Origin: Romanomermis culicivorax
Taxonomy: Eukaryota; Nematoda; Enoplea; Mermithida; Mermithidae
Assembly: GCA_963922205.1 (NCBI GenBank)
Contig: CAWUHX010000319.1
Span: 1-64,000 of the forward strand
Direction of reading: 5' to 3'
Length of the DNA stretch: 64,000 nt
The position numbers were made by a program, and so were the translations under genes. This document shows, piece by piece, positions 1-64,000 of this stretch; the first letter of the stretch is position 1, and every line of letters starts with the position of its first letter. The notes beneath the pieces were generated by a model that saw only the letters and a list, made by a program, of their open reading frames with translations, made no database searches and was not told the origin of the DNA.

Positions 1-26
1 AAGCAGTGGTATCAACGCAGAGTACT
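1..26 (+). other. Library amplification adapter left at contig end
   Basis: The window opens with AAGCAGTGGTATCAACGCAG followed by AGTACT. This is the well-known SMART/ISPCR-type primer sequence, also used as the PCR adapter in amplified ultra-low-input long-read genomic libraries. It is not biological sequence. Its position at base 1 implies that the window starts at a contig end and that the assembly broke inside a retroelement. Confidence 0.93.
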
Positions 27-38
27 ACATCCTTATAA

Positions 39-665
39 GTCACCGGCTTTAATGATTTCTTGTTTACAGATTCCTCATCTGTCACTGACGTGATGCGGGC
101 TGTTTGGTCAACCGATTTGGCCAAAAAGAATTCACACCTCCCCTGAGTGCTACTCAACGAGCTGTTCGAGGTTGAGGTGCTTACAGCCGCCGAGGTCATG
201 CTATCGGCGCCAACGGTGTTGCGAGTTTTGGGGCCCGATGTCGCTCGACGAGCGCTCGAGTTTATCGCCGAGGGAACTATTCGCGCCACCCCGGTGGACA
301 AAATCCTGTTGGACAGTGAACCTTCATGGCCGGCAGTGGACGCTGTCCGCCGCGCTGTGGAGGAGGCCAGTCGCAATGTGCGGCCCACAGCAGTTGTTGC
401 CACGTCACCGACAACAACGACAACGAGAGCCCAAACACTGGTGGCGATTGCGCAACAGCAACCGGCCTCCAACGCCTTTGGAGAACTGTTGCAAGCCGTT
501 AACAATGCCGTCAACGTCACTGAGGCGTCGCCATTTCTGACGGCAACCGTCCCACGGTCCCGGAGGATTGGCGTTCTTCGGGAAGTCCACCCAGGCGGAG
601 GCTTGGTCATCGACTTCCCCGGAGAGGAGCCCACATCGTCGGATGATGACGATGTCGAAGAATGA
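39..665 (+). pseudogene. Upstream reading frame of element A (gag position), product not recognised
   Basis: An open frame runs from just after a TAA at 36 to a stop at 663-665, interrupted by one in-frame TGA at 144-146. It lies where Gag is expected, but I see no CCHC knuckle and no capsid signature. The readable protein is about 170 residues after the TGA. It has a helical, Ala/Val/Leu-rich first half, a short Thr run in the middle and a strongly acidic tail of Asp and Glu at the stop. The frame overlaps no convincing alternative, and the glycoprotein starts 8 nt downstream at 673. It could be the C-terminal part of a fast-evolving Gag or a leader protein. The 5' end is cut by the contig end. 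Confidence 0.45.
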
Positions 666-672
666 ACCCACA

Positions 673-2222
673 ATGGGTGAAAACTGTAAATTTTGGTGTA
701 AATTTGCAAACGCCGTTTGTAAATATTTCGTTGTAATGAATTGGGCCTTCGTAACACTACTGTTCTTAGGAATGAGCTCTGCAACACATGCTACTCAATA
801 CCAATTTTGTGGTCTTTCAAGAAGCGGTCATCCACTTGAGTTACCTCAAAAAGTTGAATGCAAACCACCAAAATCTTCGTGGAGTCCAGGACGCATGAAT
901 GTTACAGTAAATGTACCTATTTCTGATCCAATCACTACTAAAGCATGGAAATGTACTTTGCGAAACCGTAAGGTATGCACAAATACTGGTTTTCTCAGAT
1001 CTAGGGGCATTACTGCAGACGTCATAACCACTCAGCATCTAGCGCCTGCGGCGTGTACGCTAGCACATCGCACAAAGGTGTTTGGTTTACAAAAGCTCAT
1101 GGAAATACGTCCTGGCTTTTATAGCACTAACCAAACACTGGAGGTGATGTACTCATGATGCTGCAATGACGTCTGCAAGACAGTGACTAACCTCTTCATT
1201 GAGGAGGGACAGGTCACTTCGTGGGATGGCACTACAGCTCTAAACACCTTAGGAGATGTAGGTGGATGCAGTCCCACTGCAGGCCAATGCATTACTCTTA
1301 ACAGGGTAATTATTTGGCCTGCCACAAACTTTACAGCACAGTGTCATTATCGACCACAGGGTAATTACACTGCATCTGTATCAGGGAACCATATCATCAT
1401 CGATGATTTGCAGGTTGCCCTGAAGATCCCGGGAAACTCTCGTGTGTTTCGGCTGTGTCCTGACCTCCGGTCGAAAACAGTAAGAATGGATCAGGGTCTT
1501 CTTCTATGCATCCACAGAAGATTTAATTTGACCCAAAGGTTGTTCCAATTGGCAAAGGACTCCAGTCCTGACCCCGTCAATGCCAAACTGAATTACCTGG
1601 CTCAGCAGATCAAAGAGTCGGAAATTAACAATTTTCGATTCATGTGGCTAGAGTTGTGTTCTCACGCTCAACGCTACCTTGATCTGACTTGGCAGTTGCT
1701 TCGTTTTGACCCTACACTAGGAGCCCGGGCATTCCTTCAAAGGAATGATCTGACGGCGGAATTTATGGGTGAAGCACTGACGATATGGCTGTGTCAAAAG
1801 GTCAACGCCACTTATGTCTACCATTCGTACCGAGTGGGGGACACCTGTTACAAGTATTTACCCGTACAGGTTGGCGGTACCATTTATTTGGCCACCCCCG
1901 GTGGCCCAGATCTCACTGAATTCAGCCCAAAGGTGCCGTGTGACCACCACTTTACAGGGATTTTCCGAAATCGCTCTGGCTGGTTTACTGAGTCTGGCAC
2001 GGTCCATGTGAGCCACATTCTGCATGAGCTGTTCTGAAAACAGCGCTTCAACGTCACTCACTTTGATGCTCCTGCACTCTTTCATGATCAGTTAGCGATG
2101 ACCCTTTCAAGTTTTGCTTTCTTTAAACAGTACGTTTACAAGACTGAGCAAATTGAAGCGATCTTGAACCGGTTGGTCAACTATACTGGTCTATCCCTCC
2201 AACCAGATACTATCTATCAAGT
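673..2222 (+). pseudogene. Env-like membrane glycoprotein of element A (ectodomain), broken by stops
   Basis: The frame opens with an ATG at 673. A hydrophobic signal-peptide-like segment (about residues 18-37, ending near ATHA) follows, then a long ectodomain with many Cys residues and at least eight N-x-S/T glycosylation sites. It continues in one frame to about 2222 apart from in-frame TGA codons at 1156 and 2035. Near 2222 a one-base shift moves into the frame that carries the membrane anchor (about 2354-2432). A central stretch with W-x-x-L-C, then D-P-T-x-x-A-R and a later G-x-x-C-Y, resembles glycoproteins of chuvirus type as I recall them. That family assignment is tentative and needs a profile search. 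The position is unusual: Env normally lies downstream of pol, whereas here it precedes the protease. Confidence 0.6.
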
Positions 2223-2224
2223 GG

Positions 2225-3967
2225 TTGCAGGGGACAGGAACTGACATCAAATCCTCACTGGAAGGTGTTGGTCTGGCAGCAAACCATGTGATTACTGGCC
2301 AACAGCACAACCTCATGCAGGGCTTACAGTCTCTTTTGAGTGGACCAGTGCAGTTGATCTTTAACACACTCATTGCCCTGGCAGCACTGGCCAGTACAGG
2401 ATTTCTCATCTACGTTGGGATCTCCTATTACCTCAGTTACCCCCTGTGGAAAAGACAGGTTCGGTTTGTTAGCCAATACTCTCCGTTGAACCTCCTCTGG
2501 AAAGTTCAACGTTGGGTAGGTTTTCATTACGTACAGAATGATGTGCCAACTCAGTTAGACAGGATCACTCCCTGTTTTGTCATGCTAGTTGACCACAAGG
2601 AAACTCCTGCTTTCCTTGATACTGGTTGCCCACGGACTATCATTAGTCAACGCCTTCACAAAGCGCTGCTCAAAGAGAGTCCGAAGGCGGCGATGGCTTT
2701 CCAGCAACATCACGACTTTAACCCATTGATGAGTATCAACGGTAAAGCTGTCCATACTCTCCTTTCAGGACCCTACGAGATCATGTTGCCTGGAACCCGT
2801 CAGCCACATACAAGAGTGGATTTACATCTCCATGTGTGTAAGACTACGACTCCTTTCTGGGCACTGGTTGGTCTGATTCTCGGATTGGACTTTCTCGAAC
2901 AATTCCAGAATATTAAGTTTGACTACCAACAACATGTCTGTCAATTGAATGAGGTAGAATTACCCCTTCTTCTGACTACGGCTGAGATTGATCAGGTCGA
3001 TCCCCGGTGGGAGAACACACGTTCACTATCAAGGGCCTCGTACCGGTCCGGGTCCCGATCAAGATCAAGGACTTTGTCCATTTCTCGGCCACCCTCCCGA
3101 GCTTCCTCAGTCGCCTCATCACGTGGGTCGACCAGAGGAAGCTGGACTTCTTCTAGATGGGCTAGTGGTCATTTTATGGCCAGGTCAGGATCAAACTGTC
3201 CTAGACTCCCTCCTGGAAATTCTCCAGTTACACTAGAGAAAGGCCGGTTTCGCGAGCCTAGTGATTCTGATGCATCTGCATCCCCTGTACTAGAGGTGCC
3301 ACCACTCTCTGATGCTGAGGTCGAATCACTAGGAGCTACTCAGAGCTCAGGAGAAAGATCAGATCATGTACTCACTGTTCAGGTCAATCCTACTCCTAGG
3401 ACCAATCTGGAAACATCGGTTGGTTATGCTCTGGTAGGATTACTCAGACCCACTGGTTTGCCCATCCTGAAGGGAACCAATGCGCCACAGTCGAGCTTTG
3501 ATGACTCTGTGCCTGACCCAGGTCATGTAGTATCACCTTTCTACCCCACTGAAATGAGGACCCCTCATATCAAGGTTCTACTGAACATTTGGGTAGAGGC
3601 CAAAGCTCTAATTGATACTGGAGCAGTTTTCTCGCTCCTGGATCACAAGTTGGCGGTCCAATTACCCGACTTGGTACTCACAGAGACTAGGACTCGCCCC
3701 ATAGCAGCCAATGGGTCTCGGATTCTACTGCTAGGCGCTGCCTATGTCACGGTAACAGTGGCTGATGTCTCTGAACGGATTCAAGTCCAAGTTCAAGAGA
3801 ATTGTTCGGCTGAACTGGTCCTGGGGACGAACTTCCTCAGACGCTTCAATTGCATCAGTTTGAACTGGGAGAAATCCTTTCTTCAGTTCAAGGAACTTCG
3901 AGTTCCGTGTGAAGGCCTCATCCACAATCCACCTTCTGCTCATGGGGTCTACCCTTGCAGGAGTTGA
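2225..3967 (+). pseudogene. Membrane anchor of the env-like protein fused to two tandem retropepsin domains
   Basis: One 580-codon frame. Residues about 44-70 form a strongly hydrophobic transmembrane segment followed by a basic W-K-R stop-transfer signal. A first aspartic protease domain follows, with D-T-G at codons 132-134 (2618-2626) and a closing I-L-G-L-D-F-L motif near residue 219. Residues about 262-310 are Arg/Ser-rich, like an RS or nucleic-acid-binding linker. A second protease domain has D-T-G-A at 3614 (residue 464) and a closing L-G-T-N-F-L near 3820. Retropepsins normally work as homodimers of one domain, so two complete copies in one chain are notable. The frame ends at a TGA (3965) where it overlaps the next frame, probably because of an indel near 3950. 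Upstream it is separated from the ectodomain by a one-base frameshift. Confidence 0.7.
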
Positions 3968-5643
3968 TTGTCCTTGAGCCTCGCTCGCTAACGCAATTCA
4001 CTGCACCTGTACCTTCAATGTATGCAACTGTGCCCGAGGTAGCTTTCTTTCCTAAGCCTCTTTTGGGACAGCACCGCAATGTATACTTTGCTGGTACTGT
4101 GAGTACTGTGACCAATGGTTGCATACCCCTACAGGTAGTTAACCCAAGTACACACTCAGTGGTTCTCTACCCACACTCGACCATCGGTCATGTGCAGATG
4201 CATACTGATTCCTCACAGGGATCGGCGGTCAAGTCTGATACCATTCTTGACTGTAAGTAGGTTGAAGCCAATGCTGTGATATCTTCAGATATCTCCTCAC
4301 AGGATAAAGCAGCGTTGCTCAATCTAGTGGTCGCATTTACTGACCTCTACGCTATTGACGAAAAGGACACAGGTTCCACTGACCTCGTGCACCACGAGAT
4401 CAGCACGGGTGACGCTCGACCAGTCCACCGTTTCCCTTACCGCACCACGCCCAAGGAAAAGGATCTCATCATACAAGAAGTCAAGGCGCTCCAGGAAAAA
4501 GGTATTATTCCGCTTAGCACTTCTCTCTGGGCTACTAACACCATTCTGGTTCGCAAGAAAAATGGGTCACACTGGATGTGTGTTGATTTTCGTGGTCTTA
4601 ACGAGGTTACGAAAAAGGATGTTTATCCTCTCCCACAGATTGATGATATCCTCGACACACTCAAGGGTATGAAATACTTTACTACCCTTGACCAGGCTAA
4701 CGCCTACTGGTCTATACCTATTCCAGAGGCAGACAAAGAGAAAACAGCGTTTAATACGCCTATTGGACTGTACGAGTTCAACTATCTGCCTTTTGGTCTT
4801 TGCAATGCCCCTGGGACGTTTCAACGCCTCATGGATCTGATTCTCACAGGACTGCAGTGGCCCACTGCACTGACCTATCTTGATGACATCTTGGTGTTCG
4901 GGAACTCTCACACCCAGATGCTTGAGCGCCTGGCAGATGTGTTTACGCGTCTCCGTCAGGGTGGAATGAAGCTCAGACTGAGCAAGTGCAAGTTTTCGCA
5001 CTCTGAGGTAGAATATCTCGGGTACCACATCTCACAGAAAGGTCTCGAGCAGGATAAAGTCAAATTGGCTACCGTCCAGGATCTACCCATTCCACAAAAC
5101 GCCAAAGACATCAAGTCTTTTCTTGGTCTTCTGTCTTATTACAGGCATTTCATCCCTGGTTGCGCTCGGCTCAGCGAGCTGCTGACCAAGCTCTTACGGA
5201 AGGAAGTTACCTTCCAGTGGTCTAAACCTCAGCAAGCAGCATTCGACAAACTCCGAAGGCTGTTGTTGAACCCTCCTGTCCTGCACCATCCGGACTTTAT
5301 GAAATCCTTCATACTTCAAACTGATGCAAGTATTTCAGGGATAGGAGCAGTTCTGAGCCAGTTAGATGAAAATGGATACGACCATCCTGTTGCGTACGCC
5401 AGTAGAGGGTTAACAGCAGCTGAGGAGAACTACACTATTACGGAGTTAGAGACTCTCACTGTTGTCCATTTCGTTAAGCACTTTCGGCCTTACCTCTTTC
5501 AACATGAGGTGGTCGTCCAGACCAACTACACTGCTGTCAAGGCTGTGTTAGAGAAACCGAACCCTTCGTCCCGGATAGCTCGGTGGGGCCTCGCGTTAGC
5601 TGAATTCAAACTGACTATTCAGCCGCGAAAAGGTTCGGTCTAA
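3955..5643 (+). pseudogene. Reverse transcriptase and RNase H of element A
   Basis: The frame carries about 100 linker codons, an in-frame TAG at 4258-4260, then a Ty3/gypsy RT. Visible RT motifs are a V-D-F-R-G-L-N block (about 4583), T-L-D-Q-A-N-A-Y-W with the first catalytic Asp (about 4687), L-P-F-G-L-C-N-A-P (about 4789) and Y-L-D-D (about 4879). RNase H follows with Q-T-D-A-S (about 5320) and E-L-E-T-L. The next conserved Asp is changed: this copy reads Q-T-N-Y-T where element B reads E-T-D-H-T, so a catalytic residue is lost. Just before the N-A-D-A-L-S motif the frame ends at a TAA (5641) caused by a one-base shift; the motif continues in the next frame. Synthesis and RNA removal would both fail in this copy. 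Confidence 0.88.
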
Positions 5644-7213
5644 TGGTAATGCCGATGCATTATCAGGCCTTCCCGATCCTAATTCCCTTGCCGGTGAGAG
5701 TATTGACGATATTCCCCTATACAGACCCGAGGGAGAAGTTATGATGATCTCCGATGGTGCGCAGCACCTGGTGAATTCATCCCAAAAGACCACCAATGGT
5801 GTGCAGCACCTGGCCAGGTCTGAGTCTTATGCAGAGATATCACAGGATAAGCAGCACCATGACCTTTTTGAAACTCAATTTGAGGATCCGGAACTAGCCT
5901 CCATTCATAGGTCACTAAAACCCTACGGTGATCAGAATGATGTTAATGGCTACCACGTGTTGGATAACATCCTTCAGAAGTGGACAGGCGAGTTCAACAA
6001 CATTGTTGTCCCTCGATCAATGGTTACTACCATTATTGAGGCTCATCATAATGACATTCTTGCTGGCCACTTTGGTGCGAAACGTACCGCAAGGCTTATA
6101 GCCCGCAGGTACCACTGGCCTTCCCTCAGTGCGGACGTCAAGTCCTTTTGTCAGCGGTGTGATCTTTGCCAATGGAATAAACCTGCAAGACAAAAGACCC
6201 GTGCAACTCTGAAACTGATCTCCATTACAGGTCCGTTTCACCGAGTCGGTTTCGACTTTATGGGACCCATGACCACTAGTGAAAATGGAAACCGTTTTAT
6301 TGTAGTCTTTATAGACTACTTTACTAAATGGCTCGAAGCTTTTGCTACTCCGGACATTACTGCACAAACCATCGCTTGACTCTTTGTTACACAAATTGTC
6401 TGCCGACATGGGGCACCGCAGATTCTTCAGTCTGATCGTGGTACTGATTTCACGTCCAAACTGATGACTGAAATCACTGCCATTTGTTCAACTAAGAAAA
6501 TCCACTCTACCACTTATCATCCCATGACAAAGGGAGAAGTGGAAAGAGCTAATCAAACGCTAGCTACACGGCTACGTATGTATGTCCACCAAGGTCATAC
6601 TGATTGGGATGAACACCTGCCGTACTCTGTGTTCGCTGTCAACATTAGCATGAATGAGTCCACAGGGTATTCACCCTTTGAGCTCATGTATGGTCGTACA
6701 CCCATGCTACCTGTTGATGCAGCGCTCTCATTCAACCCTCCGGCTCATATCATAGATGTTTCTACTTATGATATGGAGGTCAAACAGGATTTTACGCATG
6801 CCTTGACCTTGATCCAGAACAGGATTGAGAGATCGCAGGCAGCTTATGCTAGGTCCTACGACCGCATGGCCTGAGATGTCTCTTACAAAGTTGGGGATCA
6901 GGTGCTCAAACTGCGCACCACCAGAAAACATGGTCTAACGCCCAAATTACTGCCCATTTATGATGATCCCTACTTTGTCACGAATGTGACCTATCCCAAT
7001 GTCACCATTCGACTTGAGACTGACCAAGAAGATACTGTACATGTCAATCAGCTTAGACGCTACGTGTCACCTGCTCAGCCTACAGAAGAAGAGGAGATAC
7101 CTTCCACTTCACAGGCCATCGAGACGGCACCTCTGTTGACTTCGTCAACAAACAGAGATTTTACACAAGATCTCTTTGACCCACATCTTGATGCAGAGGT
7201 CTCCGACCTGTAA
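5642..7213 (+). pseudogene. Integrase of element A, two premature TGA codons
   Basis: The frame starts inside the end of RNase H (N-A-D-A-L-S) and continues through a linker to integrase. The zinc-binding H-H...C-x-x-C domain lies at about 6038-6170. The catalytic core keeps Asp in F-D-F-M-G-P (about 6250), Asp in Q-S-D-R-G-T-D (about 6430) and Glu in G-E-V-E-R (about 6536). TGA codons interrupt it at 6377-6379 and 6872-6874, and homologous residues continue in the same frame after each. The C-terminal domain (6902-7213) matches the GPY/F-type module of element B, with D-P-Y in place of G-P-Y. The frame ends at a TAA near 7211. Compared with element B the domains are collinear, and the two differ at many positions. 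Confidence 0.88.
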
Positions 7214-7668
7214 TCAAGTAGCTCTTCTCTTCTTTACTTACAGATGGGGTCCTCATTTTTCGAAAGACCGCCGTGCCCCTCACAGGACACCATGTTGGAA
7301 TAGCAGTGTAAAGGAGAGAATGAGCAGCGATCAATGCATCTGAACGAGGGTATTGCCTGACATTACAGGCGCATCCGTGTGATAGCCTATACCTCGCTTC
7401 TAAAATTTTTCTTTTTAGTCTCGTTTCAGATTTCACAAATCAACCGGCAATTGGCAACTTCACTGAAGGGATCAAATGATGTCAGCAACTTCACACATCT
7501 CCAATCGACGTCAGCAACTCCACGCAACATTGACACAATTTCACAAACCAGAACACACCCAAAAACCACTGGACCATCGACTGCTCGCCGTCACCATCAC
7601 CTCACCTGAACGTTTGACCCCCACAGACATGCACAAGGACGAGGACGCCCTTTTTCGAAGGACGGCCA
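7214..7668 (+). other. 3' non-coding or frame-shifted tail of element A with a duplicated LTR-edge motif
   Basis: The region lies between the end of the readable pol frame and the best LTR start. A segment at about 7254-7275 (TTTTTCGAAAGACCGCCGTG) closely resembles the LTR edge at about 7651-7672 (TTTTTCGAAGGACGGCCATG). This suggests a duplicated pol end or polypurine region about 395 bp apart. From 7476 a frame contains a short acidic tail comparable to the last residues of element B pol. No other feature is visible. Confidence 0.4.
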
Positions 7669-9077
7669 TGTCACCTGCCGACGGATTTCGTCGAACATCA
7701 CGTGATTCACATCACAATTTTTCCATTACGTTTTTCGTTACGTTTTGTGTTACAGTAATTTACATCAATTTTGTGTTTCGTTTTTATACTTTTTACATGC
7801 AATTTATGTGTGTACTTTTTATGTTTATTTCTGTTGCTTTTGCGCACTTTTATTTCCGTTCCGATTTATTATTTTCGATCGCACACGTAGACTATGGTAT
7901 GTACCCGCTAGTCAAGAATTTCCGATAGAGATAAGCTCTCCAAGCTCATCGCTGTAATTAGAGCACAACGTGCACTTCTTATCAGTAAAAACTAGCGATG
8001 TTTCGCAATGTGAAACGACTAGTTGGAAAATTCTCACTAGTGACGTTCCTATGTTAAGCATGGAGAGTGAAAACTCGCCCCAATGCTTAACGTTGTGAAC
8101 TGGAAAATGTCTATGTGATCATTGGCATCTTCTGCAACGATTTTCCCTGCAGAAGTTAGCTTGGGGGGAGTGTTAACTCCGCCCAAGGCATACTGTAGTT
8201 TATGGAGCCCTTTAAAAGGGCATGTTTTGTCTTTTTGTCACTCATTATTGGGCCTAACTGGTTTTTCGTTTAGCCTCTGCGTCCGCATTCGCCGTCGTCG
8301 ATATTTTTATTATATTTTGTTATTGTCAACTGCATTTTGCCGTATGTTGAATAAATTAGCATATTTGTGCCCCGGCCTACACATACCCATAGCTACCTAC
8401 AGTAACCCGACCGAAGGAACCCGTCCCCGTCACCGTTAATCGAAGAACCCCGTCGCCCTCGCCGAGGAAACGTATGTTACCGCCACCTGCAGATCAGCAA
8501 CCGCCGAACCCCATCCCGAATCGCCCGGATTCCCATTCCCGTACATCGCCATCCCTAGGACCCCAGTTGCCGAGTAATTTGAGAAGAGGTGTCGTAAGTC
8601 TTCTCAGGGGTTATTGTTGTTGAGGGTATATTTGTGGGAGTCTCCCCTTAGCTAGTTTTCCCCCGGAAGTACCCTCAGTTAAGAAAGCTCTCAGACCCTT
8701 ATGGTCAGGGCCAATAAGGGGATTTAGGTTAACAATCGGGTCCCCTACAGTATGCCATTCTTCGAATGGCACCGTCCCCCATTCCGGTGAATGAGGACGA
8801 GGGATTGGCACCCCCGACCCGGCTGCGTTGTCCATTATTCTACAGCATTTACCCTAGGACAAGGCCGAGGTACACCATAGGTTTACCTGTGGTAGTACCA
8901 GCTGGGTTGGGTTCCCGAAACGAAGAAACATACTGGAGCCACCCCAGGGGGTCACAGCATGCCACCGACAGTGTCATGACCATATTTCCTATGGGATATG
9001 GTACGGGTTTGCCCGTCAATGTGACTGATCACCACTTCATTTAATGTGACATGGCTCCAGCTTCGTTTAATGTGACA
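7669..9077 (+). repeat. Probable 3' LTR of element A
   Basis: The preceding sequence (gaggacg...ttttcgaaggacggcca) matches the sequence just before the 3' LTR of element B, and the LTR then starts TGTCAC in both. GTGACA, the exact inverted complement, occurs at 9046-9051 and again at 9072-9077, where the GC-rich composition ends. A TATA-like TTTAAAAG at 8211 and AATAAA at 8350 could be promoter and poly(A) signals. An alternative LTR start is 8171 (TGTTAAC), directly after the purine tract TTGGGGGGAG. Because the 5' LTR is missing, neither boundary nor a target duplication can be checked. The part from 8474 to 9044 has GC-rich, partly open frames of unknown meaning. Confidence 0.45.
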
Positions 9078-9098
9078 AGAGTGAATATTCAACAGTGC

Positions 9099-10861
9099 TT
9101 AATTCGAGCATCTCTCTTCAGTGATTGTGGACCGCAGATACATTTTGAGATGCGTCAGTGTTGAAAATGATCGTTCGGGTGAAGAAGTTATTACTGGAAT
9201 AATTGCCAAAATCTATAAAACGTGAAATATTTTTTTTTTATTTTGTTGTTTTATAGTTGTTTACTTTCAATGTTGTGCTTATATTGGCTTCAAATTCACA
9301 GTTGCACATATTCAGTGCATCCAGTGCACTATTGGGTAAATCAGTTGACTCTGTCTTAAACTGATCCTTTCACATATTGTACTCTGCCAAAAAAGATGAC
9401 GGGGAACAGTTGAGATCATCTTCCATAAATGTAAAGATGCTTTGAATTATTGCATCAGAATCAGCTAAAATATTAAATGGTCACCAATGACTCAAATTTG
9501 AAATGTAAGAAGATCTTACTGAAAAAAGCAGGAATCAAATATTGAAGCTTGTAAATATTTCTTGTAGATGTGTTAAACCAAATTTCTATTTGTTCCAAGA
9601 ATTTTTGTATATACTTTGTGTAAATAGTTGACCAATATTGCTCACGTTGGGATTAAAATTTGGTTTTGTCAAACAGGATAAATTCTTTTCCCAATTCACA
9701 TTTGGCCATTGCATTAAAAGTAACATAAGCTTCATAACTGTAATTAAGTCTATGTGAATACAAAATTTTATACCCAAATATGCTTGATCATAAATTTTAT
9801 TATAACGCCTATGATCATTTTTTGCGATAAGAAGATCCGATTTCAAATTGTTAATACGGTTCAAATTCCCAATCAAATTAGCATCAACTTCTTGTAGAGC
9901 ACAAGAAATTGGAACCAGTTCAGATATTAAATTGGCCAACATATGCAATGTAAAAATAAACTCATAAGTCAGTAAATTTAGCAAGTTAGTGACCTAAAAT
10001 TGATGTATAAGTGTTAATTTCAGTTCAAAAATGCAATCACAAGGAGTAGAAATACTTAAACATTTTCTTGGCCAATTGATGTTTCCTTTGATTCACATAG
10101 AGCTTGCATATTAGGAAAAAAGTGATCCACAAATCTTCGTATAGATTCATGCCTTTCTACCCATCTAAAAATCAAGATGTTGTAAGTTTGAACTTGATAA
10201 TTTCATACACTTTCCTTACCAAGCAGTGCAAATTGCAGCCAATTTATTAGTTTTTCCACCAGCTAAAATATGCTTTTGCAAAATTTCTTCTCGTTTGGGA
10301 GACTTTTTGAAGTAAAGTACTATCATTTTAACTTTTTCGACAATGTTGTTAACAACTGTTGACCCAGCTGCTGAATTGAGCACTAAATTTAAGGTATGTG
10401 AAAAACATGAACATAAAATGCTTTTGGACAGAATATTTGAATTCGTGTTTGAACTCCATTAATATGCCCTAAATTTTCATAAATTGTAATTACATCATCA
10501 TTTATGTAAGTATAAAGCATACCATGCATGACGGATGCACCATCAAAGCACTGTGCATGCATAAAGCTTAAATTTAGGCCACTTTTTGTCAAACAGGGAA
10601 TAACAGCTTTTGATATTGTTTCTGCATCAGTTTTTTCCATTTGAAGGAATCCAATAAATGATTCAATCGCTTTTGACTAAAAAGGAAGATGTTTAGCACA
10701 TGTATGAAAAATATAGAATTGAATTTTATGTGTACATTGTAGTAATAACAAACTGATAAGGTTAAAATAGCTTTATTAGCTTGATCAGTCCACTCATCTG
10801 CTAAAATCGAAAAGTATTTTGATTCATTGATCTCCGACACAATTTGTTTCTGGAAATTCAA
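9099..10861 (-). pseudogene. hAT-family transposase (ZMYM1/THAP0-like type), intron-containing, frameshifted
   Basis: Read on the minus strand. The first recognisable exon (10861 down to about 10730) has the S-I-L-A-D-E-W-T-D block typical of hAT/DUF4371 transposases. An intron of about 60-80 nt ends in TTTTTAG. The next exon (to about 10520) reads E-K-T-D-A-E-T-I-S then C-F-D-G-A-S-V-M-H-G. A short intron leads to G-V-Q-T-R-I (about 10440), followed by a one-base deletion before the conserved H-T-L-N-L-V-L-N segment (about 10400). A further conserved segment lies at 10390-10215, and helical sequence at 9984-9586. The last exon (9212-9099) encodes the hAT dimerisation end, P-E-R-S-F-S-T-L-x-x-L-K-x-Y-L-R-S-T, and stops at 9099. 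The frameshift and poor intervening exons make it a fossil. No terminal inverted repeats or 8-bp duplication were found. Confidence 0.75.
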
Positions 10862-11081
10862 AAAGCAATTTTGTTAGGGTTTGAACAAAATTTGACAACA
10901 GTACAATAAGTTGATTTGCGGCAAGGGATAAAATTTCAATAGAGTAAAACCATTATCCATCGACTCTGAATTATATCCTACAGTAAGTAAGGTGCCTGGC
11001 CAGAATTATCTTATGAAGTGTAAACCTTGCACACAACTTCATGTTTAATATTGATGGGGTCCATTGACCCCTGGACCACCC

Positions 11082-11225
11082 TGGCTATGCGCCTGCAGTT
11101 AATGCAGTTAGTAGTGCATCTGCCATGTAAGCAAAAGTTGAGGCTTCGAGCCCCTTACTGAGCGTTATTTTTCTGACACACCAGCTACGTGGATTTGTGC
11201 ATACGACACACCCCCGACCAGCCAC
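11082..11225 (+). repeat. SINE-like repeat, family 1, copy 1
   Basis: A degenerate tRNA-like head (AGTTAGTAGTGCATCTG, then a B-box-like GGCTTCGAGCC) is followed by a tail shared with the copy at 61689-61825: GAGCGTTATTTTTCTGAC, then a CGTGGATTTG block and GCATAC. Two copies 50 kb apart with the same head-tail junction support a tRNA-derived SINE. Confidence 0.55.
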
Positions 11226-11490
11226 ATTTCGTTGTCTAAATTCAATTTTATCCGATGGGTATGAAGTAACAGTTTTTGATAAGAAGGCAGCAAAGCTGTC
11301 GGAGTATGCCTGTTTTTGTTCCAAGCAAACGTCATGGTTGTGAAAGCTTGAATTGGTAATTTTCCAGAATCTACTTCTATTATATGTAACTATGTTTTTA
11401 ATTGAATTTACGGAAACGACTAAGAAATGGTATGTACGAGTAATGGAAGTCAAGTCCCTCACATACAGTTTGATTATCTTAACTTTGATA

Positions 11491-11741
11491 TTATAGTCTG
11501 TTTTTTTAAAATGCCTCTGAATAATTAAAGTGGAAAACAAGTAGTATTTCATCATTTCACGATTTTCTGATAAACAATATATCGTAGAGTGATGGAAATT
11601 TGTGAGCGTACTGACCTAACCTTTAACAATTTTTCGAGTGAAAACTTTTACAGTAAGAGCTTTATGTAAGCGATTTTGACGATGATTACTGATTTGTGTC
11701 ACTTTTCTTTTTGGAAGCACTTTATAAAAAACAGACTATAG
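11491..11741 (+). mobile_element. MITE-1 copy 1
   Basis: About 250 bp with terminal inverted repeats TATAGTCTGTTTTTT...AAAAACAGACTATA. The ends sit on TA, as expected of Tc1/mariner-type target duplications. The internal landmarks AGTGGAAA(A/G)CAAGTAGTATT and TTAACAATTTTTCGAGTGAAAA recur in all copies. Confidence 0.8.
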
Positions 11742-11795
11742 TATTCGTAGAGAAATGTGGTCATACTGACGCACTTTATTTTGTTTTGTGAATAG

Positions 11796-12015
11796 ACCTG
11801 TTGTGAATTGGGACACCGGCTACCATCGTTTGAAGGATATAGACGACGCCCGTGCTAGTTTTTGTGGAAATGGCGGTCACGGCAACGTCATTCCAGGTTT
11901 GATCACAGGCCAAAATGACTTCCATGGATTGGACGAAGTTGTGAAGAATCTTAAAGACGCCCTTTTCGATCATTATTTCAGACCAAGACCCGAGAATAAT
12001 GTCGAAAGAGACTGA
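11796..12015 (+). CDS. Orphan exon, terminal, product not recognised
   Basis: A possible 3' splice site (GTTTTGTGAATAG, ending at 11795) opens into 73 codons ending in TGA at 12013. Base composition is distinctly more GC-rich than the AT-rich DNA around it. The peptide contains Y-H-R-L-K-D-I-D-D-A-R-A-S-F-C followed by a Gly/His-rich turn, then acidic and aromatic sequence ending R-P-R-P-E-N-N. The spacing Tyr...Ile-x-x-Ala...Cys recalls the N-module of the secreted family described at 36362, but it lacks the Trp and may be chance. No upstream exon was located. It may be a relic of a gene disrupted by the MITE directly upstream. Confidence 0.4.
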
Positions 12016-12976
12016 AATTGTGCTCCAACATTTTTATTTGAGATTTGTGGTGTGATTCTTCCGTGAGAAAGAAACGGTTGCTCCGATGTAGAAAAATATA
12101 CTGAAAAAGTTGATTTAGAAAGAACGTCTGATACGGCAGTTCAAAAATATATGGATTGTAACTTGATGCCAAAAACTGTTACTGACAGTCACCAAAGAGT
12201 ATAGTGCAGAAAGACGTTGCCCAAGCTCATTCATCTGTTACCATTTGTTGTTTTTTACAAAATGCTTGTAAATGAGAAATGACAATCAAGTTATCGTCTT
12301 CAAAATTGCAAGAAAAATATTTACTGTAGAATCTTCTAACTAAAAAGCGTCAAGATTCGGAGGCTCGTAAATTTTTGGCTCCATACAATGTTATGCTAAG
12401 CGGAAAATACAAAAAATATGTTTCGCCTTTCTTGTTTCATTTTTTAAAAGATTTTCAAGAAAACAAACAATTAAAGAACTTGTCAACATCAGTCTTTTGG
12501 CAAATCGTAGACTCGGGATTGTCTCGCAGGTATATTGTGTTTTACAGCAAATATAGTTGTGCTCAGAATTTCACATGTTATGGAGCACCGTACCATCCGA
12601 GGTTGTTTAACTGGAACGTTTTCTAATGAATACAGAAAAAACTTATACAGTTAAGACTTTGCTAAAGATCCCTTGGCGCCCTAAATAGTATAGACAGTAC
12701 TTTATAGCTTGTCATTAGCACATCACTGTGAGAAATTTAAATAGAAGAGTTCCGAAAAGGGTGCAAATTTTCATAAAAAAACAGATCGTAATGAAATCCA
12801 ATTTCATAGCAAGCTGAGTAATGCTACACTAGCCGTTTCCTTCTGGTCTTTTAGTAGACTAAAAACTTCGCATAAATGGGGTAAAATGACGGAAATTTCA
12901 ATTATATCCCATAAAAGTAACTACTCAAGCGCATATATTGAGAAAACATGCACTCGTTGATTAGATAGTTGCGTCT
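12016..12976. other. AT-rich intergenic DNA, nothing recognised
   Basis: An 83-codon plus-strand frame at 12375-12626 shows no family features and no splice-site support. No repeats of other window sequences were noticed. Confidence 0.5.
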
Positions 12977-13216
12977 TTATACGCCATTCATTTTGAAACG
13001 ATCGATGCAGCGGTCGAAGTTTCTGCAAATGCAGCGTTACTAGTGATTAGGTGATCAATGTCGATAAACTTGAAATGACTGAAAAAGGGGATCATCAAGG
13101 ACTCTGTATGAAGGAGGAAAAATTTATTGAATGGAGTCAACGAGCCTTCCATAATTTTGAACAGAAGTTCGGCTGGAATTTTGCTGAAATAATCTTTCCA
13201 AAATGAATGGAGTATA
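12977..13216. mobile_element. MITE-2 copy 1
   Basis: About 240 bp bounded by imperfect inverted ends: TATACGCCATTCATTTTGAA on the left and AAAATGAATGGAGTATAG on the right. GATGCAGCGG lies just inside the left end. Related copies are at 33860-34066 and, partially, at 22450. Confidence 0.6.
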
Positions 13217-13871
13217 GCACAATATTAATACATTTGACATTCTTTGTAGTTCGCTTTAGAAATTTACTATAGTCACAATTTTCCTGGAAATAGCTTTTAG
13301 TACAAGAGCGCTTTTTATTAGCATATGTTTTCGTCTTTTCCAGTCTCTAGAAATGTTTTTCCTGTTTTGTTTTTAGGAGCTTTTATGTCGTTACAAAAAC
13401 GAATTGTTGTTGCAAGAAAAATTTCCATTGGAAGTATAGTGACAGCATGATTTCGCCTTTTCTTTTTGTACTTTTATAAGTGTTTGTGAAAACCAGTAGT
13501 AAGTAGAGTGCTTTGCAAATCTACTGTCAGGTAATTCTTTTGCTAATTAGTTTCTATTTACGCTTTATTTTTATGCAGTTCTGAAAACAGTCGATATCCC
13601 AACAATCAGCAAGACTATAACTGTTTGAATATTTTTTTGTGACAGAAGAAGGAAACAGTCAGCTTACCAACAAGTGGAAAATTTAACGTTTTGGAGAATG
13701 CAACATTTTTTGAATTAAATAATTTCAAAGCAGTCTCAAACTCGATAAGTGTGTTATGCACATTTTTTGTAGCTAATTTTTTTTGAAAACCTTGTTCAAG
13801 CGGGAGTAAAAGAGTCAACCAAATGTGAAGAACCATTCACCGTCAAAGGTTTAAAGTCTTGTATAATTTAG
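13217..13871. other. AT-rich intergenic DNA, nothing recognised
   Basis: Low-complexity AT-rich sequence. A minus-strand frame at 13615-13836 is unsupported. Confidence 0.4.
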
Positions 13872-14092
13872 CATTTTATTCAATTCATTTTTTATCGCCA
13901 TGCGTCGCTTCGTTTACTGGCAATGGTCAGTGCATGGGGTATTTCGGCCTGAAAGCATTTTGCAAGCTCAAATGCACGCAAGAATGTTCAGCTAGAACTT
14001 TGACTTCGATACAATGTTCAAAATTGCATGGTAAAAAAGACGACCAAAAAATATCCATATCTTCTGCGTTTGACATGCCAGTGACCCAGTGA
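13872..14092 (+). pseudogene. Fragment of the cysteine-rich C-module family
   Basis: The frame reads T-G-N-G-Q-C...K-A-F-C-K-L-K-C-T-Q-E-C...I-Q-C. This aligns residue by residue with the C-module exons at 22199-22407 and 33562-33764 (G-N-P-x-C...R-A-F-C-T-x-K-C-x-x-D-C...I-x-C). The final S-C-V-C part is garbled: TCTTCTGCGTTTGAC looks like TCTTGCGTTTGC with small indels. No acceptor AG sits at the expected exon start and no 75-nt partner exon was found. I judge it a fossil exon. Confidence 0.55.
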
Positions 14093-14110
14093 GCATAATG
14101 AAGAGCAAAT

Positions 14111-14882
14111 ATATGGGGTGAGCCAAAAAAGGCGACCGGTGCAGACTTCCATTTCCAGCGGATAAATCTTTTTCAATACAAATTGCTGCATTAGAATGCC
14201 CTGATTATCTTTGCTATAAAAGCCAAATTTTATGCTCCCAGCATTTATGGTTACCGTACGTACAAAAAGAAATTTAGTAAAAGTGGTCATTTTTCAAAAA
14301 GTAAAAATTGTGAAATCATGGTAAAAGTTATCCTATTGTGAGAAAAGTTTTGTAAAGCTTTTGACACACCATAATACTTTAAAAGTCAACGAGATTTGTA
14401 AGTTACACGTAATTTAAGGTCATCAACTTCTTGTTTCAATATGGGACAAAATTTCGCCAAAATCAAGAGCTTTTGTTCTGGAATAGGAAAAAACAAAATC
14501 AAGACAAAATCAATCCTGCCAATGATCAGATCGAAAAACGATTAAAATTATTGGTGAAACAGAAAGTAGGATACACTAAAACGGCTCTTCTGTAGTTTCT
14601 AGCTGTTATATGGTTCTCACGATTGGATGTGTTGTACTTTTCTGCTGTAAACATGTTGATTTTGTCAATTTTTGTCAATTTTTCAAAATTTATTTGCAAA
14701 AAAAACAATGTTTAGTGTTTTTGATTCTAGCCAATCAATATCCGAGCAATCTCGCTGAAACTTTGCAATATTTATGCCAGATGTTTTATTTATTGACAGC
14801 AGGAAACCCATTAAAAAAGCTTTACTCAGTTGAAATCTATGCAAGTCAGTACCGGTCGCCTTTTTTTGGCTCACCCTGTATT
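14111..14882 (+). mobile_element. DNA transposon T, copy 1 (about 770 bp, non-autonomous)
   Basis: Terminal inverted repeats of about 30 bp: GGGTGAGCCAAAAAAGGCGA at the left and TCGCCTTTTTTTGGCTCACC at the right, flanked by TA. It is collinear with the copy at 16613-17374. A plus-strand frame near the middle, ending at the TAG at about 14593, encodes a Lys-rich tail (E-K-R-L-K-L-L-V-K-Q-K-V-G) that is also present in copy 2. The two copies therefore keep a common coding relic, but no DDE motif is visible. Confidence 0.8.
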
Positions 14883-16612
14883 AGCCGTGCTGAAATCTTG
14901 GCATTGAAAAGAATCCGAAATCTCAGAAAAACTTTGAGTCATTTGTAAACCCATTTCAGACCTGCAGCTGCTGCATTAACTAATCCTGTCTGTTATTCCG
15001 AGCTGGATAATTAAGTTGTGATCCGTAATTATTTTTTCCAATTGCACTTGACTTCTCGGGCTCACGATCATCTACTGAACTTATGTCTTACCTGTAGTAT
15101 GTTCATTTTCAAATCAGCCCCGGAAAGGAAAATAATCGGCAGAAATAAGTAAACAGACAATACACCTGCAATGTAGGCCAAAACTTTATTTTTAATTTGT
15201 TCCCCGAACTACTACAGCCAATTGTAGAAAAACACAAGTCGTTTCTTATTTGCATGAACACCTTTGAGCGCACCGAGGCTCATTTGGAAAAACTTAATTG
15301 AGTATTAACAGCATAGAAAACGGACCTTCGTTTTTTCCCTCATTTTTTCAGGAATATTATTGCCATTCCTTCTGACCCCGGACCAGTTTCCGGAAAACAC
15401 ACAGCAAAAAATTTTTTTTTATACAAATATTTCAAATTTCGAACAATAGCCCACTTGTGGGTGTACTTGCACACAGGGTTTTTGAAGCCAAAAAATGTTC
15501 TCTATACTTGAACTATACCGATCGAGTATGTTTAGGTTACCTACAATCCATTTGAAAAATAAAGTAACTACGCTCTGTCTTAATTATATGGTCAGATATA
15601 CACTGTAGGACATAGAACATCAGCAGAGGCAGAACAAAGTTAGTAGGTGACAATTTGCTGTATGGCTTGAAAGGAGGTATGACATATGATCTAATCGTAC
15701 GAACAAATACTCAAGACTAACAGTAAATAGGGTATCTCCCATGTGGTAAGACATTTCATACTAGTCATTTTCGTTCGAGCTCGCAAGAGTTTCGAAATAA
15801 AACATGGAAATATAGATATAATTCCTTATCTCTGAGGTGTTCTAGTCTGAACCGCCTTCGGAGGATGTGATGCATTACACTTCCGAGTTGATACTGACAT
15901 ACAAGTCAATCAGTAAATGCTTGAACTTATTGGATAATGATTAAGTCAGACTGTATAACGTTAAGTACTCCATGGTAAAGCATTCCATATCATATATACG
16001 AGTAGGATTCTATGAGGCATACCGTATGGTATGATTGGACATAAACGTTCACCTGGATGTGCTAAGCATAGGGTGACATATTATTCATTATAAGCATTGG
16101 GATCATCCTATCCTGTGTTACTCATCGTGCATTGTCAATATGGCTTCATTGTGGATAAGGTTTCGTGCAAAGAATTCCACTTACACATGTACGTTTTCTA
16201 ACAAGAATGGGTTGAAACACGCATAACAGGCGGCTTTCACGGAATTCTTTAATTTTGGTAAGTACTCTGTATGATTGTTCGTCTTTTTCGAATCACTAAT
16301 TATCTGCACTATGCTTAATGGCTTAAGATTTATTTCATTCATAGCCCCGTCTACCATTGCATAACAAAGGTACACACGTGGCCGGAAATCCTGGTTGAAT
16401 TTGAAAAGTACTGCGGTGTTCGTCCAAAAACGCAATGTACACCTGCCATTCGAATGAATCGGACCACGAATGATTGTTGATGACCCTATCAGAGATCATT
16501 TAAAATAAATAACACTTGCACTTGCAAAATTTCAAGTTTTATTATGATCTTCTTGCAAGGTTATGTCTGATTTTCAAGCTATAAAGACTGCAACTAACTT
16601 GTCAATCTTCGG
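14883..16612. other. Intergenic DNA, nothing recognised
   Basis: About 1.7 kb of unique-looking sequence with no convincing exon, RNA gene or repeat. A minus-strand 84-codon frame at 16181-16435 has no recognisable features. Confidence 0.5.
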
Positions 16613-17374
16613 TATACCGGGTGCGCCAAAAAAGGCGACCGGTGCAGACTTCCATAACTTTTAGACAAATGAAGCTCTTTTAATGCAGATTGCTGCATTA
16701 GAATTCTCTGCTAATCTTGGCCGCAAAAACCAAATTTTATGCTCCTAGCGTTTATGGTTACTGAAGAAACAGAAATTTAGTAAAAGTAGTCATTTTTCAA
16801 AAAGTAAAAATTGTGAAATCAAAGTAAAAATTGTCCTATTGTGAGAAAAGTTTTGTAAAGTTTTTTACACACAAAAATTTTTTAAAAATCAACTTGATTT
16901 GTAGGTTACACGTAATTTGAAGTCATTAAATTCTTGTTTCAATATGGGGCAAAATTTCGCCAAAATCATAAACTTTTCTTTTGAAATTGGAAAAAAGCAA
17001 AATCAAAACAAAATCAATTCTGTCATTGACCAGATCGAAAAACGATTGAAATTATTGGTGAAACAGAAAGTAGGACACACTAAAATGGCTCTCTTGTAGT
17101 TTGCGGCTGTTATATGATTCTCATGATTGGATCTATTGTACTTTTCTGTTGTAAAACATGATTTTGTCAATTTTTCAAAATTAATTCGCAAAAGAACTGA
17201 CGTTCAGTATTTTCGATTCTAGTCAGTAAATATTCGAGCAATCGGGCTGAAACTTTCCAGTTCTTTATGTCAGATGTTTTACCTATTGACGGCAGGAAAC
17301 CGCATTAAGGAAGCTTCACCATTTGAAAGGTATGAAAGTCAGTACCAGTCGCCTTTTTATGGTTCAACCTGTAT
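16613..17374 (+). mobile_element. DNA transposon T, copy 2
   Basis: Starts GGGTGCGCCAAAAAAGGCGA and ends with an imperfect inverted copy (CGCCTTTTTATGGTTCAACC), with TATA at both edges. It aligns with copy 1 along its length. The internal Lys-rich frame (16917-17099) ends at the same stop but is shifted in its first half, so neither copy codes for an intact protein. Confidence 0.8.
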
Positions 17375-18065
17375 ACGACTATAAAGATTTGAATCATCGT
17401 TCTAGGGGAAAACAGGTGAAACATTGAAAGACCTACAAAGTAAATCATCATCTGAGTGAAAATTGAGATTTATGCCCTTCTGATCCGATAATGATACGAA
17501 AGTTCGTTCAATGGGAGCACTACCCCAGATGAATTCATTTTTCTTCGTTGATAAAAGTTACTATTCGTTGAATTTTTTTATCATGTATAGAGCATAGTCT
17601 TCTCGCTCCCATTTGCTCACTTCAAATCATAATTTCATGAATTTGTTTGTAGGAACTAAAACGAAGTACGAGTACAAACTGCATTTAGTCAGTTTTTCCA
17701 GTTTTTTAAAGTTACTAACTTACATTGCAAAACATTGTCATCAGAAAAAAATTCCTTTATTCTACGAGTATACTCGGCAAAGTTTGTCGGTTTATCAATG
17801 TCAATTTAATAAATAGCTTAGCTTAGCTTAAAAAGAATTCCCTAGCATAATTTTCGAGTGCAATAGTTGAGGTCTACCTGGAAGATTTCATAATTAAGAC
17901 AATTCAAAAATTAGTAGGAAGGGTTCGAGGTGGTAGTTATCCTGCTGGACATAATGTTAGATAAACACTACCCTTTAATAAACCGCTGTATTTTGTGCTA
18001 ATCATCTTTATATTAATATTAAAGTACGTGGTGTGACAACATTATGAAAATCTAACATTGGAGAA
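17375..18065. other. Intergenic DNA
   Basis: An acceptor-like TTTGTTGTAG at about 17652 opens a 54-codon frame (to 17816) with two late Cys residues. It could be a worn C-module exon but lacks the diagnostic K-C-x-x-D-C core, so it is not called. Confidence 0.3.
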
Positions 18066-18660
18066 TTGACGTGGACACTAAAAAATCATTTTGTTAATCT
18101 TTTCCTTTATTTTATTTTTTCTCCGTCTAAAATTTCTTCACTGCTTCCCTCTCATTCTTCCCTCTCTTTCAGTTTCTTCCTTTCTATCCTTATCATTTTG
18201 GATCACACAATTTTGAATCACACAAAATCCCACTGTTTTCCGTTTTGTTTCCATATTGTGTGGTTTCTGTTTGTTTCTCCATTTTTGTTTCGATACATTT
18301 TTTACGTTTCATTTTATCTACCGTTTCTCGTATTATCTTATATTCGAATTTCAGTTCTCATTTTTCCATATTCTTTTTTTATTTTTCCGTTCTCTATCTT
18401 TTTCTCTTTCTCCTTCTACTTTTGTTTTGTTCTGTTTTATCTTTTGATTTTCTTTTATCCACTCATTTTCCACTCTTTTAATTTTCTCCAATCCTACAAA
18501 ATATTTGTTTCATGTTTCCGTTCTTTGTTTCCACTTTCTCCTTACGTGTTAGTTTTTAGTTTTCGTTTTTCTTTTTTGTCACTTCAGTTTATGATTTGAA
18601 GTTTTTTCTTTCTATTATGTCTTCCTTCCTCTTCTACTTTTTTTTCTTCAAAAACTAGCA
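18066..18660 (+). repeat. Long pyrimidine-rich (T-dominated) tract
   Basis: About 600 bp in which the plus strand is mostly T with scattered C and very little A or G except in short islands. Open frames here are Phe/Leu/Ser-rich artefacts of composition. Similar T-rich stretches occur at 32400-32640 and 63830-64000. Confidence 0.6.
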
Positions 18661-18898
18661 CGTTTGGGGCCTCGTCGTTCGCGTTACTGTAATATTTTTC
18701 TTCTAGTCTGCTAATTTTTGAGCCATTTTCAATTTGCTCTAAATCTTTATGTTACATTACGAGCTGTAGCAGAGACACATGATTTTTTTGGGTCACTGCA
18801 AAGTGATTCTTACTGATCAATGATGTTGAAAATTTGGCAATCGCTTTTTACTTGAATAAATAATCAGCATGGATGCTGAAAAGCGGACTAAGGCGGGA

Positions 18899-18975
18899 GC
18901 GCCAAAGTGAGACTGGCGCCAGGTTCAGACAACAGTCTTACTTTGGCGCCTATAACGTTGGGCGCCAAAGTAAGA
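18899..18975. repeat. Short palindromic cluster with TTTGGCGCC cores
   Basis: TCTTACTTTGGCGCC (18936-18950) and its exact inverted copy (18961-18975) are separated by 10 nt. A third, near-identical copy GCGCCAAAGTGAGA lies at 18899. TTTGGCGC matches the E2F-type consensus TTTSSCGC. It may be a hairpin or a regulatory cluster; no gene start was found beside it. Confidence 0.5.
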
Positions 18976-20062
18976 ATGTATCTTCCAATATTTGCAATTG
19001 TCACCAAGTCGCCAATTTAATTCTATGAATCGGTGATTCCACTCGTGAGAACCTAAGACCTGGTGGCGCCCCAGGATTTTCTTGCTGCAGATGTACTTCC
19101 CAGATTCAATAAATACAGATGCCAAAGCATATGAAGCTCTAGTTCAAGCCAATTACAATCCAGATTTTGTTTTTTCGTTCGAAGTCGAAGTGACAGTCTA
19201 AATCATGTCGTGTTGATTATCTAAATGCACCTTGATAGTTTTTTTGGTTTTTGCGGTTGTGTGAATATAAGGAAAATTAGGTAACAAGCATAAGAGCAGA
19301 CATTGCAGCTGGTGTGCCACGCGTGCGTTTCAGGATATCGTTCTACTTGTATTCATTGATCAATTCCAGCTGAGCTGATCTTTTTCAGCTATATTTCGAG
19401 TTTCTCTTTTGAATAATCTTTATTCAAAGTTTTATAGCGAGGTGCACTGAAACATCGTTGTGGATACAACATCGACGTTACTCGGAATCATTTTCATTTA
19501 GGCCTTCATTGAGGGTCACGATTCGCAAAACTGGTAGTAAGCGTTTTCGACATCTAACCATGAGTACGATTTTGTTTCGCATTTGTCTCTGCAAGAGAGG
19601 ATTACTTCAAAATTAAAGCCTAGTCAAAAGAAAACTTTAGGATTAATGCATATTCTTAATCCATGCGCCGTGAATTGCCACCACATTTCGAAAATTCTGT
19701 ACCTGAAAGTCTCACAGGCTGTTCAGCAATGTTGCCCAAAAAAAGGGGAGAAAATAAGCTACATTAATGTTGAAAAGTGGCCTACACTAGCGGACTCACC
19801 ATGTATTACAAACGACAATGCTTGAGCAATATGTCATTCTTCGGATATTTATGATTAACGAAGCAAACAACATAATTGGACACCTGCAGCAAATTTGGAA
19901 GAAACTGAATCATTTTTGAGCCACTATCTGCTGACGTTTCCACTAAGATGCATATATTTTATACTGCTTTATGCCTATATTGTGATTCGGTGGTAAGGTT
20001 GACTGAAAAATTCGAAATGGCACGCGTTCACAGTGCATTCTCGTTTAGAGATCATTATTACA
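18976..20062. other. Intergenic DNA
   Basis: A frame at 19583-19825 contains M-H-I-L-N-P-C-A-V-N-C, faintly like the linker exon of the secreted family. Without splice sites in phase it is not called. Nothing else was recognised. Confidence 0.3.
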
Positions 20063-20290
20063 CTATAGTCTGTTTATCTTGAAAAGCTTCTAAATAATGA
20101 AGGTGGGAAGCAAGTAGTATATCAGATTTTCACGATTTTCTGTCAAACAATATATCAAATGGGACTCAAAATTTATGAGCATACTGAATTAACCGTTAAC
20201 AATTTTCTAGTGAAAAATTTTGCAGTAAGTGCTCTACGTAAACGATTTTGACGACAATACTGATTTGTGTCGCTTTTCTATTGCGAAGAC
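20063..20290 (+). mobile_element. MITE-1 copy 2, right end eroded
   Basis: Starts CTATAGTCTGTTTATCTTGA and follows the MITE-1 internal sequence (GGGAAGCAAGTAGTAT, AACAATTTTCTAGTGAAAAA, GATTTTGACGACAATACTG). The right inverted end cannot be found. Confidence 0.7.
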
Positions 20291-20463
20291 ATGAGATTTT
20301 CAGCTAATAGTTACATGTATAAATATATATATATAAGGCTAAAAAATTCAAATGATACTAATCGTCGACTCAGTCTCCAGAGTAGTGGATCATTTTCAAG
20401 CAATTCTTGTACCAGTTGCATTGCAAACAGTTTCAACAAATGTTGTTCCGTTTCAACATGCTC

Positions 20464-21630
20464 TCACCTTAAACTTATTCGACTGCTGCCAACACATTGG
20501 CATGTGAACAAAATATTTTGTGCAAGGGCGTCGCTCCCACTGGCATTCCACGTCGGGCAAAAAATCGAATCCGGTAGTAACATTGAACAGTCACTGGAAC
20601 ACTTGAGTTTGCAGAACCATTTAACTGGTAACAATTGGTTGCAACATTCATCTCCATGAATCCTGGTTCCTATATACATCCTAACCTAACATCACTTTTG
20701 CATATGTTACTAATCCTATGTACTTGTATCGTCGTCGAAAGACTCTAAACAGGGTCCTTTGCGATTCATTTTTGTCCGCATAAAATGTTCGAATTCGGAG
20801 CCGAAAAAAAAGAATTGTGATTTTGGGAACCAAGCGTGTTTATTGGAGGGATGCTAACAATTTTCACTCTAAATGATAGGTGGTCGACTTATATCAGATG
20901 TTAAAAAAGCACGTATAGATTGATCAGCATAACTCGAAGATGGGATGCAACGATTTTTCTATAGTCAGTTTTTCTCGAAATGCTTCCAAATTATAACAGT
21001 GGAAAGCAAGTACTATTTTAGATTTTTAAATATTTCTGCTGAACCATTCGTCATGTAATACTGAAAATTTGTGAGCTTATGCAATCAACCTTTAACAATT
21101 TGTTAATGAAAAATTTTACTGTGAAAGTTTTGTGTACGCGATTTTGACAACATAGTTGATTTTTGTCTTTTTTCAACTTAGAAGCATTGAATAAAAAACA
21201 AACTATAAAAAACTTTTCTGCATAACTCATTTTGTTTTAGACTTAAAGTGGAACAAAAAAGAGAAAAAAGTTGTCGAACAAAAGTCTGATTAGTCCTTAT
21301 CGCGCCGATAAATGAATCTCATCACTTGACAGTGCCTTACTTCTAAAATATGAGAATTTTGCACAGGCATTCCTATTAGTTTGCACCATGTTCCCATTAT
21401 CCCTATGTGTAGAATTTGTGCTCAAAATTGATATATCCATGTTCCCTGAAGACGGTATATTATCGTATATCATATGGGAAGTCACGGTTGTTGATGTTGT
21501 CCGCATTTCCACTGCGGTAGATGCAGTTGATGACACCTGACTCGTCATTTGATTTGTTGTCGAAGCTCGACAATATTGCTGATGTGCCTTTTCAACGTCT
21601 GACCAGACATAATTATTTGTAACGCATCGT
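20464..21630 (-). CDS. Secreted-family member, long type, apparently intact (N-module, Thr/Ser stretch, Cys C-module)
   Basis: Two minus-strand exons are visible. Exon A (21630-21341, 290 nt) follows CCTTTTAG and encodes the N-module R-C-V-T-N-N-Y-V-W-S-D-V-E-K-A-H, then Q-Q-Y-C. A short Thr/Ser-rich stretch and a linker with N-A-C-A-K-F-S-Y-F-R follow, ending at donor GTAAGG. Exon B (20669-20464, 206 nt) follows TATATAG and reads G-D-E-C-C...W-F-C-K-L-K-C-S-S-D-C...I-F-C...T-C-Q-C-V, with stop TGA at 20464. The phases agree (1 nt plus 2 nt), as in the other members. About 164 residues are accounted for. The exon with the signal peptide was not located, although secretion is inferred from the family. 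The intron (20670-21340) carries a MITE-1. Function unknown. Confidence 0.68.
20959..21207 (+). mobile_element. MITE-1 copy 3, inside an intron
   Basis: CTATAGTCAGTTTTTCTCGA at the left and AAAAAACAAACTATA at the right, with internal MITE-1 landmarks. It lies in the intron of the minus-strand family gene at 20464-21630. Confidence 0.78.
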
Positions 21631-21639
21631 CTAAAAGGA

Positions 21640-22198
21640 AAGAAGAATTCTACGAATTACTAGCGATAAAATTTTGAAATGAATCTGCCACTTGACTCCA
21701 CATTCATTTCTTCATTAATATAAATTTGTTTTTAGTTCGATTGAGAAATTAAACCATATGTTATAAATCTCGTTTCAGATTAAGCATATTAATGCCACAA
21801 GATTTTGGCACTGTTCCTCATGCAGAATATTGAAGTGGAAGTATTGAGAATGGGTTTTTATTATGGTTATTAAGAATGAAACTCAAAAACTTTAGAGCTG
21901 CCTATTAGAGAATTTAGGCTGGGTCGAAAACCCAGTTTTCTATTCTCTATCAACGCCTCGATTTTCATTTATTAGAACAATTTTTCATACGAAATAGTGA
22001 ATCGCGGGAAGTTTTATTTCAGACTGAGACACAGAATAAGCTGTTAAAAAAATTTACCTTAACGCATGTCAGAGCAGCGGTTTTCAAGAAAAGAGCTCAA
22101 AATTGGCAATTACTATAACATAGAAGATTGCTACCCTAATATCTGCGTCTGAAGGAACAATGTGCAGCAAGAAATCAAAGGCACCCTTGGGCAAACCA
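21640..22198. other. Intergenic DNA between two minus-strand family genes
   Basis: AT-rich. I looked here for the signal-peptide exon of the 20464-21630 gene and found no convincing hydrophobic start. Confidence 0.35.
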
Positions 22199-23327
22199 TT
22201 ACCTCCCGAGCGTGGATTGACCAATACAAACGCATGATACACTAATTTGATCAGGATTTGAGCCGTCGCCACCGAGTATCCTTGGATTGACACAGCGTAT
22301 TCTATTGATGTTGAGCATCTTACAGTCTTCTGTACATTTCCAAGTACAAAATGCTCGTGCAGCGAAAATCTTTCGACAATATGGATTACCAACGAAAACG
22401 GCACTACCTTGATTTGATTTTAACGTCAGAAATTAATTACATATATTATTATAGTCCATTTATTTTGAAATGACTGATGCAGGAAATCGATGAAATTGAG
22501 TTCAATTCCGAAAAAAGTAGACTTATTACTGTAATCAATGAAAAAGTTTTTTCGTTCATTAGCGGCAAACAGACTGACTAATACTTTTTTGATAAGTTGG
22601 TCAAGTGCACTCAGTATATGGACACACTATTATCTATGGCAAAGCATGATTTGTTCATTAGATTAGGGTCACCCTTTTTCGTGGAGAAATTAGTCTTTTC
22701 TCTGCACTAAAAAATTTTCCACTCCACAAAACTTTTGCGTCGAATGAACCATCTTTTTGTGTTACTGTCTTCCACGCAAAATGGACTATAGCACTTTTTC
22801 GAAATCAGCTCCGGAACCAAAAAATGCTTATGAAAACAGTAGGTAATTTTGATACATGAATAACTTTTTTCAGATCGACTGTGGCAATTAGGACTGTTTT
22901 TCCTAAAACGCTTCGAAATTGAAAAGTGATATAAATCAGCAATATCGTCAAAATCATTCACACAAAGCTTTTGTAGTTAGATTTCTTACTCAAAAATAGC
23001 TAACGGTTGGCTAAGTAAGCTCACAAACTAGCAGTTCGTTGTGACATATTTTTCAGCGGAAAATCGTGAAAATATGGAATAGTAATTGCTTTTCACTTTT
23101 ATTATTTAGATGCATTTCAGAAAAAACAGATTATAGTTACAACTGGAAAAATAAACTGTTGGTTTGAGATGCATGGTCACCACCTATGAACTGCTTTGTT
23201 TTTTGTATTCCGAGATTCATTTCAGAATAAATAATCTGCAGCTCAAAATTACTATTATCGAAGAAGGGAGCACGGCAACCATTGGCGTTATCGAGCATTG
23301 GGTACATCGTATTCTTGAAGCGTGGCG
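22199..23327 (-). CDS. Secreted-family member, short type with all eight cysteines
   Basis: Minus-strand exon 1 (23327-23253, 75 nt) follows a TTTAAG acceptor and encodes P-R-F-K...M-Y-P-M-L-D-N-A-N-G-C-R-A-P-F-F-D-N, ending at donor GTAATT. Exon 2 (22407-22199, 209 nt) encodes F-V-G-N-P-Y-C-R-K-I-F-A-A-R-A-F-C-T-W-K-C, then E-D-C, I-R-C and P-D-Q-I-S-V-S-C-V-C-I, and stops with TAA at 22199. The reading phase joins correctly. This copy keeps every conserved Cys: one in the linker and seven in the C-module. It therefore serves as the reference for the family, and four disulfides are likely. The intron (22408-23252) contains a MITE-1 and part of a MITE-2. A signal-peptide exon is expected further upstream (above 23330) but was not found, so the gene could be incomplete. 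Function unknown. Confidence 0.62.
22450..22610. mobile_element. MITE-2 partial copy
   Basis: The left end TATAGTCCATTTATTTTGAA plus GATGCAGGAA matches the MITE-2 copies at 12977 and 33860; the right end is missing. It lies in the intron of the 22199-23327 gene. Confidence 0.4.
22891..23136 (-). mobile_element. MITE-1 copy 4, inverted orientation, inside an intron
   Basis: Reads as MITE-1 on the minus strand: CTATAATCTGTTTTTTCTGA from 23136, internal GAAAAGCAATTACTATT, and right end near 22891. Confidence 0.72.
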
Positions 23328-25098
23328 CTTAAACATAGGAAATCGAAACTGATTTTATTCCTTTATTCCTTCGGCTCAAAATGAACGTACTGCACGTTCA
23401 TTCGCACACCTAACAAAAGCTTTTCATCGTCGAGACTTTTTCATCAGGTAATTCACACACAGAACAGCTTTTGGTAAATGAAATCTACATAATTATCAGC
23501 AGCCATGAGCCTGTCGAATCTTGATGAGCAATAAATCCTGTGATTAAGACCCAAAGAAAATGCTGCGGAAACTCAACATGTAGTACATCCCTTTATACAC
23601 ACGTAAGTGATTTCCATAATGGTGTTGTTCTGATTTGACACTTTAATCTTGACGGAAGTGCTAAAAGAAGCTATGAGGAAGTGTCAACGACAAATAAAAA
23701 TGTACTCACACACAGCTCAATTCTTTGGAGATCGATCTCTATTTTTAATATGCGACTTGTTCAGACGATATTTTTTATTTCAACGGAAAATTTTTTTCGC
23801 CATGTTTGATGCGCTAAAAAAAATATTCTTTTTGATCCATCTCGTTAACTTCAAAAAGATCATCTCTGACAAGTACTGCATTCAGTGGCTTGCTATTCTG
23901 TGGTATATGGTGATTCCTTTTGTTATATTGAGCACTGAAGAGTCAAATCCTGAAAATCGCTGATATCACGGGGAAAAGATAATTCTGATAATTTTTCAGG
24001 TTGTGAGCCAACGAAGGGAGAGAACTGCGGCTTGTGCAGTGGCGAGACGAGTGACGAGTCAATATTTTAAATTCATTTTGTGCCGCTCATTTTTAGCGAC
24101 AAACTTTGCTCATCAAATCAATCTTGCATAAAAAAGTCGAAACACCTTACTGAGAACTAAAAATGTGTGTTCAGACACACTTACTTTTGAAGTATTTGGC
24201 ACATCCTTCAACATCAACATGAAGTGAGAAAAAGATCGAGCTGATCAACAAGAATAAAGATATTCGCCTCATAGTATAGATCAATATTTCCAGAAATTTT
24301 CGCAAAAACTAGATGCGAGCGCTTATTCTGAAGCCCGACTGGTGAGCAAGTTGAATTTCAAAGAAAATTAAGACAAATTCTTCTTCTAATCGGATACTTG
24401 TCAAATGCAAAAGAGCTTTCAATCTATTCTTTGAACGTTGTCTCATTGCGTAATAAAATTTGAATATCACTGGGATGAGTCAAACAGTGGATCCAGTTTG
24501 GCGGAAAAATTTCGAAAATGCGATTAAGAATGATAATTTCTTTGAATGGACGATTAACCTATCTATTCTAACTAGAATCCAAGGTGTAAAACAAGTCATC
24601 CTATTGAAAATCGTACAAAAGATCTGACATTTCACTAAATACCAATTAGCCGAAATTTCCTGAAAGAATCACGATTGATATAGTTTTAGAACTGTTATTT
24701 TTCCGCAGCGAAGGAGAAACAACGTTGGTAAAACTGTTAATGATTGACGTTGTAGTAATTTTACGGCACTGTTTCATTCCCAAGATCCACATTTACATGA
24801 AAATTTTTGTATGTGTGGTCTACATTATTAGTTCACCAATACCTTGATATCAGCAACAAGCCAAATTTATAAGATGCTGAGACATACATTGCACATATAA
24901 TTACGAGTTATTAAAATAATGTCCATTGAGAAGAAGCGTTCATCTTTAATCCGATAACAAAGTTCTGAACATTGATAGAATTCAAGAGATCACAGGTCAG
25001 AAATGGTGCATGATCAGATTGAATTTTTGTGAAAATTTTTTTCTAATATCAGGGGTTTCATTGAATGCGATTTTTTCACATATTTATATCTGTTACAG
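23328..25098. other. Intergenic DNA, nothing recognised
   Basis: About 1.8 kb without convincing exons. A 104-codon frame at 23649-23963 is hydrophobic and aromatic-rich but has no recognisable motif and no neighbours that would explain it. Confidence 0.4.
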
Positions 25099-25262
25099 TT
25101 CCTGAAATTAAATATAGGTGTACTTTCATTTATAAAGCACAGTTATGCAAACTTCGATGTGAACAATGCCTGTGGACGAAAGTGGTCTGCGCACCATTGC
25201 TTTGCCTGCTTTGGGCTGTCGAATGCAGTAAGACACGCATACTTCAGGATTTACACTTGTAG
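25099..25262 (+). pseudogene. Worn C-module exon of the secreted family
   Basis: The acceptor CTGTTACAG is followed in the family phase (2 nt, then codons) by P-E-I-K-Y-R-C-T-F-I-Y-K-A-Q-L-C-K-L-R-C, then E-Q-C and V-V-C. This matches the order of Cys residues in the C-module exons elsewhere. The S-C-V-C ending is not preserved and no 75-nt partner exon was identified. Probably a decayed copy. Confidence 0.42.
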
Positions 25263-25306
25263 AAATTTTGCTCGAGCCCTATTCCAAACGGTTTTTGAAT
25301 ATTATT

Positions 25307-25558
25307 CTATAGTCTGTTTTTCCTGAAATTCTTCCAAATTATGAAAGTGGAAAGCAAGTAGTATTTCGAATTTTCACGATTTGCTGATAAACAGCATATC
25401 ATTATAGGGACTGAAAATTTGTGAGCATACAGATCTAATCTTTAACAATTTTTCGAGTGAAAAATTTTTCAGTTGGAGCTCTATGTAGACGATTTTGACG
25501 ACAGTACTCATTTGTGTCTCTTCCCTGTTTGGAAGCATTTTATAAAAAACACACTATA
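25307..25558 (+). mobile_element. MITE-1 copy 5, nearly complete
   Basis: CTATAGTCTGTTTTTCCTGA at the left, TATAAAAAACACACTATA at the right and all internal landmarks. Flanked by TA. Confidence 0.82.
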
Positions 25559-25589
25559 CAATTGTATATCTGTAAATCTTGAGGGTTGC

Positions 25590-25735
25590 TTGCGTCAGGA
25601 TTCATAGCCCGTTGGAATACGCAGCACTAAGCCAGGAAACGGACTAATAGTGCCGGCCGAGGAGTAAACTACACATGTCGTAAGATTAAAGAAGGAGGCT
25701 AACAGGCAATTGCGGGAATGCCGGGCTACTACAAC
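25590..25735. other. GC-richer island of unknown nature
   Basis: About 145 bp with markedly higher GC than its surroundings (for example GTGCCGGCCGAGGAG at about 25650). There is no open frame of note and no RNA fold that I can assign. It may be part of a dispersed repeat. Confidence 0.25.
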
Positions 25736-25844
25736 TTCTTTTACAGCTGTTGCTGACTTCCAAATGCACCAATTTTAGTGCAGTAAATTTTTTAACGACG
25801 AAATTAAATAAATACAATTACTGCAAAAAATAGACGAATGCAGC

Positions 25845-27165
25845 GTCCTTTTGGAATTTGAAAAGAAATTGGAAAAAAGCCATTTGAAAACATCGTTAGC
25901 AGTTGAAAAAACTTGTCACCATGTAGAAAAAATCTATAATTTCAAACATGATGCGCAACATCTTTTCAAGATGTGAAGCGAAAATTTCGTGATGCATCGC
26001 GAAAATTTCAAGATGTATCGCAGAAAAATCAAGATGTGAGAGTTTTTCGATGTTCAACTTTCTTTTCAAGAGCATCGCAATTTTTTGAAATACATCGCAT
26101 TTTATTCAAGGTAGTCTTGAAAAAATCAAGATGTTATCTTGGAAAAATCAACATAGTATCTTAAAAAAATCGAGATCTCATCTTGAAAAAATCAAGATGG
26201 CATTTCGAAGAGAAAAAAGAAAAAAATGAAACCAGCCAATCAAAGGCGTTGCCCCGCCTCCTATGTCTATACATAGACGAATTCCTCAAAGTGGATTTCT
26301 GAGGTCGGAGCTTGCTGGCGCAAAGCGCCCTTGGTTTTTACGTTGCGTTTTAAAGGGGAAAGATTATTTTTCACGAGAAATCAGTTAGACGTATTGGTTT
26401 TTCATTTTAAAAAATACTTTTATCCTGAGCAGGTAGAAATTGGCGATAAAACAGCCGACGAAGTCCAAAATTTTGATTATTTTCCGAAATTACTACATTT
26501 GGGGTGAAAAACCAGCACGTTTTTGACGTTTTTCAAAAAATTCCCGAAAAATAAAACTTTTTTTGAAAAACCAACATGTCCATTGAATTTCCCATACACA
26601 ATTACTTCCTCTTTTCAAACGCCCGTACAAACCAAGGGCGGGCTCCGCTGGCATGCCCTGATATCAGGAATCCACTTTGAAGGATTCCGTAAATCTAAAC
26701 ATAGAAGGCGGAGCAACATCTTCGATTAGGTAGTTTTAGAAGTTTTCATCCTCTGATATGCCATCCATCTTGATATTTTCCAGATTGGATATTGATTTTT
26801 TTTCAATATGCCAGCTTAATTTTTTCGAAATGGAATCTCAATTTTTTCTAAGATGATATTTTGATTTTTCCAAAAAAAAATTTAATTTTTTTCAAGATGG
26901 ATCTTGATTTCTTAAAGATTATCTTAGAAAAACTTAAGAGAATTGCGATTCACGTGAAAAGAAAGCCATATATCGAAAAACTGACATTTTGGTTTTATTG
27001 CGATGAATCTTGAAATTTTTGCGACGCATCCTGACAAAATGTTGAGCATCATATCCGAAGGTAACATAATTTTTCAAGTGGTACCAAATTTTTTCAAATG
27101 ATAAGAAATTTTTGAAGTTGTAACGATTTTTTCAAGTGGCCATTTTCCTGTTGCATAAAATGGGC
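25845..27165. mobile_element. Large foldback (palindromic) element
   Basis: The two halves are imperfect inverted copies. The left arm (about 25845-26340) has repeated AAAATCAAGATG units and then GTTGCCCCGCCTCCTATGTC. The right arm (about 26620-27165) has GACATAG-like and GGCGGAGCAAC sequence, then repeated CATCTTGATTTTT units. The central part is about 280 bp. Matched landmarks include GTGGATTTCTGAGG against GGAATCCACTTTGA and AAGCGCCCTTGGTTTTTAC against ACCAAGGGCGGGC. No transposase is visible. Confidence 0.65.
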
Positions 27166-27833
27166 TATAGTTCCCATTTTGAGTGCTAACCAAACGTACT
27201 GATGTTGGATGAGATGCACGTTCACTCCAAAAGCGGGAGAAAAGAAAAACACGAAAAACGTTCTCAGAACAGAATCTCGAACAATACAAAATCTTGTACA
27301 TACAATTGATCAAATTGTAACTAAGAAAACAAATAATGATTCGCATAAAAAATAATTAAAAAGTTTTTTGCTTTGGTCATCAGAAAATAGATTATAGAAC
27401 AAGCAATAGAAAGAAGCCCTTACACTTAGAAAAGAGGTTGAATGTTACTAGTCACGGCTACGGACAACAGCACTTGTGCGACTTTGTATTTCAAACCTTC
27501 AGTTTAACTAAATATTTTTTAGATCAGAAAAAGATGGTGTTGTTTTATAGATCATTTATACTCCTCGTGATATTTTTTCGAAAAAAGAACAATCAATATT
27601 TATTCTCAGTTTTAACTGCTCATAATCAACTTGAATTGTCTGATCTTTAAAAAATCTCGTGATACACATGTATTAGACAGGAAGATCAATCGAAAAGTAC
27701 TTTTGAAAGTACTCGCATTCTAAGCTCTTTACTTTTATGCAGCAATTTGAATACTGTTTTTCAGCATTGAAAGTTTTTTAATGAACTTTTCTAATGGCCA
27801 ATACTTGAAAAAACTACTCTAAATATCACAATC
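27166..27833. other. Upstream region of the astacin gene
   Basis: AT-rich, with no repeat recognised. It probably contains the astacin promoter, but no TATA or initiator can be singled out. Confidence 0.3.
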
Positions 27834-30800
27834 ATGGTCTACCTTCTGTTTTTTATTTCAGTGGTAAGTTATGATTTTACTGATTCGAAAATGCTTGAAG
27901 GTTCGCTTTTTCAGTACATCCATATTCAAACGACTTTACAATACACTGATTCACCTTTCTTGACCCCGGAGGATATTTTACACGCCAAGCAAACCTTTAA
28001 AAAAGGGGCCGAGGCATCGCAAAATTTGGATTTGAGACCGGACGAATTTAGAAACGTCACGTACTGGCCTAACGATCAAGTGATGGGTAAAACTTACAGG
28101 GAAATGGTACGAGAAGAAGAATTGGGTGGTCAAGAGTCACCTAGCGGGAAGGATGGTGGCGGCAAAGCGACCGCCCAGCGTAAAGAAACTTACGATGATT
28201 ATAGATGGCCTAACGGGACGATACCGTATAAATTTATCGACGACTTCTCTCAACAATTCAAGATGCTTTTTGCAATGCAAAGTTATTTGTTCAGGTTGCA
28301 CACCTGTATCAGGTTAGTGACAAGAACTGGATGGTAAGCCTAGATGACTTAAATAAATGCTCAGGGAAACAAGGAACCCGCTCTCGAAGTTTCTTTAATT
28401 CAACGTCTGTTTTTTTGGAATGTTTCTGAACATTGAAAGTGAAAAGCAAGTAGTATTTCATATTTTTAAGATTTTCTGCGAAGCCATGTATTACATAATA
28501 CCAAAACTTAGTGATAACGTTTAACAATTTTTTGAGTGAAACCCTTACTGTAAAAGGGTTGTCTTCATGATTCTGACGACAACATTGAATTTCGTCAGCT
28601 TTGAATTTAGAAGCCTTTTATAAAACGCAGACTGCTTTTGCAGTAACTTTGGAGGGGTTGCACGACTTTTAATCTTTACGTGCAAAGAATTCTTTGGCAC
28701 TATCTTTTTCATGTTTAAAATTCACTTAAAACGGAATATCGTATAATTTATTCAAGAATTCAAAGAAAACACGAGAAATCTGGAAAAAATTGAATAGAAG
28801 CAATGTAAACACTAAATGAAGGCGACTGAATAAGATCACGGAAATTTCAATTCAGTTTACGACTTTTAGGATCGCAATTTTATTTATCGCAATATCGTAT
28901 GACAAGGGATCGTATGTCATTGTTCAAATGAACCTAAATTTGGATCACGTCCGTATCGGGCATTCAGCTGCTAGCTCCTCCCTAAATTGTGAAAAAATAG
29001 TCATTTTAGATACCATATTTTAATTACAAAAATAAAATAAACAGAAGACTATAAAATGATAATCGGAAGTTTTTTTGGATGAACCGCTTTTCGAACAGCT
29101 TGCACTTATACAATATAATCTGTGGGTAGAATGAAATCCTATAAGTCGAACTAGATCGCACATGCTGAAAATTAGAAAAAAATTGAAAAAATAGAGAAAA
29201 ACTTAAATTGAAACAGATTTGAAAGCTGAAGGGTTTGAAGGAGCTGAAGGATTTGAAAGCTGAAGGGCTTACTCATTAATTGAGCAGGAAGTAACAGTGG
29301 AATAAAACATTTTAAGTTGCTGCACTTGATGGATATTTCAGATTTTTCCGATTTTATTTTCGGTCGAACAAATTAATTCGATTGAAAATCGAAATATCTC
29401 CTCATCGAATTATATTCACATTGCTGAGATATTGAGGTGAAAAAAACGAGAAAATGTAGAACCCATTATTTTCGGCAGGATATTTGGCACTACATTTTCG
29501 AGAATTGAGAAAAAAGCTTTGTTGTCAGTAGCTTTTCAAGCGCCACTATATTTTCTCTAAGTTGACAATTTTTGTTCAATAGTTTTTACAACATTTAGAT
29601 AAAAGTCGACAAGCCACAACTAGGAGACCATGCTTCGCACTGTATGATGTTTATTTTAAATTTTTTCTTTGTACAGTTTCTTGTAACTTGTAGTTGCAAG
29701 CACATGCATGTTTACTTTGCAGCTTGCACAGCTCTGACCGGAAATTATATTTGCTGAAATTTGGCTTACATTGACCTATAATACGTGTCACAAAGATCAA
29801 CACATACATTATTATGCTTCTGTAGTAAAGAGTGATAAAAGCACCGATTCTTCCGAATCATGAACTCGAAATAATTTTCTACTCTTTTCCTATCTTTCAT
29901 TAACATTTTTTGCGTCTATAAGTGAAATGGACCACTTTTGAGGTCATATCTTGTGAAAAATCTTGATTTTCAATAGCATTGATTGAATTATGGAATTGAT
30001 ATACCCCAATGCATATCGGCAAAATTGAGGAGACTACAGCAATATTTTCCACTTAATTAATTTATTCCTCTGGAATCTGTGCAAATAACACAAATAATTT
30101 TGTAAGAGCTACACCACGCGGTCAGTGCATTTCCAGCAAACCCGTGCCTATAATACTACAATAACTTTATAAAGCAACTCAGACCTTCTTGGCTAACTGT
30201 AAATTTGCACTTTTCAGTGGACTGTTTTTTCCAGATCTCCCTGTGATCGGCAAGAAATCTAAATTTCGATTGCAAAACTCAAGTTCCAACTTTCGCGCAA
30301 AAGTATATCTGTTTTTATTGGAATGCTTGTGAATAATAAGAGTTGAAAGCAAGTACTGTTTCATAATTTTATGTTTTCCTGCTAAAGCGTATATGACATA
30401 GGACTGAATATTTGTGAGCACATTTCACTAACCATAATAGCTTTTTTAAAATAAAAATTATATCGTAAATGTTTTGTGTAAAAGATATAGACGACAATGC
30501 TAATTTTTGTTATTTTTCTACAGGCATTTCATGAAAAAACAGACCATTTGAGGTTATCTTTACTGCTTCATTGTTCTACAACTTTTTTACAAGGTTTGTT
30601 CCATTCGACCCAAAAAAGCACAACTTATATCTCGGAATTGTTCGCGACAAGGAAGAAAGCTGCTCTGCCAACGTGGGGCTCACAGTTACGGATGATGCAA
30701 AGACTCCAGAGTAAGCTACAATCGAGACTATTCGTTACACACTTCAATTGAACGCCATTGTTCAAAGAATGCATATGGACGATTCGGGTTGTCGATCTTT

Positions 30801-31954
30801 GCATGATATTTCTCACGAAATGATGCACGTCCTCGGCTTCCGGCACGAGCATCAACGGATCGATCGCGACGATTACGTACGGGTTTTGCAAGATCATATC
30901 GCGGATGGAGCCGAGAGCGAATTTGTGAAAGGACAATTTCTACCAGACAGATTCAGGTACATGCCCTACAACACTAAAAGGTGAATTTCTTAATGTAAAA
31001 TCTGTAAATTTTATGATAATTGCACTTTTATTTTCGTAGCGTTATGCATTACCCATATTTCGCCTTTGCAGCAGCAGGGGGTTTGAGGACAATTCTGGCT
31101 CTGAACGGCAAACATCCCATACGGAACGAAATAACGCCTATGGACTATTCCAGGATTAACCTACACTACAAATGCGGAGAGGACAGCGAAGAATGCAAGG
31201 ATCTTCTTCCGAGTGACACTTGCAAGAAATTAGGTAAATTTTGCGCAAAACTTACTTTTGTCTAGATTTGTTCTATTTTCATATCAGGCAAAGGAGTAGT
31301 TAAAATGAAAGGGAAACAAGTTGAACCAGTGATGGTAGCCGAGAGAGCCCAGTGTCAAAACGAAACATTCGCGAATTTTTGTAAGAAAACATGCGGAAAA
31401 TGTAACGAATTTTCTAAAAGAAAACACACAACGTTCGAAGAATGGAAAAAAATGAAGAAACAAAAAGGCAAAGTTGACGACTCTGGAGCGCAGGAGTCGC
31501 CGATAGAGTGCTAAATGATATGTGGAGAATCGAAGTGATTTACATCAGGAGTATTTTAGATCAAGAACGAGCGTACCCTGTATTGATGACGAAGTCCATT
31601 GCAAGGTGTGGGCGGAGAATGGATTATGTTCACATGGCCAGAACCTAGAATTAGTTCGAAAATGGTGTCCCAAGTCTTGTAAGGTAGAGCGGTGTTCCTG
31701 AGCTATGCGCAACATTTCAATAATGAACTTTCTTGTAGATTTGTGACCGCAAGGTGCCGAGGAAAAGAAAGGCGAAAAAACGAAAACCGACGAGGAAAGA
31801 TTACAGTATATCGCAAGATGTTTTAGACCTGGCAGAAAAGGTTGTAGACCACAGTAAGCCGCACCAGCTGAACAAACTTAGTTGGAAATCGAAGGCTGAA
31901 CAAGTGAAAGACAATGGATTTTCCCAGTTCAAAGGCGACCAAAGAATGGGATAA
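27834..31954 (+). CDS. Astacin-family zinc metalloprotease with two ShKT domains (nematode NAS type), eight exons
   Basis: Exons by splice consensus and phase: 27834-27863, 27915-28333, 30594-30710, 30768-30980, 31040-31233, 31288-31507, 31560-31683 and 31739-31954. Together they give one open frame of about 510 residues. A short hydrophobic signal is followed by a prodomain of about 110 residues. The catalytic domain starts near Y-R-W-P-N-G-T-I-P-Y. The zinc site HEMMHVLGFRHEHQRIDRD (about 30815-30875) carries the three His ligands and the Glu, and S-V-M-H-Y-P-Y is the Met-turn with its Tyr. Two six-Cys ShKT domains follow (about 31190-31415 and 31578-31748), then a Lys/Arg-rich tail. Introns are 51-60 nt except one of about 2.2 kb holding two MITEs. 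A TAA at 30712 falls inside a 57-nt GTAAGC...AAAG intron. It is predicted to be secreted and to cut matrix or cuticle proteins. No family gene symbol can be assigned safely. Confidence 0.88.
28401..28634 (+). mobile_element. MITE-1 copy 6, in the astacin intron
   Basis: ACGTCTGTTTTTTTGGAATG at the left, AAAACGCAGACTG at the right and internal GTGAAAAGCAAGTAGTATTT. It sits in the large second intron of the astacin gene. Confidence 0.72.
28635..30302. other. Interior of the large astacin intron
   Basis: About 1.7 kb of AT-rich intronic sequence with no exon, RNA gene or recognised repeat. It includes a short direct repeat, TGAAGG(G/A)(T/C)TTGA-type, at about 29230-29270. Confidence 0.5.
30303..30547 (+). 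mobile_element. MITE-1 copy 7, in the astacin intron
   Basis: TATATCTGTTTTTATTGGAA at the left, AAAAAACAGACCAT at the right and internal GTTGAAAGCAAGTACTGTTT. It ends only about 45 bp before the catalytic-domain exon at 30594. Confidence 0.7.
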
Positions 31955-31978
31955 TGATGTTCGTCTTTATAAACGTGC

Positions 31979-31984
31979 AATAAA
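31979..31984 (+). terminator. Poly(A) signal of the astacin gene
   Basis: AATAAA 25 nt after the astacin stop codon at 31952-31954. Confidence 0.6.
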
Positions 31985-31989
31985 ATAGT

Positions 31990-33074
31990 CAGACGAATAG
32001 ATTAACAGTTAACTGTAGAGTCTTACGAAATTTGGATACTAGTTTTAATAGAATCTTGTCTGCTAATCGGAAAGTTAGGAAGACATAAATGTCGTATTAA
32101 GAATTTTTGAAAGATTCGTCCATTGAACAGATTCCGAGGGAAAATCACTGCGTTATTTCACGATTTTGAAGCTATGAACTTTTCCAACAAAAAATTGTAT
32201 ACTTCTTTTTTATTTGACAATTCGGATTACGGATTTTATAATTTGTTCAACATTCAATAGCTCTAATGGGACATTTTGATGCTGTCATGTCTGTTCCAAG
32301 ACTTTGAGCCCATCATTTAGGCGCCAGCTACTTGGGTGCGCATCGCATCATTTGGCATCAACTATTGTATCTCTCCTTTCCTGTAGAAGGAAAAATGATT
32401 TTTTTTTCTGTTAAACTTTTCTTCACATATTTTCTGTTTTTCATTGTTTTATTTTTTATTCACTCTTCTGACACCTTCTTTATTTATGTTGTTATGTTTT
32501 AGTTCGGTTCTCTTGACTCTCATGATATTCGTGTCTATATTCCATTTTTCATTCTTTTTGATTTGTTTTATTGTTTTCGATCTTCAGTTTACATCGTCTC
32601 GCTTTCAAGTTTTTCTCAGTTCTCATTCTTTATAATTTTTCACTTCTTTGAATTTATTAAGAATATCCACCATAATGTGTTAAAAGTTTCAAGAAAACAG
32701 AAAACACGATTGATTCGTTGCTGTATAGCGAATGGTGATTCCGTCGTGAGTCGATTAGTATCTGACAATGAGCTTGAACGTTACAGTATTTTCGACCAAA
32801 GTTTGACGGATTTTAGAAGTGATGTGAAACAGAACTGAATATCCATGCGAAAAATCAATGCAGAACATACTTCTACTGCTGTCTAGATATGCTAAAGTAG
32901 AAAGTTTTCGTTAGTTTTGAAAAGGATTTCAAGAAATTCTCGTCAGGCGGCTACTTTGAAATTCATTTTCTTGAAATGTAAGCTTTGCAGTCCAACGCAG
33001 TCAATTGGAAAATTCGATATTCAGCTTTTCATGCGAATGGAATACAGTTTTTGATACTCGCATATTTTTACATT
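31990..33074. other. Intergenic DNA with a T-rich stretch
   Basis: 32400-32640 is strongly T-rich on the plus strand, like 18066-18660. A frame at 32563-32838 overlaps it and has no supported features. Nothing else was recognised. Confidence 0.45.
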
Positions 33075-33764
33075 ATGGGCGTTATTTTGCTTCTACTGAT
33101 GAGTATTTATATCAGCGCTGCAAACGGTGGCGCAAAATATTTCAAGTGTAAGTTTTCTAGATAACCAGGTTCCAGCCGACACGTGATGTTCCCTAATACT
33201 TACTGATAACTTCAACCTTTATCAGTATTCGAAAAAACTAGAATCGTAAAGTACAGGTTGATTGCGATTGCTCACAGTTTAATATGCGGATCAACATTGT
33301 TCTGTACTTTCACCAGTTTTTCAATGTTTGAGATTTCGATATTTCCTCAAATAGTCTATGATTCTAAAATCGTGGAAGACAAGTTCTTGAAATTCATTTC
33401 AATTTTCCGATCAACAGCAGCACGGCTTTTTTCAGCGCCACAGTTCAGGAGCATGATCGATTCGATTCTCAACAAGCCGGGTGGTTGCCGCGCTCCGTTT
33501 GTCGATCGAGGTAATGTTTCTCTGATTGACGGTTTGCTATAATCATACTACTTTGTTGTAGGCATTCCTTTCGTTGGAAACAAGCTTTTTCGACGAATTT
33601 ACGGAGTCAGAGCATTCTATACATTGAAATGTAAGGAAGACTGTCATATGCCAGTCATCAAGAAAATACGATGTCCGAAGTCTAGCATACGTGGTGGAGG
33701 AGATAGACCGGATCAAATAACTGCATCCTGTATATGCATTGCCCGTCAAAAAAAGAAACGGTAA
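33075..33764 (+). CDS. Secreted-family member, short type, complete (signal peptide plus Cys module)
   Basis: Exon 1 (33075-33147) starts with ATG and encodes a clear signal peptide (M-G-V-I-L-L-L-L-M-S-I-Y-I-S-A-A-N-G), ending in phase 1 at donor GTAAGT. Exon 2 (33436-33510, 75 nt) follows TTTTTTCAG and encodes P-Q-F-R-S-M-I-D-S-I-L-N-K-P-G-G-C-R-A-P-F-V-D-R, with donor GTAATG. Exon 3 (33562-33764) follows TTGTTGTAG and encodes I-P-F-V-G-N...Y-T-L-K-C-K-E-D-C...I-R-C...S-C-I-C-I and a basic R-Q-K-K-K-R tail, with stop TAA at 33762. All phases join, giving about 116 residues. Two of the family's eight Cys are both missing here: the N-P-Y-C position reads K-L-F and A-F-C reads A-F-Y. That suggests they form one disulfide. 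Predicted to be a small secreted protein; function unknown. Confidence 0.7.
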
Positions 33765-33859
33765 GGGTTGTCACCATACAAGCACAGCATTAAAATTCTG
33801 CTGGGTGTCAGCCATGACAGGGAATGGAATAGTGTTATACTTCATCCAATTGTTTTTTA

Positions 33860-34066
33860 CTCCATCCATTTAGAAATGATCCGTGCAGCGAGGTGAAAAT
33901 TATGGAAAGTTCGTTGACTCTAATCAATAAATTTTTCTTTCTCGATAGGGTCCTTGATGATCACTCTTTTCAATTATTTCAAGATTGTCGAAATTGAATC
34001 TATTATTTCTAGTAAGTATTCCGAAACCCCGCTCGCTGCACGGATTATTTCGAAATGGATAGAGTA
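33860..34066. mobile_element. MITE-2 copy 2
   Basis: Inverted ends of about 30 bp: ACTCCATCCATTTAGAAATG at the left and CGAAATGGATAGAGTAC at the right. TCCGTGCAGCGAG lies inside the left end and CTCGCTGCACGGA inside the right. Confidence 0.72.
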
Positions 34067-34726
34067 CAGTCAAATATGTGATAATATTTGCATGGTCAGT
34101 GCTTTTTAAATGTGTAATCTTACTGATTCAGAATCAAATATAGACTCTGTTGAGCAAAATCTTTAAGCTACAGCATCAATTTCGTTCCTATACGTCTTTC
34201 TCTTCTTTTCCCTCATTTTACTTCATCATCTTGATCAATGCTGGAGGTCGAACTGCCGGGGTCCGCAAGAATCTACTGAGGGGTCGAGCAAAATCTGCAT
34301 TGTAAGTCCAGACTACCAGAGTTTTACTGTATCGTAGCAGCATTCATTCCACATAAAAGTGAAAATTCACGTAGCGAAAGTATCTCTAAGTTTGGAATTT
34401 TAAAATTTTCGGACATTTTCTATCTGTATACGTGTTACAAAATATTATTGCATGCAGAAAACAATGAAAAGTATGAAAAAAATTTTCAATACTGTAGTTT
34501 ACCCTTTTTATGCTATTCTATAGTGTCAAAAGTCGAAAATAAACCGAATAAGTCATCTGGAGCCCTACCTCGGCACGTTCTTATAGAACGCCGCAGAGTT
34601 TTTGTTTTTATTTCTGTATCTGATAATTATTGCGTTAAAATTTCTATCACATTCAAAACAGTTTGATTTTTCTTGCAGAGTGTAAAATGTTCTACCGCGA
34701 AAAAATAGTATATAAAACGATTGCGC
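34067..34726. other. Intergenic DNA, nothing recognised
   Basis: AT-rich, with no supported exon. Confidence 0.4.
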
Positions 34727-35690
34727 GCCCTTTCCCTGACCATCCCTTTTCCCCGACCATCTCGTTTTTCCGACCAGCTTTTTTCCCCGACTAATGCTAA
34801 AAATAAATACAAAAAATCTCTTTTTCCCGAGCTTAAACTGAGCTACACATTTTTTTCCTACGAATATTTTCCCACTGTGGTTTACAAAACTTCAAGCTCA
34901 CAGCAGGTATATAAAGCAAAGAATGTCTGATTAGTTTAGTCTTGGTTCTTTAATTTATCTTCAAAAATGGAAGGTTATGGTCCTGCAACATTTATTCTTA
35001 CCAAACATCGAAAATCGAATTTTATTACAATGGGAGAGTTTGGCTAATCCGAATCATTTTATTCTTTTTCAAAAGAATAAATCTTACGTGCCGACTTTTT
35101 TAAAATGTGTCAAAACGATAAAAATGTATGATAATGCAAAAAACATGGCCATAAATCAAGGCCAATCGAAGTTGCTACATAAAAGTATGTCAAATCACCA
35201 ACTTTTCAACAACTGATTCTTCGCCATGAATCCGTAATAATATGCCCTGCTGTGCTGACATGACATTCACTTACAAGACTAGCTAGAATCACCATAGTTT
35301 TCCATAGCCGATTTAGAAAAGAATCGGATTAATTCTACAAAATCTTTTTTTGGATATACGTAAAAGGTTATCTATTGAAGCTACCAAAATTTTACATTCT
35401 GGTTTACTCTGAAACGAAATAAAAATGTGCATCTTTTTTCGTGAAACAACCTGTATGTAATTGCTTTCTTGATTGAGAAATTTTAAACAAAAAAATGTGC
35501 CATAAATATCAATGCTCGGGGAATCGGGATTATTACAAAAATTGAGTCGTCCGAGAAACTTCACATTGCTCGGGGGATCGGGAATTTAAAGCATTTGTCG
35601 GGGAAAAGAGATGGTCGGGGAAAAGAGATGGTCGGGAAATGGGGATGGTCGGGAAATGGGGATGGTCGGGGAATGGAGATACAACCTATC
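34727..35690. mobile_element. Foldback element with minisatellite-like inverted ends
   Basis: The left end (34727-34795) carries repeats of CCCCGACCATC(T/C)C alternating with TTTTTCC. The right end (35566-35690) carries the inverted form, GATGGTCGGGGAAAAGAGAT, about five times in tandem. Inner matches continue: TTTTTCCCGAGC at about 34821 and GCTCGGGGAATCGGG at about 35515. The middle is about 700 bp of AT-rich sequence with no transposase. This is the form expected of a foldback or Helitron-like hairpin element. Confidence 0.6.
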
Positions 35691-36361
35691 AAACTATTGT
35701 CTGTTAGTAGTTTGATAATTATATAGTACAGATAATAAATGAATCAGAAGTGCACACATGTGCCACCTGAGAAATGCAGTGACTTCTGAGCGATTTCCAT
35801 AAGTATGCCTTCTTTAGAGACATGTGTAGCTCTCCAGGTGGTAAAAACTCTTGATAAAAATTTTACCGATAGGGTAAGAGGGCATGAGCTATAAAATGAG
35901 AAAAAAAACTTCTGCTGCAATCGGCGTGAAGGTGTTCGGAAGTGCTCATAAACAAAATTTTTCTAATTTTGACGGCTCATTTTTGAAATTTAAATTCTCT
36001 TACAGGTGTAATATGCAATAATTTACTGTAAAATTACGCCAAAAATAGCCTATTTGCTCCGGTGTAAAATGTGTATTCATTTATCGATCCAATATTGAAA
36101 TATCGCTTGGCTAGCTAAACCACCGAAAAATGTCAATAGATCATCAATGTTTGAACCTTGGTATACTGTATCAGCTTGAATTATTATTTTTAGGCAAAAC
36201 CAGTGATACCATGAAACTCAGCGCACGAAACTACTCAAACTATATCATTTTGAGATATGATAATTTTCAACTTATCAAAGGAAAGTTCGAACTTTTGAGA
36301 AATCGTGTCTTAAAGTGCGTCTGTTTCTAATGCTATGCTAAATAAGGGTTGTTTTCTAAAG
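35691..36361. other. Upstream region and intron of the giant mucin gene
   Basis: The acceptor TTGTTTTCTAAAG ends at 36361. A 66-codon frame at 36130-36330 has no signal-peptide character. The exon carrying the start codon and signal peptide of the giant gene was not located here. Confidence 0.35.
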
Positions 36362-39300
36362 GAAATGCTCAACACGTTCATATTCATGGTCTCAAATGGA
36401 AGCAGCTCATCGCCAGTATTGTCCTGCAGCATACAGCACAGTGACAGAAAGTAGTACGACTACAACGAAGACGTCATCAACGACAACAACAACAACACCA
36501 ACAACAGCAACAACAACACAAAAAGTGACGAAAACTAGTGAACCACAGACAACAAAAGCAATAATGACGACTGCAACACAAACAACCGGCGTAATATCTA
36601 CAAAATTCACGACCAGGACCGAAAAATCAACAACTTATACGGGAAGTGGAATGGGAAGTACACAAGCATTATTAAAACTCAGAGATATGCCTATTGGAAG
36701 GAGAGACAATTCAACGAAGGTCATAGGACTAGTAACAACGCTCAGATCAATGCAGAATAATAAACCAATGGGAAAACAGATAGTCACAAACATTGCAACG
36801 GCTACAGGAAGTCAGCAGATCATTGGCCGCTCAACCAGTATAAACGTAGGAAGTATATCATCAAGCGAAAAAAGGTCGACCATGTTTTCCGGTCCAGTGA
36901 TGACTACAACTGCATCGAACGGCAAACCATCTTCGTCACTACAGTCGACTAATCAGGTGACATCTAGATCTGTTAGTAGGCTTGAAGAACATTCCACGGC
37001 AAGCAACTCGACTAGCTTGAAGGGAACATCAGTCACTGCATTTTCAACAACTAAATTACCGAGCAATTCGATAGGCAGCTTTCATTATTCAAGTAGACAG
37101 CATACAAAGTTTCCGACGACACGAATAACAGAAAGACTCTTAACAGCAAAATTTGAGAATGCCACCACTGAACCTATAAAAAGAATCAATGTAACCGATA
37201 CGCCAAATACGCCGGCAGTCAGCCAAAACAACATGAGCAGTCAGTCTACTGTGGCTTTTACTCCAACTGTGACTTTTGTTAATGCTGGAACATCTGGCCC
37301 AATGACAAGTTGGCTCCAACAGTCAAGTCGCCAACTACTAATAGCCCTTGCAAATTCAGAACAAGAAAAGTCGACAACAGTCTCACATCAACCTGGCAGT
37401 GAGCTTGGTAAAGTAACCTCGACAAATTATGCCACAGATGCTTCAGCGGGTACAGGAAAACAAGGAGGTACACAGTCGATATTGGTCCCTGTTAAAACTA
37501 GGGAAATTGAAATAGAGAATACATCACAACAGTCAAGTGGTAAAATTATCACGGTCTCATTCGCTAGTTTGCCATCCTCCACTGTAATTGGATTAAATCA
37601 ATCTATATTTGAACGAACAACTGGAGCGGCAACACAGAGTGCAGTCAGCCTCACGGGCCAATCAGTGTTTACAAGTGGTCAACATACCACTGTATTTGTC
37701 ACGAAACCTAAACAGCAAAATGTGACTGACAGAAGACAAGGATCAGAGAGTAGAATTACCACCCCAGCTACTGTTTCTGCAATTAAAACGCAGATTACTG
37801 ATAAGACAATTAGTTTTGAAGCAACCATTCCGGTCATTCAAACGACGGCTTATCAAACATTAACAAGTAATGTTAAACTGATTGGCAGAAAGCTTGCACT
37901 TTCTCCTCGTATTACTGATAAATCAAAAACGATGACAAGTAGTTTTTTACAGTCGGCTGATCAGATATTGGCAAGCTCACCCACAAGAATCGAAGAGAAA
38001 AGTACAATAAGTAGCTTGAAACAGTTACATATCAAGTCAGGTGTAGAGTCGACTTCAACAAAACAATGGACGCATTCGGAAATGACAGCTAATCCGTGGA
38101 TTAGTAAGCAGGTTATATATTCGTCTATAAGTACCCCAAGGAAACGAATAACGACTAACTTGCTCACATTGATTAGTGAATCAAATATGCCTTTTAGTCA
38201 GCGGACATTCACAACTATAACAGAACCTACAGGAAATATCACTGTAAAATCTAATGAAACTACCAGCAGCACAGAATTGAAAAGCCCTACTGTTAGCCTT
38301 GCCTCAAGAGAGTCAAAACCTGTACAGACAGTTACCCGAACTTTAAGTACCTCCATTCCGAATGAAGAGATTAAAAATGACACAAATCGGACGTCCCTAA
38401 AGACCCCAGCCATCACTAAAAAACAAGTACTTTCAAGCAGCTCTCCAATATCGAAAGAACAAATAACAATTAATAATATTTCGAGCGAAGGGCATAAAAC
38501 CAACCGGTATAAAATAACAGTTGAATATGTTACAATAGACGCTCCTATGCATGCATCAGAGCCTATAACAGACGGCCTGAAAAACTCCAGCACCATGATA
38601 CAGCCGATTTCTGTGACAGCAGGAGCGATGGGCAAGACAATCACTGTCAACAGTCAACCGCATTTGAGTACCAACACAGTCAGAGGACGGGCTAGTTCCG
38701 ACACGACCATTCTTGAAACAGATCAACGAAGTAATCAAAGTTCTGAAAAAACGATTAATTATTCCACAACTGAAAGAAAACGCACAAGTAGCTTAAACGA
38801 GATTCAACGCTCAAGTTCCTCAGTCTTTTACACAACTCAAACATCGAATACAGCATCAAGCAGCTCACAATGGACAGTGGGCGAAAGATTTTCTACAAGA
38901 GCTCTGTCGCAAAATATTACTGATGGTATTCTGCCTGCAATTTACAAACCGTTAAGTAATCAACCAGTGACTATTACAGCCAGCAAAGCAAGTAGTTTCG
39001 ACATGCTCAGCAAGAAATTCAAGCACTCACAAAGTGCTAGTGGTATCACAGAAATGCAGACAATGAATTCGACAATATCTGATAAACGACCAGTTACTGT
39101 TTCGTCCATTAAAACAGACGAGAAGAGCACACCTCATGAATCTCAACAAAGGATTAGTGGACATGAAGAATCCTCAATCGCAAATCCAACAATAAGCAAT
39201 TTTGTTTTTTCAGTTGGTGGAATGACTGAATTAGTTGCAACTCATTACTTGTCGTCTGCTACTGCAAGCACTCAACAGATATCTACTAGCCAATTGACTT

Positions 39301-42300
39301 ATTTACCCATTACCGAACTAACAGAAAAAAGCAGTACGAGTAAAAACAGAAAAACGTCCATCGGCAGAAACACGTCAAACGTGACGACAATAAACGCACA
39401 TCACCGGAGTATCGAACCATTTATTGGTTTTACTTCTATTACCGGGGAGATGAGTGCAATAATCAGAGCAAATAGTTCTCCCATGACATCAACTAATAAA
39501 CAGAAAGTAAAAACTGCGAAGACTGAAATCGGGCAAATAACGACACCAGCCATGAGAGGAGGAGCACATACTGCAGCTCTATATAATACACATAGTCCTT
39601 CAATCTATGCATCTATTACTGCAACTAGTGATTCGAAGGAGGTGTCCACAACTGCTGGTGCAAAAGTGCAGGACATTACCGCCAGTAGCCAACTAAAGTG
39701 GAGGAGTGGAGCTGGGAAACTGTCAGCTTATACACATGAATCAAATGCATCAAAGAGTCGAAAAGTTCAGTCCAGTGTTAAACATATAACATACCTTGAT
39801 ACACGAGCTGAAAGAAAGCATACTGGTAGCGCAAGACTGATCCAAAGTGGAAGTTCCTCTACCAAGTTCGTCAGTGGAATTCACAGCACCTTGACAAGTT
39901 TAGTACGTCAGACAAATAGCCAAAATGCTGCAACATTTCTAATGGGTACTTCAGCGTTCATCAAACGACAAGCTCCAACGCTTGTAACCACCATTCTAAC
40001 TGGTGTACCAATACAGTTGATTATTTCACAGGGAACATCTGTTAGTGTTACAAATAATCTCAGTCTGACCAGTATGAATTTACAGAATTCCAAAACTACG
40101 AGCATGAAATCGACAATTCCGACAAGCAGTTTCCCGGTTCTAGATAATCGATCAGGGACCATTTTACCCGCCAATGGGAAATTCACGCCGAGTAATAAAC
40201 GAAGGTTATACAGTGAACCAGGCATGATTATGGCTTCAGACGAAGGCCGTTCACATTTGGCGGGGTCCTCTCAACAGTGGACTAAGCGTATAAAGTTTTC
40301 TACTAAAAACTATAGTAAACTAATTATAAATTATTCCCCTAGTAGTAAAATGAATACATTGGCAAGTAGTCTGCTTGCTGCACCCTTGGAAGCTTCGTCT
40401 ACTGCAGGAATTACAGCGAATGCCATGGCGAATAATAATGTGTCAATCGACTCTAAACTTCGTGAAACTACCACCAACGGTAATGTAGCAAACAATCAAA
40501 CAAGAGATACCCAACAGTCTGGGAGGCAAACAGAGAATCGTTACACTTCAACTGCTAAAAATAATGTGCAAATAACAATTAGCAAACCAGTTATTACAAA
40601 AGTCACTGAGCCATTGAACAGTGGCACTGCCACATCTTTGACCAAAAGTCTTGAATCAAGTATTTCCACCGTTCAAATGACTTCTTATTCCTCGACTTCA
40701 GCTAAGAGCATAAGCACTAGTTTCTCCGGACATTTCGAAAATGAAACTAATGCAGCTTCTTATAGGCTTAAAATATCGACGTTACCAACACGTAGTGTGA
40801 AAAAATTAAATTCTCAAGACAAAACTCCAACTGCCTCTAGTAGCAGACAGTGGAAAAATAGCAATGTGAAGACATATTCTGATCAAGCTACTTTTGCATC
40901 AAATTTAAGACAGTCTGATAGTGGTCAGATGCATTTCACAACTACAATTATACAAGGTCGGCACACCAGGAACCTTTTTGAATCATTGATTGCAAAAAAT
41001 ATCGCCACCTTTTCTGAAACACTTACAACAGATAAGCCAGGAAGAAGTTTCTCTGCTTATAATGGCACTCAATATAAACCGGTCTATACTACAAAAATTC
41101 AAAACATTAGTACGACGAACGCGTTCCAACAATTGAGTAGGGAAACTCCTCCTATGCCTGACACCGGCGGTTCTCAAAACTGGGCCAGCCAGCAAACAAA
41201 GCCTCGAGCTACAAGAATAACAGAAAGTAGACCAATCGTCGGATTAACTACAACTCCTTCAAATCATGCGTTCGCATTTGATCCTTTCACGGCCGCATCA
41301 GTAGTCACTACAAAGGATACTTCGTTGAGTATCCTGAATCAGGCTAAGCCATTACACATCCAGACTTTATTCAGCAGAAAAAATATCGAAGCTACAACTG
41401 CTAATAATCCTTCAGCCCAATCGATAACTAAAGTTGGAGCAAGTACAGTGCAAACTTTTGTCGGTGGTGCATCAACTTTTCAAACGAGTGAAATGCATAA
41501 TAGCCAAACGTCGACTAGACTTTCAACAATATTAGCTCATGAAAGTCGGATCAGCTTTCCTGTTCAGACTGTGACTACGTTGGCCAGTGAGCAGAAAACT
41601 TCTGTCGCAACGAAAGAAACTGTCAAACAAACCATGAGTGGCAACCAAGAGATGGATGGAAAATCCGTTAGCATATCATCTGTTAGCAGCAGGCCAAGTA
41701 GGAAAATCACAGGTTTGGATGGATTGATTAATGAAGTTTCTATTACCTCTACCAGCACCAAAACATCAAATAATTCGAGAGGTAGAATGAATAATTCACT
41801 TGAAATGCGGTCAACCATTCCTTATACAACAATGAGGGTTTCACAAAATACAAGCGAAAGACAACTACTGTCTGATAGTGATCTTCCTCATATTACAGCT
41901 TCTACTGATACACTTAGTAGCTTGACACCCAAAATGCAAACATTAACCAATAAACCTATGGGTATCATCACTAAAACAATCACTGAAAAAAATACTAGCT
42001 GGTCAGAGCAATTAATATTGGAATCTACAGCGTCATCTTCTTCAGTCGGAACGCCCAATGGCCAGAACAGGATTGCATCTGTTGTGAGATTCGCAAATGG
42101 AGATAGAACAACCATGCATGAGAAGTCAATGGCCACATCAACTAAAGCTACTGTCTCCACTCTTGTAGATAACAAGTCCACACTCAAAACAGGTTCAGAC
42201 CATCTGACTAACAAGGTAATAGGCCCTAATGCAGGCAGTACAAAAATGACCACCGTGGGAAGTTTTCTACAGAGTATAAGCGTCCTAATGAACAGGTCTA

Positions 42301-45300
42301 CAATTGCTGGAGGATACTATGGGCAAACAAATACTGTGCTTAATAATGAGACATTTCCGACATCAGCTGCTATTAGTGAAACAACCACACAGACAGAAGG
42401 TCCTCGACAAGGAAGTTATCATGCTGCGACTATTTCTGTAGCACAACAGCCATCCACAACCAGCCTGCAGAAACCTATAGACCAGCTGCTAACTTCGTCT
42501 CCTACAAACAGTTCTACCAGTCCTTTGTCGAGGAACAAGCAGCCGCCCAGTAGTCATTTCGTGAGTGCTTCTACTATAAAAATTCTGAAGCTGACTACTT
42601 CAAGCAATGAGCAGCAGTTCAGCAGTCGATATATGGCCTCTTCTACTTCGCATGAATCAGGCATCGTTTTAACAGACGCAAGGAAAGAAGGACAAAGGAC
42701 GAGCATAAAACAACTAGTTGGTTTATTATACACTGCAACGCCTTCCACTCGTCATGAAATAAATACTCCAACGATCAGTGTGAAACCACCATACAGCTTA
42801 CACTCTACTCTTACTGCTTCGATGACATCTGCCCCACAACCAATATCGAATAAGCTTTCACCCAATCTCCGAAAGTCTGAAAATCAATCCACGGCTGCAT
42901 ATTTTACTGCAGCTTCACTAAAATACACTACTGGTAGACAGGAACAAGCGAGTACAGATATCTTCAACACTTCTACAAAAAAACAAGCAATCAGTTTTCT
43001 ACAATCAATTGGGCAATATATGAACGTTTCTACGACGGTAAAAGAAGGGGATGATGGACGAAGCCTTACATCACAACAATTGAGTAGCAGAATCGACTCA
43101 ATTTCAGTAACTGATGCTTTTCTGGATACGACAGTAACTAAACAAAATATTACAATTTCTACAAAAGCATTATCAACAAAAGTAGTACAAAATAGCAATG
43201 CAAAAGATCAATCTGGTGACGAAAATACTACGGCTATCATGAATCATGAACCAATCATTTCGTCTGCCAGTCAGAAACAGTCAAGCACTGAACATTCAAC
43301 GTTTATCGATTCCCAATACATAAATATCACAAATGTGACACTTTCATTCAAAGTTGGCACATCAAGTGGCACAAACAACATGCACAATCATTTAAGTACC
43401 CAACGTATGACGAACTCATCTTCAAAAATTTTATTGAATGGCACAAGAGGTTCCACACAGTCTTACAATGGAACATACACAGTTTTTCCTCAAGACAAAA
43501 AAGTCACAGCAACTGCAACGAATAGCCAATATCAAACAAAGGATTTTAGTAAAACAGCGACGGAATTGAAGTCGAGCAGCAAAATAGGCACAGCTGCTCC
43601 TGCTCATGAAAATGTCACCCTAGCTGCAGAAAGTTCCAGTATCGGCAAAATGGATTCTAGTTCACAAACAATGAAGAGAAGCACACGGAGCATTTTTGAT
43701 GAACAGCAGGTTAACAATAAAGTAAAAACTTTCAGTGTAAATGGATCAGTTGCACCAACAACAGCCCGAATACAGCTTAGTCATCATATGCCATCACCGT
43801 CTACTACAAAAATAGGATCCATTAGACCTCCAAGCAATACTCAAAAATCGGAAAGTAGTTCTGTTCCTACTTCTATTCAAAACAGAAAAGCTAATACTAC
43901 AATACAGCGGAGCAGTGAAAATGCTGTCACGTCAACTGAAATTCCACAGAAAACAACAACTGTTAGTTTGCATATTATGAAAAAGGAAACTAACACAGCT
44001 GCAACATCATACGGAGTACCAAATCTGTCAAGTAATTATCGTACACGCATGAATGTTTTCACTGCCAGTGTTGGAGGAATTAAAAATGATGTTCAAAACT
44101 TGAGCAGCAAACCTGTTAAAATGACAACGTTGGAAATTTTGACCCAAAGCAGTCAACAGTCGAGGAGTCAGCAAGTAGCGATGCTTTCTACAGGTGTTAC
44201 AGCCACAGATAAAGTAATTAGCTCAAAAAGAGCAACATATCGTCCTGTAATACTTTCATCTTTGGAAAATGCATTTACTACATCAACAAATCTATACAAA
44301 CAATCTGATACCAAACATTCTGGTTATGATGCTACATCGTCAATGCTGGGCAATATTTTCAGGAGTCGATATCAGTCGACGACTGCAATCCTAACTGCTG
44401 AAGTCAATCATACTGCAGCTATCCTGGAAACTAAATCAACCCAAAAATATGCAACAGATATACCAACAGATGCCCAAGGTAGAAGGATCAATAGCACACA
44501 AATAGAATCAGCATCTTCTACGGAATCAAACAGTAAACAAAAAGTAACGTCTAGTTCTGGAGCCATATGGAAAAAATCAACGAGCATCACTGAACCTCAG
44601 GAAAATGTCACAGTTCAAGAGCCATCGAAGACGGAGAGAGCACCTACTTCTTCCTTAGTATTGTTTAGTAGTAGCACAATGAAAAATCGCGACCTGACAA
44701 AGGGGAAGATTGTGAGCAGTCGTACTATCAGTGACGGAAAAAACGAGCCAGCTATCAGCTTGCAACCATCTTCTAACAAGATTTCCACAGTTTCTACTGT
44801 GGGCCACAGTAGGAACGCGGCTACAAGCACGACGCAAGCCGTGATTAATTCTACATCAATATATTCAAAGAACAATACTTCGACAAACTATACGCAGCAT
44901 CTGACTAGACTCCAGGCTACAACTCTTTCAGCGAAAACTATCAGCTTACAACAATTGATTGGACAACGTGTTGCAGATTTTATAGTCATTGATACATCGA
45001 AAACTGTCAAACCCGGCACAGAAATATTGGGCACAACATATCTATTTTCCGGCGTCACAAAAATCATAATGAAGAGCCGAGCCAGTACTCAAAGAAACTT
45101 TGAAAGCAATGTGGTAACCAGCAATAGATCAAGAAGTGCGACAACAGGAGTTTTGGGAATTGAAAATAGAACAGTTTCAACAGCTGCACTAGAAAACACA
45201 TTAAACAGTTTAATGAACGTTGATCCATTAATTTCTCATACTACTGAAGCATCAAGTATTCGACAACAGTCAAAAAATCAAGAAACAAGTGTAGTTGCTG

Positions 45301-46238
45301 GAAAAACTACAAATGTTGGCAGAAAGAGCAGAGAAGCGCAGACTATGATCAAAACCGTCCCATCGTCAGACAGTACTGTTGTTGCAGATACATCAGTTTC
45401 ACTGCATAATATCTCGAGAAATTCGAGCACGACCAAAATGGAAAACACATCAAGCATTTCAACACGAATGACCAAAAGTATCTTTGAACCTTCAGTCAGT
45501 GACAGTGCATCAGTTGTACTAGAAAAAAGCACCAAACGTTTCAGTAATCAGTTTACACCATTATCCACAACCAGAATTGAAAATAACTCGAATAGAATGA
45601 TTAATTCAATTGGTGGAGCTGGCGCTACAGAAATCGGTATGAGAACTTCGACGGGTAGCAATCTGTGGTCGAAAAGCGAACATACATCAAATCCAGCGAC
45701 AATTTGGTCAATTAAAAGTACGGCTATAGATGCACAAGAATCAAATTCAATACACATTACGACTACATCAAATAAGGACCAATCGAATATTACGACGACG
45801 CAGGAGGTCAGCAAGCTACAGTCATGCAGTCAGCAATTTTGGACTACTGCCACTCCAACAACAGCAATAAATGGTAGTGCTAGTACACCGTTGCAGGAAT
45901 CGAGTGGTGGCATTACTGAAACATCTACTATTGGAGAAACCCGGATAGGTATGATGGACGACAAGTTACAGAACATCACAATTGTGCTTTCAAGCTACGC
46001 ATCAGATATTTCAACGACCGACTTTCAAGTTTGGAGCACCTCAGCTGCGACAGTTCCGATTACAGTGAGTGCAAACGAAAATTCGACAGGCATGAATTCA
46101 CATCGACAGCATATGAATGGAAACGACACCTTTCTACTATTGACAAGCAGACCTGCCACGTACTTCAACGATCATTACTTTCAACTCGATGATGATGAAG
46201 TGAAGAATATGAACAAAAGCAATGAAACTCTTAGGTAA
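36362..46238 (+). CDS. Giant mucin-like member of the secreted family, single exon of about 9.9 kb
   Basis: After an intron acceptor (CTAAAG, ending 36361) one exon stays open for about 3,290 codons. It begins with the N-module K-C-S-T-R-S-Y-S-W-S-Q-M-E-A-A-H-R followed by Q-Y-C, in the same 1-nt phase as the paralogues. The first internal Met is at 36396, so the true start lies in an unseen upstream exon. The rest is dominated by Thr and Ser with Asn and Gln, many N-x-S/T sites and Thr runs near the start (36455-36530). I see only one further Cys, near 45825. A short hydrophobic motif of the form S-F-L-Q-S-(I/A)-x-Q recurs (for example at 37939, 42258 and 42992), a trace of ancient repeats. 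The exon ends in an acidic tail and a TAA at 46236, where CTTAG|GTAATC could instead be a splice donor. No C-module was found after it. Probably a heavily glycosylated surface or secreted mucin. Confidence 0.75.
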
Positions 46239-46811
46239 TCTATGTTTAAATCGAAGTACATGCTGTAACTTCTAACTATAGTCGCATGAATAAAATTAAT
46301 TATTAATTTTAGTTTTTTTATGAAATACTTATGATTGAAAAACAAGAAAAAATAGGTACAACAGTCAAGGTCGTTTACAAAAGTTTTTACACGAAGATGT
46401 TTTACTAAAAAATAGTAATGCTAGTTTGAATAGGCTCAATAATCTCCAGTCCTATGCGCCATATGACCTAGCCGGAAATGGCAAAAATACCAAAACAGTA
46501 CTTGCTTTTCACTCTTAATATGTACAAGCATTTTAAGAAGAGTTGCTTACAGTTTTTCTTAATACTCATGATAAATTGAACAAACAAGTTCTGTTTCGTA
46601 TTTCTACCACTTTAAACGGAGCTGCAAATTTCTTTGATAACTCATCTAGCCCCTACAACCGCTTTTGTGCACAAAATTCTACAAGCATTAAATCAATTTT
46701 CGAGATGTATATAACTTTCCTTGGTGTCGTCATTTTTTGATTTTAATCCATTCTTTAAAAAAAGATTATGAAGTTTCACGGAATGCAACTTTATATTTCA
46801 ACTGCTCACAG
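46239..46811. other. Downstream of the giant exon, with a MITE-1 relic
   Basis: 46370-46540 resembles MITE-1 on the minus strand: AGTACTTGCTTTTCACTCTT and ACAAGCATTTTAAGAAGA. The region was searched for a C-module exon that would complete the giant gene; none was convincing. Confidence 0.4.
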
Positions 46812-46994
46812 TTATTGATACTTCATGCACAGAGGGGAAGGCAGTTTCAGACAGCAAGTTCCACCATTTGTGCTGCCCTGAACATACAAATTGGAGTTTC
46901 CGTACATCGAATTCATGGTTTTGGAAGAGGAGGGAGCATTGTAAGTACTGAATAGAACATCGAAGGACAACCGAATCAACAAGAATTTACTCAT
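46812..46994 (-). other. Exon-like segment, strand uncertain
   Basis: On the minus strand an acceptor-like CTATTCAG (about 46953) opens a Ser/Asn/Gly-rich frame with a final C-C...C cluster, ending at a TAA near 46812. On the plus strand the same DNA is bounded by GGCAGTTTCAG and GTAAGTACTG, which would make it an internal exon. Either way it is more GC-rich than its surroundings. No family was recognised. Confidence 0.25.
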
Positions 46995-48912
46995 TTTATT
47001 TGAACTCTACAAGGAATTATTTATGCAAATGTGTTATTAGAGTACTCTTGAGTTTAAGACACGATTTCTGAGAGGATTCAACTTAGTTGCGATAAGTTAG
47101 AAATTAGTCCTACCTGAAAATCACATATTTGGTGTAACATGATGAGCTGTGGAACGAAAATGAAATTGGTTTCGTCTGAAAATCAAACCTCGCATAGCTA
47201 TAGTAAGAGAAAAGTTGATAATTTTTGATTTTTTCGATTTCTGACATCGTGCTCTGAAAATTTAGCCAATTTTACGCCAATCGATGAGCCATAATTTACT
47301 GTACGATTCATTAGTGTAAAGTACGTATTAAGAATACAGTGGTGCTAGAAACATCAAATTCTGAGACCAAAAATTGTCAGTTTTTCACAAAAATCACCAT
47401 ATCTACCATTATAGCTCAAATGAACCAATGCATTCCCTATACCATAGATAGTTTACGATGTCTTCTACCTGCTGACAAAAAATTACGGAAATTCATGTAC
47501 TGCTAGAAGGTCGCAGGACTGGGAGTATAATTACAGTTTCTGATAATGGCGACCTCTGTTGAGGGAAATCGCAGCTTGATAAATTTCGAAAAAAGACATT
47601 AGAACAAGTCTTGGATGCTGAATATTGGGGTAATTCTGATCTTGCATAAAAGATTAAATTCGCATAGCTGCAGTACCCAAAAGTTGGGAATTTTCGCATT
47701 TTTTGGCATTTTTCTATCTATTTAGGAAACTTAAGATGTATTGGCCTATACACCATCTAGCTTTATGGTTGAACGTTCATTAGATGCGAAATACAATGCT
47801 CAATAAAGTGGTGAAAAATTTTCTCCCTATTTTGCATTTTAGACATTTCAACTAGTTTTGAAGTTTTGAAAATGAGACGACACAAATGTCTAAAAAGCTG
47901 TTTTTCCATTAAAATGACTATACCAACTGCTGAAGCTCAAAAGGACCGATAACCCAACTGTTAAGTGTCACGATATCTCCTTAATGCCTGCGAAAAATCA
48001 CAATCGTTCATGTACTGCTAGGGAGCCAAATCTACAAAAAAATGTTAACTATTTTAGTTGATAAGATTTGGTTTGCAATTCTCCATCAACAAAAATTTGC
48101 TTTTCTTGACATTTTATGTTTCAGATTAAAGGATAGTAAAGCATTGGGAATGAACGCAAATAGAAGATCAATGTATTACAAGCTTTTGAAGCAAATAGAC
48201 TTCAAAGAAATTACTTTGAGTTATATAGTGTTAGGACAATTCGGGTCATATAGTGTTGGGCCATTCATATCTTTTGTTTTGATATTCCTCACCTAAATCG
48301 TCTGCTTCAGTAGGATAGTAGTACGCTTCTCTTTGTTCAGGAGGACGACTGAACTTTTTTGCATTATCAGCAACTTGCAACTTGTTGCTGTGTTAGAAAC
48401 TCCACTTTGGAAAACTCAATTTTGGCTCATAAGTCTGGTAATCATTTCAGCATCAAGATTTGTTTTAGATGAATTCCTTCATCAACTTTTTTCTGTAGAA
48501 ACTGTGCCCGCTTTGTTTGTACGTTTTACATGTTATTAGACTTTTAAGTGCTATACCTCTTTTACAATGCAGGATATTTGAGTTAACTTTGAATTGAGAT
48601 TATACCGTTGACTCTACCAAAGGCCATAACATATTGAATCAATTCTTTTGAGTTGGTGCATTCATAATGAAGCAAGTCCTACATCTTCAAGAAGCATTAC
48701 AAGAATTTTAAAATACAGGATGCGCCAATATTGTAGGATAGGGAAGTGCTTTCCGAAGTAAAAGAACATGCAAAACGCTCACAGCAAATAAAAAGAAATT
48801 TCTACTGAGAAAGTTCGATTTAGGAATAGGTCTAAACAATAGTTTGACACTGAAATGATATTTTACAACCATTTTTTAATAACTTTTTTAATATTTTATT
48901 CCATTTTATAAC
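46995..48912. other. Intergenic DNA, nothing recognised
   Basis: About 1.9 kb. A single TACAGGATGCGCCAA at about 48714 resembles the end of transposon T but has no partner. Short frames at 48042-48539 have no supported features. Confidence 0.45.
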
Positions 48913-49102
48913 ATTGGTGGAACTATGAGACGGTTGGTATAATCGAATTATTGGTATAACGGGGCGGTTGGAAAAGTGGGAATTACATTTTTAGATTTGC
49001 TTATTTTACATCACTGATTGGTATTGTTGAACGGCTTGTATAGCGGTACGATTCGTATAGTGGGATGGTTGGTGTTGTAAGACAGTTGGTATAGTGGAAC
49101 TG
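48913..49102 (+). repeat. Degenerate tandem repeat
   Basis: A loose unit of about 14-16 bp built on CGGTTGGTATAATGG recurs about ten times with heavy divergence (for example at 48930, 48950, 48962, 49030 and 49083). Confidence 0.5.
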
Positions 49103-49917
49103 GCCCATATGGATCAGCAGAAAATCGGACAACATGACATGGCAATCACATACTAGTATTGTTTATTGAGACCCATTTCAACAGAAACAGACTATAAACT
49201 TTTACTTTTTATCGTTAAAAAACACGTGTGGTGAAAAAAAGTTCAAAATCAACCATCACATTAATTCATGGTGAATTTCATCACTTTATAACCTTTGTCA
49301 CCTAATCACTAGATGATCGTGTGGAAAACCGGATTTAAGTTAATGGTATAAAAATTAGGCAATATTCTGAACTCAATGAAATTTTGTGAATCTAATGAGG
49401 ACATGTTGATTTTTCGTTCGTTTGCAGAAACAGTTTTTATTTGGAGTCTTGTCTCAGAGACATAGATTAATCTTTGATTGGCCGTTTACTTGCAACAATT
49501 CGTTTATAACTGATTTCTAGTTTTGAAACACTTTCTCTTATTAGCGTTCAAGTGGCAGTTCACATTTTTCTGTACAACTACAAACATGTGGATTCAAGTG
49601 GTTGTACCCATCTGTCTTCAGTTATCGTTTCCGTTGGATGGTGGTTAAAAAGAGCAGAATAAATGCTCATGTTTATTAAAATGCTGCATTGCAAGTAACA
49701 GGTAACGAGTAAAAGCTTGATAGGCACACTTTGTAGTTGAAATGGAAAAAAACAAGTAAGGAAATGTTGTGTAACTTCACAGCGATGTCAATAACAAATG
49801 CGCTATAGAAAATTTACATCTCCACACTTTTGATTCATTAAATCTACATGATTTACTTGCTACTGTATGTGAAAACATACATCCCTCTCTCGGGCAGCAG
49901 TATTTTACACCTTAATT
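49103..49917. other. Intergenic DNA upstream of a short-type family gene
   Basis: AT-rich, with no recognised elements; probably contains the promoter of the gene starting at 49918. Confidence 0.35.
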
Positions 49918-50947
49918 ATGAAATTTCTCTTATTTATTCTAATGAGTGTTCATTTCGGCTACGTAGAAGGTTTTCGTTTACGTTATACTTTATGGGTAAA
50001 TAAGCAATTATTGTGGTCTGTTAGTCTGAATGCGAATCAAGTTAATTTTTTAGTCAATTTTTTTCCTAATGTATTATTTAAATTTGGAATGTGAAACATT
50101 ATTTTTGATTGATATTAGAGTTATTCGCATTTTGGATATGCTAAACACATACCTGAGATAACAAATCTCGTGCATCCGCACTTTCTTGGATATTTTTTTC
50201 AAATATCAGGATAAAATGTAATGCTCATTTCTATATTTACGCCAGTGACCATTTTCGAAAATTCTAGCATTCTTCAAGACATGGAGTCAAAATGATTTCA
50301 CAGAAAATTACTTAATATCTAAGTTAAATTCAAGTTTAATAATGGTTAGGGCAAAGTCGCAGTGTAGGTTCTATTTGAAATACTAGGACCTTTTACTTAT
50401 AGTTGGGATTCATCGGCAATATTTTTTCCAACGGCTCTAAAACTTAATTTAATGATATATTCATCTATAAGTTTGCATCTGTGAAATCTAATCCAGCTAC
50501 ACATGCTATTTAAAAATAAATAGATTAGTATATTAGAACATCAACAGTCTGTAAAATTTGTTGTGAATTCTACATTAAAAACACATTTTTTTGCACCTGG
50601 CAGATGAGCAATTTAAAGACGCAATGTTCCCAATCCTCAACCGATCGGATGATTGCCGGACTCTATTTCTAGATAAAGGTATTTGCACAACATTAGCCAG
50701 CCCAAAATTTATTTTATATATTATTTAAACAGGAATTCCACTCAGCGGCAGTCCATTTTGCAAACAGATCTTTGTACCTAGAGCATTCTGTACGTAGAAG
50801 TGCATGGTTGATTGTGGAATGCTACTTGCAACCAGGAAACAATGCACAGGACCAATATGGTTCGGTTTTTGTTATAAACCCGATGAAATTGTGGGATCAT
50901 GCGTCTGCGTCAGTGACTCAACGGTCAAAAAGAAGGACTTGTTTTGA
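49918..50947 (+). pseudogene. Secreted-family member, short type, with a nonsense codon at the conserved Trp
   Basis: ATG at 49918 begins a clear signal peptide (M-K-F-L-L-F-I-L-M-S-V-H-F-G-Y-V-E-G); its exact donor is uncertain. Exon 2 (50604-50678, 75 nt) follows CACCTGGCAG and encodes E-Q-F-K-D-A-M-F-P-I-L-N-R-S-D-D-C-R-T-L-F-L-D-K, with donor GTATTT. Exon 3 (50733-50947) follows TTTAAACAG and encodes I-P-L-S-G-S-P-F-C...R-A-F-C-T, then TAG at 50795-50797. It continues K-C-M-V-D-C-G-M...P-D-E-I-V-G-S-C-V-C-V to TGA at 50945. Paralogues have Trp (TGG) where this copy has TAG. Everything else, including all Cys, is conserved. It is either a very recent pseudogene, a truncated allele, or a transcript that needs recoding. 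Confidence 0.66.
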
Positions 50948-50989
50948 GTAGCCAAAGCAGCCACAATTGGAACTCTTGCACAGGTTTAA

Positions 50990-51110
50990 CTATACTCTTT
51001 CTTGTGGTTCTATTAAAGGAAAGTGCAAGAATCCAGGTTCAATCCCAGGACCGGGGTCGAAGTTTTTTGTTATCCCACCACGAAGAAGCGCTCCTCCTGA
51101 CATGCGACTC
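50990..51110 (+). repeat. tRNA-related SINE-like fragment
   Basis: GGTTCAATCC at 51036 matches a pol III B box, followed by GGACC and TTTTTTGTTATCC. The A-box side is weak. The next SINE-like unit lies about 170 bp downstream. Confidence 0.4.
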
Positions 51111-51208
51111 TTGACGATCCACCAATTTCGACGACGGAAAGATGTTGTGAGTGACCAAAGCAGTCGCTGAAACGAACTGTTCCACAAAGTTAGAACCTCT
51201 ATTCCGTG

Positions 51209-51310
51209 ATCTTGGCTTAGTTGGTTAGAGCGTGCAAAACCACAGCGTTCCGAGTCCAATTCCTGGACTGCACCCAATTTTTCTGTTAACCACAAGAAAA
51301 CGTGCTTCCT
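51209..51310 (+). repeat. tRNA-related SINE-like repeat, family 2
   Basis: TGGCTTAGTTGGTTAGAGCG at about 51212 is a good tRNA A-box region. GTTCCGAGTCC at about 51246 is a one-base-disturbed B box, followed by a CTGCACCCAATTTTTCTG tail. No full cloverleaf can be drawn. Confidence 0.5.
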
Positions 51311-52265
51311 GACAGCCTGAATCCATACTTTTCGATGACGGCTAACAAGTTCTAGCTAACATAGCTAAATAGGTCACAAGAAAAAAGGTCTAACTCCGTC
51401 CGCGAGTAAACGGTTGGTATCGTTCTTTGACCACTTGCAAGGCCTCTCCTCCATGGAGCTTGACCGATGGACAAGGGTCGCCAATAGGCGTCGGTAGCAC
51501 ATTCTCTTTGAATGATTGCCCCAAAAAAATTAAGATGACTTTAACCCGATAATTTGAGGTTAGCATCTAGAAGCTAGCTTGTGCAGCAACGGCTTCTGTT
51601 TTGTTAGTTGTTCGAACAGTCTCAACAATTTACCACCGTGCCGGATTGTCATCAAACGAACAAAATATTTGTGACTAGGGGCTATATAGCAGAATCTTGT
51701 TGTTATTTACTACGAACATACTGCATTAAACTGAGTCGATCAAATAACAGGAAAGATTCTAATTCGCACGAAATATTGTGGTTGATGCGATTCTTTGATC
51801 CTTCATTCCAACATGAGCTATCAAATCCAAAGCACATTTGCTATTTTTGAGAACTAAGGTTAAACTAAATCACAGAGAATCAATTAGACAATTTTCCTTC
51901 ATGATGCAGATTCCTTTATGGTCATCTTTTTCTGCTATTTTCAGACCACTGCAACTGATTACCTATGTTCAGCGAGACCGCGTTGGTCGTTTCTAACAAA
52001 TAAGAGTATTGATGACTTTTTCTTCTAGTTTCAACAGATTTAAAAATTAATTGACGATACATACAATTTGATTCTGTAATTGACCACTAATTCTAACGAC
52101 ATATACTGCGTTATCGATCCTGAGTAATTTGCATAAATATTTGCAATAGTTTGGCTATTTCAGACTAAATAAATAGCAGAAACGTTTTCGAATACGGCGT
52201 TACTTGTTGTTTAGCAGGGGCGAAATTTTTGTTCGATTTGCACATAATTTTGCTGTTTTTGTAAG
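51311..52265. other. Intergenic DNA
   Basis: About 950 bp. A frame at 51608-51850 is not supported by motifs or splice sites. This would be the place for a 5' exon of the next family copy, but no hydrophobic start was convincing. Confidence 0.35.
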
Positions 52266-52849
52266 AAATGTGAAACAATAAGATATTCGTGGGCCCCCAA
52301 ATTGAAGCTGCACACCGTTATTTTTGCTCACCTGCCAACTCAACAAAACCTGCACATTGGACAGGGTACGAAGAACTAGCACCAAACGCAATGACACATA
52401 CATCGAAGGTGGCAGAGAATAAATTGAAAACCACTGCAACTATAGTTCCACTAAAAAAAAAAGTAACGAATTCTGTTGCTCTGACAACAACAACAAAAGC
52501 TTCAACAAAAAGAACTACTAGTGGAATAATAATGCCGCCTTGTCCTTAAAACGGAATGCACTCGATTCTTGACAGCCCCAATGATTGTCGCGAGCCGTTC
52601 CTTGATATCGGTATTTGGAGGTAAAATTAGCTTATTATTGACTTTACTTTACATTACTTTTTCAGGGACTCCATTCGTTGGTAATTGCACTCCTATTTTT
52701 GCAGTAAAGACGTTTTTTACATTAATATGCATGTCACAGTGTGGAATGCACTTCATGAAGGGCATTAGATGCTCAAAGGTTCCCCAAGTTGGCTTCAAAG
52801 ATACAGTTTTGTGTACCTGCATAAACCAAGAAGAAATGCAAGTTTAAGC
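52266..52849 (+). pseudogene. Secreted-family member, long type, disabled
   Basis: Exon A (to 52608) keeps the N-module start K-C-E-T-I-R-Y-S-W. A two-base disturbance in TGGGCCCCCAAATTG puts Q-I-E-A-A-H-R-Y-F-C in another frame. The usual acceptor AG is also shifted (GTAAGAAATGT). A Thr/Lys-rich stretch follows, then C-P-(TAA)-N-G-M-H-S-I-L-D. The TAA at 52547-52549 stands where the copy at 55408 has CAA (Gln). The linker reads N-D-C-R-E-P-F-L-D-I. After a 56-nt intron (52609-52664) exon B encodes G-T-P-F-V-G-N-C-T-P-I-F...L-I-C-M-S-Q-C...I-R-C...L-C-T-C-I, with a stop at 52845. The C-module is intact, but the N-terminal half is broken. Confidence 0.68.
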
Positions 52850-53425
52850 AAATGTTGTCGAAAAACATGAGGGAGGCCTATGCTCTGGAGTCCATGTTTC
52901 ACGAGTTTTCTTAGATGTTCAAATTAAGGAATCCATAAAAAATTGTTCTTCACCGAAAAATCGGGGGTTGAGTTTTTATTCTTTCCTACTTTACATTGGT
53001 TTGTTTCTAATCATGCCATATTTCAGTTATTTTAAAAGAATCCAGAGTCTTGTCCAAAAAAATAATGATTACTCAAATTCACACTTCATAATAGAGTAGA
53101 TGAAACATAGTTTTCGAAATGAAAAAGATTTGCTTTGAAAAAATATTCATGCTACACCTGATAGATACGTCAAGTGCAAAAGCTACTGTATCCTCTTATT
53201 CTGCTTGTTCGAGCATCAGTTAAATGAAAAAGTATAGAGAAAAATACTTGGAATTTTGGTAGAACCACTACGCATTCGGGCTTAATAAAGTTTCTTTTAG
53301 TTTGTGAAGAAACTTACAAAATTAGCTTGTGATGTAAACTTTTCATAATCAAGTATTGGAGAAAAATTGTGCCATATTAAATTCCTCAAGGGATAGATGT
53401 TTTATAAAGAATGTCTGTTCTGTAG
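52850..53425. other. Spacer between family copies, nothing recognised
   Basis: About 575 bp of AT-rich DNA. No signal-peptide exon was found for the next copy. Confidence 0.4.
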
Positions 53426-53968
53426 AGGATGTCCAACACAGAAGTACACGTGGCTCCAAATTGAAGATGCACACCGAAACTTCTTCTCTTCTGCTTATTC
53501 AACAACAGTTGGACCAAGAGTAGGATTGGAGAGAATTGCATCCACTACAAGGATACCAAAGCCGATTGTGAAGAAGAAAGCAACTGTAACTACTGGAATT
53601 AACCCAAAAACGAAACATACTACACATCGCACGAAAACAACAATAGTGAGACGAAAGCTTTTCCTGAAAACTCGAAGGATCCCATTCTCGACAAACCTAG
53701 TGGTTGTCAAAAGCCATTCCTCGACATCGGTATTAATGCTTGATTGCATTTGCCATGGATTTATAAACAACTTTTTTCAGGAGTTCTATTCCTTGGTAAT
53801 TGTACGCTTTTGGTTGCCGCAAGAACATTTTTCACCTGGAAGTGTATGACGGACTATAAGACGTATTCTATAGAGAGCATCGTATGCTCTAAACCTCCAC
53901 GTGCTGGCTTCCATGACGCAGTATCACATGTCTGTGTCAATCAACCCACGACGAAAAAGTCATGTTAA
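53426..53968 (+). pseudogene. Secreted-family member, long type, frameshifted and missing two cysteines
   Basis: Exon A (53426-53729) follows TCTGTAG and begins G-C-P-T-Q-K-Y-T-W-L-Q-I-E-D-A-H-R, then a Thr/Lys-rich stretch. Near 53660 it lacks one base: TTTTCCTGAAAAC stands against CTTTGCCCTCAAAAT in the copy at 55408. The linker I-L-D-K-P-S-G-C-Q-K-P-F-L-D-I is therefore in a second frame. Intron 53730-53779 is about 50 nt. Exon B (53780-53968) encodes V-L-F-L-G-N-C...F-F-T-W-K-C-M-T-D-Y...I-V-C...S-H-V-C-V. The D-C Cys has become Tyr and the first Cys of S-C-V-C has become His. The paired loss suggests that these two bond in intact members. Confidence 0.68.
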
Positions 53969-54050
53969 TATAACTAATATGAAAATCACGAAATCCCGAT
54001 TTATAAGCCATATTCTTACAAATATTATCAACTGTTCAAGTTTATTTCAC

Positions 54051-54170
54051 CTAGAGTCTGTTTTTCTTGAAATGCTTCTAAATAATGAAAGTGGAAAGCA
54101 AATAGTATTTCAGATTTTCACGCTTTGCTGATAAACAATATATCGTATTGGACTGGAAATTTGTGAGCAT
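54051..54170 (+). mobile_element. MITE-1 copy 8, right half replaced by foreign sequence
   Basis: Starts CTAGAGTCTGTTTTTCTTGA and follows MITE-1 through GGACTGGAAATTTGTGAGCA, then stops abruptly at about 54170. A G-rich segment begins there. Confidence 0.72.
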
Positions 54171-54335
54171 AATGACATGAAAGATGGACGTGAGGTGGTG
54201 CTGGTGGTGGAGAGGCGGATGGGGGACCAGGTTGGACCACGGCTGGGTACGGGGGGTCGGTAAGCAGGGACGGCGGGGGACGAAATACGAAATGATAATA
54301 ATAGATACCACCCAGAATGCCTGGTGGTAGACGCA
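54171..54335 (+). other. G-rich insertion with quadruplex potential
   Basis: About 165 bp unlike the surrounding AT-rich DNA. Runs of three to six G occur at 54221-54280 (GGGGG, GGG, GGGGGG, GGG, GGGGG), which could form a G-quadruplex, though with long loops. It interrupts a MITE-1. Its source is unknown and no open frame was recognised. Confidence 0.45.
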
Positions 54336-55407
54336 GTCGATTCTCTATATTTTATTCTAACTAAAGAACACCCAAAAAACTAACAACATAAATGCGTTTA
54401 TGGCCGCAACAACAATTAGCACAGGTTTATGCAAAAATATATAAAAATGACGTTTTTATATACAAGAGCTTCTATTTACGAATGTGTTTATTATTGTTTC
54501 TTGTTTACTGTAATTAAATTGGAAAATAAGTGATAATATCGGTCTAGCTCAGTGTGGTATACTACAGACATAATAAATCTGAAGGTATACAAACATTGCT
54601 AAAATTCAAGCCCATATATCATTCAGAATATCAAAATGATCATGGAGATCCCAAAAACAATATTACGATTCTGAGAAATATCTTTCGCTTTTGCATGTCT
54701 CACTTATTTTGTTGTTGAGATCAGATACAAGCGGACTTACTAAACGATGGCATTAAACATGATTAATGTCAGATTTTCCACCGAGAACTTCATCTTGTCA
54801 GATGTTTCAACACGAATTTTACGCAGTATAATGCCCAAAAGATACCTGAATTATATTTTACAACAAGCCATCCTGCATAGCTTATTCAATACATAATCGT
54901 ACAACTTTTCATTTGGGAAACTGTTACCAACTTAGTCTCAACTTATTAAAGATTACGTTTCATTCATAGATGAAAAAATTTTCGTCTGCACTCCTTATGA
55001 TGCTTAAAATTCTTTAGGAGATATCGATTCTTAGGGCGGAAATTCTCTTAAATTTTCCTAGGGCACTAGGTTATGTTGTAGACTCCACGCTCAAATATGA
55101 AAAAAATCCAAACCCTTCCACCCTTTCATGATCTTGGCGCGAGGGTTGCCCAAGCACTATTAGAGAGCATAGATGGGCCTCAAATGTTAATAAGTTTTTC
55201 ATGGCACGCATTGGCATGTAAGAAAATGAAAATTGTTAAGGAAAATTCGTGTGTGGTTAAGTCCTTAGAAATACTGAAACATTGGTTGAGCTTTCTAAGT
55301 GGTGGAAAGAGTTCGATATAAAGACGTCAAGGAAAAAGAATTCGAACATCAATTTTCATAACCACTTCACTTTTAAAATTTGTATGCATAATTTCATTGA
55401 CGTTTAG
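54336..55407. other. Spacer between family copies, nothing recognised
   Basis: About 1.1 kb. A 74-codon frame at 55097-55321 has no recognisable features. Confidence 0.4.
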
Positions 55408-55886
55408 AAAATGCTCAACCAAGAAGTATTCCTGGCAGCAAATTGAAGCCGCGCATCATACTGCCCATCCATTTACCCAACAACAGTTGCATATGAGACC
55501 GACTTGCCAACAAGAATAACTAATGCGTCGATTCTGCTATCAAATTTGCCAAAATCAACAACATCAGCAGGGAGACTGACGTCAGTAACTACAGTGATAA
55601 TAAAGAATGCGACCACAAGTACATCAATGACAAAAGTGCTTTGCCCTCAAAATATGGCTCACTCAATTCTTGACAATGCGAAAGGTTGTCGCGATCCCTT
55701 CAATGATATAGGTAATCAAGATCAAGTACTTCAAAAATTTCAATCTGTATTTCTTTTTCCGCAGGAATTCCATTCGATGGTAATTGCACGCCCATTTTCA
55801 CAGTTAAGGCATTTTTTACGTGGAAATGTGAAGTGGATTGCAACATGCATTTCGTAAAGAGCATCAAATGCTCTATACCGCTCTAA
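55408..55886 (+). pseudogene. Secreted-family member, long type, frameshifted with an early stop
   Basis: Exon A (55408-55711) follows GACGTTTAG and begins K-C-S-T-K-K-Y-S-W-Q-Q-I-E-A-A-H-H. A one-base change near 55470 moves the Thr/Ser-rich part into another frame, so the original frame hits TAA near 55515. It ends C-P-Q-N-M-A-H-S-I-L-D-N-A-K-G-C-R-D-P-F-N-D-I with donor GTAATC. Intron 55712-55764 is 53 nt. Exon B (55765-55886) encodes I-P-F-D-G-N-C-T-P-I-F...F-F-T-W-K-C-E-V-D-C...I-K-C, then TAA at 55884-55886. The copy at 52266 has CAA (Gln, then V-G) at this position. Two independent defects make it a pseudogene. Confidence 0.66.
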
Positions 55887-57257
55887 GTCGGCCCAAGAGC
55901 CAAAATATCATTTGCACCTGTTTTGGGCGGTCAACGGCTGGTGCGACGTAAGTTGCTAGACATTAGACATAGGGACGGTGCGCAAACAAATTCTTCATGG
56001 AAACGGAGCAGAATCTTCAACAGCATGTAATATAAATTCTGTTATGCAACTCGTTCGAAAACTGATCTAAAACTGTCAATGGGTACAGCAAAGTTTTGCT
56101 TGAAAATTCATGAATTTCAATGATTCTTGAAGTTTTATGTACTTAATAGCACACAGTTTTCTGGAAAACACGATCGTCCGTCTATTTTTTTTATTGTTTG
56201 CATAAGTAATCATTTGTTCATTGTGTTTCATCATACACAGATATGCACCGACCAAATTGAGGGACGGGATGGATGAGCAAAAAAACAAAAAAAAAGACTC
56301 TGCAAGCATGTTTCTCATACAGAATATGGATAAATTCATTAGAAAACTGTCTTCGAAATAGTTCAGGGGGTTGTTGACGATTTTTTTCGGGCCGGGGAGG
56401 GATGTCCAGGGTCTCAGGGTGGAGGATTGACCTCCCCTGACCCCCCTATGTGCATGTGTGATCATACATCAACAGTAAGTAAAATCTGAAGATTATCAGT
56501 ATTCTCACGAATTTACGGATGAAAGATTTTAAATTACGTTGTTGAAATATCTTAGTAACCTGTCAATGAATGTTCCACTTATAACTTTTCTATACCACTA
56601 TACTTTTCTGCTCATTATCTTCAGATTTTCCCTACAGACGGGCCTTGATGCTTGGTACTAAAAAACACGGTCAAATGAATGCCACGTCCTACAAAGGGTT
56701 TTGGGATGATGCACAAGCGGTTTAATATATTCCATTTATTTTAAGATTAAATTCGGAATGTAGAGAAATGCTTTTGCCGATGGAAAAATCTATAGTTTTC
56801 AGGAGTACTTCTGAAGCAGTCTATTCACATAATTTTGTTGAGCGCTTTTCCGAGGCACGATGAAGCTGAGCTGCAGCTCAAACTGTAGCTTAACTTTGTA
56901 TGTTATACTATTGCTTTTAAGATGCAGCTCATCTACAGCTTAACTCATACACACAAAACATAACGATAAAGTCAAGCTGCAGCTCAGCTGAAGCTCAAGT
57001 CTCTTTGATGAAACCGGCTCTAGGTCTGCCGCGTAAGCACTATTCTGTTTATGCAATTAGCATATTTAGGAGATTAAGATTTTTAAGCACGAAGTAGACA
57101 GGACCAATGAAATTCAAAGGCTGTGATCTGGTTTTTGCGAATTTAAAAATTTTCATGCAATAGGCTCAGAAATGTAATTCATTTATTAAAATCACTCATC
57201 AAAGCTTCCATAAAATGCCGAATAGGATTTCAATCAGAATTTAGTTTTCAATACAGC
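55887..57257. other. Intergenic DNA with a short hairpin
   Basis: 56872-57000 holds an imperfect hairpin whose arms carry AGCTGAGCTGCAGCTCAA and AGCTGCAGCTCAGCTGAAGC. A purine- and G-rich stretch on the minus strand lies at about 56385-56460. No gene was recognised. Confidence 0.4.
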
Positions 57258-57719
57258 TGTCACAGATAGTGACCTTAGTGATGAATTTTAAATGAAGTGT
57301 AAAATAATTTCTCATTTATTATTTCATAACATGTTTCGTTTTTATTATATTCATTTCTCCATTTTCATTTTATCGTGCATTGCGTCATAACTGGATTCTT
57401 CATAACTGAACATCAGTTAATTTCCATCAACATAGAATAGTCACATTGACAACCTAAACATAAAGGTGTCACGTGGAAACCTAATGGAAAAACAACCAGA
57501 AATAGAAACACTTAGGGAATAGAACCGGATTCTCCTACGTGAGGACTCTAGCAACATCAATGTCCTAAATGCTATCTATAACCGAAAATAGACAACCTAA
57601 AATAGAACCAAAATATAGAAAGGACTGAAGATAAAAAACCCTCTTCAGTTGGAAGAAGAACAGTCGATAACATTAGTCGATTCTTCGCCGCTCGCTCAAC
57701 CTTTCGCGAGCTCCCAACC
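57258..57719 (+). repeat. 5' LTR of element B, truncated at its 3' end
   Basis: Matches 60129-60590 with three substitutions (C/T, A/G and A/G). A TATA-like ATAAAAA at 57631 sits about 90 bp before the break. The remaining 281 bp of the LTR, present in the 3' copy, are missing. Confidence 0.9.
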
Positions 57720-60162
57720 TATTGCCCCTGAGGATAGAGAAAAAACCGCCTTTACAACACCTATTGGCCTGTTTGAATTTCAGTACTTACCATTTGGTCT
57801 CTGTAATGCACCAGCCACTTTCCAGCGGCTGATGGATGTGCTTTTATCTGGTCTACAGTGGCAAACATGCCTCGTATACCTTGATGATATCCTAATATTT
57901 GCAAAAACCTATCCACAAATGTTGGATCGTCTGGATGAGATCCTCAACCATTTAAACAAAGGAGGAATGAAACTTAGGCTCAACAAATGCCGCTTCCTCT
58001 ATCCAGAAGTAGAATATCTGGGTCATCGGATCTCTGAACATGGTGTATTGCCCGACTCAAAGAAGTTGGAGGCAGTAAAACAAATGCCAGTTCCAACCAA
58101 AACCAAAGAGATCAAAGCCTTTCTTGGCCTGATCTCCTATTATCGGAAATTTATTCCAAACTGTGCACAACATTCTTATCCTTTGAACAAGCTATTGAAA
58201 AAGGATGTACGATTTGCCTGGGGTCAAGAACAACAAACCGCATTTGACACCCTAATAACCGCATTAACCAACCCTCCAATTCTGGCTCACCCTGATTTTC
58301 ACAAACCTTTTATTTTACAAACTGACGCCTCAACCACAGGAATAGGTGCAGTTTTGAGTCAAATTGGGGCGGACAACAAAGAACATCCAATCGCTTATGC
58401 AAGCCGTCTGCTAAAACCCGCAGAAAAGAATTATCCCATAACTGAGCTGGAAACCTTAGCAGTGGTCGAGTTTGTGAAACATTTTCGCCCATACCTCTAT
58501 CAACAAGAGGTAGTGGTCGAAACGGACCACACTGCAGTTAAAGCAGTTCTTGAGAAAGAAAACCCTTCGGCTCGCATAGCAAGATGGGGATTAGCCTTAG
58601 CAGGCTTTAAGCTGGACATCCGTCCAAAGAAAGGTACTGCAAACCAAAACGCAGACGCCTTATCCCGTCTGCCTAACCCTAACCAAGAACAAACATTCGA
58701 CATTGAAAAAGATGCTTTCCACAGGCCATTGGAAGCTCTAGATGACCAAACCGTGTCATCAGTTCAAGTTCAGGTAGATATTAAACGATTACAACAGGCT
58801 GACCACGATCTTAACCAAATCCTTACTAACCTTAACCCAAACCAAATGGAACTTGAGGAAAACACGTTTAACCTAAAAGATGGAATTCTGCATAAATTTG
58901 AATCGGGAATCAACAAAGTGGTCATCCCAGCATCTTTAACCAGAGAGATCATCAAAACCCATCATGATGACCCTCTAGCTGGACATTTTAGCAGTCGCAA
59001 AACCATTCGACTTATTTCTCAAAAGTATTTTTGGCCAACACTTAACAAAGATGTCCGGGAATACTGTAAATCATGTCGCCTATGCCAGATTAATAAACCA
59101 AGTCGGCATAAACCTAAGGCCACATTAAAACCCATAATTGTGTCTGGCCCTTTCGAAAGATTGGGAGTAGACTGCATGGGTCCCTTAACCATAACCGAAA
59201 AGGGTAACCGTTTTATTGTGGTCTTTATTGACCATTTTACCAAATATGTTGAGGCATTTGCAACCCCTGATATAACTGCCTCAACAATCCCAAAACTTTT
59301 CGTAGCTAACATTGTTTGTAGACATGGGGCACCCCATGTTTTACAGTCAGACCGAGGAACTGATTTCACCTCCAACCTTATGGTAGAAATCCCAAAGTTA
59401 TTTGCTACACAAAAAGTGCACACAACTGCATACCATCCTATGGCCAATGGCGAAGTAGAAAGGACAAACCAAACCTTGGCTACTCGCATCGGCATGTATA
59501 TTGGAGAGAACCATGCTGATTGGGACGAACACCTCCCATATGCCGTTTTTGCGACCAACATCCACGCAAATGAATCAACCAACCATACACCTTTCGAACT
59601 TGTGTATGGTCGAACTCCAAAATTACCAGTGGACACAACCTCAACCTACAACCCTCCACTGCACTTCATAGATATGGAAACCTACAATCTAGAAGTAAAA
59701 CGTCATTTCACACAGGCCTTAACCATAATCCAACAACAGATTCAAACTGCACAGGAGAAGTATGCACAAACATACAATAAACGAACCCACAACATCCACT
59801 ACAAAATTGGTGACCTAGTCCTGAAGGAATCCCAACAACAACCACGCCGAGGGCTAACACATAAATTTATGCCTCTATTTTTGGGTCCTTATGTAGTAAC
59901 TAAGGTCAACTACCCTAACATAACCATACGTGATGTCAACAAACCAAACATCACAGAAACCATTCATGTGAACCGTAGTAAACCATACATACCTCGCAAC
60001 CCTGAGGCACATAAACCCATAACCACAGAAAAGCAACGACAACGTTCATCACAAATGGCACCACCAACGTCCGAAAACCAAGAACAGGAGGATCGAACGA
60101 GGACGTCCGATTTTTTCAAGGGGGACCATGTCACAGATAGTGACCTTAGTGATGAATTTTAA
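57720..60162 (+). CDS. Pol fragment of element B: partial RT, RNase H and integrase
   Basis: One uninterrupted frame enters from the LTR (open from 57649) without a plausible ATG. It begins inside RT at E-K-T-A-F-T-T-P-I-G. Motifs in order are L-P-F-G-L-C-N-A-P, Y-L-D-D (about 57880), and RNase H Q-T-D-A-S, E-L-E-T-L, E-T-D-H-T and N-A-D-A-L-S with all four acidic residues present. Integrase follows with H-H...C-x-x-C, catalytic Asp in V-D-C-M-G-P, Asp in Q-S-D-R-G-T-D and Glu in G-E-V-E-R, plus a GPY/F-type C-terminal domain (L-G-P-Y, about 59880). The stop at 60160-60162 lies 34 nt inside the 3' LTR, so the last pol codons are LTR sequence. RT lacks its first catalytic Asp, so the copy is not autonomous. 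It is the best intact reference for the decayed pol of element A. Confidence 0.9.
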
Positions 60163-60871
60163 ATGAAGTGTAAAATAATTTCTCATTTATTATTTCATAA
60201 CATGTTTCGTTTTTATTATATTCATTTCTCCATTTTCATTTTATCGTGCATTGCGTCATAACTGGATTTTTCATAACTGAACATCAGTTAATTTCCATCA
60301 ACATAGAATAGTCACGTTGACAACCTAAACATAAAGGTGTCACGTGGAAACCTAATGGAAAAACAACCAGAAATAGAAACACTTAGGGAATAGAACCGGA
60401 TTCTCCTACGTGAGGACTCTAGCAACATCGATGTCCTAAATGCTATCTATAACCGAAAATAGACAACCTAAAATAGAACCAAAATATAGAAAGGACTGAA
60501 GATAAAAAACCCTCTTCAGTTGGAAGAAGAACAGTCGATAACATTAGTCGATTCTTCGCCGCTCGCTCAACCTTTCGCGAGCTCCCAACCAAATTTGCCC
60601 AACTTACTGTAACCTAAGTAAGTAACCTATCTTAACCATACTCCAACCGAGTATATCAACCAACCTCAACCTGAACCTTCAACCTTTTAGAGAATAACCT
60701 ATCTCTTCAACCCAACCAAAACCGAACCTTCAACCTCACAACCTAAGAGTGACGCAAGTGCACGGGTAACCTCCAAAATTAATCGTGTAATTAATTGTAA
60801 TATAAGAATAATTAATTCTTGCGTTCTTCTTACAGTTTGTCCTATCCCTACACAGCCCCCAGGTAGTGACA
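60129..60871 (+). repeat. 3' LTR of element B, complete
   Basis: Preceded by the polypurine tract CAAGGGGGACCA (about 60117-60128), starts TGTCACAG and ends GGTAGTGACA, giving a 5-bp inverted terminal pair. The U5-side half is rich in AACC repeats. Confidence 0.85.
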
Positions 60872-60875
60872 CAGC

Positions 60876-61688
60876 GAGTAGAAGCTATACGAACTTCCTG
60901 ACGGCATACGGAACAACACCACCAGCATGAAGGGATACAATGTTTTTGCTCAAAAAGGAAGTTCTTTCGGACCAATCTCCCCGAAAATTTACTATAGGAC
61001 ATTCTGACATCAAGATTGATAATCTTATGTGCATGCCGACAAGTCTCATGTCGTAAGTATTCCACTGCTTACATGCCGCAATGACAACAATGTCGGATCA
61101 GAAAATTCACGCGCCTTTTGTAGTCAAAACTCAATTGCATACATTTTCAGATGATAGTCTTATTCAGGCTAAAGATTCAAACTTAAACCGACAAGGCTTT
61201 GTTAATTTTTTTCACAAATAATGTGCAGGTTCTTACAAGAAACCAACTAGATATGTAAACGCGAATTAATCGATGAAATGTATCCGGTTTAGGCTATTAT
61301 TCTGTCGCATATTTGACACACTTTCTGTCATTGATCTGAGTTAATATGCCTAAGGTGGTTTATTTTCCAAACTGCGTCACCATAACTGCATCAATGATCT
61401 GTCAACTACGCTATGCATGGAGTACGTTGTTAGCATGCGTACATTAAAATGATTTGATTTGCATATATTCTCCAACTTCTAGTGTAGTCAAAAAATATAC
61501 AATTTAGACACTTTCCTCAATTTTTATCAATAAGGCTCATTCAATTCGCTTCCGAATCCAAAATGTTGATTACCTTAGAAATCTTTCTTGGTTCTGACTG
61601 TTGTTGTAGTGGTGCATCTGGCTATTCTTTACGCGGCATGTCCCGCACTCACCACCGCCACTACAACCACAATTTCCGAACCATCCAC
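60876..61688. other. Intergenic DNA, nothing recognised
   Basis: About 800 bp of AT-rich sequence. GGCTATTCTTTACGCGGCATG at about 61620 has an inverted near-copy at about 63764, probably part of a dispersed repeat. Confidence 0.4.
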
Positions 61689-61825
61689 GTGGCTCAGTTA
61701 GCGCAGTTGGAAGCACGTCTCCCTTATATGCTGAAGGTCGAGGATTCGAGCTCCTCACCGAGCGTTATTTTTCTGACGCGCCGGCCTCGTGGATTTGGGC
61801 ATACAACACTGTCGGCTAGGTAGCA
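61689..61825 (+). repeat. SINE-like repeat, family 1, copy 2
   Basis: TGGCTCAGTTAGCGCAGTTGG at the start and GGATTCGAGCTCC further on match pol III A and B boxes. The T-arm folds (GAGGA/TCCTC around TTCGAGC), but the anticodon stem does not pair well, so it is not a working tRNA. The tail GAGCGTTATTTTTCTGAC is shared with the copy at 11082. Confidence 0.65.
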
Positions 61826-61984
61826 TTGTTTACCGTGTCATGTAAAACGCAGTATGTGCACTTTCGCCGTGCGAACGTTTTCTACCAAGTGACATTACCA
61901 CATGGATTAAATTTGTGATAATACATTTTGACTCGCGATGTCCATTCAATCAGTTAGCCAGAAACCATATCGTCACAATTGTAG

Positions 61985-62420
61985 GGAATGTTTTACGCAA
62001 ATTTACCCATAGCCTCAAATTGAAGCAGCGCAGCACAAACATTGTTCATCCGCTAATTTAACGACAGCTGAGTGTCAGGGAGGGCTTGCGGAAAAGACAT
62101 CAATTTCAACAACGCTAACGCCCAATAGAGCAGTGACAACTATAAGTACAAGAACAGCACCAACGTATTCAACGACAATCAGATCAATAACAAAATTAAC
62201 GGAAAGATCAACACTAAAAAAGGTAACACGGACAAGCAGTAAGTTAGAAGCATTGCCAGATATTGAGACTTCACTAACCACGGATTATGCAGATGCGAAC
62301 GCAACAAGCAGTACTGCAGTGACGCTTATGGTGATAACGATACCAGATGAAAACGATACTTTTGGCAGCACAAAGCCAAGAATGGAAAGACTTCCACCAC
62401 TTCATGTGGTTGATGGATAA
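61985..62420 (+). pseudogene. Secreted-family member, long type, nonsense at the N-module Trp
   Basis: After acceptor CAATTGTAG the exon reads E-C-F-T-Q-I-Y-P, then TAG at 62010-62012, then P-Q-I-E-A-A-Q-H-K-H-C and a Thr/Ser/Lys-rich stretch that stays open to a TAA at 62418. The TAG stands exactly where all other copies have Trp (TGG). No linker with G-C-R-x-P-F and no C-module exon could be found downstream, so this copy is either truncated or continues beyond recognition. Apart from the single TAG the frame is clean over about 145 codons. Confidence 0.6.
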
Positions 62421-63195
62421 ATCAACATTACAGCGATCATAAACGTGTCCTTGTTGTTCACATCCACAGTGTGAAATTACACTTAGTATGCTTGTAACAG
62501 AATGACAATATGTCATCACTTGAAACTTAATGAAAACAACATGCAATGCTGTTATGGTGACGGGAAATTAATTAAATAAAACATAAAATGGAACGAAAAT
62601 GGAAATTGACGCACAACTTGTTGTTCTGTGACCACTGACAGTGTAGAATGTAAATTATTTTTCGACAAAAATCAGTGTGAATAAGTCCATTTAATCTACG
62701 AAGTGCTATTCAACAGAGCTCTGTTCAATACATCGCGCTTTCAAGTGCAGAACAGTTTTTTGCGCAATTTTAATTGCTCAGCTCTTTCCTATGGTAATAA
62801 TTTATCAACAAAGCATAACTCGCAGAATCCATTTCAAACATCGAAAGCTTCTTAGTTCTGAAAATTTTAGATTATTAAAATTCTTTAGATTTTGCCGGTT
62901 ATCGTTTATCTGACTGCAAGCTTCTTCTTTTGCTGTTGAAGAGTTCATCGAATTCAATAGTCTTATTGTGCTGATACCTTTCGTCATGAAATTAATCATA
63001 CTCTTTTGTACAATTGGTTTTGTAGAGAACATTGATGAAGATTCCTCATGTACGTAAATATATGGGTATGGCCGGTTTTGAATTCCTAGACACTGTATTC
63101 ATCTAATATATGCTTGAGAATAGTCACAACATCCGCTCTTACTTTGAATGATTGCAAAATTACAAATGTTTCGGAGGGCGCCTTCCACATTTCTC
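62421..63195. other. Intergenic DNA, nothing recognised
   Basis: AT-rich. It was searched for a C-module exon to go with the copy at 61985; none was found. Confidence 0.4.
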
Positions 63196-63275
63196 AGGTA
63201 ACTCAGTTAGTTAGTTAGAGCATGTGGATGGTAGTCTGGTGACCGCAAGGACGGAACCTACTTTTATTAAAAATC
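63196..63275 (+). repeat. tRNA-related SINE-like fragment
   Basis: TAACTCAGTTAGTTAGTTAG followed by AGCATGTGG resembles a tRNA D-arm and A box with a duplicated GTTA. A weak B-box-like GGACGGAACC follows. Confidence 0.4.
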
Positions 63276-63527
63276 CGAACAGCGAGAACAGGATGTCCCA
63301 ACAATATTTAATGAAGGACTCTAAATGTACAGGTCTTTTATCTTGTCATCGCTGACAGGCTTCCCTTAGTAGAATTTTCCGAATATGCATCTTTCATCAT
63401 CGAGGAGAAAATCTTGTGGCAGTTGACTGTTGATCATGCGACCAGTCCTGCGCACGCCACCATTACTACTTCTATGAGCATCGAATGACCCGAATTATGA
63501 CACCTGCTAATGGGATGTTCGCAGAGT

Positions 63528-63710
63528 CTATTCCCAAGCGAGCGATTCACAAGCGAGCGATTCCCAAGTGAGTGATTCCTAACTGGGCGATTCTCAACTG
63601 AGCGATTCCCGATTGAGCGAATTCCCAAATGAGCGAATTCCCAATTGAGCGATTCCCATGTGAGCGATTCCCAGTTGAGCGAATTCTCAATTGGGCGATT
63701 CCAAACGAGC
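63528..63710 (+). repeat. Minisatellite, unit about 17-18 bp
   Basis: About ten divergent copies of GAGCGATTCCCAATTGA in tandem. Both strands stay open and give Arg/Asn/Ser-rich repeat peptides, which I take as by-products. Confidence 0.85.
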
Positions 63711-63747
63711 ACGGAATAACATTTTCTCCACAATTTCCTTTTTTACC

Positions 63748-63803
63748 ATATATATATATATACATGCCGCGTAATGAATAGCCAATATATATATATATAT
63801 TAT
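63748..63803. repeat. Two AT microsatellites
   Basis: (TA)n at about 63748-63762 and (AT)n at about 63785-63801, flanking a short spacer that has an inverted near-copy at about 61620. Confidence 0.8.
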
Positions 63804-63829
63804 TTCGTTCTGTGTGTTGCAATTATGTT

Positions 63830-64000
63830 TTCGTTTATGCATGTTTTTGAATTTTTATCTTTTGTCTCTGCTTTCTTTCATTTTCTTTTTTCTTGTCATC
63901 TACTTTTTCGTTATTGCTCGTTTCAATATGTTACAAGTTGTCGTTTTATTGTCTCTCATGTAATTGTCATACGTTTTGGCACGCTCTTTTTCCTATTTAA
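63830..64000 (+). repeat. T-rich pyrimidine tract
   Basis: T-dominated plus strand to the window end, similar in style to 18066-18660. Confidence 0.45.

Follow-up and report, generated by a model that had tools for sequence, protein, structure and literature searches.

Insect intestinal mucins and peritrophins combine Cys-rich domains with mucin tracts in the gut matrix. Among nematodes, the TES-120 mucins of Toxocara canis (MUC-1 to MUC-5) are secreted proteins with Ser/Thr-rich tracts and small Cys-rich domains, and the listed Tc-MUC proteins are 176–316 aa long (PMC3611597). In the vertebrate secreted mucins MUC5AC and MUC5B, CYS domains lie between Ser/Thr-rich repeat tracts and the copy number of both changes (PMC10983947). 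Here we analyse a window of 64,000 nucleotides from Romanomermis culicivorax (contig CAWUHX010000319.1, positions 1 to 64,000), which may belong to a cluster for secreted proteins sharing one new domain. Taking this anatomy and a function in a gel or coat jointly, we consider the chances of this reading to be even.

A preliminary description of this DNA had proposed a modular family built from a C-T-Y-W N-module, a GCRxPF motif (P) and a Cys-rich C-module. A profile scan of the window recovered C-modules at 13913 (+), 20667 (−), 22399 (−), 33561 (+), 50732 (+), 52665 (+), 53780 (+) and 55764 (+); N-modules at 19587 (−), 21632 (−), 36360 (+), 52280 (+), 53424 (+), 55406 (+) and 61983 (+); and P motifs at 23325 (−), 33438 (+), 50606 (+), 52550 (+), 53666 (+) and 55648 (+). 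As window copies served to build the profiles, the independent finds within the window are only C 13913 (36.4 bits), C 55764 (61.4 bits) and N 52280 (25.6 bits), compared with 6.8 (C) and 4.5 bits (N) for the best unrelated match. Over 264 kb of the contig the scan gave 34 C, 32 N and 17 P matches at i-E ≤ 0.01; 26 C, 25 N and 11 P matches lie outside the window and are thus independent of the window-built profiles. The motifs are real. Of two C-modules reported as worn, the one at 13872 was recovered and the one at 25099 gave no C match at i-E ≤ 0.01.

The three parts appear to form a single domain, which we call PCN, in the order GCRxPF exon, Cys-rich C exon and CxTxxYxW exon, with a Ser/Thr-rich tract downstream. 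This arrangement is well supported, and we place high confidence in the exon layout and domain order. The order follows because the apparent stop 3′ of the Cys-rich exon is usually a predicted splice donor, and the N-module is the exon joined next. Of the 34 C exons in the 264 kb, which are related copies and not independent draws, 20 have their first downstream in-frame stop within GTRAG, against a background of 703 of 29,398 stop triplets (2.4%). Four further C exons have other phase-2 GT donors, and six C exons of an array described below carry AAG|GC at the donor place, four of them with GCAAGT. An N-module was also found downstream of C at the unlinked loci L040 (intron of about 60 bp, N E-value 0.0018) and L042 (N E-value 1.2e-7), and by eye at L035 and L036. 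We therefore rejected the earlier view of N-module, mucin spacer, P and C as one unit: the N exon lies 3′ of the C exon, reached through the splice donor. Since C splices into N, the short members at 22199, 33075 and 49918, which had been taken as complete proteins, become the 5′ parts of longer genes.

Genes with a single domain consist of a signal-peptide exon ending in C-C-P-Y-F-K or similar, a P exon of 72–75 bp, a C exon of 190–205 bp (for array copies 175–205 bp) and the first, 5′ portion of the N exon. Signal peptides are apparently encoded by the hydrophobic start exons of seven genes. All exon models were made from DNA alone and their splice junctions are predicted; the intron phases of 1, 1 and 2 in the seven modelled signal-peptide genes are a consistency check rather than an independent result, as sites were sought in fitting phases. 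Gene A (33075–46238, +) has four exons and a predicted product of 3407 aa:

33075–33147, plus strand: exon 1, signal peptide ending ..GGAKYFK, phase-1 donor
33436–33510, plus strand: exon 2 (P exon, GCRAPF), both ends phase 1
33562–33760, plus strand: exon 3 (C exon), phase-2 donor containing the apparent stop
36362–46238, plus strand: exon 4, opening with the N part of the domain and continuing as a 3271-residue tail to the terminal stop

Exon 4 is open over about 3290 codons and in its entirety holds 74 N-glycosylation sequons and three Cys. Ser and Thr make up 32.3% of the tail and 11% of the part upstream of it. Gene I (24272–21297, 233 aa) lies on the minus strand, as do both copies previously placed at 20464 and 22199. 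It and the remaining isolated modules are as follows:

24185–24272, minus strand: gene I exon 1, signal peptide ending ..GCAKYFK
23253–23327, minus strand: gene I exon 2 (P exon), P motif
22203–22407, minus strand: gene I exon 3 (C exon), weak acceptor, GTAATG donor enclosing the apparent stop
21297–21630, minus strand: gene I exon 4, N part and 90-residue tail (Ser+Thr 33.3%), stop
20468–20669, minus strand: extra C exon 3′ of gene I, phase-2 donor, no P motif found upstream
19519–19588, minus strand: extra N exon, 23 codons, then stop
13872–14088, plus strand: worn lone C-module, without the CxC end

Gene B (49918–62420, +), as modelled, is decayed. Five of the nine main copies in the preliminary description (49918, 52266, 53426, 55408 and 61985) belong to it and show one or more kinds of damage (frameshift, in-frame stop, missing Cys, missing donor), so the copies at 52–62 kb do not represent the family:

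49918–49974, plus strand: start, resembling a signal peptide (by eye; end approximate)
50606–50917, plus strand: P motif (50606–50680) and C exon (from 50733) with in-frame TAG and without a good donor
52266–52832, plus strand: N-linker-P with frameshift and in-frame TAA, and C exon (52666–52832) without phase-2 donor
53426–53944, plus strand: N-linker-P with frameshift, and C exon (from 53781) with two conserved Cys gone
55408–55901, plus strand: N-linker-P with frameshift, and C exon (from 55765) with in-frame TAA
61985–62420, plus strand: last exon, 115-residue tail (Ser+Thr 32.2%) behind an N-module interrupted by an in-frame TAG

By eye, this last exon and the last exon of the array (contig 178376–181232) have similar C-termini.

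Beyond the window the contig carries this array, with 21 modules each of C and N, as well as a further five genes, and relatives are present on six other contigs. Between 66 and 181 kb of the contig the array repeats the domain with Ser/Thr linkers of 25–34 residues and ends in an exon 952 codons long, in which Ser and Thr make up 45%; four of its 21 N exons had no P motif in the scan. A search for its signal-peptide exon found none, and the array may comprise several genes, split by segmental duplication. Ten Cys were counted in 15 of 16 array domains and 11 in the remaining one. With signal-peptide and tail Cys included, the first 165 residues of the modelled genes hold 11–15 Cys in six of seven cases and 8 in gene A; the count is odd in genes H and I, and likewise in gene E once signal-peptide Cys are removed. 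Neighbouring receptor-like open reading frames were also seen, three of six matching 7TM_GPCR_Srx at E ≤ 0.1, one of them above the cut-off, which points to nematode DNA.

The sequence downstream of the domain varies from four residues in gene H, through tails of 53–212 residues in D, I, E and F, to that of gene A. The predicted tails of D, E and F (Ser+Thr 17.0, 22.6 and 28.3%) are weaker than classical mucin. In a tree, 18 of the 19 placed array C exons form one clade (99/98), and genes E and F fall outside the group of A, I, D and the array, which leaves a single origin of the tails unsupported. Among array duplicates, dN/dS estimates of 0.30 (8 C-exon pairs) and 0.40 (7 linker-exon pairs) show purifying selection on the duplicated exons, the values being rough because short-intron divergence (0.113) is below dS (0.171 and 0.203) and the sample is small.

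The last exon and first 116 residues of gene A matched no Pfam family, and the spliced domains of D, E, H and I none above the cut-off; ShKT and CBM14 were absent from both scans at E ≤ 10, and VWD from the gene A parts. In a set of 5.8 billion proteins a single-sequence query returned no candidate, and a query with alignment A3 returned 215 candidates, none at E ≤ 1. A control query with major sperm protein found 280 proteins, with many nematodes among the 120 matches listed, and the set therefore includes nematodes; the search requires shared 5-residue words and similar length, and distant or longer relatives may escape it. The C exon alone, one part of the three-exon domain, is predicted to fold into a strand, helices and four strands (pLDDT 78.9), and PDB searches with it gave no convincing match and exclude no fold. 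A defensin-like reading, suggested by the CxxxC...CxC spacing, was rejected, since neither the predicted helices and four strands nor the Pfam and PDB searches, which came up empty, spoke for it. The literature matches listed include no paper describing a domain of this kind. The best reading is that PCN is a new Cys-rich domain, absent from the libraries searched, in agreement with the earlier statement that no named domain was recognised. A family of modular, apparently secreted proteins in which a Cys-rich module is combined with Ser/Thr-rich spacers is likewise supported.

Exon anatomy and domain order, the conservation of Cys, the selective constraint among array duplicates and the decayed state of gene B can be read from the sequence itself; for the function of these proteins we infer secretion, O-glycosylation and a matrix role. 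The PCN domain would fold into a compact knot closed by disulphides, binding either a ligand or other copies of itself, O-glycosylated tracts would lengthen and hydrate the chain, and the product would form a gel or coat, secreted or at the surface, much like Cys-domain mucins. We tentatively favour such a binding or cross-linking knot in a mucin-like coat or gel, at somewhat less than an even chance. A somewhat less likely alternative is that the domain is a small secreted protein for recognition or defence, which binds microbes or a host and has diversified by duplication, its Ser/Thr tails just tethering or protecting it: gene H is the domain alone, seven N-exon reading frames on other contigs have only 4–19% Ser+Thr, and paralogues share just 35–40% identity with gene H, but the dN/dS of array duplicates indicates constraint rather than diversification, and the scanned PCN sequences yielded no Pfam family above the cut-off.

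Less probable again is a family of host-facing glycoproteins, secreted or part of a parasite's surface coat, like the TES-120 mucins. Signal peptide, Ser/Thr-rich tract and small Cys-rich domains follow the same plan, but by profile the PCN Cys domain, as scanned in A, D, E, H and I, is not ShKT. Separate N-mucin-C genes accompanied by independent short proteins, as originally envisaged, would be very surprising. Stop codons do come after C exons in the unspliced reading, and 18 of the 31 N exons examined have an in-frame ATG upstream; most of these stops, however, lie within splice donors, the other 13 N exons lack such an ATG (including that of gene A, directly 3′ of a stop), no clear signal peptide was seen by eye upstream of any N exon, and the C-then-N order is kept at unlinked loci.

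An orphan small secreted Cys-rich protein may have given rise to a giant mucin system in a nematode. Single-domain genes would have gained last exons rich in Ser/Thr and as long as 9.9 kb, a phase-matched two-exon unit would have multiplied to an array of about 20 domains, and the alternation of Cys domains and tracts of vertebrate gel-forming mucins would have been re-created independently; we hold this scenario possible, though short of an even bet. Tail-free and tail-bearing relatives within one genome open the growth of mucin-like tails to study. With the PCN exon borders a profile can be built for searching properly spliced nematode proteomes, whereas a profile of an N-mucin-C unit would misdescribe the real protein.

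The PCN proteins share the Cys-rich and mucin plan of insect peritrophins, without a CBM14 chitin-binding match in the parts scanned. With TES-120 they have in common that Ser/Thr-rich tracts are joined to Cys-rich domains in nematode proteins that are secreted (here presumably). The tract is evident in A, I and F, weak in E and D, and gene H has no tail. The TES-120 mucins, which are also marked by O-linked glycans on a larval surface coat, carry six-Cys ShKT domains on either side of their mucin core, whereas PCN is spread over three exons, holds 10 Cys in 15 of 16 array copies and gave no match to ShKT where scanned; gene A also far exceeds the listed Tc-MUC proteins in size. Gene A's scanned parts matched no Pfam family and thus contain no VWD, unlike gel-forming mucins. 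In contrast to the large central exon of the MUC5AC/MUC5B type, each array domain is built from three exons. The array nevertheless alternates Cys domains and Ser/Thr tracts as the vertebrate CYS-domain mucins do, a likeness of architecture and not of homology.

We scanned 264 kb of contig C319 (366,100 bp, whose bases 1-64000 are the window, in a 359 Mb genome of 595 contigs) with profiles trained on the window copies of three exon types: P (GCRxPF motif), C (Cys-rich) and N (CxTxxYxW motif). At i-E ≤ 0.01 the matches, spread from 13.9 to 212.4 kb, comprised 34 C, 32 N and 17 P modules. None of those beyond the window (26 C, 25 N and 11 P) had been used in profile training. In 20 of the 34 C exons the downstream in-frame stop, where the preliminary description had ended the protein, lies inside a GTRAG splice donor that leaves the exon in phase 2; the background frequency of this context is 703 of all 29,398 stop triplets in the same 264 kb. 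Four more C exons have other phase-2 GT donors (22399, 186964, 192138 and 211147), and six related exons of the array described below carry AAG followed by GC at the same distance (contig 81952, 88024, 114178, 148730, 155922 and 167535, in stretches L014, L015, L018, L021, L022 and L023, respectively). Here GC replaces GT at the donor place, as GCAAGT in four exons and as the drifted forms GCAGGT and GCACGT in one each. The remaining four C exons, all in gene B, have no good phase-2 donor.

A phase-2 AG acceptor was present at 30 of 32 N matches, the two failures being broken gene B copies. Since it is not unusual for the 44 searched bases to include an AG in whichever phase is required, more weight is placed on the donors. 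Among stretches from other contigs, N follows C by ∼60 bp in L040, by ∼75 bp in L036 and its near copy L035 (a variant N, recognized by eye) and at a greater distance in L042. N matches were weak in L037, L038 and L041, and no N module was found in L033, L034 and L039. Because donors lie within the apparent stops and C precedes N at unlinked loci, these sequences indicate that the domain is P-C-N (PCN) and that the Ser/Thr tract follows N. The unit as originally cut, with the tract between N and C, is thereby redrawn: C splices into N.

Seven signal-peptide genes were modelled with intron phases 1, 1 and 2; their borders were set by hand on consensus sites of fitting phase, making this a consistency check and not an independent count.

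Signal-peptide genes on contig C319
Gene A: 33075-46238, in window, 3407 aa
Gene I: 24272-21297, minus strand, in window, 233 aa
Gene D: contig 183210-189226, outside window, 189 aa
Gene E: contig 191327-194221, outside window, 274 aa
Gene F: contig 196018-199177, outside window, 353 aa
Gene G: starts at contig 204069, outside window, modelled only as far as its C exon
Gene H: contig 210347-212441, outside window, 142 aa

A candidate N exon of gene G was seen by eye at ∼208.2 kb. The signal-peptide exons close with C-C-P-Y-F-K or a variant. Gene H stops four residues past the last N cysteine and represents the domain by itself. Tails of 3271, 90, 212, 133 and 53 residues in genes A, I, F, E and D contain 32.3, 33.3, 28.3, 22.6 and 17.0% Ser+Thr, compared with 11-17% in the parts preceding them. 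The last exon of gene A has ∼3290 open codons, with 74 N-glycosylation sequons and three cysteines. Cysteines in the seven genes, taken in alphabetical order, number 8, 12, 14, 12, 12 (gene G, without N), 15 and 11, counted over the first 165 residues including the signal peptide and some tail; gene A, with eight, lacks the signal-exon cysteine and two C-exon cysteines.

Contig 66-181 kb holds an array of 21 C and 21 N modules. Sixteen of the N exons continue into a 25-34-residue linker (35-55% Ser+Thr), then P, then a phase-1 GT, and the terminal one runs for 952 codons (45% Ser+Thr). The scan did not show a P motif in the other four, namely 67608 (a 621-codon ORF) and 70315, 131903 and 135519 (short ORFs). 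Assembled array domains have exactly 10 cysteines in 15 of 16 cases and 11 in one. A signal-peptide exon was looked for and not found; the array may be one gene or several. An internal segmental duplication yields exon pairs, with dS 0.171 and dN 0.051 (ratio 0.30) for eight C pairs and dS 0.203 and dN 0.080 (ratio 0.40) for seven N-linker-P pairs. Short introns of the duplicates differ at 41 of 391 sites (distance 0.113), lower than dS. These substitution patterns point to constraint on the array exons; the ratios themselves are approximate.

Gene B (49918-62420) is decayed, and five of the nine main copies in the preliminary description (49918, 52266, 53426, 55408 and 61985) belong to it. 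Individual lesions could be assembly errors.

Lesions of gene B
First C exon: TAG
N exon at 52266: frameshift, beside a run of C
52547, before P: TAA
Linker exon at 53426: frameshift
C exon at 53781: two cysteines lost
N exon at 55408: frameshift
C exon at 55765: TAA
Last N exon: TAG

Between its last two exons lies a short LTR element (57258-60428) with two 300-bp repeats 99% alike and a pol ORF named Ty3-like by eye from its translation. A tRNA-like gene (61692-61764, 37.2 bits), with a similar match in L015, precedes the last exon. Elsewhere in the window, the segment 1159-7200 carries Ty3-type retroelement ORFs (gag-protease, RT-RNaseH and integrase zinc domain) and, upstream of them, an env-like gene matching the Monjiviricetes_fusion glycoprotein (PF24664, 1.5e-14). 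A ∼600 bp stretch occurs twice within 14162-17259, 2.5 kb apart and 79-88% alike piece by piece, and a dispersed repeat of ∼125-190 bp lies at 11490-11682 and six more places, its first part in seven copies. Contig 225-261 kb (L029-L032) holds a row of seven-transmembrane receptor-like ORFs. Of the six that were scanned, three gave matches to 7tm_1 and nematode Srx at E ≤ 0.1, with one exceeding the Srx and one the 7tm_1 cut-off.

With the gene H domain as query, relatives were found at seven places on contigs C269, C130, C109, C19 and C344 (E ≤ 0.001); C109, C269 and C2 also yielded weaker matches. Ten stretches from other contigs contain 11 C modules, and seven off-contig N-exon reading frames, two of them cut by the stretch end, have 4-19% Ser+Thr. 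A tree of 37 C exons, from which array exons 88024 and 114178 and those of gene B were left out, places 18 of 19 array exons in one clade (99/98); the exception is the first array exon (66399), which joins A, I and D. For E, F, G and H, as well as window 20470, the C exons are interspersed with sequences from other contigs and lie outside the A/I/D/array group (94/95, a fork that is not starred). Built on 65 columns and carrying a long-branch warning, the tree does not establish that the Ser/Thr tails arose only once.

Spliced domains gave only chance-level Pfam matches at E ≤ 10 (DUF7025, 0.06; MAX_effector, 0.24). A gene B frame matched PlyB_C (0.069), the sole result from the other scanned parts. 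The best PDB sequence match was no better than E 0.38, and no relative was found in a set of 5.8 billion proteins that returned many nematode major sperm proteins. The C exon alone, from six window rows of which two are from gene B, is predicted to fold as a strand, two helices and four strands (pLDDT 78.9, pTM 0.62); fold searches with this structure gave no convincing match.

The architecture suggests that these proteins may form a matrix or coat, in which the PCN domain would serve as a binding or cross-linking knot. In architecture the family resembles both the Toxocara TES-120 mucins (PMC3611597) and the Cys-domain gel mucins (PMC10983947), but judged by domain content it belongs to neither.
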